A stretch of 64,000 nucleotides of DNA from Clavaria fumosa (taxonomy: Eukaryota; Basidiomycota; Agaricomycetes; Agaricales; Clavariaceae), in NCBI GenBank assembly GCA_951802425.1, contig OX637795.1, positions 4,692,501 through 4,756,500 on the forward strand, in the 5' to 3' direction. A program made the translations under genes and the position numbers. The first letter of the stretch is position 1; each line of letters starts with the position of its first letter. Positions 1 through 64,000 of the stretch are shown piece after piece. The notes below the pieces were generated by a model. It saw only the letters and a program-made list of their open reading frames with translations, ran no database searches and had not been told where the DNA came from.

Positions 1-1277
1 TGGCTCAGCTGGAATCTATTTTATCAGCATCATCCCAAGACACAGCCAAACGACTGGCACCAAGGACGACCAACGGACTGATAAACTGAACATGTAATTT
101 CTGCTCGGAAACTGGTCACTTCATCAGTGCCTGCCCGAAGGCCCTCGAGTATATTGCAACAGGGAAATGTGTCTGGAATAGCGAAAATAGGATTTGTTTA
201 CCCTCCGGACGCTACCTACCAGGTTCTATCGTTGGAAAGAACCTTTCCGAACACTTCGACAAGTACTATGCAACATATCAGTCCCAGAATGTACAACCGA
301 CAATGACAGCTGTGTTCGAAGTCAAGCCGATGATGGTGTCCGATGACAATGCCAACATGGATGACACATCCAATGATGAAGAACAACCAGATGCTGAACT
401 GGAAGACATGGCTCGCATTTTTGCTAACGAAGTTGCAAAGAAGGTAGACAAAGGAAAAAAGCGAATGCCCACCACCAGGAACAACAATCCGCAACCATCT
501 CGACTGCCCCCTCCACCTGCAGTGGTTATAACCCCACCATCAACCACCCAACCAATAAAACCTGCGAAGATCGACCGGCCTGATGTTCAATACCATTACC
601 AAGCACCAGTCGAAGACCCGAAAACCATTCAACAAGTTTTCGAATGGGCACTCGATGTCCCAGTCCAGATGACACAGCGTGAACTATTAGTGATTTCCGG
701 AGAAGTTCAAAAGAAGATGAAGGACATGGTAACAGCTAAACGAGTTCCTGTCACTACTGGTATCTTGCAGAACACGTTATTTACGGATGCTGCAGCACTG
801 GACACCTCTGATCTCGTCGTAGCAGTTGACGCCACACCACTCCGAATTGTGGAAGGAACCCTCGATGGTCGGATCACAGCGGAATGTCTCCTAGACCAAG
901 GAAGCTCAATCATCGCAATGAGATGTGACATTTGGGAGTGGCTCAGCAATCCCCTATACTCCGAACATATACTACACATGGAATCCTCACACGGCACCAT
1001 TGCACCAATGCTTGGACAGATCAAGAACTTTCCATTACAAATCGGACCATGCACCTTCCACGTCCAAATGCAGGTTGCCAACACCCTACCATGTGAGGTA
1101 CTTATCAGACAACCATTCTTTATGCTAACCGGATCGCAAATGATAGATCACCCACACAGAGCCCAAGACTTGATTCTAAACAATCTGAACACTGGAGAGA
1201 GAATCATCATGCTGACTAGGGAGAGAATCTCACTCCGGAAAGTTTTAAAAGCAAAAACTAACAATCCGGATTTTTGA
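1..1277 (+). pseudogene. Element A gag C-terminus (zinc knuckle) and retropepsin
   Basis: The frame beginning at position 3 is closed once by a TGA at 87-89 and then stays open to 1,277. A CX2CX4HX4C zinc knuckle (residues CNFCSETGHFISAC) lies at 93-134 and would bind nucleic acid in Gag. After a proline- and acid-rich linker comes a retropepsin-like segment near 870-1,130, with LLDQGSS at the catalytic position, followed by a hydrophobic strand and LIRQPFF. The active-site triplet is D-Q-G rather than D-S/T-G; the second family member at 62,473-63,713 has the same D-Q-G, so this is a family trait and not decay. At the stop at 87-89 the sister copy has arginine, consistent with CGA to TGA. 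Confidence 0.8.
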
Positions 1278-2782
1278 TAGCTGGAGTATTGGACCTGACC
1301 AAATCTTCGGACGACTACCCAATGGTCACCAAAATCAAAGCTATACCCACATCCGATACTCCAGCCATCCAATTATCTCCTACTCATTCGTTTCACGCAT
1401 CTCAATCTGTACCATCAATGACTCTCGACCCCTTGCCATTCACCAATTCTTGGGATATCTCTCTCGAGCCATCCAGACCTCCGAAAATCATTAACAAAGC
1501 ATCAGAGACACCAGTACCACCTCAGCCTACCTTATATTCCAACATCCAGTCCATCGAAATATCACCAACAGAAGCAATTATACCTGTATATGTTGGGAAG
1601 AAATACAAGAAAGTTGCCAACCGCATCAACCCGATTAAAGCAACCATTCCCGAAGAATTTCGGATCGTCCGATGCTGACACCCGGACCCCCTCGCCGACA
1701 TTCCTATCCTGCCAAAGCATCTGCCTGAGTTTGTTCCCGGCCCCAGGTACACACAGGATCGAAAGGACGAACATAGCGCCAACCGAACAGGATTCTTGTG
1801 GCCAGAGGAAGAAAAACTCGTACACCATCTTATTAAGATCCAAGAGGATGCTTTTGCCTGGAAAGAGACTGAAAAAGGATGTTTCGATGCGAAATATTTC
1901 GATCCGATAATAATCCTGATGGTCAAACACATCCCTTGGGTCTTCAAAAATATTCCGATCCCACCTGGCATCTACAACGATGTTTTAAAAGTTATCCGAG
2001 AAAAGATTGCCGCTGGAGTCTATGAAGAATCAAACTCCTCATACCAATCTCAATGGTTTTGCATTCTGAAGAAAGACGGAAAGTCGCTCTGGCTTGTCCA
2101 CAACCTTCAGCCTCTCAACAAAGTCACGATCAGAGACTCTGCCGTCCCTCCAATCATGGAAGTTTTTGCAGAATCATTCGCTAGACGTGGTTGTTATGGA
2201 TCCCTCGACCTTTTTGTTTCCTTTGATCAACGCTCCCTCAACGAACGAAGCCAAGACCTTACTACATTTCAAACCCCCTTCAGAGCAAAGCAGTTGACTT
2301 GTGTGCCGATAGGATACACTAATGTGACTCAGATAATGCATGGGGACGTCACTCATATTTTACAGGATGAAATTCCACATGTCACCATCCCCTTCGTCGA
2401 TGATGTAGCCATCAAGGGCCCTGAGACCCGATATGAACTACCCGATGGCACCTACGAAACGATCCCAGAAAATCCACAGATTCGCCAATTTGTGTGGGAA
2501 CACATAAACAACATCAACCAGGTACTTCAACAAGTCAAGAAAGTCGGAGGAACGTTTAACAGAAAGAAGACAATGATCTGCACACTGGAAGCGATCGTCA
2601 CTGGACACACCTGTACCTACGAAGGCCATATACCCAATTCATCAAATGTCCAACGGATCCATCACTGGCCGTCATGTGAATCATTGACCGACATCCAATC
2701 ATTTCTAGGTGTTTGCGGACTCCTCGGGCACTTCATCAAGAATTACACTCTACTTGCCTGTCCACTTGTCAACCTAACTTGA
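1278..2782 (+). pseudogene. Element A linker and reverse transcriptase
   Basis: The stretch 1,278-1,678 is the variable linker that precedes RT in this family; its end reads KATIPEEFRIVR. A frameshift near 1,674 moves the reading to the frame of FLWPEEEKLVHHL and on into RT. RT motifs follow in order: a YQSQWFCILKKDG block, an LDLFVSFDQRSL block with the first catalytic aspartate, and FVDD at about 2,395 as the catalytic pair (F for the usual Y). The domain ends in LGVCGLLGHFIKNY. The frame closes at 2,779-2,781 with TGA after LVNLT; a basic residue is expected there, so CGA to TGA is likely. Confidence 0.82.
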
Positions 2783-3364
2783 AAAGATGTGCCATTTAAC
2801 TTTGGAGAAGAAGAACAAAACTCGATGGACTGACTGAAACATGCCATTCTCAACTGTTCCACCATCCGACCTATCAACTATTGTTCCGGACATCCTGTGA
2901 TTATGGCTGTCGATTCCTCCAACATCGCTGTCAGCTTCACATTATTCCAAATCAGCAAAGATGGGATTCGATACCCCTCAAGATTCAGATCGATCACCTG
3001 GAATGAACGTGAAACCCGATATTTGCAAGCTAAAATCGAATTATATGGACTGTTTCGAGCACTCCGATCATACTGCATTTACCTCATCAGACTCCCAAAA
3101 TTCAACGTCAAAATGGATGCAAAATTTATCAAAGGAATGCTCAACAATCCCAACATTCAACCAAATGCTGCGATGAACAGATGGATTGCCGGCATCCTAC
3201 TTTTCAACTTCGATTTGACTCACATCCCCACAGATAAGCACACTGGAGCTGACAGATTGTCCCACTGACAAGCCGCAGATAATGAAATTGATACAGAAGC
3301 CAATGACCATGAAGATTGGATTGATTGGAGCTACATATTCATCACGGAGCTCATCAACTGCAAA
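2783..3364 (+). pseudogene. Element A RNase H domain
   Basis: After a TGA at about 2,830 the frame is open from 2,838 and shows RNase H features: VIMAVDSSNIAVSFTLFQ with the first catalytic aspartate, an ERETRYLQAKIELYGLFRAL helix with the glutamate, and VKMDAKFIKGML with a further aspartate. The domain ends in HTGADRLSH followed by TGA at 3,266-3,268, where related elements have an arginine after SR or SH. The reading continues after the stop in the same frame towards integrase. RNase H would remove the RNA template during cDNA synthesis. The copy cannot be functional as it stands. Confidence 0.78.
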
Positions 3365-4651
3365 TTGGAATCGCACCATTTATCCGACACCAATCAACCC
3401 CAAGTCGCCTACCCCTGCTTCAACATTTACACAGGATCGATGCTACTCAATTCGATGGAATTGAATGAATCCCCTTCTAACAAGCCCACCATCATGACTA
3501 TTCCCCAATCCGATGCGGCCATCAAACACCAGCAGCGCCTCCACAACACCGAAGCATTCCTCCGCAACCCTATTCAATCATCGGACATGGACACTACAGA
3601 ATTCCAACGCTTGGTCCGATCTGCATCCGATTTCTTTATACTCAACAACAAACTCTGGCGCCACCAACCCAATGGACATCATCAAATCGTTCCTCCGGAT
3701 GACAAACGACTCGCTCTTATAACGGAAGTGCATGATTCACTGGGACATAAGGGAGTTTATGTTATTTGCTCATGCCTTCTGACCTGATTCTGGTGGCCGA
3801 TGCTAGACCAGGATGTGAAGTGGTTTGTACGAACATGCCACCAGTGCCAAATGCAACAAATTTGCAAAATATTCATCCCTCCGACAGTTGCCACCCCCGC
3901 TGCGCTTTTTCGATGTGTCCATATTGACACCATGTTTTTACCCAGAGCCTGCAGATTCCGACTCCTCGTTCACACCCAATGCTCACTTTCTGCTTACCCA
4001 GAAGCCAGACCGCTCCGAAACAAAACTGCCCGACTCATCAGATCATTCATATTCGAAGATATCCTCTGCCGATGGGGAGCCATTGAAGAAATTATCACTG
4101 ACAACAGGGCACTGTTTGTCAAAGCCCTCGACCTACTGCAAGAACAGTATGGAATACACAACATTCGCATATCCGGATACAACTCTCGTGCCAATGGTGT
4201 CATCAAATGCACTCACTGCTCCGTCCATGAATCACTCATCAAATTGGCAAATGGTGACAAATCGAAATGGCCCGATGTTCTTCCATCCATAATATGGGCC
4301 GAACGAGTCACCATCCAATGTTCCACCAGTTTCTCCCCCTTCTACATTGCTCATGGAGTTGAGCCTCTTCTCCCATTTGATATAGCTGAGATTACATACA
4401 TGATTCCCACTGCCAATGCCCCGATGACAACGCCGGAACTTATCGCACTTCGCACCCATCAACTGCAGAAACGAGAGGAAGACCTCGCACTGATCTCTGA
4501 CAAGGTTCTCCATGCCCAAAAGCAATCTGTTAAGCAATTTATTGATGCCCACCAGAATGCCATCTTCGACTTTGACTTCAAACCCAGATCACTTGTTCTT
4601 ATTCGAAATTCAGCTGTCAAAATGGAACTGAACCAGAAGACCAAGCCTTGA
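3365..4651 (+). pseudogene. Element A integrase, third catalytic residue lost
   Basis: The N-terminal zinc-binding HHCC module is split: the histidines lie in LITEVHDSLGH (about 3,740) and the cysteines in CHQC (3,835-3,846), with a TGA at 3,785-3,787 between them. The core has the first aspartate in VHIDTMF (3,919) and the second in TDNRALF (4,100). The position of the third catalytic acid reads SRANGVIKCTH; the family pattern is NGxxER, so the glutamate is lysine here. Strand transfer would therefore be dead even if the stops were read through. The frame ends at 4,649-4,651 with TGA. Confidence 0.82.
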
Positions 4652-5038
4652 TTTTTCAGACCGATGATCGTTGTCTGCCGATCTTTGCATGGCACATATA
4701 TTTTATCAGAACTGGATGGATCGGTTTCAAAAATCAGATATGCCGCTTTTCGAATTATTCCCTACTATCCTCGAACACATACATCAATTCCGGTCACTGT
4801 AATTATCGAACCTACGGATGAGCATACAGACGACACCCCACCCGAACTTCACCACGAAGTATCCAATAATGACCCCAATGCTGAACAAGTTAATGACAAA
4901 TTCATCACACACTCAGAACACTCCGTTCACTTTGATGCACAATCTGACAATTCCAACCACACTGCCAACGAATCTGATACATCCGACACACCTTTGCAAC
5001 ATCCTGGAATAGTCCGAAAGCTACAGACAAACAATTGA
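4652..5038 (+). pseudogene. Element A pol C-terminal tail
   Basis: The reading continues in the same frame after the TGA at 4,649-4,651. It starts with a beta-rich stretch (MIVVCRSLHGTYILSELDG) typical of the DNA-binding end of gypsy integrases. An acidic, serine- and threonine-rich tail follows and ends at 5,038. No chromodomain is seen. A poly(A) run of 14 follows at 5,101-5,114, and a TA dinucleotide run at 5,223-5,238. Confidence 0.65.
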
Positions 5039-5254
5039 ATGCCTTTTACCTATTCTAACTTATTATCCATCCTTCATTCGCCGATTCTAACTTCGCCCAA
5101 AAAAAAAAAAAAATCGGACAAGTCCAAATCTTCCACACAGCGTTTTCAATCTCCAATTCTTGAGTTCCCTTACTTTTCGTTCACTGTCCGCCACATTTCT
5201 GACACATATTCAAACATATACAATATATATATATATATTTACAGGAGTGGACAG

Positions 5255-6807
5255 CTACTCGAGGAGCAGCACCCAGAGCAGCTCCACACCCACCCTCACC
5301 AGCTCTGCTCCCACCTTCACTTGGTCGGAGCCTCGCTCCATCATTGTTAATGCCCGTCCAAGAGCCTCCCTGCCCTTGGACCCTGATGCCAGTTCCCTCT
5401 CCTTCCCCTTCTGACTTGGCCCCGGCCCCATCTCCGACCTCCTCCGCTTCGCCAGTGGCTCTTCTACCACCTCCACGCTCTCCTCAGCCTCGAGTTTGTC
5501 CTCCCCTTCCTCATCTGTAGTTGTTTGGTTGTGCACTGGCACGTGCACCACCACCCATCGCGGCCGCTTACTGCCCGGTGCCTCCGCCACCCCCGCACCT
5601 GCTATGCGCCATTAGCCGATACATGACCGACAGTTCATCCGACTCACCCTTGTCTCCGGACCCCACTCCTTTCTCTGGTTTCACACCTAAAAAAATTCCA
5701 ACCTTCAGTTTTTCTCTTGTTCACAGAAACAAGGAATTTTCCACTTACCTTGAGCAGCCGATATGCTGCACGAAACCTTATACACCCTGCACCACCAGCA
5801 GGCCACCCCCTCCAACCCGTAACACTCATGTCCCTTCCAAATGCAAGCGTCACATCCTGGCTCATGCTCCTATGGATAAATCAGCTAAGAATTGATCAGA
5901 TAAATTAACAACTTACCTTATCATCGGGCTGACGCACAGCCCGAGACCTCACCGCTGCTCCCACTCCGGTCCTCCTGCCTCACCCCCGTTCTGCGTCCTT
6001 CCACCTCGCGATCTTCACCCACACCGGTGTCGCCATCATCTGCCCCCTGACCCGAGCCTCCAGCACGGGCACTTCAACGACCACACCGCGCCCCCCAGCC
6101 GCCGCATTCACGGACCCCGCCTCAATTGTACCAATGGGAGTTACCCTGTTGGTCCCCCAAACGGTCCGATGACCATTCCCCGATGCTTCCTCCGCATCCA
6201 CGGCCGATTTCGCATTCTTGACCATCCCGTCCACCTTGATCTCGACGATGTCTGGCATGGACAATTCATCCGCACCCATCGGTTCCTCTTCCACCGGCTC
6301 TGCTGCTGTCATCGCTGCTGCTGCTGTTGTTGCTGCTGCTGCTACCCCCACCACTGTCACCTCATCACCCTCCTCATCTTCGCTGTCGATGATCCGGCGC
6401 ACATGGGCAACTCGCGCCCTCTTCTCTGCCGCCCTAGCCTCCTCGGTCCGCCTCTCCGCCACCTCCGCTTCTGCTGTCGCCCTCTCCATGGCAACCCTCT
6501 CCTCCTCCATGCGTCTTGCAGCCTTGGCCTCCTCATGACGTTTGGCCCGCTCTGCGGCCCACTCCTCGCCACATAACTTGTGCCATTTTTTTAACCTATG
6601 CGCAATGGGGACTAACCCCTCGTCGATATCCACATCCTCCTCAATTGTGGCCACGTAACTGGTGAGGAAATCATCCTGGAAAACTGTGTCAGTAAAACAT
6701 GATAAATAAGAAACCCGGTTACACACTGCATCACCCCCATACATCTCCACCCACTCCACGTACTCCGCATCCTGCCCCTGTTCTGGCAGTGAATCTCCTG
6801 GCACCAT
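5255..6807 (-). pseudogene. Antisense accessory gene of element A, Zn2Cys6-like, spliced
   Basis: This gene runs against pol. The first exon (from 6,807) encodes an acidic start, a long arginine/glutamate/alanine coiled coil, an acidic SEDEEGDE patch and an alanine-rich run. A TGA at 5,980-5,982 interrupts the frame, which then continues to a GTAAGT donor. A short intron ends at CCATAG, and exon 2 (5,869-5,749) joins in phase. Exon 2 carries six cysteines spaced CX2CX6CX7CX2CX6C, the exact Zn(II)2Cys6 binuclear cluster pattern. The next intron starts GTAAGT and ends in a T run plus AG; exon 3 is glycine-rich and leads to a basic, acidic tail ending at 5,255. The splice model is inference; the cysteine spacing is seen directly. 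Function is unknown; a DNA-binding or regulatory role is possible. Confidence 0.55.
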
Positions 6808-7079
6808 AGTTCATGCCTCCACCATCGCCTGCACTGCGTTTTGCAAAATTGTAGTGTCGAAGTCATTCATGTTGATGGTTTGGTCATTGTGGTGGTTAGA
6901 AAACAAGTGTGTTTGGACTTAGGCAACTCATGCAACATGCCACACAATCAACAAGCGATGTTTGGCCTCATTTGGTTGCAACTGACACTATGGACCCAAT
7001 AGCAGGTTAATATCACCATCTGGACAGATGATTTAAGACTTTCACCCAAAAAACAGGTGATGGGTGATTTGGAATTAAG
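6808..7079. other. Non-coding stretch after element A
   Basis: I see no gene here. The sequence turns AT-rich and ends in short repeats of the type TGATTT and GGTGAT that lead into the tandem array. It may contain the 3' LTR of element A, but I found no matching copy in the window to prove it. Confidence 0.4.
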
Positions 7080-7770
7080 GGATATTGAGCTGGAGGATAT
7101 TGAGTGATACAACACACCCATCAATTTGAGTGATATTAAACTGGGGAATATTGAGTGATACAATAGCCCCCTTAATTTGAGTGATATTAAGCTGGAGGAT
7201 ATTGAGTGATACAATACACCCCTTGATTTGGGTGATATTAAACTGAAGGATATTGAGTGATACAAAACACCTTCAATTTGAGTGATATTAAGCTGGAGGA
7301 TATTGAGTGATATTGAAGTAAAGGACAATGAGTGATACAATACACCTCCTTGATTTGGGTGACATTAAGCTGGAGGATATTGAGTGGTACAACACATCCA
7401 TCAATCTGAGTGATATTAAACTGGAGAATATTGAGTGATACAATAGGCCCCCTTAATTTGAGTGATATTAAGTTGGAGGATATTGAGTGATACAATACAC
7501 CCCTTGATTTGGGTGATATTAAACTGAAGGATATTGAGTGATACAAAACACCTTCAATTTGAGTGATATTAAGCTGGAGGATATTGAGTGATACAATACA
7601 CCCCATGAATTTGAGTGATATTAAACTGAAGGATACTCAGTGATATAATACACCTTTTAATTTGAGTGATTAAACTGGAGGACTTTGAGTGATACAATAC
7701 ACCCCTCAATCTAAGTGATATTAAACTGGAGGATATTGAGTGATACATCTCTCAATGTGAGTGACATTAA
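7080..7770. repeat. Tandem repeat array, unit about 51-52 bp
   Basis: About 13 units each contain GAGTGATACAATACACC, a variable CCTTGATTTGGGTG part, and ATATTAAACTGAAGGATATT. Successive units differ in phase with each other: a block of several units starting near 7,100 recurs almost unchanged from about 7,385, so the array has a higher-order period near 290 bp. Open frames crossing it on the minus strand are repeat artefacts rich in the repeated words LYHSIS. Confidence 0.9.
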
Positions 7771-7794
7771 GCCACAAAATCTTATTGTCTAGAT

Positions 7795-7890
7795 GGGGAC
7801 TGTAGTGTAATGGGTAACATAGCAGTTATGGGTTAAGTCCAATTCCATGAGCACTTGAGTTCAACTCCCATTGAGTGCATAATTTAGAGG
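7795..7890 (+). ncRNA. tRNA-like sequence, possibly a SINE head or tRNA pseudogene
   Basis: TAGTGTAATGG at 7,803-7,813 resembles a pol III A box. GAGTTCAACTCC at 7,857-7,868 resembles a B box (consensus GGTTCGAATCC) in which TCGA has become TCAA. The spacing of about 45 bases is right for a tRNA-type internal promoter. I could not fold a full cloverleaf by eye, nor find flanking target duplications, so both SINE and tRNA pseudogene remain open. Confidence 0.4.
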
Positions 7891-8440
7891 CTAAAAAAAT
7901 ACCTGGAGACATAGTTAAAATCACTAAAAGTATGTAGAAGCCACCTCAAATATCAGGTTAAAATGTGCTTGATAGCAGTGACATTTACCTGGAGAGAAGC
8001 AGGTGAATTTGGTCATATATGTGCTGAAAAATAACCCATTTGATGTACCTGATTATCAACCAATACAGTTTCAAGATATCATCAACAAATTAATTTTGTG
8101 CAATTTCTTGCAGAGAAAGAGAGTGAAAAACAACTAAGATTATGGCTAAGATGACATAAAAACCAACATGAAATTCACCTATTAGATCAGTTTAAAAGGC
8201 ACTTGTGATAGAGTGAAATTCACCTATTATAGATGAGTTTAAAATACACTTGAATTGTAGTATTATTCGCCCAGAGAACAGTGGGTGAATTCGGTCATAT
8301 AAGTGGTGAAAATCACCCATTTCATGTACCCAATAAAGATGTGATTATCAACAAGTCCTGGTGATTTTCACCTAGGAAACCATTGCTATTCACCACTTCT
8401 CAGGGTGTTTCATATGGTGATTTTCACCAGGTTCTGGTCT
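7891..8440. repeat. AT-rich degenerate repeats without genes
   Basis: The words GGTGAATTTGGTCATATA, AAAATCACCCATTT and GGTGATTTTCACC recur in several altered forms. GGTGATTTTCACC is close to a perfect palindrome and sits near the right edge (about 8,416). The stretch may be the remainder of a small DNA element whose body includes the preceding tandem array. No coding potential is seen. Confidence 0.5.
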
Positions 8441-9360
8441 TGCAGTGTGAGGACAGTCGCATTTTCAGCCCCCAGGAGAATGTAAGGATAACATACAGCT
8501 CCAGCACAGAAACATGATGGATACCTACCATCCGAAGAACTCAGCACACACCCGCCTTGTATCTGACGCGAACCGACCACCATCTGACACCATCCAATGC
8601 CCTCCGATGACTGTCTGTAAAGCCCAATACTCATCCGATAACTATCCGATATCAGACCCTCGTTAAATCAAATTCCTCGCTGCTGCCACATTATACAGGT
8701 GATCCATGGCGCCCATATACTCCAATTTCATTACTTTACTCTGCTTAGTGCTCCTTGTGACCGATGTTTCATGTACTCTCCCCTGTTTTATCCTTAAATG
8801 CTGTAAATTTCATATCATGTGTTCCTCTGAATTTGTAAACATTTCTACACTCAAAAGTGTTTTATCTACGCTGATCTGTGTATGTACTATACTTGATTAT
8901 GCCTTCTCTTCTTTCCTACCAGCATTCCCAATGACCAATTAATTCGGACTCTTCATTTCTACATACTATGCCGTTTCTTCTATGACCTATGAACTCCACA
9001 TGATCTTACCTATGACCTTCCCTCATTCCCCATGACCTCCAGATCATCTGGTACAATCCGGAGCATTTGTAATTACAAAAATGTACTTAAGAACATATTG
9101 GACTCTACAAAAAGCAGCTTATTCTCATTGCCCACATCTTGTGTGACCTCTGTTAGGCTCATCCTCCGTTGTACACATCGTTCCGCTGGCCTTCATCATT
9201 GCCAGCCCTTCATATCTTCGACTACTCTCTTGCTCAACATCAGATCCAATATTGGACTGATATCAGAGTCTATCAGACACTTTGGACATCGTGTACTCTC
9301 GTCCTATCAACTCATTTAACTCATCCTCCACATCCTCCAAGGTTGCACTCACTGTTTTAG
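8441..9360. other. Leader region of element B, no gene seen
   Basis: The sequence is pyrimidine-rich, with many TCCGA, CTCATC and TATGACC words, and holds no convincing open frame. It lies directly upstream of the gag frame of element B and probably includes its untranslated leader. I looked for a copy of the presumed 3' LTR that starts at 15,521 and did not find one here, so the 5' LTR may be lost. Confidence 0.4.
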
Positions 9361-10059
9361 GTGTTGGGTCAGACCCCCCCTGAAGAACTTGACTGTAATC
9401 AAGCAGTTGCAGCAAATACACGTAATACCTACTACAATGCAATCTGCAAGGCAGAGTTCGAACTCGAACACCTCTGGATGCGCGAGGACCAGAAGTTGAT
9501 GAAATACACCATTTCGTTCAACAGATTCGCATCCATTGTCCATTGGGATGGGTACACATTGCAGCAGCAGTTCTACAAAGGACTTGCCAGCCACATCAAG
9601 GACAAACTGGCCCACATTAACTGCGTGGACACACTCTGCAGACTCCACAAGCAAGCCAGTGTGATCGATGGCCATTATTGGGCTCAGCAGCAGGAGATCT
9701 CTTGGGACTCTGTTAAGGCTCTGATGCCTAACAACACCATCAAAAAAGAGACTTCAGATAGTCCCAAGTCCCTGAACACTTCCAGCGTTAATACCAAGTC
9801 TGAGAAACCCTTGGAAAAGCGTCCAGTGAACTCTGGTTCGACTTCTGGGAACTCCATTCCAAAGGCCGCTGAGGGCTCCACTAACTCCGGTAGCTCCAGT
9901 GATACAAAGAAGGCCCATCTGGGTCAGGATGGAAAACTGACTCCAGAGGAATGCCAATGGTGTTTTGATAATAATCTGTGCCTCTTCTGTGGAATAGCAG
10001 GCCACAAAGCCAATGATTGTCATAAGCGGACCTTGTGGGCCAGTGCCAGCGCTGCATGA
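9361..10059 (+). CDS. Element B Gag, N-terminally incomplete
   Basis: The 232-residue frame has the helical gag core near residues 25-110, with AEFELEHLWMREDQKLMKYTISFNRFA and the QFYKGLASHIKD block. A serine- and lysine-rich linker follows, then a CX2CX4HX4C zinc knuckle (CLFCGIAGHKANDC) near residues 207-220. The frame is uninterrupted but begins within the domain, so the start is not a natural one or the N-terminus has been lost. A second, minus-strand copy of this gag at 17,350-17,890 has lost the first zinc-knuckle cysteine. Confidence 0.8.
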   Translation: MLGQTPPEELDCNQAVAANTRNTYYNAICKAEFELEHLWMREDQKLMKYTISFNRFASIVHWDGYTLQQQFYKGLASHIKDKLAHINCVDTLCRLHKQASVIDGHYWAQQQEISWDSVKALMPNNTIKKETSDSPKSLNTSSVNTKSEKPLEKRPVNSGSTSGNSIPKAAEGSTNSGSSSDTKKAHLGQDGKLTPEECQWCFDNNLCLFCGIAGHKANDCHKRTLWASASAA

Positions 10060-10097
10060 ATCACCTCCAATGGAGATGACTCCATGCCAAAAAAAGA

Positions 10098-10560
10098 TTG
10101 AGCAGCCCAGAGAGCACAGTACGACTCTCCAGCTGCTCTGACTCTGATCATACTAAACCTATACTCAATACCCTTTCCTTTCATCGTTCTCTTTCCCTTT
10201 TTGCCTCCTCTCCTTCTATTCCTTTTCCGTTCAAAGCAATGATAGACTCTGGTGCTGAACTTTGTTTCATTGATGCCAAGTTTGCTTCTTGTTTCCGTCT
10301 TCCAAAAACTCTGGTGACCCCTCAGGAGGTCGTTTTTATTAATGGGACCACCTCTGTATGGGTTACTGAAGCGGTCTGGTTATCCATTCGGCTCTCCGCC
10401 ATGAATCTGACCAATGTCTTGTGTGTAGTTACTGCTCTAGTGATGTGATCTTGGGAATGAATTGGCTGTTCCAAAACAACCTGCTGGTTGACTGGACTAC
10501 TGGCCAGATAAAGCCCAGACCATCTATGAAAGAGGAAAAACTCTGAAATCTGATCCAGAG
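10098..10560 (+). pseudogene. Element B retropepsin
   Basis: FKAMIDSGAELCFID at about 10,231-10,270 gives the catalytic D-S-G triplet of an aspartic protease. The second half of the domain continues past the end of this frame: after about 10,425 the reading VILGMNWLFQNNLLVDW is found in a shifted frame, so a one-base shift separates the two halves. The protease would mature the polyprotein. The part after 10,560 is a low-complexity stretch of CTCTGTC words. Confidence 0.75.
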
Positions 10561-10644
10561 GGTGCACCAGCCAGCACTCTCCACTCTGTCCCTCTGTCCA
10601 CCTCTGTCCCTCTGTCTGTCTCCACTCTGTGCACTCCAGTTCAA

Positions 10645-12600
10645 ATGTCGTCTGCAGTGACTCCGAACCAGACCCAGACTCCATCTCCATCTCTGCTTCT
10701 GTCTCTGTCTTTGACTCTGTCTCTGACCTTTCTGTCTACTCTGTCTCTCCAGGAGACACCCAAGGTTTCTTTTGTGAATGCTGCCACATTCGTCACAGCT
10801 TGTGGACTTCATGGGTCCCAAGTCTTTGGCATGACATTGTCGAGCAAGTCCGTGTGCACAGCCTCCACTTTGTTCAACATTCCCAACACCACCCCCCAGG
10901 ATCTCCTCTCTGTTCCAGAGGAGTACAGGGACTTTCCAGATGTCTTCAGTAAAACGAAGGCAGACACCCTTGCTCCACATCGACTGTATGATCTAAAGAT
11001 CAACCTGCTGGATGGCCAATCCCCTCCACCAGGTGCAGTCTACTCTCTGTCACAGTCTGAACTCAGCGAACTCTGCAAGTTTCTGAATGAGCACCTCCAT
11101 ATTGGATTTATCCATCCAAGCCATTCTCCACATGGAGCACCTGTGCTCTTTGTCTGGAAGAAGAATGGAACCCTCTGATTATGCATTGATTTCCGTGGTC
11201 TCAATAAATTGACCAAAAAAGACTGATATCTGCTTCCACTGACTAAAGATCTTCTTGATGTTCCAGGAAAAGCCCGAATCTACTCAAAACTTGACCTCTG
11301 ACATGCATATCACCTGGTCTGTATTGCTGAAGGTGATGGATGGAAGACCGCATTCTGCACCTGATATGGATCCTTTGAATGGTGTGTGATGCCCTTTGGG
11401 CTCACAAACGCGCCTGCCACATTCCAGCACTTTATGAATGACATATTCTCCGACCTCCTCGACACATTCATGGTTGTCTATCTTGACGACATCCTTATTT
11501 ACTCTGAGGATCTGAAACAACATGTTGAGCATGTCCAAGAGGTACTCCAAAGGCTCCGGAAGAACAGTCTCTTCTTGAACCCAGCTAAGTGTGAATTTCA
11601 TGCTGAAACCATGGAGTATCTTGGATTTGTTTTATCTCCGTCCGGACTTTCTATGGACACAGCTAAAGTGAAAACTATACAGGATTGGCTGATCCTGTGG
11701 AAGGTCAAGGATGTCCAGTCCTTCCTCAGGTTTGCCAATTTCTACCACCATTTCATCCATGGCTATTCCAAGATCGTCACTCCGATGAACTGCTTGACGC
11801 ATAAAAACATCGAGTGGCATTGGTCCAGCAATTGCCAGTCTGCATTTGACTATCTGAAAACCACATTCTCCACAGCTCCAATCCTCTCGCACTTCATTCC
11901 TGGAGCTCCGCTGATAGTCGAAACGGACGCCTCAGACTACGCTGTCGCTGTGATACTCTCTATGGTCACCTCCGACAGTGAAGTCCATCCTATCGCTTTT
12001 CATTCCCACACCCTAGGCATCTCCAAACTGAACTATGACACCCACGATAAGGAACTCCTCGTTATATTTGAGGTGTTTACTGCTTGGAGGCACTATCTCG
12101 AAGGTTCTGAAACTCTGGTCGACATTGTTACTGACCATAAGAACCTCTAGTACTTCTCCACGGTCCACCTGCTCACCCGGCATCAAGCCAGGTGGTCGGA
12201 GTTCCTTTCCCAGTTCAATTTCATGATCCGATTCTGCCCTGGGCACCTCAGAATGAAACCCAATGCATTGACTAGATGTTGGGATGTCTATCCCAAAGAG
12301 GGGGATAGCGACTATGCCCGCATCAATCTGCAAAACCTCCGGCCGATGTTCTCCAGTGAACAATTGATATTGTCTCTCCGAGCTTTGTCACTTTACATAC
12401 CTGCACTCTGCACGTCATTTGTGATTGATGATCATCAACTCCGAGAGGACATCTGGTCTGGACTCTTGCTCGATCCTGTGATTGTCCTGATCCTAGAAGA
12501 CCTCCGCTCGAACTCTGCAGACCCTAAGTGGTCCATGGATGACGACGGACTTCTCTGCGAGCATGGATGGATTTATGTACTGGACATCAATGACCTCTGA
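10645..12600 (+). pseudogene. Element B reverse transcriptase and RNase H
   Basis: The linker reads EYRDFPDVFSKTKADTLAPH and then enters RT. In-frame TGA codons at 11,176-11,178, 11,224-11,226, 11,299-11,301 and 11,362-11,364 all sit where the family has arginine, and neighbouring arginines have become cysteine (HLVCIAEGD, TAFCT). The catalytic block is YLDDILIYS at about 11,479. RNase H starts with LIVETDASDYAVA, and a TAG at 12,148-12,150 stands where TDHKNLQYF is expected (CAG to TAG). The domain ends with [14 protein letters not shown]. The frame closes at 12,598-12,600 with TGA, again an arginine site. Confidence 0.85.
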
Positions 12601-13343
12601 CTCCATGTTTTATGTGTGAGACATGATCACCCACTTGCCGGACATTTCAGTCAGACCAAGACTATGGCCTTGGTCTTCAGGGATTATACCTGGCCGAAAC
12701 TCCAAGGATTTGTATCGGACTTTTGCAAATCTTGTACGACTTGTGGTAGGGCGAAAGCCCCTTGGCATAAGCCATATGGAATGCTCAAGCAGCTGCCCAT
12801 ACCCAAGAAACCGTGGAATTCCATTTCAATGGATTTCATCAAGCAACTCCCTGAGAGCTCCGGTTTTACTGCAATATTGGTGGTTGTTGATAGGTTTACA
12901 AAGCAGGGGATCTTCATCCCGACGACCAACGAAGTGAACTCCGCAGAGTTGGCCTGTCTATTCATATTCCACGTCTTCTCGAAACATGGAGTTCTGTCAC
13001 ATGTCACCTCCGATCATGGCTCCAAGTTCATTTCCCTTTTTTTTGCTCATTGGGTAAAGTCCTGGACATGACTTTACACTTCACCTCCAGATATCATCTG
13101 GAGGGCGACAGACAGATGGAGTGGACTAACCAGACATTGGAACAGTACCTCTGTTGTTACTGCAATTACCAGCAGGACAACTGGTCACAGCTCCTTCCCC
13201 TGGCCGAGTTTGCCTACAACAATGCCCTGAGTGCCACCACTGGGGTTTCTCCATTCTTCACGAACAAGGGCTACCACCTGAATATGTTGGTATTCCCCGA
13301 ATGTGAAGTAACTTCGGTCCATGCCTGAGAACTCACTGTAGAC
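12601..13343 (+). pseudogene. Element B integrase core
   Basis: The zinc-binding module shows HDHPLAGHF and CKSCTTCGR. The core has its first aspartate in SMDFIKQLPES, the second in TSDHGSKF, and the glutamate in RQMEWTNQTLEQYL, so the catalytic set is present. A run of eight T at about 13,038-13,045 has gained one base and shifts the frame (FFAHWV against the family FFRSLG). The reading continues in the new frame from 13,048 to a TGA at 13,326-13,328, again at an arginine site (HA-stop-ELTVDLDQLHQEL). Confidence 0.82.
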
Positions 13344-13907
13344 TTGGATCAGCTGCACCAAGAACTCCATACCCAAATCACTGAAGTGCAGAGTCGCTAT
13401 CAGGGCCCAGCGGACAACTGTCAGACTCCAGCACTGGAGTTTAAGGTTGGAAACCAAGTCTACATTAAGGCGAAGTTTTTCCGTACAACCAGACCCTCCA
13501 AAAAACTCTCTGACAAGTTCCTTGGACCCTTCGAAATCATCGGAGAGGCCAGTTCATACTCCTTTGTACTCCAACTCCCCGAGGCCATGCAAGCTGTCCA
13601 CCCCATCTTTCACATTTCCATGCTGGAGCCAGTCACTCCGAATACAATTCCAAATTGTACCATCTCCCCGCCTCCTCTGGTAGAGATTGACGGAGACCTA
13701 GAGCACAAAATCTCTGAAGTGCTCAACTCCAAGATTGACAAACGCCACACCTGCAAACTCCTATACCTGGTGTGGTGGTCCAGATATGAAGGAACTGATG
13801 AGGAAACATCCTGGCTCCCCGCTACCAAACTTGTTCATGCCTCCAAGGCCGTTTCAGATTTCCACCAAGCTTATCCGAACAAGCCTGGACCTCTCAATAC
13901 CCTCTAG
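13344..13907 (+). CDS. Element B integrase C-terminus and chromodomain
   Basis: This open segment begins with the GPxxF-like DNA-binding part (FRTTRPSKKLSDKFLGPFEI). It ends with a chromodomain at about residues 117-170: HKISEVLNSKI, then LLYLVWWSRYEGTDEETSWLP. The aromatic positions LVWW and SW of the chromodomain fold are kept. Chromodomains of chromoviruses bind modified histone H3 and bias integration towards heterochromatin. The frame ends naturally at 13,905-13,907 with TAG after KPGPL. Confidence 0.85.
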   Translation: MDQLHQELHTQITEVQSRYQGPADNCQTPALEFKVGNQVYIKAKFFRTTRPSKKLSDKFLGPFEIIGEASSYSFVLQLPEAMQAVHPIFHISMLEPVTPNTIPNCTISPPPLVEIDGDLEHKISEVLNSKIDKRHTCKLLYLVWWSRYEGTDEETSWLPATKLVHASKAVSDFHQAYPNKPGPLNTL

Positions 13908-14240
13908 ACTTTTCTCCATTCACTCCAATACCCCAAAATTTCTCTTATGCTTCTATTTACGTACATTTTCCATTCTATACAACTCCGTCTCTTTTCTCCG
14001 TCTTCTCTGAATCATTAAAAAAAAAAAATCTGTATTTCCATCTCTCCGTCTCTCCGTCTCTCTCTCTGTTCCTTTCTCCAAAAACTCCAAAAACTCTGAA
14101 AAACCTCCTTTCTTCTTATTCCTTTTCTCTGAAAACTCTGAACTTTTTATTTTCTCCCAAGTCTGACTCTGAATCTCTCTTCATCTTCTCCATCTTGTCT
14201 TACTTATTTTTCTTTCACTCCGCTTACTTTTCACTCAAGT
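13908..14240. other. Pyrimidine-rich spacer in element B
   Basis: No gene is seen. The sequence is a long CT-rich run with CTCCGTCTCTCCGTCTCT repeats and one run of 11 A at 14,018-14,028. It separates pol from the convergent antisense gene, and would be read as a purine-rich transcript from the other strand. Confidence 0.5.
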
Positions 14241-15290
14241 TCAAGGATAAAAAACAATAAAAATTATAAAAAAGAAAACAATAAAAAGAAAAACAATAAA
14301 TACAACATAGATATATATTTTTATTTTTTTAGGTGGAGGGGGGCAAGCCGGGCAATGCTTGTAAAACTCCTTCAGGCTCTTAAGCCCAGACTCCACTACC
14401 GCCTCTGCCTCTTCCTCCGCCTCTTTCTCCACCTCCACCTCTTCCTTCGCCTTTCCCTTCTCCTTCCCCATCACCTCCACCACCATGTCCTCTACCTCCA
14501 CCTTCTCTGCCTTCTTCTTCCTCACCTCCTCTGCTGCCTCCGCCTTCTCCACCACCTCCATCCTCCTCCCCCACTTCTCCAAAATCCCACAGAGGATCTT
14601 CCGATCCTCTGCCATGGCCTTCCGCTCTGCTGCCACCTCCATCCTCCACTTCTCTATCGTGACCACCCCCCTCAGGACCACGTTATGCGTGGCCCGCATC
14701 AAATTTAACTCCTCCTCCTCCGCCCGCCGGCCCCGCAGCACCCACATCTCCACCCTATCCTCCTCTGACTCTGTGGACCGCTTGGTCTGCGTCCCCTTTG
14801 CCTTTTTCCACTCCGGCCTCTCCACCTCTCCACCTCTGCACTTCTGCTTCGCCCCTGCACAGGCATTGCAGGCCGTCCCCTGCCCCCCACTCGGCCACAC
14901 ACAGGCCACCCCCAACCTATGACATTGCGCACACTCCGCATGATCTGCCTCCATCTCCGGTGTCGGAGATCGCTTCCTCCCTACCCCTTGCTCCTGTGCC
15001 ACCTCTGCTGCCCTCCACTTTGCCTCCACCGCCTTTGCCCTCTCCAGCTCCTCCCGCCACACCTTATCTGCCACCTCCCTTGCTTTCTGCTCCTCTTCCT
15101 CCTGCCTCTGCCACTCCTCTTCCTCCCTTGCCTTTTTCTCCCTCAACGCATTGATCCTTTTTGTGAGGGCTGTGATCTCGGGGTCCTCGTCCTCCATGCG
15201 AGGTTGCGTGGGGACGGCGACTACGGGTCGTGGACAAGGGCGGGAGGGGCGGCTGGGCCCAGCTCCGGGCGTCAATTGTGCGTTGGACAT
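14241..15290 (-). CDS. Antisense accessory gene of element B, Zn2Cys6-like coiled coil
   Basis: The 349-residue frame is uninterrupted. Residues 1-35 are proline-rich; 36-100 form a strong glutamate/arginine/lysine coiled coil. Residues about 118-150 hold six cysteines spaced CX2CX6CX10CX2CX6C, which matches the Zn(II)2Cys6 binuclear cluster consensus. After a lysine-rich linker, residues 180-260 form a second helical part with RRAEEEELNLMRATHN, and the end is a low-complexity EKEAEEEAE tract. The last 20 residues (KKIKIYIYVV and on) run into AT-rich DNA and probably lie past a natural splice or stop. It is convergent with pol and lies upstream of the polypurine tract, as in element A. Role unknown; a regulator of the element or host is inference. 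Confidence 0.65.
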   Translation of the reverse strand: MSNAQLTPGAGPSRPSRPCPRPVVAVPTQPRMEDEDPEITALTKRINALREKKAREEEEWQRQEEEEQKAREVADKVWREELERAKAVEAKWRAAEVAQEQGVGRKRSPTPEMEADHAECAQCHRLGVACVWPSGGQGTACNACAGAKQKCRGGEVERPEWKKAKGTQTKRSTESEEDRVEMWVLRGRRAEEEELNLMRATHNVVLRGVVTIEKWRMEVAAERKAMAEDRKILCGILEKWGRRMEVVEKAEAAEEVRKKKAEKVEVEDMVVEVMGKEKGKAKEEVEVEKEAEEEAEAVVESGLKSLKEFYKHCPACPPPPKKIKIYIYVVFIVFLFIVFFFIIFIVFYP

Positions 15291-16155
15291 GATAAGTTTT
15301 TAAAAGAAAGATTGCCCGTGTTAGGGGCAAGTGGTGATAGTGATGAGTTAAGGAAGAGAAAAGCGGAGTGCATTGCACATGGTTGTTTTAACCCCCAAAA
15401 AAAATTTCGGACTCCGATCAAAGTGCCACAAAACTCCGATGCTAACTCGTTATGGACAACACATGTTCACGCAGAGTTGAGCCACAGGGTCTCAGGGGTT
15501 CGACCCTAAGAGGAGGATACTGTTATGACCCCATCCGCTTGCATAAGCATGATCCCCGCCCTGGACTCCGAGCTCCGTACCAACTCCGATCTGCTCCACT
15601 GTAACTCTGTGTGCTCCATTCCACACCTCCATCGGACTTTACTCTGCCAGCCTTCGGACTGTTCAGACTTCATTCTAGAACCTTCTCCCTCCATCCCCTC
15701 ATCCTGTTTACCATTGAGAGGATACCCTTGACCCATGGGAGTTGCTTTTTTGTTGTTGTTCCTTTGTTCCATAAAAATTGCACAGGCACATGTGGTGAAA
15801 CTCTCCTAGTAATTTGATATGTACATTGTTTCACATTACTCCTTTACTCTGTCCTTGCAGTATAAGCTTCCACCTGTATCTCCCTGCTCCTCAGTTTGAA
15901 TATTAACATCTCTTGATCCTAAAAACATCTCTGAGCTTTCATCCTCATTGTCCTCGATGTCCTCCACATCATCTGACTAACTCCGACCAACTCCAATCAA
16001 TTCCGGCTGACTCTGATATTCTTGGAGTTTGACTTCTCTGTTTGATTTCTTTCTGGCATTGTTTTCTGTTTGATAAATAGGGACAAGGTATATATGTGGT
16101 GGCACAACACATATGTTGAGGCTGCAGTCCCATAAGTCTCCTTCTTCTCTACTTA
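15291..16155 (+). other. Element B 3' end: polypurine tract and probable 3' LTR
   Basis: AAGAGGAGGATAC at 15,508-15,520 is a polypurine tract, the primer site for plus-strand DNA synthesis. The following TGTTATGACC at 15,521 is the expected LTR start (TG). The LTR body is rich in CTCCGA and CTCCAT words. I could not set its end, because no partner LTR is found upstream; a position near 15,990 is possible. No gene is seen here. Confidence 0.5.
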
Positions 16156-17890
16156 CTACTCTGTTTCTCCGATATTGGACTCTGATTGGACTCCAATAAT
16201 ACATCTCCATTCTGCTCTGTTAACCCCTTCACCATTAACCTTGTTAGGACCATGACAACACCTGTCATCTGGATGCCCACCATATCTATCCTTTCCTGGC
16301 CATTCCCAAATGTTGAACAAAGCAGAGGCTGCCAAGGCCAATTCACTTGACAATGTCATACCAAAGGTTTGAGACCCACAAAGTCTACAAGCCCTGGTGA
16401 ACACAGCAGCATTCACAAAGGAAACTTTTGGTTCCCCAGTAAGGACAGAGGCTGAGAGAATCATCAACATTGGAGTTGGAGTCAGAGTCAGAGTCTGGGC
16501 TTGGTTCAGAATTGCTGCAGATGATGATAAAACTGAGACACATGGATCAGAGATAGATGGAGGGACAGGGTGAAAGGTGCTGGCCAGTGTGCCCTTTGGA
16601 ACAGATTTCAGAGTTTTTTCCTCATTAGTAGATGGTCTGGGTGTTATGTGACCTGTAGTCCAATCAACCAGCAGATTGTGTTGGACATTCCCAAGATCAC
16701 ATCACAAGAGGGGTCAAGATTGGTAACAACAAGCAAGACATCAGTTGGACCCATGGCAGAGAGTTGAATGGAGAGCTGGACTGCCTCAGTGACCCAGACA
16801 GAGGTGGTTCAGTGACCCAGACAGTGGTGGTTCAGTGACCCAGACAGAGGTGGTCTCATTTATAAAAATGACCTCCTGGGGGGTCACTGGAGTTTTTTGT
16901 TTGGAGATGGAGTCAAGAGACAAACTTGGTATCAATGAAACAGAGTTCAGTGCTGGAGTCTAATAGCACTCAAAAAGGAGACAAAAGAGATGGAGAGGAA
17001 ACAGGTATAGAGAGAGTGATGAAAAGAAAGGGTATTGGGTATAATTTAGCATGATCAGAGTTGGAGCAGCTGAAGAGTCATGCTGTGCTCCACAGGCTGC
17101 TTAGTCATTGTTTGGGGTAGAGTCATCTCTGTCAGAGGTGACTCAGGCAGCATTGGCATTGGCCTGCCAGGTCTGTTTCTGGCACTCATTGGCCTTATGG
17201 CCTGCTGTGCCACAGAAGAGGGAGAGGTTGTTGTCAAAATGCCTTTGGTGTTCCTCTGGGGTCAGTTTTCCATCTGCACCCAGTTTGCCCTCAAGATGGG
17301 GCCTTTTGGAATCACCAGAGTTACCAGAGCTGCTGGGGTTTCTGGCAGTTTTAGATCCCAGGGTTTGAACTGGAGTTTGCCAGATGCTTATCTGATGGTT
17401 TACCAGACTTTGTATTAGTGTCAGGTGGGTTAGAAGGCTTGGTATTATCCAAAGCCTCTTTTTTATTGTGATTGGGAGTCAGAGCCTTGGCAGAGTCCTG
17501 AGAGATCTCCTGCTGCAGCCCAATAATGACCATCAATCATGCTAGCCTACTCACAGAGTCCAGAGCATATCCATGTGGTTTATGCATGCCAATTCATCTT
17601 TGATGCAGCTTGCCAGTCCTTTGTAGAACTGCTGCTGCAATGCATACTCATCCCAATGGACCATAGCAGCAAATCTATTGAACCAAATCATGTATTTCAT
17701 CAACTTCTGGTCCTCACACATCCAGAGGCATTGAGTTTGAACTCTGCCTCTTGGACTGCATCATAGGGACCAAAATTCTCAGTGAGCTGAGTTGTTGTCA
17801 TGACCCAACACACTCAGTTATGGGCCACCTGACACATTCTCACACTCAATGAGTGCTCCCAACTCAATTCTGCCACCTGATGATCCCTCT
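16156..17890 (-). mobile_element. Gypsy fragment C, same family as element B, reversed
   Basis: Read on the minus strand the order is gag core (17,890-17,540), linker (EISQDSAKALTPNHNKKEA, 17,536-17,351), zinc knuckle near 17,235-17,165 reading SLFCGTAGHKANEC, protease region (16,980-16,600) and the VSFVNAAVFTRACRLCGSQTFGMTLSS block (16,440-16,330). Each block lines up with element B. The first zinc-knuckle cysteine is serine, and many stops and shifts are present. The start of gag and everything after early pol are missing. Directly upstream on the same strand lies fragment D1 of another family. Confidence 0.75.
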
Positions 17891-17954
17891 GAACTGACAA
17901 TTGGCAATCCCACATGTGATTCATAATTCTGATGAAAGCCACATGCTTCACTGT

Positions 17955-18780
17955 CATTCAGCTAACTGCTGGTTCGAAGAGTCTGCAAGGTGTCAAGAAA
18001 GCACAGCAGTGTTGGTGCTCTGGCCAAACCTGCATCAAGGGGAAACCTCCCTTTGCATCTATCTTGGAATAGATAGATGCTCCCTTAAGCACATCCACTG
18101 TGTCCCAGATGAGGGGGAGGGGTATTTGTCCTTGATCAAGTAAGCATTCAACCCTGAGTAGTTGTTGATTGGTCACAGCTTGTCCTTCTCATGTTTGAAG
18201 AAGAAGGGGCTGGCATATGGGGACTTCAAAGGTTGGATATGTCCAGAGGCCAACTGCTCATCCACCCAGTGGTTCATCTCCACCATCTCTCTCCAGGTTA
18301 GTGAGTACAGCTTGGAGAAGAGGTGCCCAGGGTCCTTTTTGAACTCAATTTTAATATCAAAGTCCAGGCCAGCATGGGGGAGCTCATCCCACTTCACTTG
18401 ACTAAAGACAGTGGGGTAGAGGTGGGACCAATTGGGGGTGGGGCCAGAGTTGGAGAAGTGAGTGTCTGGAATACTGGCTGAGGCCAGGGTACTCACCTTT
18501 GGGGGGGCAGGGGCTTTCGCAGGGGTTGGGTGGCAGTGGGGTGGGGAGGAGCTGGGGCTGGGGCAGTGAGTAAGCTTTACTTCAGCCTTGACCCAGTCGA
18601 TCTCTGGGTTATGTCACTTTAACCAGTCATGCCCAAGAATCACCATGTGGGACTGGGTCTTTCCCAGCAGGAAATGGATCTGCTCCTGGTGCTCTCCAAC
18701 TAGGGAAATCCATGGGTCTGGGTTTATCTGTGGGTTTTGGCTCAAGGGTTCCAGGGTTATGGGTGTGGTGTCCTAATTTT
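17955..18780 (-). mobile_element. Gypsy fragment D1 (protease end to early RT)
   Basis: On the minus strand the reading runs from the protease end (FLLGKTQSHMVILGHDWLKWHNPEIDW) through a proline-rich linker. It then enters the RT entry blocks KLYSLTWREMVEMNHWVDEQ and KSPYASPFFFKHEKD, and stops after IYSKIDAKGGFPLMQVW...LFEPAV at about 17,955. The catalytic YxDD block is missing. The same family occurs as D2 at 55,904-62,300, where the GGFPLMQVWPEHQHCCAFLTPC block is repeated almost unchanged. D1 is cut off abruptly and abuts fragment C in the same orientation. Confidence 0.75.
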
Positions 18781-18829
18781 GTACCCTCAGCCAGACCATG
18801 CACCGTACCCATGGTTTGCCGGGTTTACG

Positions 18830-19983
18830 GATTCCTATTATAGTAATAATATGAAAATTAGCATCTGAAAATTCACGATAGAGATCACAGATGGAGCAAC
18901 GAGAACCCGCGAGATCGTCTCTTCGACAATCACGTGGTACGAGCTTCAGCAAACGATTGCCGAACATCTCAACATTTATCCCTCGTCGCTCCGTCTGCTT
19001 TATCATCTCAGCACTGATGGCAAAAGGGATCTGCCATGTGATCTCTTTTCTCAGCGACATCTGGACACGTTGATTGCCTTACTCCGACCACTTATCGTTC
19101 CACGGATTCTTGCCAATGGACACCGCTCGACTCGCATGATGAAGCCAGTAACGGTTCAAGTATTTTCGAAGGACTCTCAGACTTCAAAGACTTCAAAGAG
19201 TGAGAGTAAAGTGAGTCCTCGAGATATGCAATCCACTTGACATTGATAATTTCAACAGCCCAGTGAAACTACTGACATCTCGACGAGCTATCACAGAAGC
19301 GTTTGCATGTCCAGTCCATAGCCTTCCTGACAAACAAGCATTGTGCTGGAAAGATCCGGTTCAAAGAGCGTGTTATCCAATCACGGAAACGAATCTCAAC
19401 TATTGGGCAACACTCCATGTATGTTTCTAATTATTCAAATAATCTATATACTCATTCTGTGAAGGCAAGGGAGCCAGAGAAGTACTTGACAACAGAAAAA
19501 CCTAGCGAAATCAACCTGTATGGGAACGAACCTCGTTCACAATCACGCACCAATTTGCCTTTGCAATCAGGCACCAATTTGCCTTCTCAATCACAGCCTA
19601 TGCCCTTCCCTTACATGTTTTATCCTCCATTTATGATGCCACCCCTCTATCAAACACCCCCTCCCCCTGGTGAGAATCTCGCCACACCTATTTCTAATCC
19701 GGTTCCCACCACCCTTGTCGAATACCCAAAAATTTTACCGTGGCTCTCATATTGTGACCAACATCCTTCTCGCTCTGGAGAAAATTTCTCTGCGTATGCT
19801 CAAAAATTCAACAATGAAGGGTATCGTCGCATCCACCAGCTCACAGGTAACCGTATATCAGTGGAGAAGCTTTCTGATTGGCTTGGTATTGGTAAAGGAA
19901 CAGCTGACTTGCTCATTCAGTATGCTGAGGAAGACGTTGACCTTGTGAAGGCAGGAAAGTTCAGGATGCAGTTGTCTGAATGA
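18830..19983 (+). CDS. Unrecognised spliced gene with C-terminal helical domain
   Basis: A frame at about 18,850-19,205 encodes TREIVSSTITWYELQQTIAEHLNIYPSSL and ends in KPVTVQVFSKDSQ. A donor at 19,200 or 19,206 and an acceptor CCCAG at 19,263 join it in phase to SRRAITEAFACPVHSLPDKQALCWKD. A second intron starts GTATGT after NYWATLH (about 19,418) and leads to the final exon, ending at 19,983. That exon has a proline-rich part and a helical module, LPWLSYCDQHPSRSGENFSA to GIGKGTADLLIQYAEED, that looks like a SAM-type fold. A TGA at 18,866-18,868 precedes the first block. I believe this is a repeated basidiomycete family of unknown role, but cannot prove it from sequence alone. Confidence 0.5.
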
Positions 19984-20070
19984 GAAGCCAGCCCATCACT
20001 GTTTATTCAATTTACTCACACAATGTCTCTATGAAAATATGTCTATGCCAAAGAATTACAGATCATTTCG

Positions 20071-22067
20071 TCAGTGACACGGCGGGGGCGGGCGTGTTCG
20101 CGAATTCATGTGTCTGAGACAAACCCTTCGCAGCCGTTCTCGCATCTCTGCCTCAAACTCTGCCTCCGGCCCTTCCTTGCTTGGCGCTGCCATACTCTTG
20201 CACGTGCCCAGCGAGGGGAATAGGATACGCGTCGCCTCTTGAAGGCTCGGCGTCTCGTCCGGGTCGAACCATGCGAACTCGTCCTCGATCTCGATCTCGC
20301 ACTCGCGCATATCCCCCGCTCTCCCTTCCCCCTTCTTCTCACCAGGCACGTCGTTCACTCCTTGGCCAAGCAGCAACAAGCACTCCAATGGCGCAGTGCC
20401 CTTCCATCGGCACGTAGCATACCCCTCCAGCACGGCCCGCGTGGCCAGGCCCGCAAGGAGCATATACCACTCCCGTGTTGGTCGGAGGACGGGCAGCGCC
20501 CCAACCCTGCATCGCGCGCTCATCCGCAACGCAGGACCAGCCCCAGAGGCCGCCAAGCCCCTCGTCATGCGGTCTTCGTCGGGCTCCGCCCACTCGTGCT
20601 GCTCGCCGAGCTCCGCTTCGCGTGCCTCGCTCGCGAGCTCAGCCGAAACCAGCGCGCTTAGGCGCACGAAGCGCGGGAGGAGCCCCGCGAGCGTGCACCC
20701 GGCCCCATTGTCACTGCCGCCGCCGCCCGTTGCGTCGGCTGCTGCGGGCCTCCTCCGGAGGACGCTCTCGCCTGTGGCGGGCCGTGCAAGGCCGCTTCCG
20801 ACACCCGGGCTGTCGAGCCACCCGCTGATGCACGTACCGCGGCGGCGGGCTTCGGTAGTGGCGTTTAGCGAGAAGGATGTTCTCCCGGGGAGGTTAGACT
20901 TCGCGTCGGCACACATGTCGCACCCCACCCGTAGATGGCACGGACAAAGCTGAGAATGAGAGGAAAGACGGGGGTCTGCGCCACCTGCGTACAGAGCGCG
21001 AGCATGCGCTGATGGAGTGGGCAGGAAGGAAGTGTACTGCTTTGCCTTCAGCGCCGTGCGGTTATTCTTCCGGGGATGGGCAGAGAACATACCGGGATGT
21101 ATGATTGCAAGTAATCAGGAGGGGGGTTCACGGTACTCGAAATACCGGATATGTGCGACAGGGGAACAAGAGAAGGTGGAACGACAACTCGCTGAGTCGC
21201 ATCAAGCGAGATTGACGCTGAAGAAAGCTCTGGGGACTCAGAGGGTAAAGAGTCCGACGTGACAGAAACGGAACCGGGTGCCTGGTGTTGATGGGATACA
21301 GGAGCCTGCCAAGCGAATAAGTCGTTTATGACGGCGCTCAGGGCAAGACGAAGGCGGCCACCATTTGGCAACGTATGTGGATGTGAGGAGTCCGAATGAG
21401 GCTTCAATCCTGAGGAGGTCGTTGCAGACATAAGATAGTCATCGTGGTTGGGATGAACAGCTGGCAGCTGGTCCAACATCGACGTGACAACCTTCTACAT
21501 CCCCTCTGAACGCAGTCTAAGACTCCTTACAAGATTCAGGTCTCGCTTACGAGTCCTCACATCTTCTTCACTTCCGCAGAGGTCGCCGAAAGGGCCGAGC
21601 CTAGCCCTCAGAACCGTGACTTCTTCCCCGTCACTGGGCACCTCTTCATCTTCTTCAAAGTTCTCCGGGCGTTGCGCATGAGCATAGTTCTTGGAGGTGG
21701 GACCACCTGTGCGATCAGTCATGCCAAGTTCGGCCTGAGCTTGAGCGAAGCGAGTACGACCGTGGACCCAAACCATATAGTCAATTATAGGAGTACGGGT
21801 GGACTTCTCTCGAGGAGGGATGGAGTGGAGGTGGTGGGCATGCTTGTGCGCGGGCGGTTGGAATGCGGTTGAATTTGTCCTTGGCCGTGCAGCGCGGGGT
21901 GAGATTATTGGGTCGTTTGGAGGATTGGTTAGAATCTCTTGACCAAAGAGCGCAAACTGGAACTGAGTAGCGCTGGGTAGGCCAGCTGTGGGGACAGGAG
22001 GCGGGTGAAGCAGATTTAAGCTGGTGAACGGGCTTTGCGACATGCGAATGCGATAGGCGGAGGTCAA
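20071..22067 (-). pseudogene. Conserved hypothetical gene with one intron, one stop and a lost 3' end
   Basis: The exon from 22,067 reads through DYMVWVHGRTRFAQAQAELGMTDRTGG and EEDEEVPSDGEEVTVLRAR. A TAG at 21,495-21,497 interrupts it, and the same frame continues with KVVTSMLDQLPAVHP and LPNGGRLRLALSAVINDLF. An intron at 21,037-21,092 (GTATGT to GCAG, 56 bp, phase 0) leads to an exon with ARALYAGGADPR, LCPCHLRVGCDMCAD, and REWYMLLAGLATRAVLEGYATCRWKG. The protein is GC-rich and clearly distinct from the surrounding elements, so it looks like a host gene. After ERLRRVCLRH the sequence degenerates and stops at 20,071. Function is not known to me. The nonsense codon and the broken end suggest a pseudogene. 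Confidence 0.55.
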
Positions 22068-22338
22068 CCAAGAGTTAGCGGTAAAACGAAGTAACCTGAC
22101 GACGGAAAGGCCCCTTCGACATGATAGAAGGTTTCGAACCCAACAACTTGAATTGCAACCGTTGAGTGGCGAGCAACGGCTGTTATTGGCAGTCCTCGCG
22201 GTGCCAGCCAGCAGGTGAACGTTGAATAACGTTGAATATTTACAGTTTAGTGCTGACCGTTGGACGTGTGCGAGTTGCGTTCTTGCCTCGTCTCCGCTGC
22301 ATGCAAACTATGGCTCATTGGATCAATTCGATGCGAGA
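22068..22338. other. Short intergenic stretch
   Basis: No gene is seen. It contains the direct repeat GTTGAATA at 22,222-22,240 and would hold the promoter of the minus-strand gene that starts at 22,067. Confidence 0.3.
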
Positions 22339-22722
22339 CTAGGGAGGTGGGAACACGAACCGCCCTGTCGCGCCCGAACACGCTTCACGCGCCTCGAGCA
22401 TGACAATGCGCAAGGCCTCGGAGCACCCTACTTTTTCACCGCCATTCTCTATGCCAGTCTTCTTGGCAGCATCAGCGCGCATCAACAACGCTCGCGCGAC
22501 ACTGATGCCGCTGCCAACGATGACGACATCCGTGTGCGCAGGGAGCGGTGAGCGATGCGTTGTGACACCCTCTGCGGGCGGGTGCATCCAGAATGAGTGC
22601 GTGGGCATGGCACTGGGCAGTCCAGGGGAAAGTGTGAGCTGCGTGGCGACGGCATCGTAGTGCTTGATCGACTTGAGCAGAAGGCGCATGCTGCAGAGCA
22701 GACGAGATAAGCTGGCTCCCAT
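22339..22722 (-). pseudogene. FAD-dependent oxidoreductase N-terminus (DAO-like), truncated
   Basis: The reading SLPSAMPTHSFWMHPP near residues 35-48 is followed by DVVIVGSGISVARALL, which fits the dinucleotide-binding strand-turn-helix of DAO-family flavoproteins (GxGxxA for the usual GxGxxG). VMLEAREACSGATGR near residue 110 matches the second conserved strand of this family. The frame then ends in FVFPPP instead of continuing, and I see no donor site there. About 110 of the usual 400-500 residues remain, so this is a truncated copy. Confidence 0.5.
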
Positions 22723-23206
22723 CTTCTTTCCCCTTGTTTCTTTGTCCTGACTAGTACTGTGGATGTTGGGATAATAGAGATCGCGGAGGGATGAATCAAG
22801 ATACCATGTTGCCGTAGGCTAAGGGTGGTGTGAACCCAGCTGTGGTGATAGTGGGGAGGGGGAGATGCACAGCATCTGTGCGCTCCTCGCATCTGCACAC
22901 CCTCCGGTCCTGGCCCTCCTGGTGCCCTTGCGCAGGCGCAGTGTGTTGCGACGTACGTGGAGGTGTTGGTGTTGGTCGCATACACACCAATTGGGGTTGC
23001 GCAACCACTGTATTGCAGTGACATGACCTGAAAATTCAAATTTTGCAAATCTAAACATTAGAGCCTATAAATCTGGCTGCATCTAAATACAAAGTTGAGG
23101 GTCTCAGATATTCAATTTCTAGTCAACATGTTGAGTATTTACTGAGATATAGCCTCCAAAAGTTTGGGACTTTTTAATGAAGTGCATTTTTTGCCGCGGC
23201 GACAAG
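22723..23206. other. Region without a supported gene
   Basis: Open frames on both strands are rich in Cys, Pro, His and Ser and resemble no family. TCTAAACATTAGAGCC marks the change to AT-rich DNA near 23,050. I see no repeat or element boundary. Confidence 0.3.
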
Positions 23207-23422
23207 TCACGTGCAAATGACAGTAAGCGCAAGTCTGGGACGCGTTGCGCACATCTTGTCTGCATCAGAATCTGGACCTGTACCTGTGCTCACTGGCTTG
23301 AGATAGAACGTGTCACAAGCGGAAGAGCGGACAAGGGCAGTGGCTACGATGGTCTTCCCGATGGAGGTATTGGCACCAAATATCTGGTAAATGCGAAAGT
23401 GCTTGAAGACAACCGCCACCAT
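23207..23422 (-). pseudogene. Dethiobiotin synthetase domain remnant, copy 1 (fungal biotin gene)
   Basis: The 71-residue frame begins VFKHFRIYQIFGANTSIGKTIVATALVRSS and continues to TFYLKPVSTG. GANTSIGKT is the P-loop (GxxxxxGKT) of dethiobiotin synthetase, and LKPVSTG is the conserved substrate-binding strand. In fungi this domain is usually fused to DAPA aminotransferase (BIO3-BIO1). Only the first exon remains; the sequence diverges at the splice site after RLALT. A six-base tandem insertion (GGTACA) adds two residues after VSTG. It lies head to head with an RRP41 remnant at 23,548, and the pair recurs inverted at 52,761-53,940. Confidence 0.75.
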
Positions 23423-23547
23423 GGCTTAGCTCAGCAACCGACTGCAATCCATGTGCACGTCGCCAAACAGCCTCTGGTCAGAAATTTTATGGGACGTATC
23501 AGGCTGCGCCTGATACAACTGCATTCAGAATCGAGGTGCTCTGACAG

Positions 23548-23690
23548 CAGTTTCTGTTCAGATGGCCGCAGGCAATATGAGCTTCGCCCATGGGCATCGA
23601 CCTCGCCGAGCACGGGCAAGCTGACGGGTCTGCCATCGTCGTGCACGGTCTCACTCGCGTCCTGGTGTCCGTCTTCGGCCCACCGGATGA
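23548..23690 (+). pseudogene. Exosome subunit RRP41 N-terminal remnant, copy 1
   Basis: Read on the plus strand, SDGRRQYELR at 23,549-23,578 and then, one frame over, MGIDLAEHGQADGSAIVVHG and TRVLVSVFGPP match the first strands of the RNase PH fold in RRP41 (SKI6). The one-base shift occurs at about 23,590. The remainder of the gene is missing after 23,690. RRP41 is an essential exosome ring subunit, so a working copy must exist elsewhere. Confidence 0.7.
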
Positions 23691-23752
23691 TGTACTAGTA
23701 TTCAAGACTTGCACATGTATGTACAGAACGAATGTATTATAAATTTCAAACC

Positions 23753-25431
23753 TCAATTTTCCTTCGCCGTCCACTTCTGAAAACGCTCAACAATTTTTAA
23801 AAGTTGTGCTGATGCCAACTTAGCTGCTAGTATTTGATCAACATTGTCATTACCATGATCTGACGTGCTGTCTGAACCGGATTCTGACACTGGCAGCAGG
23901 TGGATCTCCGACTCGGAGCCTGTGAAGATGGCTTTTAAAACGTTCCGGTCGCATTCCTGTTGAGATGGTAGACGGTCGCCGCGTAACACGTGCTTGTCCA
24001 GTGCTGATAGGTTGCAATTGCTCTCTGACACCGTGATTTAATATTCCGCCAAGAATGTACTTGATGTCCGAGGAAGCCAATGATCTCCTTTTGAGTCACA
24101 TGATGATTTCCTTTGATCCTCGTAAAAATTCGATAGTGCACACCATGCACGTAGCCCTTCCCGTAAAAAGGGTTCTTGAGTCCTTCTAGAATGGCTGCCA
24201 GTTCCGGATAGGTTGTGTGAAGATAATTGAGTCGTGTCCCCGCAGGTTCATTGTGGCTGCTGCGGACGGGATCCATGACTTGTGGGGGTGCATTTGAAAC
24301 ACGGGCCGGGTCATGGGTTTGTGAATCCTTTCGCACAATGAGTGTTGGACGTCAGGTCAAACGAAACTTACATACCTCTTGGATGTAGAGAACGAAGAGA
24401 GGAAGGGCCGGATCTATTTCTATTCGCATGCAAAAGCGTGTCCTCTCTTCTGACTCCGGCGCAGGGCTAATCTGCTTCTCTTCACCTGGTCCCTGATCGT
24501 CGCGCAGTGCTGCCTCGAGGGTGCTGATGTATCTAAAGTGTGTTCGATAATGGTCATACTGTGAATCTTCGATATCGATGGGGAGCCGAGAGGTCGCAAC
24601 ATATGTGGTCAGATTATGGGACCACTTTCCAAGGATGAGTGAAACCTGGGAATAGCGCCGTTCGAGGATTTGTCGGAGGATCGCGCTGATCATCGGTTTG
24701 CATTCTAGGAGGAGCTGTGTTTCGAGGAACGTCCGTCTGAGGCTCTTTACATCGTGGCGCAAACCAATAAGCAGCGATGCTGGATATACTTGGCTCAGTT
24801 GGTCAGCAGGCAGCGTCTGTGTGCGCTGCTGTGGGCTGCCTGGCAGCAAGTACAGATTCGATGATGGGCTCGATGGTGATGAAGTCGGCGTCTCTAAGAG
24901 GAGCGGTATCGCTGGTTGGGGTGTTGGCGGGTCATCAATGGCACACAAACGTTGAAGCGTTTCCTTGAAAGTAGGTTCTGTGTAATTGATAGGTGGCATC
25001 GCTGCTTCTAATTCAGTGCTCGACAGGTTTGGTGAAGAGAAGCCTAAGCAAATGGTCAGAAGTAGTACTCCTCAATGAACCATGACTTACTAGCAACACT
25101 ATCAACCTCACCCTGACCCGTTGGATCGTCTACCGTACCATGAGTTTCGGGCGAGAATTCTTGGGGGCCAAATCATTATCACCAGAGACATAGCACTTTC
25201 AAGTAACGAACCTTGAATAACGGAGGAAGACGTAGGAGCGGTGGTCGTCTGCTGCCTTCGGTTGTTGGTACCTCGAGGATGTGGGGTATGGAGAACCCGA
25301 GAGGTGGGAGACATCGGGGGAGGGCGAGGTGAGTGAGAATCCCGGCCAGTAAGCGGCAAGATGTCAAACTCGTCATTGCGAACCCGTGCCACACGTTGGC
25401 GAATCGAGCGGCGGCTTGAGGGGCTAGCCAT
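23753..25431 (-). CDS. Unrecognised spliced gene, about 450-480 residues
   Basis: Exon 1 starts at 25,431 (MASPSSRRSIRQRVARVRND) and is basic and proline-rich. Further exons read FSPETHGTVDDPTGQGEVDS (about 25,160-25,095) and FSSPNLSSTELEAAMPP into the long exon ending near 24,375 (LPLFVLYIQE); then KDSQTHDPARVSNAPPQVM through HGVHYRIFTRIKGNHHVTQKE (24,330-23,985), and a last exon ECDRNVLKAIFTGSES to KWTAKEN ending at 23,753. Donors GTAAGT (25,085) and GTATGT (24,377) support the model. Long leucine-rich helices lie in the middle exon. I do not recognise the family. It sits between the RRP41 remnant and the HECT-like gene and appears uninterrupted. Confidence 0.45.
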
Positions 25432-26287
25432 TGTCCGTACCCTGTACCAAAAGGAACCAACAAGCCTTTATATAGTGAGGATGCGCATTTCTGATGTTCT
25501 AGAAGGTGGTACCACCCCGTCAAGCAGCTCAAGCCTCTGAGACTCCAATTGGAGAGTTGGTGCGAACAATTGATTTCTGATTTGGGCCTGTCCAAGCTTA
25601 CTGGCTATCAAGGAATCGAAATGGCTAGCAGACAAGGCATGGTCGCGCATCTTCAACGGATAAAGGTGACGTCATTGCGGTTCTTAGTGCGAATTATAAG
25701 TCTTAGTACATCTTAGTACATCAGAACTTGAATGCTTCGATCTCTCACAATACAATATGCCACTATCGGTTGCTATTTTCCCAGCTTGGGAACAGGGTTG
25801 AGAACCAAGCTGAGAGCCGAGCTGGGAGCTGAGCTGAGGGCTGGGTTGAGGGCCGAGCTGAGAAATGGCCGTTGCACGAGGTCCTGTGCGAGGACATTCT
25901 TTGTGAACCTGTCTTTGTGCTCTCGTGTCTTGTGCTCTCGTGTCTTGCCATGCCGACTCTTCAAGCACGAGGACAGTGCCAAGCAGCTGAATGTGAATGC
26001 GGAGCGTTTTCAACACATGAATTTCATCTAGTGTGTGCCGGCTCTGAAATAAATCCTTGATTTCACGACTAATCAGTACTGGATGGTATAGACACCCCGC
26101 AGTGCTGCAGACCGTTGCGTTTGCACTCACGTATGGTGGCAACATATCATGTTGTGTGCCAACGAATTCTCAAATAATAAAGGCGGGTGTGCACGGAGTA
26201 TGTGCGGCGGGTTCTACCCAGTGCGTTTCTAGCAACAGCGAAATGAGGTTCCACTGACTGTCATGGGCAGAGAAATGAGCGCGAAAC
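25432..26287. other. Gene-poor stretch with short imperfect repeats
   Basis: Between 25,789 and 25,865 the sequence is made of imperfect ten-base repeats around GAGCTGAG and GGGTTGAG. At 25,915-25,955 the 18-base word CTCTCGTGTCTTGTG recurs with small changes. Open frames crossing this stretch (repeated SQLGSQLG on the minus strand) are repeat artefacts. I see no supported gene. Confidence 0.4.
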
Positions 26288-27417
26288 TTGGAGCACAAAC
26301 ATGACTTGCATTTGCGCTTCCTCATGGATTTCTCATGGACCGATGCTGTCAGTACTCTGATGCTTCTCGTGCCCTTGGTCTTTTGCTCATTACTGATGGT
26401 TCACAGCGCACCGGCTCGTTCCACTGTTGTAACAGCGGACGTCTCCACGCACGTGCCCCGCCAAGCGGCGGGACTTCCCTCTGCACGTTCCCGGGCACCC
26501 TCGCAACCCATATCTGCTTTCATTTTCAGTCCAAATCCCTCGTCCTCAGATGTGGTAAGGAGGAGGAGTGAATCAATTGCGCGCATGCACAGGGGATCGC
26601 GAGGCACTTTCAGGGGTGGAGGGCGGAGAGGAAACCACAATAATCATCCCAACCAGTCCGGGCCTGCCACAAGTACGGATTTCCTAGCTGTCTTATTACC
26701 GTTCACCGTTGGTACTTTCATTCCTCAAGATAGCCTTTATTTACTGTCTTCTCAGTTGTCAGATGACTGTGGCGAGTCACATACCTACCGTTTCACTTTG
26801 GAAGAGATTATGCAAGTGCTCAAGGTTTTGGATGCGCAAAATCTCACCTGCACCCTCTCTTTGCGCAACGTGACGGATCTGTGGAAGGAAGCAAACAATC
26901 AGATTCTCCATTCCCTGACAAATAACAAAATTATCATTGCTCACTCCGACAGCTCCGTCTCAGCTGGCAGTTTCTTCGACTCCCCAATGATGTTGATTGC
27001 GCCACGAACATCCCAGCAAGGGGATCGCCGGATTTTCAAGGATGCTGGACTTGCCGCATCTACTTTCACTTTATCAGCGCTGTTGCAACTCTCAAGTAAA
27101 GTAACCAACCCGCGCGACGATGATCACAGGCCCCTCCTTTTTTTTGGTGTGTCCTCTCTCTGTTACTGTAACAAATGCTCACTACTCATATCAATTTCCA
27201 GCCCCCCGCTTCCAAAATTTGAAGGGGCCTCTGCCTGGGGAAGAAACCCCCCATGCGTGTTTTCCGTGGCGGGTTTGGAAAACTTTACAGCGTTCTTCAC
27301 CGACTTCAACCAATATGGAAGGTCTTTGCATTGACACTTGTCTGCCGGTTAGTCCAATATGACCTGCCTTTAGCCTTAATCAATTCATGAAATCATTTAC
27401 CCATAGACGTCTTCAGA
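26288..27417 (+). pseudogene. HECT-like gene, 5' part, cut by the 23-kb element
   Basis: The frame covers an N-terminal region, an arginine/glycine-rich patch (HRGSRGTFRGGGRRGN) and a globular part (FTLEEIMQVLKVLDAQNLTCTLSLRN). An intron at 27,147-27,201 (GTGTGT to CCAG) joins in phase to PRFQNLKGPLPGEETPHACFPWRVWKTL. A second at 27,348-27,406 (GTTAGT to CATAG, phase 0) leads to an exon that is broken after 11 bases (ACG TCT TCA GA) by the inverted-repeat element. The rest of that exon resumes at 50,483. The protein's assignment comes from its 3' half. The start codon is uncertain: ATG 26,288 or 26,327, or an upstream exon. Confidence 0.6.
27411..27417. repeat. Target-site duplication CTTCAGA, left
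   Basis: CTTCAGA directly precedes the left inverted repeat (CACATAG at 27,418). The same seven bases follow the right inverted repeat at 50,476-50,482. Confidence 0.85.
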
Positions 27418-27770
27418 CACATAGTTCAGTCAGATATTCCAGTATACAACGGGATACCGGACACTGCAAATCCCCTGTATATAACGGGGTACCGGATTCC
27501 GCCAGAGATATCTGATTTTCTAGTAATATATGTGGCCGGTGGAGGATATCCTTGCCAGGATAACCATGGGTTCAGCGAATTAAATAGGATATTCTTGACC
27601 GGATAACCTCAGGTCCAGCAAAATTGGATAGGGTATCCGTGACTGGATTGAATCCAGGCCACCAAATTAAATAGGATATCCTTAACTGGATTGAATCCAA
27701 GCAACCAGAATAAATAGGATATCCATGACTGAAGAAAATCCAGGCCACCAAGTTAAATGGGATATCCTTG
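27418..27770 (+). repeat. Left terminal inverted repeat
   Basis: It begins CACATAGTTCAGTC and contains two related words, CAACGGGATACCGGACAC and AACGGGGTACCGGATTCC, before the first GGATATCC units. It is the inverted copy of 50,123-50,475 with few differences. The first 43-bp units here resemble the right array more than the bulk of the left array. Confidence 0.9.
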
Positions 27771-30700
27771 ACTAGTCTGAATCCAGTACCAAAGTAAATA
27801 GGATATCCTTGACTAGTTCCAATCTAGGCTACCAAAGGAAATAGGATATCCTTGACTAGTTTGGATCCAGGCTACCAAAATAAATGGGATATTCTTGACT
27901 AGTTCCAATCTAGGCTACCAAAGTAAATAGGATATCCTTGCCTAGTTTGAATCAAGGCTACCAAAATAAATAGGATATCCTTGACTAGTCTGAATCCAGT
28001 ACCAAAGTAAATAGGATATTCTTGACTAGTTCCAATCTAGGCTACCAAAGTAAATAGGATATCCTTGCCTAGTTTGAATCAAGGTACCAAAATAAATGGG
28101 ATATCCTTGACTAGTTCAAATCTAGGCTACCAAAATAAATAGGATATCCTTGCCTAGTTTGAATCATGGCTACCAAAATAAATAGGATATCCTTGACTAG
28201 TTTGAATCAAGGCTACCATAATAAATAGGATATCCTTGCCTAGTTTGAATCAAGGCTACCAAAATAAATAGGATATCCTTGCCTAGTTTGAATCCAGTAC
28301 CAAAGTAAATAGGATATCCTTGACTAGTTTGAATCCAGGCTACCAAAATAAATAGGATATTCTTGACTAGTTCCAATCTAGGCTACCAAAGTAAATAGGA
28401 TATCCTTGCCTAGTTTGAATCAAGGTACCAAAATAAATGGGATATCCTTGACTAGTTTGAATCCAGGCTACCAAAATAAATAGGATATTCTTGACTAGTT
28501 CCAATCTAGGCTACCAAAGTAAATAGGATATCCTTGCCTAGTTTGAATCAAGGCTACCAAAATAAATAGGATATCCTTGCCTAGTTTGAATCCAGGCTAC
28601 CAAAATAAATAGGATATCCTTGACTAGTTCCAATCCAGGCTACCAAAGTAAATAGGATATCCTTGCCTAGTTTGAATCAAGGTACCAAAATAAATGGGAT
28701 ATCCTTGACTAGTTTGAATCCAGGCTACCAAAATAAATAGGATATTCTTGACTAGTTCCAATCTAGGCTACCAAAGTAAATAGGATATCCTTGCCTAGTT
28801 TGAATCAAGGTACCAAAATAAATGGGATATCCTTGACTAGTTTGAATCCAGGCTACCAAAATAAATAGGATATTCTTGACTAGTTCCAATCTAGGCTACC
28901 AAAGTAAATAGGATATCCTTGCCTAGTTTGAATCAAGGCTACCAAAATAAATAGGATATCCTTGCCTAGTTTGAATCCAGGCTACCAAAATAAATAGGAT
29001 ATCCTTGACTAGTTTGAATCCAGGCTACCAAAATAAATGGGATATCCTTGACTAGTTTGAATACAGTACCAAAGTAAATAGGATATCCTTGACTAGTTCC
29101 AATCTAGGCTACCAAAATAAATGGGATATTCTTGACTAGTTCCAATCTAGGCTACCAAAGTAAATAGGATATCCTTGCCTAGTTTGAATCAAGGCTACCA
29201 AAATAAATGGGATATCCTTGACTAGTTTGAATCCAGGCTACCAAAATAAATAGGATATTCTTGACTAGTTCCAATCTAGGCTACCAAAGTAAATAGGATA
29301 TCCTTGCCTAGTTTGAATCAAGGCTACCAAAATAAATAGGATATTCTTGACTAGTTCCAATCTAGGCTACCAAAGTAAATAGGATATCCTTGCCTAGTTT
29401 GAATCAAGGTACCAAAATAAATGGGATATCCTTGACTAGTTCAAATCTAGGCTACCAAAATAAATAGGATATCCTTGCCTAGTTTGAATCATGGCTACCA
29501 AAATAAATAGGATATCCTTGACTAGTTTGAATCAAGGCTACCATAATAAATAGGATATCCTTGCCTAGTTTGAATCAAGGCTACCAAAATAAATAGGATA
29601 TCCTTGCCTAGTTTGAATCCAGTACCAAAGTAAATAGGATATCCTTGACTAGTTTGAATCCAGGCTACCAAAATAAATAGGATATTCTTGACTAGTTCCA
29701 ATCTAGGCTACCAAAGTAAATAGGATATCCTTGCCTAGTTTGAATCAAGGTACCAAAATAAATGGGATATCCTTGACTAGTTTGAATCCAGGCTACCAAA
29801 ATAAATAGGATATTCTTGACTAGTTCCAATCTAGGCTACCAAAGTAAATAGGATATCCTTGCCTAGTTTGAATCAAGGTACCAAAATAAATAGGATATCC
29901 TTGACTAGTTCCAATCTAGGCTACCAAAATAAATGGGATATTCTTGACTAGTTCCAATCTAGGCTACCAAAGTAAATAGGATATCCTTGCCTAGTTTGAA
30001 TCAAGGTACCAAAATAAATGGGATATCCTTGACTAGTTTGAATCCAGGCTACCAAAATAAATAGGATATTCTTGACTAGTTCCAATCTAGGCTACCAAAG
30101 TAAATAGGATATCCTTGCCTAGTTTGAATCAAGGTACCAAAATAAATGGGATATCCTTGACTAGTTTGAATCCAGGCTACCAAAATAAATAGGATATCCT
30201 TGACTAGTTCAAATCTAGGCTACCAAAATAAATAGGATATCCTTGCCTAGTTTGAATCACGGCTACCAAAATAAATAGGATATCCTTGACTAGTTTGAAT
30301 CAAGGCTACCATAATAAATAGGATATCCTTGCCTAGTTTGAATCAAGGCTACCAAAATAAATAGGATATCCTTGCCTAGTTTGAATCCAGGCTACCAAAA
30401 TAAATGGGATATCCTTGACTAGTTTGAATCCAGTACCAAAGTAAATAGGATATCCTTGACTAGTTTGAATCCAGGCTACCAAAATAAATAGGATATCCTT
30501 GACTAGTTCCAATCTAGGCTACCAAAATAAATAGGATATCCTTGCCTAGTTTGAATCACGGCTACCAAAATAAATAGGATATCCTTGACTAGTTTGAATC
30601 AAGGCTACCATAATAAATAGGATATCCTTGCCTAGTTTGAATCAAGGCTACCAAAATAAATAGGATATCCTTGCCTAGTTTGAATCCAGGCTACCAAAAT

Positions 30701-33700
30701 AAATGGGATATCCTTGACTAGTTTGAATCCAGTACCAAAGTAAATAGGATATCCTTGACTAGTTTGGATCCAGGCTACCAAAATAAATGGGATATTCTTG
30801 ACTAGTTCCAATCTAGGCTACCAAAGTAAATAGGATATCCTTGCCTAGTTTGAATCAAGGCTACCAAAATAAATGGGATATCCTTGACTAGTTTGAATCC
30901 AGGCTACCAAAATAAATAGGATATCCTTGACTAGTTCCAATCTAGGCTACCAAAATAAATAGGATATCCTTGCCTAGTTTGAATCCAGGCTACCAAAATA
31001 AATGGGATATCCTTGACTAGTTTGAATCCAGTACCAAAGTAAATAGGATATCCTTGACTAGTTCCAATCTAGGCTACCAAAATAAATGGGATATTCTTGA
31101 CTAGTTCCAATCTAGGCTACCAAAGTAAATAGGATATCCTTGCCTAGTTTGAATCAAGGCTACCAAAATAAATGGGATATCCTTGACTAGTTTGAATCCA
31201 GGCTACCAAAATAAATAGGATATTCTTGACTAGTTCCAATCTAGGCTACCAAAGTAAATAGGATATCCGTGCCTAGTTTGAATCAAGGTACCAAAATAAA
31301 TGGGATATCCTTGACTAGTTTGAATCCAGGCTACCAAAATAAATAGGATATCCTTGACTAGTTCCAATCTAGGCTACCAAAATAAATAGGATATCCTTGC
31401 CTAGTTTGAATCACGGCTACCAAAATAAATAGGATATCCTTGACTAGTTTGAATCAAGGCTACCATAATAAATAGGATATCCTTGCCTAGTTTGAATCAA
31501 GGCTACCAAAATAAATAGGATATCCTTGACTAGTTTGAATCCAGGCTACCAAAATAAATGGGATATCCTTGACTAGTTTGAATCCAGTACCAAAGTAAAT
31601 AGGATATCCTTGACTAGTTCCAATCTAGGCTACCAAAATAAATGGGATATTCTTGACTAGTTCCAATCTAGGCTACCAAAGTAAATAGGATATCCTTGCC
31701 TAGTTTGAATCAAGGCTACCAAAATAAATGGGATATCCTTGACTAGTTTGAATCCAGGCTACCAAAATAAATAGGATATTCTTGACTAGTTCCAATCTAG
31801 GCTACCAAAGTAAATAGGATATCCTTGCCTAGTTTGAATCAAGGTACCAAAATAAATGGGATATCCTTGACTAGTTTGAATCCAGGCTACCAAAATAAAT
31901 AGGATATTCTTGACTAGTTCCAATCTAGGCTACCAAAGTAAATAGGATATCCTTGCCTAGTTTGAATCAAGGTACCAAAATAAATGGGATATCCTTGACT
32001 AGTTTGAATCCAGGCTACCAAAATAAATAGGATATCCTTGACTAGTTCAAATCTAGGCTACCAAAATAAATAGGATATCCTTGCCTAGTTTGAATCACGG
32101 CTACCAAAATAAATAGGATATCCTTGACTAGTTTGAATCAAGGCTACCATAATAAATAGGATATCCTTGCCTAGTTTGACTCAAGGCTACCAAAATAAAT
32201 AGGATATCCTTGCCTAGTTTGAATCCAGGCTACCAAAATAAATGGGATATCCTTGACTAGTTTGAATCCAGGCTACCAAAATAAATGGGATATCCTTGAC
32301 TAGTTTGAATACAGTACCAAAGTAAATAGGATATCCTTGACTAGTTCCAATCTAGGCTACCAAAATAAATGGGATATTCTTGACTAGTTCCAATCTAGGC
32401 TACCAAAGTAAATAGGATATCCTTGCCTAGTTTGAATCAAGGCTACCAAAATAAATGGGATATCCTTGACTAGTTTGAATCCAGGCTACCAAAATAAATA
32501 GGATATTCTTGACTAGTTCCAATCTAGGCTACCAAAGTAAATAGGATATCCTTGCCTAGTTTGAATCAAGGTACCAAAATAAATGGGATATCCTTGACTA
32601 GTTTGAATCCAGGCTACCAAAATAAATAGGATATTCTTGACTAGTTCCAATCTAGGCTACCAAAGTAAATAGGATATCCTTGCCTAGTTTGAATCAAGGC
32701 TACCAAAATAAATAGGATATCCTTGCCTAGTTTGAATCCAGGCTACCAAAATAAATAGGATATCCTTGACTAGTTCCAATCCAGGCTACCAAAGTAAATA
32801 GGATATCCTTGCCTAGTTTGAATCAAGGCTACCAAAATAAATGGGATATCCTTGATTAGTTTGAATCCAGGCTACCAAAATAAATAGGATATCCTTGCCT
32901 AGTTTGAATCAAGGCTACCAAAATAAATAGGATATCCTTGACTAGTTCCAATCTAGGCTACCAAAATAAATAGGATATCCTTGCCTAGTTTGAATCAAGG
33001 CTACCAAAATAAATAGGATATCCTTGACTAGTTTGAATCCAGGCTACCAAAATAAATAGGATATTCTTGACTAGTTCCAATCTAGGCTACCAAAGTAAAT
33101 AGGATATCCTTGCCTAGTTTGAATCAAGGCTACCAAAGTAAATGGGATATCCTTGACTAGTTTGAATCCAGGCTACCAAAATAAATAGGATATCCTTGCC
33201 TAGTTTGAATCAAGGCTACCAAAATAAATGGGATATCCTTGACTAGTTTGAATCCAGGCTACCAAAATAAATAGGATATTCTTGACTAGTTCCAATCTAG
33301 GCTACCAAAGTAAATAGGATATCCTTGCCTAGTTTGAATGAAGGTACCAAAATAAATGGGATATCCTTGACTAGTTTGAATCCAGGCTACCAAAATAAAT
33401 AGGATATTCTTGACTAGTTCCAATCTAGGCTACCAAAGTAAATAGGATATCCTTGCCTAGTTTGAATCAAGGTACCAAAATAAATGGGATATCCTTGACT
33501 AGTTTGAATCCAGGCTACCAAAATAAATAGGATATCCTTGACTAGTTCAAATCTAGGCTACCAAAATAAATAGGATATCCTTGCCTAGTTTGAATCACGG
33601 CTACCAAAATAAATAGGATATCCTTGACTAGTTTGAATCAAGGCTACCATAATAAATAGGATATCCTTGCCTAGTTTGACTCAAGGCTACCAAAATAAAT

Positions 33701-36700
33701 AGGATATCCTTGCCTAGTTTGAATCCAGGCTACCAAAATAAATGGGATATCCTTGACTAGTTTGAATCCAGGCTACCAAAATAAATGGGATATCCTTGAC
33801 TAGTTTGAATACAGTACCAAAGTAAATAGGATATCCTTGACTAGTTCCAATCTAGGCTACCAAAATAAATGGGATATTCTTGACTAGTTCCAATCTAGGC
33901 TACCAAAGTAAATAGGATATCCTTGCCTAGTTTGAATCAAGGCTACCAAAATAAATGGGATATCCTTGACTAGTTTGAATCCAGGCTACCAAAATAAATA
34001 GGATATTCTTGACTAGTTCCAATCTAGGCTACCAAAGTAAATAGGATATCCTTGCCTAGTTTGAATCAAGGTACCAAAATAAATGGGATATCCTTGACTA
34101 GTTTGAATCCAGGCTACCAAAATAAATAGGATATTCTTGACTAGTTCCAATCTAGGCTACCAAAGTAAATAGGATATCCTTGCCTAGTTTGAATCAAGGC
34201 TACCAAAATAAATAGGATATCCTTGCCTAGTTTGAATCCAGGCTACCAAAATAAATAGGATATCCTTGACTAGTTTGAATCCAGGCTACCAAAATAAATG
34301 GGATATCCTTGACTAGTTTGAATCAAGGCTACCAAAATAAATAGGATATCCTTGACTAGTTCCAATCCAGGCTACCAAAGTAAATAGGATATCCTTGCCT
34401 AGTTTGAATCAAGGCTACCAAAATAAATGGGATATCCTTGATTAGTTTGAATCCAGGCTACCAAAATAAATAGGATATCCTTGACTAGTAAATAGGATAT
34501 CCTTGCCTAGTTTGAATCAAGGCTACCAAAATAAATAGGATATCCTTGACTAGTTCCAATCTAGGCTACCAAAATAAATAGGATATCCTTGCCTAGTTTG
34601 AATCAAGGCTACCAAAATAAATAGGATATCCTTGACTAGTTTGAATCCAGGCTACCAAAATAAATAGGATATCCTTGACTAGTTCAAATCTAGGCTACCA
34701 AAATAAATAGGATATCCTTGCCTAGTTTGAATCACGGCTACCAAAATAAATAGGATATCCTTGACTAGTTTGAATCAAGGCTACCATAATAAATAGGATA
34801 TCCTTGCCTAGTTTGAATCAAGGCTACCAAAATAAATAGGATATCCTTGCCTAGTTTGAATCCAGGCTACCAAAATAAATGGGATATCCTTGACTAGTTT
34901 GAATCCAGGCTACCAAAATAAATGGGATATCCTTGACTAGTTTGAATACAGTACCAAAGTAAATAGGATATCCTTGACTAGTTCCAATCTAGGCTACCAA
35001 AATAAATGGGATATTCTTGACTAGTTCCAATCTAGGCTACCAAAGTAAATAGGATATCCTTGCCTAGTTTGAATCAAGGCTACCAAAATAAATGGGATAT
35101 CCTTGACTAGTTTGAATCCAGGCTACCAAAATAAATAGGATATTCTTGACTAGTTCCAATCTAGGCTACCAAAGTAAATAGGATATCCTTGCCTAGTTTG
35201 AATCAAGGTACCAAAATAAATGGGATATCCTTGACTAGTTTGAATCCAGGCTACCAAAATAAATAGGATATTCTTGACTAGTTCCAATCTAGGCTACCAA
35301 AGTAAATAGGATATCCTTGCCTAGTTTGAATCAAGGCTACCAAAATAAATAGGATATCCTTGCCTAGTTTGAATCCAGGCTACCAAAATAAATAGGATAT
35401 CCTTGACTAGTTTGAATCCAGGCTACCAAAATAAATGGGATATCCTTGACTAGTTTGAATCAAGGCTACCAAAATAAATAGGATATCCTTGACTAGTTCC
35501 AATCCAGGCTACCAAAGTAAATAGGATATCCTTGCATAGTTTGAATCAAGGCTACCAAAATAAATGGGATATCCTTGATTAGTTTGAATCCAGGCTACCA
35601 AAATAAATAGGATATCCTTGCCTAGTTTGAATCAAGGCTACCAAAATAAATAGGATATCCTTGACTAGTTCCAATCTAGGCTACCAAAATAAATAGGATA
35701 TCCTTGCCTAGTTTGAATCAAGGCTACCAAAATAAATAGGATATCCTTGACTAGTTTGAATCCAGGCTACCAAAATAAATAGGATATTCTTGACTAGTTC
35801 CAATCTAGGCTACCAAAGTAAATAGGATATCCTTGCCTAGTTTGAATCAAGGCTACCAAAGTAAATGGGATATCCTTGACTAGTTTGAATCCAGGCTACC
35901 AAAATAAATAGGATATCCTTGACTAGTTCCAATCTAGGCTACCAAAATAAATAGGATATCCTTGCCTAGTTTGAATCAAGGCTACCATAATAAATAGGAT
36001 ATCCTTGCCTAGTTTGAATCAAGGCTACCATAATAAATAGGATATCCTTGCCTAGTTTGAATCAAGGCTACCAAAATAAATAGGATATCCTTGACTAGTT
36101 CCAATCCAGGCTACCAAAGTAAATAGGATATCCTTGATTAGTTTGAATCCAGGCTACCAAAATAAATAGGATATCCTTGACTAGTTCCAATCTAGGCTAC
36201 CAAAGTAAACAGGATATCCTTGATTAGTTTGAATCCAGGCTACCAAAGTAAATAGGATATCCTTACCTAGTTTGAATCAAGGCTACCAAAATAAATGGGA
36301 TATCCTTGATTAGTTTGAATCCAGGCTACCAAAATAAATAGGATATCCTTGACTAGTTCCAATCTAGGCTACCAAAGTAAATAGGATATCCTTGCCTAGT
36401 TTGAATCAAGGTACCAAAATAAATAAGATATCCTTGCCTAGTTTGAATCAAGGCTACCATAATAAATAGGATATCCTTGCCTAGTTTGAATCAAGGCTAC
36501 CAAAATAGATAGGATATCCTTGCCCAGTTTGAATCAAGGCTACCAAAATAAATGGGATATCCTTGACTAGTTTGAATCAAGGCTACCAAAGTAAATAGGA
36601 TATCCTTGCCTAGTTTGAATCAAGGCTACCAAAATAAATGGGATATCCTTGATTAGTTTGAATCCAGGCTACCAAAATAAATAGGATATCCTTGACTAGT

Positions 36701-38560
36701 TCCAATCTAGGCTACCAAAGTAAATAGGATATCCTTGCCTAGTTTGAATCAAGGTACCAAAATAAATAAGATATCCTTGCCTAGTTTGAATCAAGGCTAC
36801 CATAATAAATAGGATATCCTTGCCTAGTTTGAATCAAGGCTACCAAAATAGATAGGATATCCTTGCCTAGTTTGAATCAAGGCTACCAAAATAAATGGGA
36901 TATCCTTGACTAGTTTGAATCAAGGCTACGAAAGTAAATAGGATATCCTTGCCTAGTTTGAATCAAGGCTACCAAAATAAATAGGATATCCTTGACTAGT
37001 TCCAATCTAGGCTACCAAAGTAAACAGGATATCCTTGATTAGTTTGAATCCAGGCTACCAAAGTAAATAGGATATCCTTACCTAGTTTGAATCAAGGCTA
37101 CCAAAATAAATGGGATATCCTTGATTAGTTTGAATCCAGGCTACGAAAGTAAATAGGATATCCTTGCCTAGTTTGAATCAAGGCTACCAAAATAAATAGG
37201 ATATCCTTGACTAGTTCCAATCTAGGCTACCAAAGTAAACAGGATATCCTTGATTAGTTTGAATCCAGGCTACCAAAGTAAATAGGATATCCTTACCTAG
37301 TTTGAATCAAGGCTACCAAAATAAATGGGATATCCTTGATTAGTTTGAATCCAGGCTACCAAAATAAATAGGATATCCTTGACTAGTTCCAATCTAGGCT
37401 ACCAAAGTAAATATGATATCCTTGCCTAGTTTGAACCAAGGCTACCAAAATAAATAGGATATCCTTGACTAGTTTCAATCTAGGCTACCAAAGTAAATAG
37501 GATATCCTTGACTGGTTGTAATCCAAGCCGCCAAAGTCAATAGGATATCCGTGACTGGTTTGAATCAAGGCTACCAAAGTAAATAGGATATCCTTGCCTA
37601 GTTTGAATCAAGGCTACCAAAATAAATGGGATATCCTTGATTAGTTTGAATCCAGGCTACCAAAATAAATAGGATATCCTTGACTAGTTCCAATCTAGGC
37701 TACCAAAGTAAATAGGATATCCTTGCCTAGTTTGAATCAAGGTACCAAAATAAATAAGATATCCTTGCCTAGTTTGAATCAAGGCTACCATAATAAATAG
37801 GATATCCTTGCCTAGTTTGAATCAAGGCTACCAAAATAGATAGGATATCCTTGCCTAGTTTGAATCAAGGCTACCAAAATAAATGGGATATCCTTGACTA
37901 GTTTGAATCAAGGCTATGAAAGTAAATAGGATATCCTTGCCTAGTTTGAATCAAGGCTACCAAAATAAATGGGATATCCTTGATTAGTTTGAATCCAGGC
38001 TACCAAAATAAATAGGATATCCTTGACTAGTTCCAATCTAGGCTACCAAAGTAAATAGGATATCCTTGCCTAGTTTGAACCAAGGCTACCAAAATAAATA
38101 GGATATCCTTGACTAGTTTGAATCAAGGCTACCATAATAAATAGGATATCCTTGCCTAGTTTGAATCAAGGCTACGAAAGTAAATAGGATATCCTTGCCT
38201 AGTTTGAATCAAGGCTACCAAAATAAATAGGATATCCTTGCCTAGTTTGAATCAAGGTACCAAAATAAATGGGATATCCTTGACTAGTTTGAATCCAGGC
38301 TACCAAAATAAATAGGATATCCTTGACTAGTTCAAATCTAGGCTACCAAAATAAATAGGATATCCTTGCCTAGTTTGAATCACGGCTACCAAAATAAATA
38401 GGATATCCTTGACTAGTTTCAATCCAGACCACCAAATTAAATAGGATATCCTTGAACGGTTGTAATCCAAGCTGCCAAAGTCAATAGGATATCCGTGACT
38501 GGTTTGAATCCAAGCCACTACATTAAATAGGATATCATTGGAGATATTTGGATATCCATG
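27545..38560 (+). repeat. Left subterminal satellite, 43-bp unit, about 250 copies
   Basis: Each unit reads AGGATATCCTTGACTAGTT, a variable CCAATCTAGG or TGAATCCAGG part, and CTACCAAAATAAAT; 41-bp units lacking two bases (CCAGTACC, AAGGTACC) recur regularly. GGATATCC is a palindrome and many units also hold ACTAGT. The array shows higher-order repeats: 31,741-32,760 recurs at 33,241-34,260, exactly 1,500 bp on, with a single mismatch seen, and further blocks recur at about 1.14 kb and 1.32 kb. Outer units at both edges (27,600-27,780 and 38,410-38,560) keep the older form shared with the right array. There is no coding potential. Confidence 0.95.
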
Positions 38561-38638
38561 TCCTGTATGACACCAGTCCAGCAGAGATATTCCTGCACTT
38601 CACAGTAGACCTATCAACTGCACTATGAAGAAGGCTCA
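38561..38638. other. Junction between satellite and transposase gene
   Basis: The last unit ends in GGATATCATTGG. A short unique stretch leads to the stop codon of the transposase on the minus strand. It probably holds the transposase polyadenylation region. Confidence 0.4.
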
Positions 38639-41600
38639 TTAGATTGGCTCCAGTTGACAACTACTTCTAAAAATCTTCCTTGCATGTCCTTCAAATCTTT
38701 CCCATACCACCTCCTGCTTGTGAGCATAACATGCCAGCCCACTCCTTACATTTCTTTCATTCATTGCTATTTGCTCCCATTGATCTTTCTTGTGCTTGAA
38801 AAATGCGGCTGTCCACTTCATTTCCTGCTGAAGCAAAGTGACTTCCTCATCCCAGCGATTGAACCTTGCACTTGCTCTCAACCAAACCACTCTGTAGACT
38901 AATCATTTGTCAATTTTTCATTCATGACATACCACACCATCCACTCACATTCCTTCATTCTCTCACTGCATTCTCCTTTGTTCATCCCACTATCCAACCT
39001 CCACAACCAGGATAGTTTCTCTGATCGCTGACCAATCCTGTTTTCTTCGATCACGTCCCCAGGCATTTTCAAGTCATCTTTTGAGATGTCCTGATACTTT
39101 GGATCCAGGGACCCCAGTCTCTGGGCTGCAGCTCGAGCCCTTTTATATTCCCTGACTGCCTGCTGTACCCGTGACTCCATGGAGTGCACTTGACTCCAAG
39201 CTCTGGTAGCAAGTTGTTGACTCTTGCACTTCTGGACCTGAACAATTGATATCTCAGTGCTGGTATTAAAATGATCAATGAGCCCACCTTTTCTCTGAAT
39301 ATAAGAGACTTCTCCCCCAAGGCAATCCTAAGTTTTTCAAGGGCATCATTCATTTGTCCAACCCGGAGTTTTGCTTCACATGCAGCCATGTCTTCCAAAC
39401 CACTTTCCATGTGATTCTCGCCACCCATGTTTGATGGAAGGAATATAGTCATCGCCTCGGGGTGAAGCCCATTGCTGTCATCCTCCCACTCATCAGCTGT
39501 GCCCAGATCATTGTCCTCGATCTCGCTTTCATTCTCCTGGTACAATAGATGGTTTTCTCCCAAGTCAATAGCCTTGCCCATGAAGAGAGTCGAGTCAGAC
39601 CAGCATTTCTCATATTTTGTAATCCTGATTTGAAGGCGCCTTCTTTTCTCCTCAAGCTCTCTTCGCTGGGATGTTGAAGGTTTTCTCAGTGTCTTTGTAT
39701 ATGCTGCTAATGATGCTCTAGTGGTATGTGAATGTAAATCGCAAAGAAATACACGTCATAATGAGAACTTACTGTTCATTTTCCAACTGTATGCCTAAAG
39801 CTAGAAGACTGGCACCACCAGATAAATCACCTGTGTTCCGTTCCTTCTGTGATAGCTCTAGTTCAATTTCTGCACAGCTAGGGGCTTCAAAGCACTTCAA
39901 TCAAAAGCAAAAAGGGGTAAGAAATGGCCGACCATTTGTTTTTGCAACATCATATATTCTGAGCAAATCTCCTCGCTCAGTCATTGCTCTTTCCTCCAAT
40001 TGCCTCCACTCTGATACCCATGTATGGCTGATTCTAGCTGTCAATTCATCCAGAGCTGATTTAGTTTCTGCCTGTTGCTGTTGCGCATTCTTCCACTTCG
40101 TAAGGATTGAATGTGCTTTGTTTTAAACACATCAAAAAAATATCTATGACCATAAGAACACATACTTACATGCTTTGATCATCTTCTTCCAGTTAGAATC
40201 ATTCATGTGGTTGTCGAGAACCTCCTGTCGATGAGCTTGAGACATTCCTCTGGTATGGCTGGCTGCTTTGCCAAGGGTTGACCAGAGACTTTCCAAAATC
40301 TCGCCATCCAATTGCCCCACACCTTGAACAAAGTTCAAGGAGAAAAGTGCAAAGCACTCCTTGATATGTGCTCCCAAGTGAAATTTCCCTACTGTTGTGA
40401 TAATCTTCAGGCCATCATCGAGATGCAGGTATTTGCTTGCTTCAACTCGGTCCCGAAAGTGTCTTCCCCATTCACATCCTATGTCATAGACAAAAAGCAC
40501 CTTCTTGATGACATTTACTCTCTGAAGGGCTTGGCAAAGTGAATAATCAATGTTTGCCTGCCTGAAAAAACAAAACTTAGCCCAGACACCTTGAAGATTA
40601 TAAGTCTTACCTCTCTCCCTTCTGAAAATCAACGAAGCTGTGTGGATAAAAGCATCCATGACGTGCACAAGCACATACTCCGCCTCCAGTTGCTCGTAGG
40701 TGATCTCGTTTTCGTCCACTGTGACCGTTCACCTGGGTAATTGCTCGATGATTGTGACATCTTGGTTTCTATAGAATGTTGTCAACAAATATCCTGAATG
40801 GTGTCCAACTTGAAGGGTCACCTGTTTTACTTCGACAGATGCAGCAATGTGAGCTTGGTAGGGTTTATCCTGGACCATAAAACCTCTTCCATCACTTAAG
40901 GAGACATCACCCTCAGAGCATTTCGACTTCACATGCTCCAGTTTAAAATTTCCATCAGCTACGATAGATCGGTGATAAATGCTACTGTAATTTTTAATCA
41001 ATTTCTGCATTTGGAAAAAAATTTAATGAACTTACGGATTCATGGATTCTTTCACCTCTTCAACTGCCACATTTATTCCAGGTTGAGGGCAGGTAGGGCA
41101 AAAAAGTGCAAGGTCACCAGGTGTCTGCTCTTGCTCAGGATGATGTGCAAATCCTGCCCTCTTAAGCATTTCCAGATGCCTCCACTGTCTTGAGACCCTC
41201 ATGAGTTCACGGTAACGATCCTGAAAACCTTTGGGGTTAGGATGTTGTATCTAATCAGGAGGTTTTGCTACTTACTGGGATCGAAGAGGGAAATCCACTA
41301 TTAGTCATTCTCTGCAGCTTTGAGTAGAAGCTTCATGCAGCAGTTTTGCACTCCATAACATCGATATGAAACAACTTGAGGACATCAAATGTGAATGCAG
41401 TTGAGGGCCTCTGAAGACTGGCAGGGAAAAAGCGCATCCGAAGCAGCTGGAGATGATTAGATGGTGCATTTGGACAGATGCACCATTTCACTGGACGCTT
41501 GAAAACACCAGAGCTGGTTATGAATGTTATTCCATGAGTCTGTTGAAAGCTGTCCACCCCTGGCAGCAGTTCTTCCAGAGACTCATCATCATCAGACTCA

Positions 41601-42287
41601 TCCCCATCCCAGATTCTTCGTTCATCAATCACAGTGTGAGGAAGTTCAGCATGGTATCCAGGGCACAAATTGCCGCCATGGCCAAGATTGATGGAAAGCC
41701 CCATATCTCCAAGGTCGCTCCTGTCAAAAAATGTTCCTGTCCATTTTTTGATTTGATGGAATGGATGGCGTTGATGTTGCAGAAGACAGCAATCAAGGCA
41801 GACGAGTTGGGTGCTGTACAAACAGTCAAAACACCGGTATAAAGCCAAGGGTTTGTGACAGAGCATGCAGTTCTGGTTTTCAGGAGGAGCTTCAAACTCC
41901 ATTAATTCAGAGAGATGCAGATTGCATGCATTGTCCTTCCATTCTTGAAGGAAATCATTTTGTGTCTGCAGAATGTCAATGTAAATCAAAATTGGTCAGA
42001 ATTAATTCAACTACCTTCCCCTTTCTTGGCCTTTTTGAATTTGAATCTGAACTTTCCTGTCCAGGCAGTATGTCGTCCTTCCCAAAATCCAAATTTTCAT
42101 ACAGATGGCTGGGCTCCCTTGCTCGTTTTTTAGGTTGAGATGGGGATTGAGAACCTGCTCTAGTGTTATGAGTGATCTGCTGATCTTTTTTCCTGACCTT
42201 CCTCCCCCTTGAGAGCTTTTTTATTGTGTATGTTCTCTCTACTGCTCGTCCTTCTTTCCCAATGACTGACCGCATCTTGAGTGACAT
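38639..42287 (-). CDS. KDZ transposase with CxC2 cysteine cluster, spliced, two in-frame TGA
   Basis: Exon 1 (42,287-42,015) is basic with KKLSRGRKVRKKD. The intron 41,966-42,014 leads to the CxC2 module: CMLCHKPLALYRCFDCLYSTQLVCLDC, then PFHQIKKWTGTFF and SINLGHGGNLCPG. Later exons carry YHRSIVADGNFKLEHVK and SDGRGFMVQDKPYQAH, and the catalytic core: VYDIGCEWGRHF, VGKFHLGAHIKECF and DGEILESLWS, followed by TRGMSQAHRQEVLDNHMND. The long helical C-terminus (HTWVSEWRQLEERAM, then NRWDEEVTLLQQEMKW) matches KDZ proteins. TGA codons at 41,333-41,335 and 40,729-40,731 lie in conserved reading and are not at obvious introns, so this copy may be inactive or suppressed. Cut-and-paste transposition is the expected role; the ends at 27,418 and 50,475 are the likely substrates. 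Confidence 0.85.
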
Positions 42288-42877
42288 TCAGAATACTGTC
42301 AGTGTCACATGATGTGCTCTCAACATCTCAACATGTGATCAGTCACATGATTTTGTGTGTTCATGTTTGTGTTTGTGTACTCCTGCATGTCATCCTTGGT
42401 GCTGACTGTGCAAGTCGGAGTTCGTGTGTGAGGTAGGTGCGGCGCAGGCTGTTTTCATCCTGTTCCATATTGTCTGCCGTTTCATGTGTTCAACGTCCCG
42501 TACTGTTCGGAGGTCGTTCAGTTGTTGCCTAATGCCATGTTGTAGTCCATTTCGTGATGTAGTGTGTCTTTCGTAACATGAGACGCTGCGTTTTTTACAT
42601 AGAGCATGCCTGCGTCCTCCTTCCCCAAAGATGATGTGACCTCCTAATCTGCCTACGTAGTGGTGAACATAGCACTACTAATGTAATGTATATAATACAG
42701 GACTTCAGATTATTAGAAAACTGCTGGATAAATAGAAAACTGCCAGAGCGAAGCGATGGCCTATCTTGTTTTCACTGAAGGTGATCTTGGAATTGTGTAG
42801 GTAGACACGGGTAGCATTGGAATTTCGTAGGTAGACATGGGTAGCATGGAGGCAAACAAGACAAACTTGTACATGGC
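42288..42877. other. Promoter side of the transposase gene
   Basis: No gene is seen. TGTGTTCATGTTTGTGTTTGTG is a short GT-rich tract near 42,360. The direct repeat GGTAGACACGGGTAGCATTGGAATT / GGTAGACATGGGTAGCATGG lies at 42,800-42,850. CATGTGATCAGTCACATGA at 42,333-42,351 is an imperfect palindrome. The stretch separates two co-directional minus-strand genes. Confidence 0.4.
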
Positions 42878-44531
42878 TCAGACAATATTATACATCAAAC
42901 GTGGCAACTTCCATATACCATCCACAATGGCCGGAGTTCCGTACAACAGGCGAGTGGCCCATCCCGTCGGGCCCTTTGGCAAGGTTGCGTCACCCAAGCC
43001 AGAGGGTTTCTTGTCGGCCCAACCACAAGGACAGCTTGCCTGGTAACTGCCCGATTTGCTGTCCAGTAGCTTGAATGTGAGGGTCCGAATTGCGTAACAC
43101 TTCGGGCACTGGAGGGCGACGGCATCACCAAATGGGCGGAGTTGGTGGTGAACCCATATGTATTCCAAGGCGAATCTGTGAGACAAAAGAAGGATGGAGG
43201 TGTGGGCACCAAGACCCTCCTCCTCCTTGAGAAGATCTGGCAGAATTCGGAGGATCGAGAAACATTCGATGAAATTTTTGATGATAAGTTTTGTGAGGAA
43301 TGGAATAGCTAGATGGGGAAAGAAATTGGCTTGGCCAAAGCCAATGACGTGATTGAAATATGCACTGGGCATCATCAGCATTGGAAGCAGGGGTGGGGCC
43401 AAGACATACCTTTGAGCAAAATCCGTCACTGCTTTGCATGACGCCACGTTCTCCCAAACTCCGCCACAAACCTCGAGGACAAGAAGTGAATGTACTTCCT
43501 GTGCAAACTGAAGGAGATCTTGCCCAAAAATTTGAGCCAGAAACTTTTGAAAAGGTAGACTACATCAGTAAGCGACCATTTGATGGTATGGATGAGCTTA
43601 CGCTTTCAACTTGGATTCCTGAGTTATTAGCACAATGGAGGTCACCATTCTCGGGATTGGCGTGGGTAAACAGGAATACGACGAGCCTCCGGACTCCAAA
43701 TCTGTTTGGAGCAATCAGCTGCGTTCAATCGTAATAAAACGGACTCACTGTTGAAAGCTTTTGATGATATCCTTGAGAACTCTCTGATGCTTGGCCAATG
43801 ATCTTGGATTCGCCGCATCAATATCCAAGACTACCTCTTTGGTAAATAACATCCTTCTTTCAGATATGCTGGCGAACCAGCCGGCCAAGGTGTTGGCGAC
43901 GGAAATGTATGGATCGCCTTGGGTTGGGATCGTGCACAGTCGAATGTTGACGATGGCCAACGAGTTCGTGTTTTGCCGTGCGTAATTGCCCCTTAGTGTC
44001 GTGGGCTTGATATGCCCAATGACACTTTTGATGGGCTCGCCGTTGCGGTAGAGAGGCTGTAATACAACATTCTGTGTCAATAAATTTGTGTTGATAAAGA
44101 TCAGTACTTACATAGAAGGGCTCAGCTCGATTCTCTGAGCCTAAATGACAGCCCATGCAAAAAAAATTGACGTCGGGCTCTTTGATGAGCTTGGAGCCTC
44201 CGGAAAGATCGAGGCATTTGCTGCACACGGCTCGCTCACAAAAATCGCAGTCCAAGAGATTTCCGCCATCGCCGCAGCTGCAGCACCACTGCAAAAGGTC
44301 AGTACTATATTAGATGGAGTTAAGTAGTCTGACTTCATCATTTGGGGCTCTGTCACCTGTCTGTGTCCCTTGATCAGCTCGATCAAATCGACAGAAGAGT
44401 CGAGGACTCACCCTAATTCCAATCGGTTGAGCGATAGGCTGCGCATTTTGTTTGATGGCAGACGGGTGAAGGGTCACTCTCACACATGGAGCACCAGTTG
44501 ACCTGGATGCCGATTGTTTCGTTCTTGGCAT
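42878..44531 (-). CDS. H3-tail-mimic PHD/ADD protein of the transposon
   Basis: The protein starts MPRTKQSASRSTGAP, close to the histone H3 tail (ARTKQTARKSTGG): R2, T3, K4, Q5, A7, S10, T11 and G12 positions agree, while K9 is arginine. A phase-0 intron (44,289-44,411, GTGAGT to GCAG) joins residue 40 to a cysteine module, WCCSCGDGG...CDFC...CSKC...CMGC, of PHD or ADD type (residues 41-88). Further exons give QPLYRNGEPIKSVIGHIKPT and SISERRMLFTKEVVLDIDAA. A segment LVVFLFTHANPENGDLHCA follows, then helices (HLAIPFLTKLIIKNFIECFS) and a C-terminal CPKC...CPCGW pair. No internal stop is needed by the model. PHD/ADD modules read H3 tails, so the mimic may act in cis or compete with H3; this is inference. 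Confidence 0.65.
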
Positions 44532-44810
44532 TGTGACGGTTCGAGGTCAAAGTGCTTAGCCGCTCAGCCACTCGGTGGTCACGTGACTTACACGTAGGAG
44601 CAGAATCTCGCCTTATAACGGGTATGAGAGTTCGACAAATTACAAGTAATTATTACAAGTCACATGAAAAAAGTATATGGTCAGGGCAGAAAGGATACTC
44701 AATGTGGCCGGCATTGAATATCCCCGCTACCCCTCCCCTACTACGACATGAATAACTACTGCTACAGCGCACAAAAGACAAAAAAAGGACGACTTGTCAG
44801 CGGATGTTTG
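44532..44810. other. Promoter side of the H3-mimic gene
   Basis: No gene is seen. ATTACAAGTAATTATTACAAGT at 44,639-44,660 is a short repeat. The sequence turns into the direct repeat that starts at 44,811. Confidence 0.35.
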
Positions 44811-45165
44811 GTGTGAAGACCGGTGAGTCGGGATGTGTCGAAGACGTGATTGTGCTGGAGGGATAGTCAGTGTCAATGTCAGTAAAATAGTAAATGGAAA
44901 CACATGAAACACCCACATTCCCTGCTCCAGACAAGTGTCAGGTGCGAAGACCCGTGTGTCGGGTGTGAAGACCAGTGAGTCGGGATGTGTCGAGGACGTG
45001 ATTGTGCTGGAGGGATAGTCAGTGTCAATGTCAGTAAAACAGTAAATGGAAACGCACGAAACACCCACATTCCCAACAAATACAAGTGTCGGGTGCGAAG
45101 ACCCATGTGTCAAGACACGCTTTGCCAGAAGGATAGAGAGTGTCAATATGAGTAAAATGGGAAAT
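44811..45165. repeat. Direct repeat, unit 152 bp, two copies plus a partial third
   Basis: GTGTGAAGACCGGTGAGTCG at 44,811 recurs at 44,963 as GTGTGAAGACCAGTGAGTCG, an offset of 152 bp. Each unit includes GTCAGTGTCAATGTCAGTAA and GAAACACCCACATTCCC. A truncated third copy follows near 45,100. Open frames over it are artefacts of the repeat. Confidence 0.85.
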
Positions 45166-45189
45166 GGAAACGCACCAAAGTGCCTGCGG

Positions 45190-45730
45190 CCCTAGATCTT
45201 CAAGACTGCCGAAGGTCTGTGGCATGCGCCGAGGCGCCCAGCCCTGCCCCAGATCATCAAGACCACCGAGGGTCTTGGGAGTGAGCGCACCGAGGCGCTC
45301 ACCCCCTGCCCCCAGATCGAAAAAGACCATCGAAAAAGACCACCGAGGGTCTTGGGAGTGAGCGCACCGAGGCGCTCACTCCCTGCCCACAGATCGAAAA
45401 AGACCACCGAGGGTCTTGGGAGTGAGCGCACTGAGGCGCTCACTCCCTGCCCACAGATCGAAAAAGACCACCAAGGGTCTTGGGAGTGAGCGCACCGAGG
45501 CGCTCACCCCCTGCCCCCAGATCGAAAAAGACCATCGAAAAAGACCACCGAGGGTCTTGGGAGTGAGCACACCGAGGCGCTCACTCCCTGCCCCCAGATC
45601 GAAAAAGACCACCGAGGGTCTTGGGAGTGAGCGCACCGAGGCGCTCACCCCCTGCCCCCAGATCGAAAAAGACCACCGAGGGTCTTGGGAGTGAGCGCAC
45701 CGAGGCGCTCACTCCCTACCCCCAGACCAA
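45190..45730. repeat. CpG-rich hairpin minisatellite, 64-bp unit
   Basis: Seven or eight units read GACCACCGAGGGTCTTGGGA, then GTGAGCGCACCGAGGCGCTC, then ACTCCCTGCCCCCAGATCG and AAAAA; two units carry an 11-bp extension (GACCATCGAAAAA). Every unit contains a perfect ten-base inverted repeat (GAGTGAGCGC / GCGCTCACTC) with a six-base loop ACCGAG. Several CpG sites per unit are kept although the surrounding elements have lost theirs. Overlapping open frames on both strands are repeat artefacts. Confidence 0.9.
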
Positions 45731-45762
45731 AAGACTGCAAAAGAGATGTTTATGTATCTAAG

Positions 45763-45818
45763 GTAGCCTTAGTAGACAAATGACCGTATGCATCTGGTCA
45801 TTTGTCTACTAAGGCCAC
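45763..45818. repeat. Strong hairpin, 23-bp stem
   Basis: GTAGCCTTAGTAGACAAATG plus ACC pairs with the later GGTCATTTGTCTACTAAGG plus CCAC with one mismatch, around a ten-base loop GTATGCATCT. A third partial copy (GTCTACTAAGGCTAC) follows at once. It could be a terminator-like structure or the end of a small DNA element. Confidence 0.75.
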
Positions 45819-45947
45819 CGTCTACTAAGGCTACATAAAAGATAAAATAAAATACGTACCTGTGAGTCAAGAGAGTCGACGAGTTCGAGGAAAGAAGACG
45901 GTAGTAGTGGTTAAGGAGAAAGAGATGAGCGTCGAAGCGGTCGGAGT

Positions 45948-46403
45948 TGGAAATATTTTAAACGAATGATCACGTGACCGTTGGATCCCCGCGCGACACG
46001 GTCACATGGTCTGACTACGTTGCACATGATATGGGGGCAATCCCTGCCAAACACGGGGTTGTTTGTGAATGTTGTGACCTCCCACGGTCACATGGTCTGA
46101 CCACGTTGCACATGATATGGGGGCAATCCCTGCCAACACGGGGTTGTTTGTAAATGTTGTGACCTCCCACCACTGACCCAAAGGTTGTGACGAAGTTGCA
46201 GGCTTACACAGGCATTTTGAAGCTTAGTTTTAGTGAGACAAAATGATCACAGATTTAATTTGGGTAGATTGTCCAAGATGAAATTTCTAATTTCTCCCTC
46301 AATATTTAAATACGAGCACTGGATTATGCAACGTGGTCAGACCATGTGACCGTGTCGCGCGGGGATCCAACGGTCACGTGATCGTTCGTTTAAAATATTT
46401 CCA
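45948..46403. repeat. 456-bp inverted-repeat block between divergent genes
   Basis: The left arm TGGAAATATTTTAAACGAAT... and the right arm are inverted copies over about 75 bp with two differences. Each arm contains GATCACGTGACCGTTGG and CCCCGCGCGACACGGTCACA. The interior has two direct copies (46,003-46,086 and 46,087-46,170) of a block with GCACATGATATGGGGGCAAT. No target duplication is evident. It lies between the minus-strand H3-mimic gene and the plus-strand gene and may be a MITE or a shared control region; CACGTG is a classic bHLH/bZIP-type site. Confidence 0.7.
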
Positions 46404-46443
46404 CCTCTGCCTCCTGCCTCCCTGCCTCAAAGCTAAGTCAGGC

Positions 46444-49219
46444 ATGCCTTGGGCTATCGATCTCTATATTCCTATCCTAGAAAATGCCTTCCCAATGTGG
46501 CTTGCCACAAAGGGTAAGGAGCGGTCAGATCGCATCAGAACTACTGTGCAGCAGTTGCGGGAGGCTCATCAGCAACGGGTTTCCAAGGGAAAACGGCTGC
46601 CTGAGCTGCCTCTGGATCTCTCAAAGGTAAATTGACAAGTAATTACATTTTTTTGGACTAAAAACTCAGTAGGCTGTTCAAACATGGTTCAAAAATGCGA
46701 GAGCCAAACGAGTATCAGGGGGTCACCCAATGTCTCGCAGTCGAGATGATGCTGATGATGGAAATGGCCAAGGTGATGGCAACAATGGGAGTGATGATGA
46801 TGTTGAGGGGGAAGATAAGAATAATGAGAGGTCGGTGTGGGGGCGTAAATGGAACCTGAGACGAGTAGTTGGACGAGTTTATCAAGAGGAAGTGCAGCAG
46901 GAAGTAACGAGGTTGGTTGAGGAGGGCCGGACACCATTTGCGGCATATCAGCCAGCACTCACGAAAGTGTTGAATGGCCTTTCCGAAGCGGACAGGAAAC
47001 AATGTACGGACCAAGCACATGCTTGGAATTCAGGTGCATGGCCTCACGATCTGCAGAGGGAGTGAGTATTTTATATCTGTGACATTCTCCCCTTCTCATT
47101 CCTGTTTAGGATGGCCGAGAAAGACTTATATAAAGTTGTCACACAATTCATGGACGATGTGTACCGCAAGATGGGGGTACATGTCTTCATGCTCACGTCA
47201 TTTGAGGATGAGGAGGGTCAGGCGATTTGCTCAAAGTAATTTTTGCTTTGTCTGCTGTCTCTCCATGCTAATCTATGTCTAAGGTTCGAAACGAGCAACA
47301 AAGGGCAAAAATTCACCAAGGCATGTGTGGATTGGAAAACTGGGAAAATTTGGCCCAGCTGGTGCAGATACAATGCGTCTTTGGGAAATAGTAAGTAGTT
47401 TATTTCACTAAGTTGTCTGGTATTAATTATCATCCAGATAATTATCAAGAAGACGACAGATCTTGGGGGAAGCTGAACTACGACGATGCTGGCTACCCCC
47501 TCCTTGGGAAACTCCCACTTGACGTCTCACTTCCTTCTTTGAAGGACGTGATTCGTGAATTTGTGAAGGCTGTCTACTGTAAGATTTTTTTCTCACTTCT
47601 GAATCATGACTTATATCATTTTCAGTGGTTCAAAAGCAAACTGCACTTGTTCCATGGAAAAGAATCGCTGCCAGTCCTGAAGAATTTGTAAAGGATGGCA
47701 TTCCGCCAGACAGCCGCCTTCAAGATCCTTCATACATGCCCAAGACTGAGGCAATTGCCTTGTATTCTTACTGGTACACGAAACAGCAGCAAGGCCTGAG
47801 GCCTTTGACATTCATCAGGTTGGGTATGGATTCAGATGTGGGAAACGAAGTGTTAGATGATGGTCCAGACGCCGCTGACAAGGACGCAGAGCCGGAGGCA
47901 AAGGGGACAGACGCGCTGTCTGAGAGAGCGCTGACAGTTGACAAGGGCAAGAAAGTAGTTGGATTCGAGCCTGCCCCAGGCTCTCCAGCAACAGCCGTCA
48001 ACCGTCTTGCATACCTGAAGAAACTAACAAATCAACAAGACTATGTCCATGCACTCAAGCTTCTCCAATATGCAGTATGTTTATTTGTCTTTTGAGGGTC
48101 AGTATCTGAGTCTGTGGCAGCGTCCAGGAACCACCAGCCGTCTCATCCCAGCAACCTTCGCCTGCTGGACATTTGACAACGAATGGCTACCGAAGGAATT
48201 TTTCTCTTCAGACCTTGAACATCCGGACAGTGCTGTTGCCTTTTCTGATTGGATCAGGGCATCGTCTTGGAGAGGCTCTTTGCCAAACTCAGTGGCACCA
48301 CCTGGGTTCATCGAAAGGATATTGCTCGGCCTAGGACTCGGACTCAAACAACTCAGCGAAATCCTTTTCACTGAGCCTGACTCTATTGCGCCAAATACAC
48401 CAGGATATTGTCTCAATGCTGAGCTTCCACTGTGGGATGCAATGACCCAAGCTGCTGCTTACTTGTCTGCTAGTGTTAAAATGTAAGAATTTATTTGTTC
48501 TGTCTCTTTTAAGTCTAAATGAAAATTTAGACTGGAAGCCAACGCATTGCAAACCTCTCAGGGTGTTATGCGGACTCTGAAGCCTCGACCATTTAAGCTC
48601 AGCAGCCTTCCATCTTTGATCCAACGGGCATCACAGGATATGGGTCTGGGTCACCATGACGTACAAAGCCTTGGCAATGATTGGTATGCGTTATGTGAGG
48701 CATGGATTGCCGCTGAGACAGCTTTGGGGAGCCTTGGAGGGACTCCATTAAAATTGGAGAATCGACAGGTTGCAGTTCCTGAATCACTCAGGAACTGGAG
48801 TCAAGCACGCCAAGCTCGTAACTGGGATGACACACAAGACTTTTCGGGGATTGCAGACGACATGGCCAACTGGTGGCAACAAATAATGCCACATGGAGTT
48901 CTGCGCGATGCAGATGCGCTCATCCTGACTGACTGGTGTGGGGCAGGGCTCGCAGGTATTGCGATGGTTATGGTAGGAATGAAGACGTGGGGATTGACGC
49001 TGAAAGACGACGACAAGGTCGACTGGACCACAATGGTACGAGAAATTTCAGCTGTTTTCAAACTGATTCCATTGGCTCGAGGCCTGTGAGTCTATCTCAA
49101 ATAATTGTGATTACAACTATTAACAAAGCACAGGAATAAATCACTAAGGAGAGGAAGAGACCAAGGAAAAGAGGCAGTGATAGGTGCAAAAAGAGTCAAA
49201 GTGGGAACTGCGACTTGAA
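46444..49219 (+). CDS. Large spliced gene of the 23-kb element, unrecognised
   Basis: Exon 1 begins MPWAIDLYIPILENAFPMWLATKGKERSD and ends at a donor at about 46,627 (GTAAAT); exon 2 begins VQTWFKNARAKRVSGG, a short WFxN motif like the third helix of homeodomain-type folds. Exon 2 continues with an acidic run and RRVVGRVYQEEVQQEVTRL. Further exons include FVKDGIPPDSRLQDPSYMPKTEA, WQRPGTTSRLIPATFACWTFD, GFIERILLGLGLGLKQL, and DADALILTDWCGAGLAGIAMVMVGMKTWGL. Introns begin GTGAGT (47,062), GTAAGT (47,390), GTATGT (48,074), GTAAGA (48,484) and GTGAGT (49,087). The last exon is a basic tail (LRRGRDQGKEA...AKRVKVG) ending at 49,219. About 800 residues, no obvious stop. I do not know its role; a DNA-binding or chromatin function is conjecture. 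Confidence 0.55.
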
Positions 49220-49309
49220 ATATGCTACTTATCAATGAAGTACATGGAAATATTGTGGACAGTAACCACGTACATAAAGTGAATCACATGACAGTTGCCA
49301 GAGATGCAA

Positions 49310-50330
49310 AATATCCTATGTAATGTGGTGGCCTTGATTCAAACCAGTCAAGGATATCCTATTTAATTTGGTGGCCTGGATTCACACCAGTCAAGGATAT
49401 CCTATTTAATTTGGTGGATTGGATTCAAACCAGTCAAGGATATCCCATTTAATTTGTTGGCTTGGATTCAAACTAGTTAAGGATATCCTATTTAATTTGG
49501 TGGCTTCAATTCAAACCAGTCAAGGATATCCTATTTCATTTGGTAGCCTTGATTCAAACCAGTCAAGGATATCCTATTTAATGTGGTAGTCTTGATTCAA
49601 TCCAATTAAGGATATACTATTTAATTTGGTGGCTTGGATTCAAACCAGTCAAGGATATCCTATTTAATTTGTTGGCTTGGATTCAAACTAGATAAGGATA
49701 TCCTATTTAATTTGGTGGCTTCAATTCAAACCAGCCAAGGATATCCTATTTAATTTGGTGGCTTGGATTCAAACCAGTCAAGGATATCCTATTTAATTTG
49801 TTGGCTTGGATTCAAACTAGTTAAGGATATCCTATTTAATTTGTTGGCTTGGATTCAAACTAATTAAGGATATCCTATTTAATTTGGTGGCTTGGATTCA
49901 AACCAGTCAAGGATATCCTATTTAATTTGGTGGATTGGATTCACACCAGTCAATGATATCCTATTTAATTTGGTACCTTGGATTGAAACCAGTCAAGGAT
50001 AACCTATTTAAATTGGTGGCTTGGATTTAAACCAGTCAAGGATATCCTATGTAATTTGCTGGCTTGGATTCAAACCTGTCAAGGATATCCTATTTATTAT
50101 GGTATCCCTGATTCAATCCAATCAAGGATATTCCATTTAATTTGGTGGCCTGGATTTTCTTCAGTCATGGATATCCTATTTATTATGGTTGCTTGGATTC
50201 AATCCAGTTAAGGATATCCTATTTAATTTGGTGGCCTGGATTCAATCCAGTCACGGATACCCTATCCAATTTTGCTGGACCTGAGGTTATCCGGTCAAGA
50301 ATATCCTATTTAATTCGCTGAACCCATGGT
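49310..50330 (-). repeat. Right subterminal satellite, 43-bp unit, about 24 copies
   Basis: On the plus strand the unit reads GGATATCCTATTTAATTTGG, then TGGCTTGGATTCAAACCAGT, then CAA: 43 bp, the reverse complement type of the left array. The right array keeps CCAGTCAA where most left units have CTAGTCAA, and AATTTGGTGG where the left has TATTTTGGTAG. It is irregular, with many single changes, and shows no higher-order repeats, so it looks like the unexpanded form. Confidence 0.92.
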
Positions 50331-50475
50331 TATCCTGGCAAGGATATCCTCCGCCGGCCACATATATTACTAGAAAATCAGATATCTCTGGCGGAATCCG
50401 GTACCCCGTTATATACAGGGGATTTGCAGTGTCCAGTATCCCGTTGTATACTAGAATATCCGACTGAACTATGTG
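50123..50475 (-). repeat. Right terminal inverted repeat
   Basis: It ends CTGAACTATGTG at 50,475 and is the inverted copy of 27,418-27,770. The CCGGTACCCCGTTATATACA word is kept in both arms. Confidence 0.9.
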
Positions 50476-50482
50476 CTTCAGA
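50476..50482. repeat. Target-site duplication CTTCAGA, right
   Basis: CTTCAGA follows the right inverted repeat directly and matches 27,411-27,417. Confidence 0.85.
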
Positions 50483-52414
50483 AGGAACATCGGCTGTTGG
50501 TAGCCGCAGTATCCATTCACAGCCAGCTCCTGTGAGTACAAATCACAGCGTTTCTCATGCGCATTTCTCACTTCTCAGGTGCCGCTGAGCTTCTCTGAGC
50601 ATCGTGACCGGAGCTCCTCAAATGACTTCAATGAGATCTCTGTAGAAGATCCAGCAACGGAAGAAGAGGCCCCTGTGGCACCGTCGGGCCCACCACGCCC
50701 AGCAGCTACTTCTGTGGGTGGACCAGAACGGTCAGGATGCTCTGATTATTCTTTTTCTTTTCCATTCTGATTTATGTAGCAGGTTGGCTCGTACAATATG
50801 GACTGTTTCAAGAGCATCATATTCTACTATCTCCGCGTGGCAAGACAGTGTCTTTTCCCTCTCTCGCAGTGCGGAGTTTAGTGATGGGCTGAGAGCCATT
50901 GGCCCGACCCCAGAGGCTATTGCTAAGGCGTTACTTCAGCTCCTTGAATTCCACTATCCTCACTCACACTCACGCCAACGATTTGTGCCTCCCCATGGGG
51001 TCATCTGTGATATCCAGCCTCTATGTGCCTTTATTCAGCCGTATCATGCCTTTGAATTGTGCGTCACACCAGTCCTTACTCCGTCACATCCCATTTGACA
51101 CTTCGTAGGATCCGTTCATCTGGCCCCGGAGCTATTGGGCATGGACCTCTACGTGCCATCCTGAGAGCAGGCGTGGGAATCCTTGTGCAGAAAGCCAGCA
51201 TCTTTGGAGCGCGAGGTGACTTTTACCATCCAGTTTTCTTACCGATGGCTGCCTCTCCACGTCAAAGATTATTTTGGGCGGCAGGTTTCTGGTGTGCACT
51301 CCACACCCTCATTCTAGGTGTCACCCCAGACCCCGTCACCCCATGGCTGTTTCTTGCGGTCACCTGTGGAAAAGAAGGAATCCCAGACGACCTTGCATAC
51401 ATTCGGGAGTTTGACCCTCGGTCTGCCCAAGAATTGGAGCCTTGGTTTAGATTCAGAAAAACTGATACCATCGCTGCGAATGACTACAACAATTCAGTCC
51501 GCCAGCTACTAGTTAATCACCTCAACATTCACGATGTGAGCCCGCTGACACCTCTTCATCACAAAGTCATGTGACATCTATCAAGTTGTCGCCTTTTACC
51601 ACGGAGCGAACTCAAGAATTTCATGATGCCACGACACAAGCCTTGGTTACTGCGGTTCTGTTGGGGCAAAATGACATCTGGCATTTCTCAGAGTATGAGG
51701 CTTTTCGAAATGGTTTTGACTTAGACTTCGAATGGACTTCTTTTATCCAGGTTATTCCAATCTTTTCAATCCTCGCAGTCTATTTGACCTCTTGCCTCTA
51801 GACAATGCATCCCCCGGATAAGCCACGACATTGTTTGGAGCTTTGGGCAGCCATGAGTAACAGACGCATCCAGAATATTGGTGATATTGTTGAACGGCTC
51901 CACTTCATCACCAAAGATGGCTCTCAGGAAGAGCGGGACCGTCTACTCAAAACCCTTTTTCAATTTCGACTTGTTCGTTGGCTCCATGGCAAGGGTCATC
52001 CTTGCACTCTAAGAGAGACTCACATCTCAGCAGACATTCATGATGCTGAAAGGAATGACAATCTCATTCGAGCTCGCCTTTTCCTCCGTGCCACATCAGA
52101 TACGGATTTACTACCCTTGGATCCAACTTTTCGTTTCACAGTAAGTGTGTTCTGTTACAGTAAGCATTTTCTGTGCTAGTCTGATAATCTTCGAGTTCGT
52201 CCTGCAAAACCCAGACCCAGCTAACCCAACTATCATTCCTACTGAGCCACCAGCACTCGACATCCATACTTGTGACTCCCGAGTCGTGGTGACCATTAAC
52301 AACTGGCTCCAAAGTGCGCTGAAAGAGAGCTGCGCCCTGGAAGATGATCGGGCAACCCTCTTTGATGTATGGTTTCATACTCAAATGCTTTTAACAAATT
52401 ACAACCGTGTCTAG
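50483..52414 (+). pseudogene. HECT-like gene, 3' part
   Basis: The exon resumes in frame (EGTSAVGSRSIHSQPAP). Introns at 50,532-50,578, 50,731-50,782, 51,059-51,108, 51,536-51,585, 51,751-51,801 and 52,141-52,195 are 47-55 bp, begin GT, end AG, and each joins the next exon in phase. The coding part has SSGPGAIGHGPLRAILRAGVG, YEAFRNGFDLDFEW, WAAMSNRRIQNIGDIVERL and, close to the end, DIHTCDSRVVVTINNWLQSAL. The spacing of GFDL, an NRR block and a terminal HTC fits the small HECT-like ligase domain seen in basidiomycete proteins, with the cysteine of HTC at the catalytic place. HECT ligases pass ubiquitin to substrates. The reading frame is otherwise intact; the 23-kb insertion is what breaks the gene. 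Confidence 0.55.
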
Positions 52415-52760
52415 TTGTGAATTGATTGCTTTCCTCGCCTTACTGACGTGGAGCTGCGCAGTATGCGTCACATGTTATGTGAGTCATGATGCGTGATGCG
52501 CCTCCTTAGACGCTCGATTCGCACACACTCCTGTGTGACAAGGTTTTGTATGAGAACCATGCTCTTCATGAAGGGCGATTAGGCAAGGGACGAAGCTGGC
52601 TTTGCACCTGACCGCTTTGTGGTGTGCGTGTCCCAGTTTCCCAACATCACATATCAACGTCTGAAGTATTAATGCTGTTGCCATCGCCACTCTCACAGTA
52701 ACAGCAGCTACAGGGACCTCTCAAATTGTAGGGTGGGGCGAGTTTTATGAGCGCCGTTAT
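52415..52760. other. Intergenic stretch between convergent remnants
   Basis: No gene is seen. It separates the stop of the HECT-like gene from the 3' end of the RRP41 remnant on the other strand. CATGTTATGTGAGTCATGATG near 52,470 is an imperfect palindrome. Confidence 0.35.
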
Positions 52761-53440
52761 CTAAGTTCTAAATTCTTCCATTTCGTCTCCAACTACGATA
52801 TCCATCGGGACAGAGGAGCCACGGGAGCCTATCGCGTCCACCAGATTCCCCGTCTTCTTCAATACCGCTTCTTTCATCTGCCAGTGTATCACTTTTCCAG
52901 CCTCGTACGCCCTCCGAAACACCTCCTCGAACTGGTCGAGGTGCAGCCTGGTATCCATCGTAACGAGGGTCACTTTGTTCGTGCGAGGCATGATGGTGAC
53001 GGTCGGGTTCGGGACGTCATTCTCCTTGAAGAGTGTCAGATCCAAGAGGGGACATGTCGCGTGGAGCCCCGCGGTGACGGCGCAGACGAAGTCCAGGACG
53101 GGGATACCGGCACCGGCACACACGAGGGCGAGAGTTGTGCCGTTGACACACGTCTGCAGCAGGCCGCCATCTTGCTGCAGGACTTGTCGATCTGCGAGCG
53201 AGGAAAAGCCTCATTTGGACGACGGGTTCGAACGTGGATTTGATCGTCGCAGCCATGTCCAAGATTCGCCTGATGTGAAAAGAATGGTCGAATACCACAA
53301 CAAGGAACGAATGAAAGGAAGACCCTTTCAGGTACTCACTTATCTCCCCATCCTCGCTTTTTGCGTTCCCCCATGCTGGTTGATGCCCATGTGGCGAAGC
53401 TCGTGTAGCCTGCAGCCATCTGAACGGAAACTGCCATCAT
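52761..53440 (-). pseudogene. Exosome subunit RRP41 remnant, copy 2
   Basis: On the minus strand, SDGCRLHELRHMGIN (about 53,430-53,380) is the N-terminal strand. A shortened stretch follows, then RRILDMAATIKSTFEPVVQMRLF. A deletion of about ten bases near 53,205 shifts the frame, after which QVLQQDGGLLQTCVNGTTLALVCAGAGIPVLDF and LLDLTLFKENDVPNPTVTIM and the helix LDQFEEVFRRAYEAGKVIH complete the RNase PH fold to 52,761. Most of the N-terminal half is deleted. Compared with copy 1 at 23,548, this copy keeps the C-terminal half. Confidence 0.78.
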
Positions 53441-53565
53441 TGAGCACCTTGATTTGACTCTGAATGCGGTTGTATCAGGCTGCGCCTGATACGTGCCATA
53501 GAATTTCTGACCCGAGGCTGTTTGGCGATGTGCACATGGATCGCAGTCGGTAGCTGAGCTAAGCC

Positions 53566-53940
53566 ATGGTGGCGGTTGTCTTCAAGCACTTTCGCGTTTA
53601 CCAGATATTTGGTGCCAATACCTCCGTCTGGAAGACCATCGTAGCCACTACCCTTGTCCGCTCTTCCACTTGTGACACGTTCTATCTCAAGCCAGTGAGC
53701 ACAGGTCCAGATTCTGATGCAGACACGATGTGCGCAACGCGTCCCAGACTTGCGCTTACAGTAAGGAATCCTAACTCTCCTGTGTAGTCATATCAAACGG
53801 CATGCCGGAGGCAAGCCCAGACGTGGGCGCGTCCAGACAGAGTGTCTGTGGAGATTCGAAAACACCGTCAGTCCACATCTGGCTGCGAGAATGGCCTCTG
53901 AGAACGGACCCGGAGTAACCGTAACTTTAGGCCAGCTCTG
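53566..53940 (+). pseudogene. Dethiobiotin synthetase domain remnant, copy 2
   Basis: The first exon reads VFKHFRVYQIFGANTSVWKTIVATTLV and TFYLKPVSTGPDSDAD. The P-loop glycine before lysine is tryptophan (GANTSVWKT), which would abolish ATP binding. After the intron starting GTAAGG at 53,761 the next piece reads ECLWRFENTVSPHLAARMASENG at about 53,843-53,910, the VSPHLAA block of dethiobiotin synthetase. It is followed by stops. The copy is the inverted partner of 23,207-23,422, lacks its six-base insertion, and lies head to head with the RRP41 remnant. Confidence 0.75.
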
Positions 53941-54940
53941 TCGCCGGTGATATGCTAAGCACAGGGACTTCTCGTCTAGAGTGCACCAACAAGCGATTCA
54001 TTCATCAGCACAATCGCGTCTCATATCCAACGATGCGCGGCTCTATCCAACGGCTCGCGTGCCCATTTACATATCGAAACCGCGGGAGGTAAGGTTCTCG
54101 ACCACATCATGATACATGTCCCTGAACATGTGTCTTCGATATGTTCGACATTTCTAGTTACCTTTCTACCGTCCATGGGGTCTCGCCGTCATTCTTGAAG
54201 ACTTAATTGCTACGCCATTTCGTCTACAACGTTGGCAAACATATACTAGAGAACGATTGCAGCATGCAACCTCCTCATTTATTGTAAGCGTTGCACATTA
54301 CTCTTAGGAAAAGAGTGCTTGTGTGATCGACTATCTCTCTCCCTCCCTCTCTCTTTTGAATGGATTCTTCCTTGATATTTAGCAGCTATCACGGGAATTG
54401 GGTCGGCTGTCCTTTCTGGGGACCGATGATTCTGCCCGCATTGACATGAAAAGTCGTCTCGAAGACTCTACAAAATCAACAGGCCATCTACGCCGTCGTA
54501 GCCACTGTTGGATCTGCCGAGCATGGGAGTTGCGACCCTTTGCAAGAGATTATACACATCCGCGAAAAGGTAATTTAAAGTCCACGTGTCGGACGAAAAT
54601 TAGAATAGCCCTGACATACGATTTTGCCCTCGTAGTACCGCCAAAGAGGCCTCAACCTCAACTTCATTCTTGCTTCCCGGGGCGCATACTTCGCTACCGC
54701 TTGCCCTCAGGCCAAAACCGGAGTCCACCCCCATTTGAAGGCAGCGACCGTAGTCATGACAAGATTATGTCATTGTGATCATGTCATTGTTGATCCTCAC
54801 AAGGGCGCATACATTCAGTCAAGAACAGTGGTGCCAATGACGTCAAGGTGGAGAAGGCCGTGATTGCCAAACTTCCTGTGCACACCAGCCCTGGCGCTGT
54901 CAAGGTATTCGTAAGATTGTCCAGGAGCATCTGCCCAGAG
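53941..54940. other. Region without a supported gene
   Basis: A frame at 54,398-54,778 is open but arginine- and proline-rich and resembles nothing I know. A stretch at about 54,815-54,955 reads SVKNSGANDVKVEKAVIAKL and PVHTSPGAVKVF in one frame, which could be a scrap of a coding exon. CTCTCTCCCTCCCTCTCTCT at 54,335-54,354 is a simple repeat. Confidence 0.3.
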
Positions 54941-55903
54941 CTATACATCAATGCCGCTGCTCATTCGCATGTCTAAATAGAAATGCTTACTGCCCTGGCG
55001 TGGTGGGATTAGGAGTCGGCCCGTGCGGGATGCAAGATGTAGTTGAATTATGTGAACAAGGAGACTAGTTCCCGTGTGTGGAGGAGCTGCGCTTGGATGA
55101 ACGCCTTCTGACAGATTGCACTCTTCTCTCCTTTGGAGAGAAGAGCTGTGGAGACGGATGGCACCCTGTCCGCTGAGGCTGACTGTCTCGTCCCATGGGG
55201 TAGGCAGGGGGCTCAGATGTCTAGTCTGAGCCCTGCTCATCATTGCATGACACCTCACCTTCATCATTGCTCCAGTCAGGTGATGACTTGACAGGCTTCT
55301 TTGTCTGCTTAGTGGCCAAGGGCCTGGCCACTTTCTTTTTCCATTTTTGAGAGGTAGGCAAGCCCAGGGGGTTCCACATGATAGGTAGGATCCCATGGGC
55401 ACATTGCCCTTCCACTCATCCCCAGTCTGCTCTCCCATGTGGAAGTGGTAAGGGCTTGTGTTCCACCCTATGCACTCTAGCAGTGCATATGTCTGGGGTG
55501 GCATGGGAGGCTTCTCCCATTCTACCAGTGCCAGCTGGATATCATCATCCAAAGGGGCTGGCCCCTTCCACACATACTCCTGTGCCCATGTGAATACAAA
55601 CTCATCCCAGGTCTCTGTTTCTTCAACAGAGACTCCACAGTCACAAATGCCTCAATCATTTGCATGACCATCAGTGTTATCTTCATGTTCCAGCTTCTAG
55701 AACAGTGTAGGGGAAGAGGCCTTCCCTTAATAGCTTGCACATATGCCCATTTCCAGGCAAAGAGCACAACAGCCATAGCCAAGAATGGGCACTGCATATG
55801 CACCCATGATGGCACACTCACCATTATGGTGTGCCAAATGGCCACCTTGCACACCAATGAAAGGGGTGTATCCCTTTCTCAGTCAACACCAAGGATGGTG
55901 ATT
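54941..55903 (-). pseudogene. Unrecognised tryptophan-rich coding scrap next to gypsy D2
   Basis: On the minus strand the reading includes TWDEFVFTWAQEYVWKGPAPLDDD, LALVEWEKPPMPPQTYALLECIGW and PLKNGKRKWPGPWPLSRQ, broken by stops and shifts (for example near 55,575 and 55,880). The reading follows directly on the RNase H start of D2 (EYFMEEIRAGK), where integrase would be expected, so D2 is joined here to foreign or captured sequence. I do not recognise the family. Confidence 0.4.
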
Positions 55904-56426
55904 TTACCTGCCCTTATTTCTTCCATAAAATAGTGCATGTACATGCTTGTGTCTATGTGGGACTTCAGGTCCCCAGGGAGAACCTCTCCTTTCTCCCCCA
56001 TGAAGGAGAGCCATAGCTTCTGAGGGATCATAGTTCTTTTCAGCTGCAGTGAGGGCCTTGGAGATGTAGTCTACCACTCTCCAGGTCCTGTCTGTCTGCA
56101 ACTGTGAAAGGACTCTGCTGGTCACCAGGTTGCTAGCATCTGTCTCTACCTTCCATCTCCCTTTATCCTGGGGCAGAGCTAGGACTGGGGCTGAAACAAG
56201 CACCAAATGCATGTCCTGGAATGCTGCCTCCTCCTCTGCTCCCCATTTCCATGGGACTTCCCAGTCAGCCAGAATAAGGGTTTTGCTCAAGCAGAGAGGT
56301 TCAGGATGTGGCAGCAGAGGTAGTTCAGCATACCCCCAAATCTCTGCACCTCTTTCACATTCCTTGGTTATGGCCAGTTACAGATCACCACACCTTTAAT
56401 GGGATCGTGTTCCAGATGGTTGTGGG

Positions 56427-56655
56427 TATTGGTAATCATCCGGACAGATTACATAATGTGTATGTTTATTTGGTTGCGACGTAGCAGTGCCACAGCTCAG
56501 TCCACTATTTGACTGAGCTGTGAGTCTATCTCTTTTTACTTCGTATTACAACTGTACTGATGGCCTAGGGTAGAACGCAGTAACCCTAGGTACTACAACA
56601 AATACATACAGTCCACTATTTGACTGAGCTAACGCAGTAACCCTAGATTTCTATA
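56427..56655 (+). repeat. Copia 5' LTR
   Basis: It starts TATTGGTAATC and ends TTTCTATA. It holds two internal direct repeats: CAGTCCACTATTTGACTGAG and GCAGTAACCCTAG each occur twice. TTATGAG just inside the LTR (56,658-56,664) is complementary to CTCATAA, the anticodon loop of initiator tRNA-Met, which suggests half-tRNA priming. Confidence 0.92.
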
Positions 56656-56659
56656 GATT

Positions 56660-57489
56660 ATGAGATTCATCGCGCAAAACGACATCACGACTGCCAATAC
56701 CTCTTCCAATGCCATAGGTGTTCCTCGACTCCGCGATGATGGAGCGAACTGGGCCAACTACGAGTCGAAAGCCCGCACTGCTATGGGCGCGAGAGGATTG
56801 ATAAGACACTGTGACGGAACTGCATGAAAACCAGTTGCTTACCCTGAAGAGGCTGGAATCTCTATGAAAGCTCCAGGGATAAAAGCTACTGACGAAGACC
56901 TTGAAGAAAAGGAACAAAAATTTGATGAATACAAGCAAAAGGAATATAGTGCCTAGCACATATTACTTACTACGGTATCCCCACGCCTCACTACAGCCAT
57001 CAAATCCTTATCCGCATCTGACATGTGGAAGGCAATCCGGACTGACGCTACACGAAAGAGTCAGCTTCACAAAGTAGACACATGTCGCAGGTTACAATCT
57101 ATGATCTGTCCCGAAGACGGAGATGTCAAAGCCCATCTGAACACGATGATAAAAATTCGAGATGAACTCGAAGGCATAGGCACATCAGTCATGGACGATG
57201 ACTTCGCGACCATGATACTCACCTCCTTGCCACCCAGCTATCGCAGTCTTCTCCACTCAATCACTCACGCTGCAAGCTTGTCATTTATGGAAATCTCCCC
57301 AAATGACCTTATGCGCATCATCCTTGAGGAAGCAAGACAACATGAAATCGCAGATCTTGCCTCGAAATCCAGCGACACAGCCCTCCATGTCAAAAAGACT
57401 AGATGATGCAAAGGAAAGTCAGACAATTCAAGCACAAAAATGCTGTGTACAAACTGCAAATGTACGAATCATAAGGCAGAAAACTGCTA
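56660..57489 (+). pseudogene. Copia Gag
   Basis: The frame starts with ATG at 56,660 (MRFIAQNDI) and has TGA at 56,825-56,827 (at an arginine site), TAG at 56,954-56,956 (probably CAG) and TGA at 57,404-57,406. The core DVKAHLNTMIKIRDELEGIG and MILTSLPPSYRSLL is the copia gag (UBN2-type) module. A zinc knuckle CTNCKCTNHKAENC (CX2CX4HX4C) lies at 57,443-57,487, directly before the MITE insertion. Confidence 0.82.
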
Positions 57490-57790
57490 CATCAGGAAAT
57501 TGTACAAAAACTTTTTTACTTTTTTACTTTCTCAAGTGAAAAAGCAAAAAAGCAAAAAAGTTTTCTTTTTTAACAACTGCTGATGTGCTAGATTTGTAAG
57601 CCTTTTCAAACTTTTTCAACTTTTTTCAACTTTTTTACTTTTTTTGAAATTTGACCAACTGTGGCTTTTGACCAAATCTAGGTCACTTTTTTGCTTTTTT
57701 GCTTTTTTGGCTTTTTGAGCTTGTGCGAGCTCGTACGAGCTCGTGCAAGCTCGCACAAGCTCAAAAAAGTTTTGCTCAGGTTTCCTGATG
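57490..57790. mobile_element. 301-bp MITE inside copia gag
   Basis: The ends are inverted: CATCAGGAAA...CAAAAAGTTTT...; the left CATCAGGAAA matches the complement of the right TTTCCTGATG, and CTTTTTT follows at the same distance on both sides. TA stands on each flank (57,488-57,489 and 57,791-57,792), the duplication typical of mariner-like MITEs. Removing the insert and one TA restores NCYADGGAKQGQAPW in the gag frame. The interior is A/T runs (AAAAAAGC) plus a palindromic cluster of GAGCTCG near 57,730-57,765. Confidence 0.9.
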
Positions 57791-57792
57791 TA

Positions 57793-59437
57793 CGCTGATG
57801 GCGGAGCTAAACAAGGCCAGGCTCCATGGCAAAAGAAAAAGGAAAAGGACAAGGCTAACACTGCAGCTGTGTCAACCAAAAGGCAAGAGCATGACGACGA
57901 GTACCTCGCGTTTACTTGCCTTGGGGACCAGCACGAAGCTGCTGCAGCCGCATACCCAATGCCAAAATTGCGAGACATTATTCTTGACAGCGGCACTACT
58001 GCGCACTTCTGTCCGGATAGATCCATGTTCATAAGCTACTCGCCTACTAGCCCAACAGCAATCACCACCACCGATGGACGCGAATTGAAAGCCATTGGTC
58101 GTGGCGATATCATCCTACAAACCCAAAATGGCCAGAGTGTAAGCACGTTATGACTGAGAAACGTTGTGCACGCACCTTGCATGGCATTTATGCTAGTCTC
58201 TATTGGGAAACTGGATGATGCCGGCTATGCTGCTAAGTTCACAGATAACCTTTGCCAGATAAAGGACACAAACGGGAAGATACTTGCCCAGATCCCTAAG
58301 TTAGGCGGCCTATATCGCATACAATCATTGCCTTTAGAAGCTCACCTGGCCAAGAATCAAAAAACACTTACGCTTTTTGAGGCACACCGTGCTCTGGGCC
58401 ACATAAACTATGCTGCAGTTAAACATGCCATATCCACAGGCAAAATACTCAGAATGGCGATAGACACCTCATCCGACCCAGTTTTCTGCGATGCATGCAC
58501 TCAGGCCAAGCCGCACCGGCTGCCTTTCCCTGATAAAGCAACTAACCGAGCGAAATCTTATGGGGAGCGCATTCATGCTGATGTATGGGGTCCAGCCTCT
58601 GTCGAAACAATTGGCAGCAGCCGATACACCGTCGACTTCGTCGATGATGCGACTCACTGGACTGAAATATCCCTCCTGCACAAAAAGTCAGATGCTTTTG
58701 GTGCCTACAAACGTTTGGAGGCTCAAATCAATACTCACGACAATACAAAGATAAAATTTCTCTGTTCTGATCATGGCGGCGAATTCAACAGCGACGTATT
58801 CTCAGCCCATCTTGCCGAGAAAGGTACGAAGCGAGAACTCACCACCCATGACACCCACGAGCAAGTCGGAGCTGTCGAACATTGGAACAGAACCAAGGCG
58901 GAACTCACGAGAGCGATGCTCATCGATTCCAAGCTTCCGAAGTTTCTATGGGGTGAAGCCATGAAGCACGCAGCTTGGATAAAGAATAGGTCGCCTACCC
59001 GCGCTCTCGAAGGCGAAACACCTTTTTACGCCTGCTATGCCAACCATCCAAACTTATCTAAGTTAGTACCCTTCGGCACTCCAGCCTGGGTGAAGATCAT
59101 TGACGCAGGCAAGCTCGATCGTCGAGCACGCATGGGCCATTTTATTGGCATCGACTCAACGAGTACAGGATATAGAATTTACTTTCCTGATAAAAGGCAA
59201 ATCAGAATCGAGCGAGAGGTGGTATTCAATCTAAAAGAGGATACTGACCCCATCATGTGGACAGGTGAACTACTGCCTGAGGGGAGGACAAATACGCTCA
59301 GTCAGCATTCCACCTCCCAATCTGAATCGATTGACACCCGTCTAAACCTAGACGATTCGAATCACGAGAGCACCATGCTTGATGAATATCAGCATGATCC
59401 TCTGAATGAAGATCAACAACAGCACGTACCGCTTGAT
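57793..59437 (+). pseudogene. Copia protease and integrase
   Basis: LRDIILDSGTTAHFCPD at about 57,970-58,020 is the protease with DSGTT. A TGA at 58,151-58,153 stands at an arginine site (STL-stop-LRNVVHAP). The integrase zinc module shows EAHRALGHINYAAVKHA and CDACTQAK. The core has HADVWGP (first aspartate), CSDHGGEF (second) and VGAVEHWNRT with the glutamate kept. The frame is the same as gag. It runs into the first copy of a 103-bp duplication, beyond which the frame is shifted. Confidence 0.85.
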
Positions 59438-59540
59438 CACCCGTCTAAACCTAGACGATTCGAATCACGAGAGCACCATGCTTGATGAATATCAGCATGA
59501 TCCTCTGAATGAAGATCAACAACAGCACGTACCGCTTGAT
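59335..59540 (+). repeat. Tandem duplication of 103 bp in copia pol
   Basis: CACCCGTCTAAACCTAGACG starts at 59,335 and again at 59,438, and the two 103-bp units are almost identical. As 103 is not a multiple of three, the duplication shifts the reading frame by one base; removing one unit would rejoin the integrase frame to the RT frame. It lies in the acidic linker (LNEDQQQHVPLD) between integrase and RT. Confidence 0.92.
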
Positions 59541-61256
59541 CCCCCAGAGATCCCTGCCTGCAATGACGATTTACTTCCTCGCCGCACACGCCCCCAGCCA
59601 GGATTCTACAAAACTTTGGCAGGTTACGCACCGAAAGGGACAGCCGCTAATGCTACTCACCTTGATGCAGCTAACCACCTGCCAATGTTCGCTCTTCATG
59701 CCGGCTCTATCGGCGTAGAACCGCGCACTATCGCTCAAGCGCTCGCTGGCCCTGACGCAAACCAATGGGACAAAGCTTATCAGATAGAGTTAGACCAGTT
59801 AAGCTGTGCACGCACCTGGGATATCGTCGACTGCCCACCGGACAAACCAGTTATCCCATGCGGCTACGTCTTCAGGCTAAAGCTGGGCCCTAACAGCGAA
59901 ATCCTAAAATATAAGGCTCGAGTCGTCGCAGGAGGCCATAGGCAGACCAAAGGTACGAACTATAACGAAACGTTCGCCGCAGCGGCGAAGATCGCATCCA
60001 TCCGCATCTTCCTCGTGCTGGCTGCGCAACGTGACTGGGAAATAGATCAGCTCGATGTCGTTGGTGCTTATCTGAATGCTGACCTTGAGGAAGAGGTCTA
60101 CATGGAGCTGCCGCATGGAGTACTGCTCGAGAACGCGACGCGCAAAGTCTGCAGGCTGCGAAAGGGCCTATATGGGCTAAAACAATCAGGGCGAATGTGG
60201 TATCGAATGATGGCCTCTACCTTTATATCCCTTGGCTTCAATGTGTCCAAACTGGACCAATCAGCATTCATCAGAACACAAGACGAACAAAGCGTACATG
60301 TTACCGTTTCCACGGATGACATGGTCATGATGGGGAGCACATGGTCAGCTGTCGACCAGGTGAAAACTGAATTGCAAAAGTCATTTGAAATAACCGATCA
60401 AGGCGAGTTGTCATGGCTCCTGGGATTCGAGGTCAAACGAGACAGGGCCACGCGCACAATAGCGCTGAACCAATGGGCGTACCTTGAGGTGCTAGCGAAG
60501 CGGTTTGGACTACAGAACGGACATGCAGTCCACATTCCCATGGACCCAGGGGTAATGCTGTCAAAAGATCAGTGCCCTGTGAACCCGATCAACGCACCTT
60601 ATCAGGAAGCGTGCAGCGGGGTCCTCTGGCCAGCTGTAATATCGCGACCCGACGTGCAACTAGCTGTAGGTCTGCTGTCACAGTTCACGATAAACCCAGC
60701 GCAAGCGCACTGGGAGGCTATGAAGCGAGTGATAAGCTACTTGTTCACAACGAGAAACCTCTGGCTCACTCTGGGGGGAAAGGGCACACGCCCTGAAGTC
60801 TTTTCTGACGCCGACTGGGCGTCTCAGCCGGACCGACACTCGATTTCTGGGTTCGTTATGCGAATCAGGCGAGGTGCTGTTAGTTGGTCGTCGAAGAGAC
60901 AGACGCTAGTTGCGCAATCCAGCACCGAGGCGGAATACGTCGCAGCGGCAGTAGCTGCGAGGGAGATATTCTGGATAAGGAGTTTCCTGGCCGAGGTGGG
61001 AGCACGTGAACCGGGAGCGATGATGTTGTGGTTGGACAACATGTCAATGATCGCAATAACAAAGAACAATAAATTCCACGCACGCACCAAACACATCGAC
61101 ATCCGACATCATTTCGTTCGCGAGGCAGTCGAGCAAGGAACTATCCAAGTAGAATACGTCCCAACGAGTGAAAATGTCGCCGACGGCTTTACAAAGCCAC
61201 TCCCGTGGCCTGCCTTCGAAACATTCATTCGGGAACTCGCACTTCTGCCTGTTTGA
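59541..61256 (+). CDS. Copia reverse transcriptase and RNase H
   Basis: The frame is open to TGA at 61,254-61,256. RT blocks are VIPCGYVFRLKLGPN, ARVVAGGHRQTKGTNYNETF and QLDVVGAYLNADLEEEVYM. LRKGLYGLKQSGRMWY follows, then TVSTDDMVMMG, where the catalytic DD is kept though the preceding YV is ST. RNase H has FSDADWASQPD, SSTEAEYVA, WLDNMSMI and the terminal ADGFTKPL. The domain is of full length. The change of YVDD to STDD may lower activity. Confidence 0.88.
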   Translation, partial: PPEIPACNDDLLPRRTRPQPGFYKTLAGYAPKGTAANATHLDAANHLPMFALHAGSIGVEPRTIAQALAGPDANQWDKAYQIELDQLSCARTWDIVDCPPDKPVIPCGYVFRLKLGPNSEILKYKARVVAGGHRQTKGTNYNETFAAAAKIASIRIFLVLAAQRDWEIDQLDVVGAYLNADLEEEVYMELPHGVLLENATRKVCRLRKGLYGLKQSGRMWYRMMASTFISLGFNVSKLDQSAFIRTQDEQSVHVTVSTDDMVMMGSTWSAVDQVKTELQKSFEITDQGELSWLLGFEVKRDRATRTIALNQWAYLEVLAKRFGLQNGHAVHIPMDPGVMLSKDQCPVNPINAPYQEACSGVLWPAVISRPDVQLAVGLLSQFTINPAQAHWEAMKRVISYLFTTRNLWLTLGGKGTRPEVFSDADWASQPDRHSISGFVMRIRRGAVSWSSKRQTLVAQSSTEAEYVAAAVAAREIFWIRSFLAEVGAREPGAMMLWLDNMSMIAITKNNKFHARTKHIDIRHHFVREAVEQGTIQVEYVPTSENVADGFTKPLPWPAFETFIRELALLPV

Positions 61257-61263
61257 GAGGGGG

Positions 61264-61492
61264 TATTGGTAATCATCCGGACAGATTACATAATGCGTAT
61301 GTTTATTTGGTTGCGATGTAGCAGTGCCACAGCTCAGTCTACTATTTGACTGAGCTGTGAGTCTATCTCTTTTTACTTCGTATTACAACTGTACTGACGG
61401 CCTAGGGTAGAATGCAGTAACCCTAGGTACTACAACAAATACATACAGTCCACTATTTGACTGAGCTAACACAGTAACCCTAGATTTCTATA
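61264..61492 (+). repeat. Copia 3' LTR
   Basis: It matches the 5' LTR except for six transitions, at ATGTG/ATGCG, GCGACG/GCGATG, AGTCC/AGTCT, TGATGG/TGACGG, GAACG/GAATG and AACGC/AACAC. The following GTGGG is the target duplication. Confidence 0.93.
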
Positions 61493-62300
61493 GTGGGAGA
61501 TCTTCATCCCAAGGAAGATAACCTCACTCTTCTCAAACTCACACTTACTGAGCCTGAGACACAGCCCATTCTCTCCAAACTTCCACAAGACCCAATCCAT
61601 CCAATGCTGATGCATTGCCAAGTCCTCTGTGAACACAATAACATCATTGACATAGGCCCAGACATGTCCTCCAGTGATCTCCTCATACAGCATGTGGTTC
61701 ATGAAGCATTGGAAGGTGGCTGGAGCATTTTGCAGCCCAAATGACACTACTGCTGGTTCAAAGAGTCCACAAGGTGTTAGGAAAGCACAGCAGTGTTGGT
61801 GCTCTGGCCAAACCTGCATCAAGGGGAAGCCTCCCTTTGCATCTATCTTGGAATAGATAGTTGCCCCCTTTAACACATCCACTGTGTCTCAGATGAGGGG
61901 GAGGGAGTACTTGTCCTTGATCAAGTGTGGATTCAGTCTCGAGTAGTTGACAATCAGCTGTAGTTTGTCCTTCTTGTGTTTAAAGAAGAAAGGGCTAGCA
62001 TATGGGGATTTTGAAGGTCAGATTCACCCAGAAGCCAGCTGCTCATCCACCCAATAGTTCATCTCCACTGTCATGGGTTATGACCCAGTGGGACTGGACC
62101 TTTCCCAGGAGGAAATGGATCCATTCTTGGTGGTCACCAATCATCACCAGCACCTCAATTCCAAACCAGATTTTGCCCTCTCTGTTCTGTGACCCATCCA
62201 CATTGTACATTGTGATTGGGTTCAGCAGGGGAGATGGCTCCAGTCCCATCAGAAACACTGCCTCTTGACACTGGGAGCCTGACCTTGGTTCCCAGCCACA

Positions 62301-62472
62301 TCCAGGGACACAGGAGCATCGCACAAACATCATGAGAAGGTTGCGGCAGGTTGCAATGGGTTGCAAAAGGTCATGCAAGGTTGCGCAGAGGCTGCAAAAG
62401 GTTGCACAGGGGTCACGAAGGGTTGCATGGAGGTCATGATAGTGTCAGGCCTTTGCGACATTTGCCTCTACA
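62301..62472. repeat. Short GGTTGCA repeats
   Basis: Between 62,338 and 62,440 the words GGTTGCA and GGTCATG alternate about eight times. The stretch joins gypsy D2 (minus) to the second element A copy (plus). No gene is seen. Confidence 0.55.
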
Positions 62473-63713
62473 ATGGCTTGCCTGGAATCAATTTTATCAG
62501 CACAGTCTCTCAAACCAGCAAAACATTCCGCTCCTCAGACCACAAATTCCCCTACAAATCGGACGTGTAACTTCTGTTCAGAACTAGGTCATTTTGTTAG
62601 TGCCTGTCCGAAGGCCCTTGAATACATCAAGTCTGGTAAATGTATGCGGAACACCAAAGGCAGGATTTGCCTTCCTTCTGGACGATACTTGCCAGGTACT
62701 ATTGTGGGGAACAACCTATCAGAGCACTTTGACAAGTATTACGCTACCTACCAATCCCAGAATACGCAGCTGGCAACTACCATGGTATTTGAAGCACAGC
62801 CAACCAGATCATCTGGTGATCCTGCAGATATGGAAGATGATTCGGATGAGGAAGATAGCGAGAGGATTGCCCTAGAAAATATGGCTTGCACCTTTGCAAA
62901 CAATGTGGCAAAGCAAACAGACAAGGGCAAAAGGAAAGCACCTGCACCCCGGAATAACGATCCACAGCCATCTAGGTTACCTCCTCCGCCCACCATTGTC
63001 ATTACCCCGCCTCTGGTCATGTGCCCATCGAAGCCGGAAAGAATTGAACAATCCGACATCCAGTATCATTACCAAGCCCTGATAGAAAATCCAGTAACCG
63101 TTCAACAAGTTTTCAATCGCACACTCGACATTCCGGTCCATGTGACACCCTGTGAATTACTCGCCATTTCTGGAGACATCTGTAAAAAGATGAAGGATAT
63201 GGTTACTGCCTGCCACATTCCGGTCACCACTTCCATCATACAGGATACGCTCTACACAAACATTACGGCCCCAGACACCTCTGATCTCGTTGTAGCAGTC
63301 GATGCTGCTCCGCTCTGCATCATAGAAGGCATATTGGATGGTCGAATCGCCGCAGAGTGCCTTCTCGACCAAGGAAGTTTGATTGTAGCAATGCGGCAAG
63401 ACATTTGGGAGAAGCTTGGCAATCCAATACACTCCAAGCATGTTATTCATATGGAATCCTCTCACAGCACCATTGCTCCGACACTTGGACTTATCAAGAA
63501 TTTCCCTTTACAGATTGGTCTGTGCACGTTCCATGTTCAAATGCAAGTGGCAGACATGCTGCCTTGCAAGGTTCTCATCAGACGACTGTTCTTTATGCTA
63601 ACCGGCTCTCAGACAATCGACCATCCCCACAGGGCCCAGGACCTCATTCTAAACAATCCAAACACCGGAGAGCGAATCATAGTGCCAACGAAAGAGTGAA
63701 TCCCAATCTGTAA
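62473..63713 (+). pseudogene. Second copy of element A: gag zinc knuckle and retropepsin
   Basis: A frame of 408 residues begins CLESILSAQ, as at the left end of the window. The zinc knuckle CNFCSELGHFVSAC lies near residues 33-46. The GRICLPSGRYLPG block, an acidic linker and PPPPTIVITPP follow. The protease reads AAECLLDQGSLIVAMRQDIW, with the same D-Q-G. It ends in NTGERIIVPTKE at about 63,699. This copy keeps arginine where the left copy has TGA (87-89). It is 5'-truncated next to gypsy D2, and the similarity fades after about 63,760. Confidence 0.82.
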
Positions 63714-64000
63714 AACCTCGAAGAATAAGAAACCACATCCAGATTTTTGATGGCTGGAGCCTCGAATATCCGCAAACCCACGGACTCACCTCTGATCAAT
63801 GCAGACTGTTAGGGCCTGTCCCATCTTGATAGTAGTGTTGGAGATTGACTTGTTGGTGACCTATGCTGGAAACTCGCTAAGACCAATCAACTGTTGAGCA
63901 CAGTCGAGAATGCTCGGTCCCGGAAGGTTGCGAAGACATCTGAGAAGATGTAAGAGCAAAGAAAGACAAGTATAGAGGAGGAAGACATCGTTGGGAAGGT
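63714..64000. other. Window end, possible LTR start
   Basis: From 63,809 the sequence TGTTAGGGCCTGTCCC no longer resembles element A and starts with TG, so it might be the first bases of another LTR that truncates the element. The window ends before this can be tested. Confidence 0.3.

Follow-up and report, generated by a model that had tools for sequence, protein, structure and literature searches.

A 23-kb Kyakuja-like KDZ transposon of Clavaria fumosa with tandem arrays at both ends and a cargo gene whose predicted product starts like histone H3

KDZ transposons fall into three lineages, and for one of these, Kyakuja, two families have been described with 7-bp target duplications and CA..TG ends, according to the accessible part of that account (Kojima 2025; PMC12730594). 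In Cryptococcus, the text available to us gives duplications of 8 bp for KDZ1 and of 4-8 bp for KDZ2 and KDZ3 (PMC12810828), and elements as large as 30.3 kb in Ectocarpus and 31.7 kb in Chlamydomonas are reported in the portion of a further paper at hand (PMC12477816). TET genes carried by transposons had earlier pointed to a contest over DNA methylation in mushrooms. Here, we describe an element from a window, the whole stretch of 64,000 nucleotides that was analysed (C2:4692501-4756500), of the C. fumosa genome (48.8 Mb searched, 17 contigs, designated C1, C2 and so on). The size of the element and its 7-bp duplication are already known from other KDZ transposons, and on their own would be expected from published work; its terminal arrays, its three-gene core and the gene that we call gene A are new as far as we have searched.

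The element occupies positions 27418-50475 of the window (23,058 bp) and has the termini CACATAG..CTATGTG (Table 1). An earlier note on this DNA had claimed a large KDZ transposon, with ends that are inverted copies over about 350 bp and with CTTCAGA on both flanks as a 7-bp target duplication. Both features of the ends are present: the terminal inverted repeats (TIRs) extend over about 345 bp, with 93-100% identity in each 30-base step across the first 330 bases when compared as inverted copies, after which identity falls to 80% in the following step and then to 47% and 10%, and CTTCAGA adjoins the element on either side. That the element is a large KDZ transposon is likewise borne out, by a PF18758 domain, by many copies and by an empty paralogous site (see below). 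The oddity of 7 bp that the note implied, however, does not hold, as Kyakuja elements with 7-bp duplications have been published.

Table 1. Positions of the features of the element and its target in the window
Feature	Position	Strand	Basis
Interrupted 60-nt host exon, first part (ACGTCTTCAGA)	27407..27417	+	sequence, paralog alignment
Interrupted host exon, remainder, ends before GTGAGT	50483..50531	+	sequence, paralog alignment
Target site duplication CTTCAGA, left copy	27411..27417	.	flank comparison
Target site duplication CTTCAGA, right copy	50476..50482	.	flank comparison
Left TIR, about 345 bp, starts CACATAGTTCAGTC	27418..27762	+	end search, stepwise identity
Right TIR, last bases GACTGAACTATGTG	50131..50475	-	stepwise identity
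Left array of about 254 tandem 43-bp units, with 218 occurrences of GGATATCC; overlaps inner TIR part	27628..38540	+	repeat analysis
Right array of about 23 tandem 43-bp units, with 17 occurrences of GGATATCC; overlaps inner TIR part	49311..50315	-	repeat analysis
Gene B, checked over 7 exons (681 codons); KDZ transposase and CxC2 cysteine cluster	39934..42287	-	Pfam, spliced model
Gene A, 5 exons, 456 aa; H3-tail-like N-terminus, ADD/PHD-like zinc finger	42878..44531	-	spliced model, profile searches
Internal minisatellite, 64/77-bp units, between genes A and C	45229..45726	.	repeat analysis
Gene C, checked over 6 exons (391 codons); product has a conserved WF(K/T)N motif	46444..47852	+	spliced model

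The genome was searched for inverted pairs of ends, a check that the earlier note had proposed, with the first 353 bases of the element as query; all copy counts are lower bounds. Besides the query, at least 40 long end matches were found, 37 of them over 351-353 of the 353 bases at 88-99% identity and three partial, one of the 40 being the right end of the window's own element. The ends pair into at least 16 units, including the window copy, with sizes from 13.6 to 43.7 kb; among the matches listed, eight ends stayed unpaired, with a further one (C5:1444587) immediately outside a nested unit. A perfect 7-bp duplication flanks 12 of the 16 units, which represent 10 independent insertions and not 12, because the units in the window and on C3 and C4 have one common target; the remaining four comprise one unit with agreement at six of the seven positions, one at five, one with unrelated flanks and one with a truncated left end. 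None of the 16 agrees over 8 bp, the length found in Zisupton. When ends were mispaired as a control, perfect 7-bp agreement was seen in three of 240 pairings, all from copies of one target locus. CA..TG termini are found at both ends of 15 of the 16 units, one left end being truncated. One unit is flanked by array sequence and is thus nested within another copy. Ten of the 16 pairs are whole copies with a common core of 10.4-11.3 kb (97.8-99.8% identity in long blast segments), and all ten copies read contain genes A, B and C, in line with the earlier claim of two further genes beside the transposase.

Gene B, the coding sequence of which probably continues to about position 38650, combines a KDZ domain (PF18758; E 6e-30, 105 bits against a cut-off of 26.6) with a linked CxC2 cluster (PF18803; E 1.3e-19, 70.8 bits against a cut-off of 27), both of them features of the KDZ superfamily. 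Within this superfamily the element appears most like the Kyakuja lineage, with which it shares the 7-bp duplication (12 of 16 units, 10 independent) and the CA..TG termini (15 of 16). In a tree of 23 hand-chosen KDZ domains, all from this genome, the window's domain is grouped with those linked to gene A or to TET (13 members, support 0.70), and the remaining 10 domains fall outside; for one member of the group, C5:3526521, neither gene A nor TET was noted nearby, and for another, C1:137644, gene A lies only at a distance of 46 kb. That the KDZ transposase moves the element is well supported; the enzyme would act on the CACATAG ends and cut its target with a 7-base stagger. In the window, codon 302 of gene B is an in-frame TGA, while six of the ten copies have no stop in the 681 codons checked; the window copy, its transposase frame being interrupted, would need transposase from another copy.

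The ten cores differ at 223 biallelic sites, of which 186 are C>T or G>A; 167 of these transitions fall at CpG, affecting 29% of CpG cytosines compared with about 0.5% of the others. Such a bias is the signature of CpG methylation. Internal stops are absent from gene A in nine of the ten copies and, over 391 codons, from gene C likewise in nine. The genome contains 185 KDZ and 64 TET matches, and none of the latter lies within any of the 16 units of the window's family. The bias recurs in a KDZ family linked to TET (42% of CpG compared with 0.7% of other C/G, or 23% compared with 0.3% when its diverged copy is left out); a simple protective effect of TET is therefore disfavoured.

Gene A appears, as far as searched, to be a new kind of transposon cargo, with a start similar to the histone H3 tail and an ADD/PHD-like finger behind it. 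In five sequences tested, 10-11 of the first 20 residues are identical to H3, a similarity equalled in at most 1 in 500,000 shuffles. The H3-like start is present at seven of the eight diverged gene A loci read, which form five groups, each of near-identical sequences; L057 is the sole locus without it. Codon differences in the first 21 codons were counted for 28 pairs, the most telling of which is the window and L063, with 11 synonymous and no nonsynonymous differences in proteins that are 72% identical overall; the other between-group pairs have 4-12 synonymous and 1-13 nonsynonymous differences, one of them 12 and 1. Because of the counts in these two pairs (11/0 and 12/1), the H3-like start seems to have been kept by selection. 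The finger matches the ADD domain of ATRX (E 1.2e-4; 8.5e-4 by profile) and has eight Cys residues, taken as its zinc ligands, that are invariant across five aligned sequences. The profile search also lists engineered fusions of an H3 tail and a finger, 2l43 (E 0.014) and 3a1b (E 0.056), and, among its best 60 matches, many H3 chains at E 0.27-2.2, together with unrelated sodium channel subunits at a comparable E of 0.13-0.16. The match of gene A to Pfam PHD (E 1.9) is far below the cut-off, and one of five members matched any PHD family (E 0.023); no curated family scored above its cut-off for gene A in any search. His215 and Cys261 are invariant in the five aligned sequences, and the C-terminal part may contain a zinc ribbon. 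From these two residues and a short motif, the middle of the protein might be read as a clan CD protease, for which Pfam and PDB gave no sequence match; the modelled piece does not include the His and has pLDDT below 50 around the Cys.

Relatives of gene A were found at 42 further loci among the matches listed. A listed KDZ or TET match lies within 12 kb of 28 of them (KDZ at 18, TET at 14, both at four), compared with 8.4% of random positions; the other 14 have neither within that distance among the matches listed. Gene C lies within 12 kb of 10 of the 42, and the order C-A-KDZ recurs at six loci (C1:4075517-4081412, C4:2570918-2577038, C8:2063291-2068864, C11:507266-513091, C3:1762433-1768712 and C3:388172-395457). 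An ordinary KDZ or Kyakuja transposon with two passenger genes, the H3-like start having another use, for instance as a nuclear or degradation signal, would accord with the lack of a curated family for gene A and with accessory genes being, in the accessible text, said to be frequent in fungal KDZ elements (PMC12477816); the conserved order of genes A and C across diverged families and the codon counts in the two pairs speak against it, however, and make it somewhat unlikely. Since apparent histone mimicry is combined with a finger of the H3-reading type, a chromatin role for gene A is suggested instead. The protein could be an anti-silencing factor with an N-terminus that imitates the H3 tail, either to fill its own finger, as a built-in switch, or to lure host readers and writers of H3 off the element, and would in this manner help a CpG-methylated transposon to become expressed. 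As the family is CpG-decayed, any anti-silencing is incomplete.

The terminal arrays make up about half of the window's element; the earlier note mentions neither them nor the product of gene A. Their 43-bp unit, ATAGGATATCCTTGACTAGTTTGAATCCAGGCTACCAAAATAA, contains the palindrome GGATATCC, for which shuffles of the left array gave a mean maximum of 3.6, and CpG is nearly absent from them (observed/expected 0.05-0.06). Across copies, in window orientation, the left array has 24-222 motifs and the right array 19-88, and array length differs by kilobases around the cores. A diverged element at C4, hereafter family 2, carries GAATATTC 29 times in an array of about 43 units, each of 44 bp (one copy, one side; mean maximum in shuffles 1.05). 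This array adjoins an element end, CACATCGTTCAGTCAG (the CACATCGTTCAGTC end), the other side of the element was not found at C4, and its CpG ratio is 0.63, unlike that of the window's arrays. Arrays of such variable length at both element ends, built from 43-bp units that contain a palindrome, are, as far as searched, new. They may be clusters of candidate binding sites for an element protein, either the transposase or the product of gene C. The latter, with coding sequence that probably continues to about position 49100, is a weak candidate for a DNA-binding protein (Homeodomain at E 0.037-0.083; other HTH families at 0.0075-0.028 in two of five members; no PDB match). Selfish satellite growth through replication slippage and unequal exchange, with no binding-site role, would account for the great variation of array length within one insertion (left side 11.1 kb in the window, 5.6 kb at C3 and 2.3 kb at C4, in copies with flanks that differ by just 0.31-0.46%), but two diverged families retain a period of 43-44 bp and one dominant palindromic octamer at the element ends (218 occurrences per roughly 254 units in one family, 29 per roughly 43 in the other, the latter from one copy and one side), and we find this explanation somewhat unlikely. 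Assembly collapse could add to the differences in array length among these three copies.

As the earlier note had proposed, the insertion lies in an exon and interrupts a GAA codon; the 60-nt exon is in frame and its splice sites are identical in a paralog on C8. This paralog (C8:2599286-2601356) is an empty site, with a single CTTCAGA, no insert and one alignment crossing the junction. The single CTTCAGA that, by the note, an allele or strain without the insertion should have exists, but in a diverged paralog and not in an allele, with 76-80% identity to the window flanks and 68% over the 255 bases that follow the junction on the right. The note's label of the host gene as HECT-like found no support in Pfam or PDB: among eight ORF pieces (two on the other strand), the best Pfam E value was 0.11 (for Usp38-like_N and WDR11, neither of which reached the cut-off), and a spliced 379-aa piece had no Pfam match up to E 5 and a best PDB match of E 0.51. 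The window flanks recur at 99-100% identity on both sides at C3 and C4 and on one side at C7. Because divergence among the copies of this locus is alike in flanks (0.31-0.53%) and cores (0.34-0.56%), and four core sites are exclusive to the window, C3, C4 and C7 copies, the target locus and its insert seem to have been copied together to other contigs after one original insertion; the one foreign flank of the C7 unit suggests exchange between copies. The recurrence of locus and insert on C2, C3 and C4, and in part on C7, could also be read as a sign that the whole unit is an assembly artefact or segmental duplication, which is very improbable, and refuted as the whole explanation, given ten independent perfect 7-bp insertions at different sites, one within the array of another copy, and the empty site at C8; duplication accounts only for the repeats of the target locus.

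A Kyakuja-like KDZ transposon in which the arrays would be binding-site clusters and gene A would counter silencing by H3 mimicry is the reading we prefer, and we regard it as an even call. A broader proposal, which we consider unlikely, is that transposons of the Kyakuja type code for a conserved histone mimic (H3-like tail, ADD/PHD finger and possible protease) directed against heterochromatin, with gene C or the transposase targeting arrays that change their motif from family to family; its effect would come beside or instead of that of TET, as a fungal parallel, by histone mimicry, to VANC. If true, an H3-mimicking transposon protein with a finger of the H3-reading type would add a histone side to the contest over methylation, and the arrays would provide countable, family-specific candidate binding sites. 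No report of a transposon-encoded H3 mimic in fungi was found in the literature searched, which was mostly openly readable.

The closest described elements are Kyakuja-1_LB and Kyakuja-2_LB of Laccaria bicolor, which likewise have a KDZ transposase, a 7-bp duplication and CA..TG ends but, in the accessible text, carry TET/JBP and are said to be without TIRs (PMC12730594). In contrast, TIRs of about 345 bp are present in the window's family, as are long arrays and both gene A and gene C, and no TET match falls in any of 16 units; the absence of TIRs is, in that text, a description of the two Laccaria families rather than a defining character of Kyakuja, and the words PHD and protease do not occur in its main text (PMC12730594). 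KDZ1, KDZ2 and KDZ3 of Cryptococcus neoformans share with our element a KDZ transposase, a CxC domain and TIRs (139-241 bp in their case) but are about 9-11 kb long and have CxC1, not CxC2, and the part of the account available describes neither arrays nor genes A and C (PMC12810828). In Pleurotus ostreatus, every intact KDZ transposon is, in the text seen, preceded by a CxC2 cluster, as in the window (PMC7641404). Zisupton belongs to the same superfamily and also has TIRs, with a duplication of 8 bp rather than 7 bp (PMC12730594, in part). The giant KDZ elements of Ectocarpus and Chlamydomonas resemble ours in extra genes, nested insertions and great size; they are algal, and no H3-like protein is described for them in the accessible portion (PMC12477816). 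Two analogies come from other superfamilies, each drawn from the available part of its source. VANDAL elements of Arabidopsis, a different superfamily, encode the anti-silencing protein VANC and have fast-changing noncoding tandem repeats, a likeness in the way of working to the function supposed here; the repeats that VANC targets are similar to the changing palindromic arrays at the ends of our element (PMC10398659). Galileo, of the P superfamily and with a different type of transposase, has long inverted ends that are repetitive inside and offer its transposase many binding sites, to which the putative sites in the window's arrays would be analogous (PMC3688188).

Two units of the TET-less KDZ family to which the window's element belongs are found in the genome (G000) at C2:3135931-3179614 (43.7 kb) and C1:1194188-1233399 (39.2 kb), both with a perfect 7-bp duplication. 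Gene spacing indicates that additional internal DNA is placed between genes in the former and beyond gene C, on its far side, in the latter. Two repetitive features lie within the window's own element; one of them, a region containing short inverted repeats, differs by rearrangement in at least one copy.

Repetitive features of the window's element
Feature	Window position	Location
Minisatellite, 64/77-bp units	45229-45726	between genes A and C
Region containing short inverted repeats	about 45920-46420	between genes A and C

The right flank (window 55476-64000) contains dispersed repeats, matched at many places with 76-97% identity; on this side the match of the C4 copy of the duplicated block stops at about window 63432 and that of C3 reaches the window's end (64000). 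In the left flank, the C3 copy has an additional 3.6-kb segment (C3:232720-236302), absent from the window copy.

Close to contig ends, five gene A homologs (C1:91835, C4:4503220, C5:40430, C11:2703582 and C12:43173) have almost the same scores, and each has a KDZ transposase match of equal score 46-51 kb away, suggesting a repeated subtelomeric KDZ unit.

Finally, eight copies of the TET-linked KDZ family (L048-L055) show a strong CpG C>T bias, the same as in the TET-less family. Thus, at the level of this bias, protection through carriage of a TET gene is not visible in these copies.
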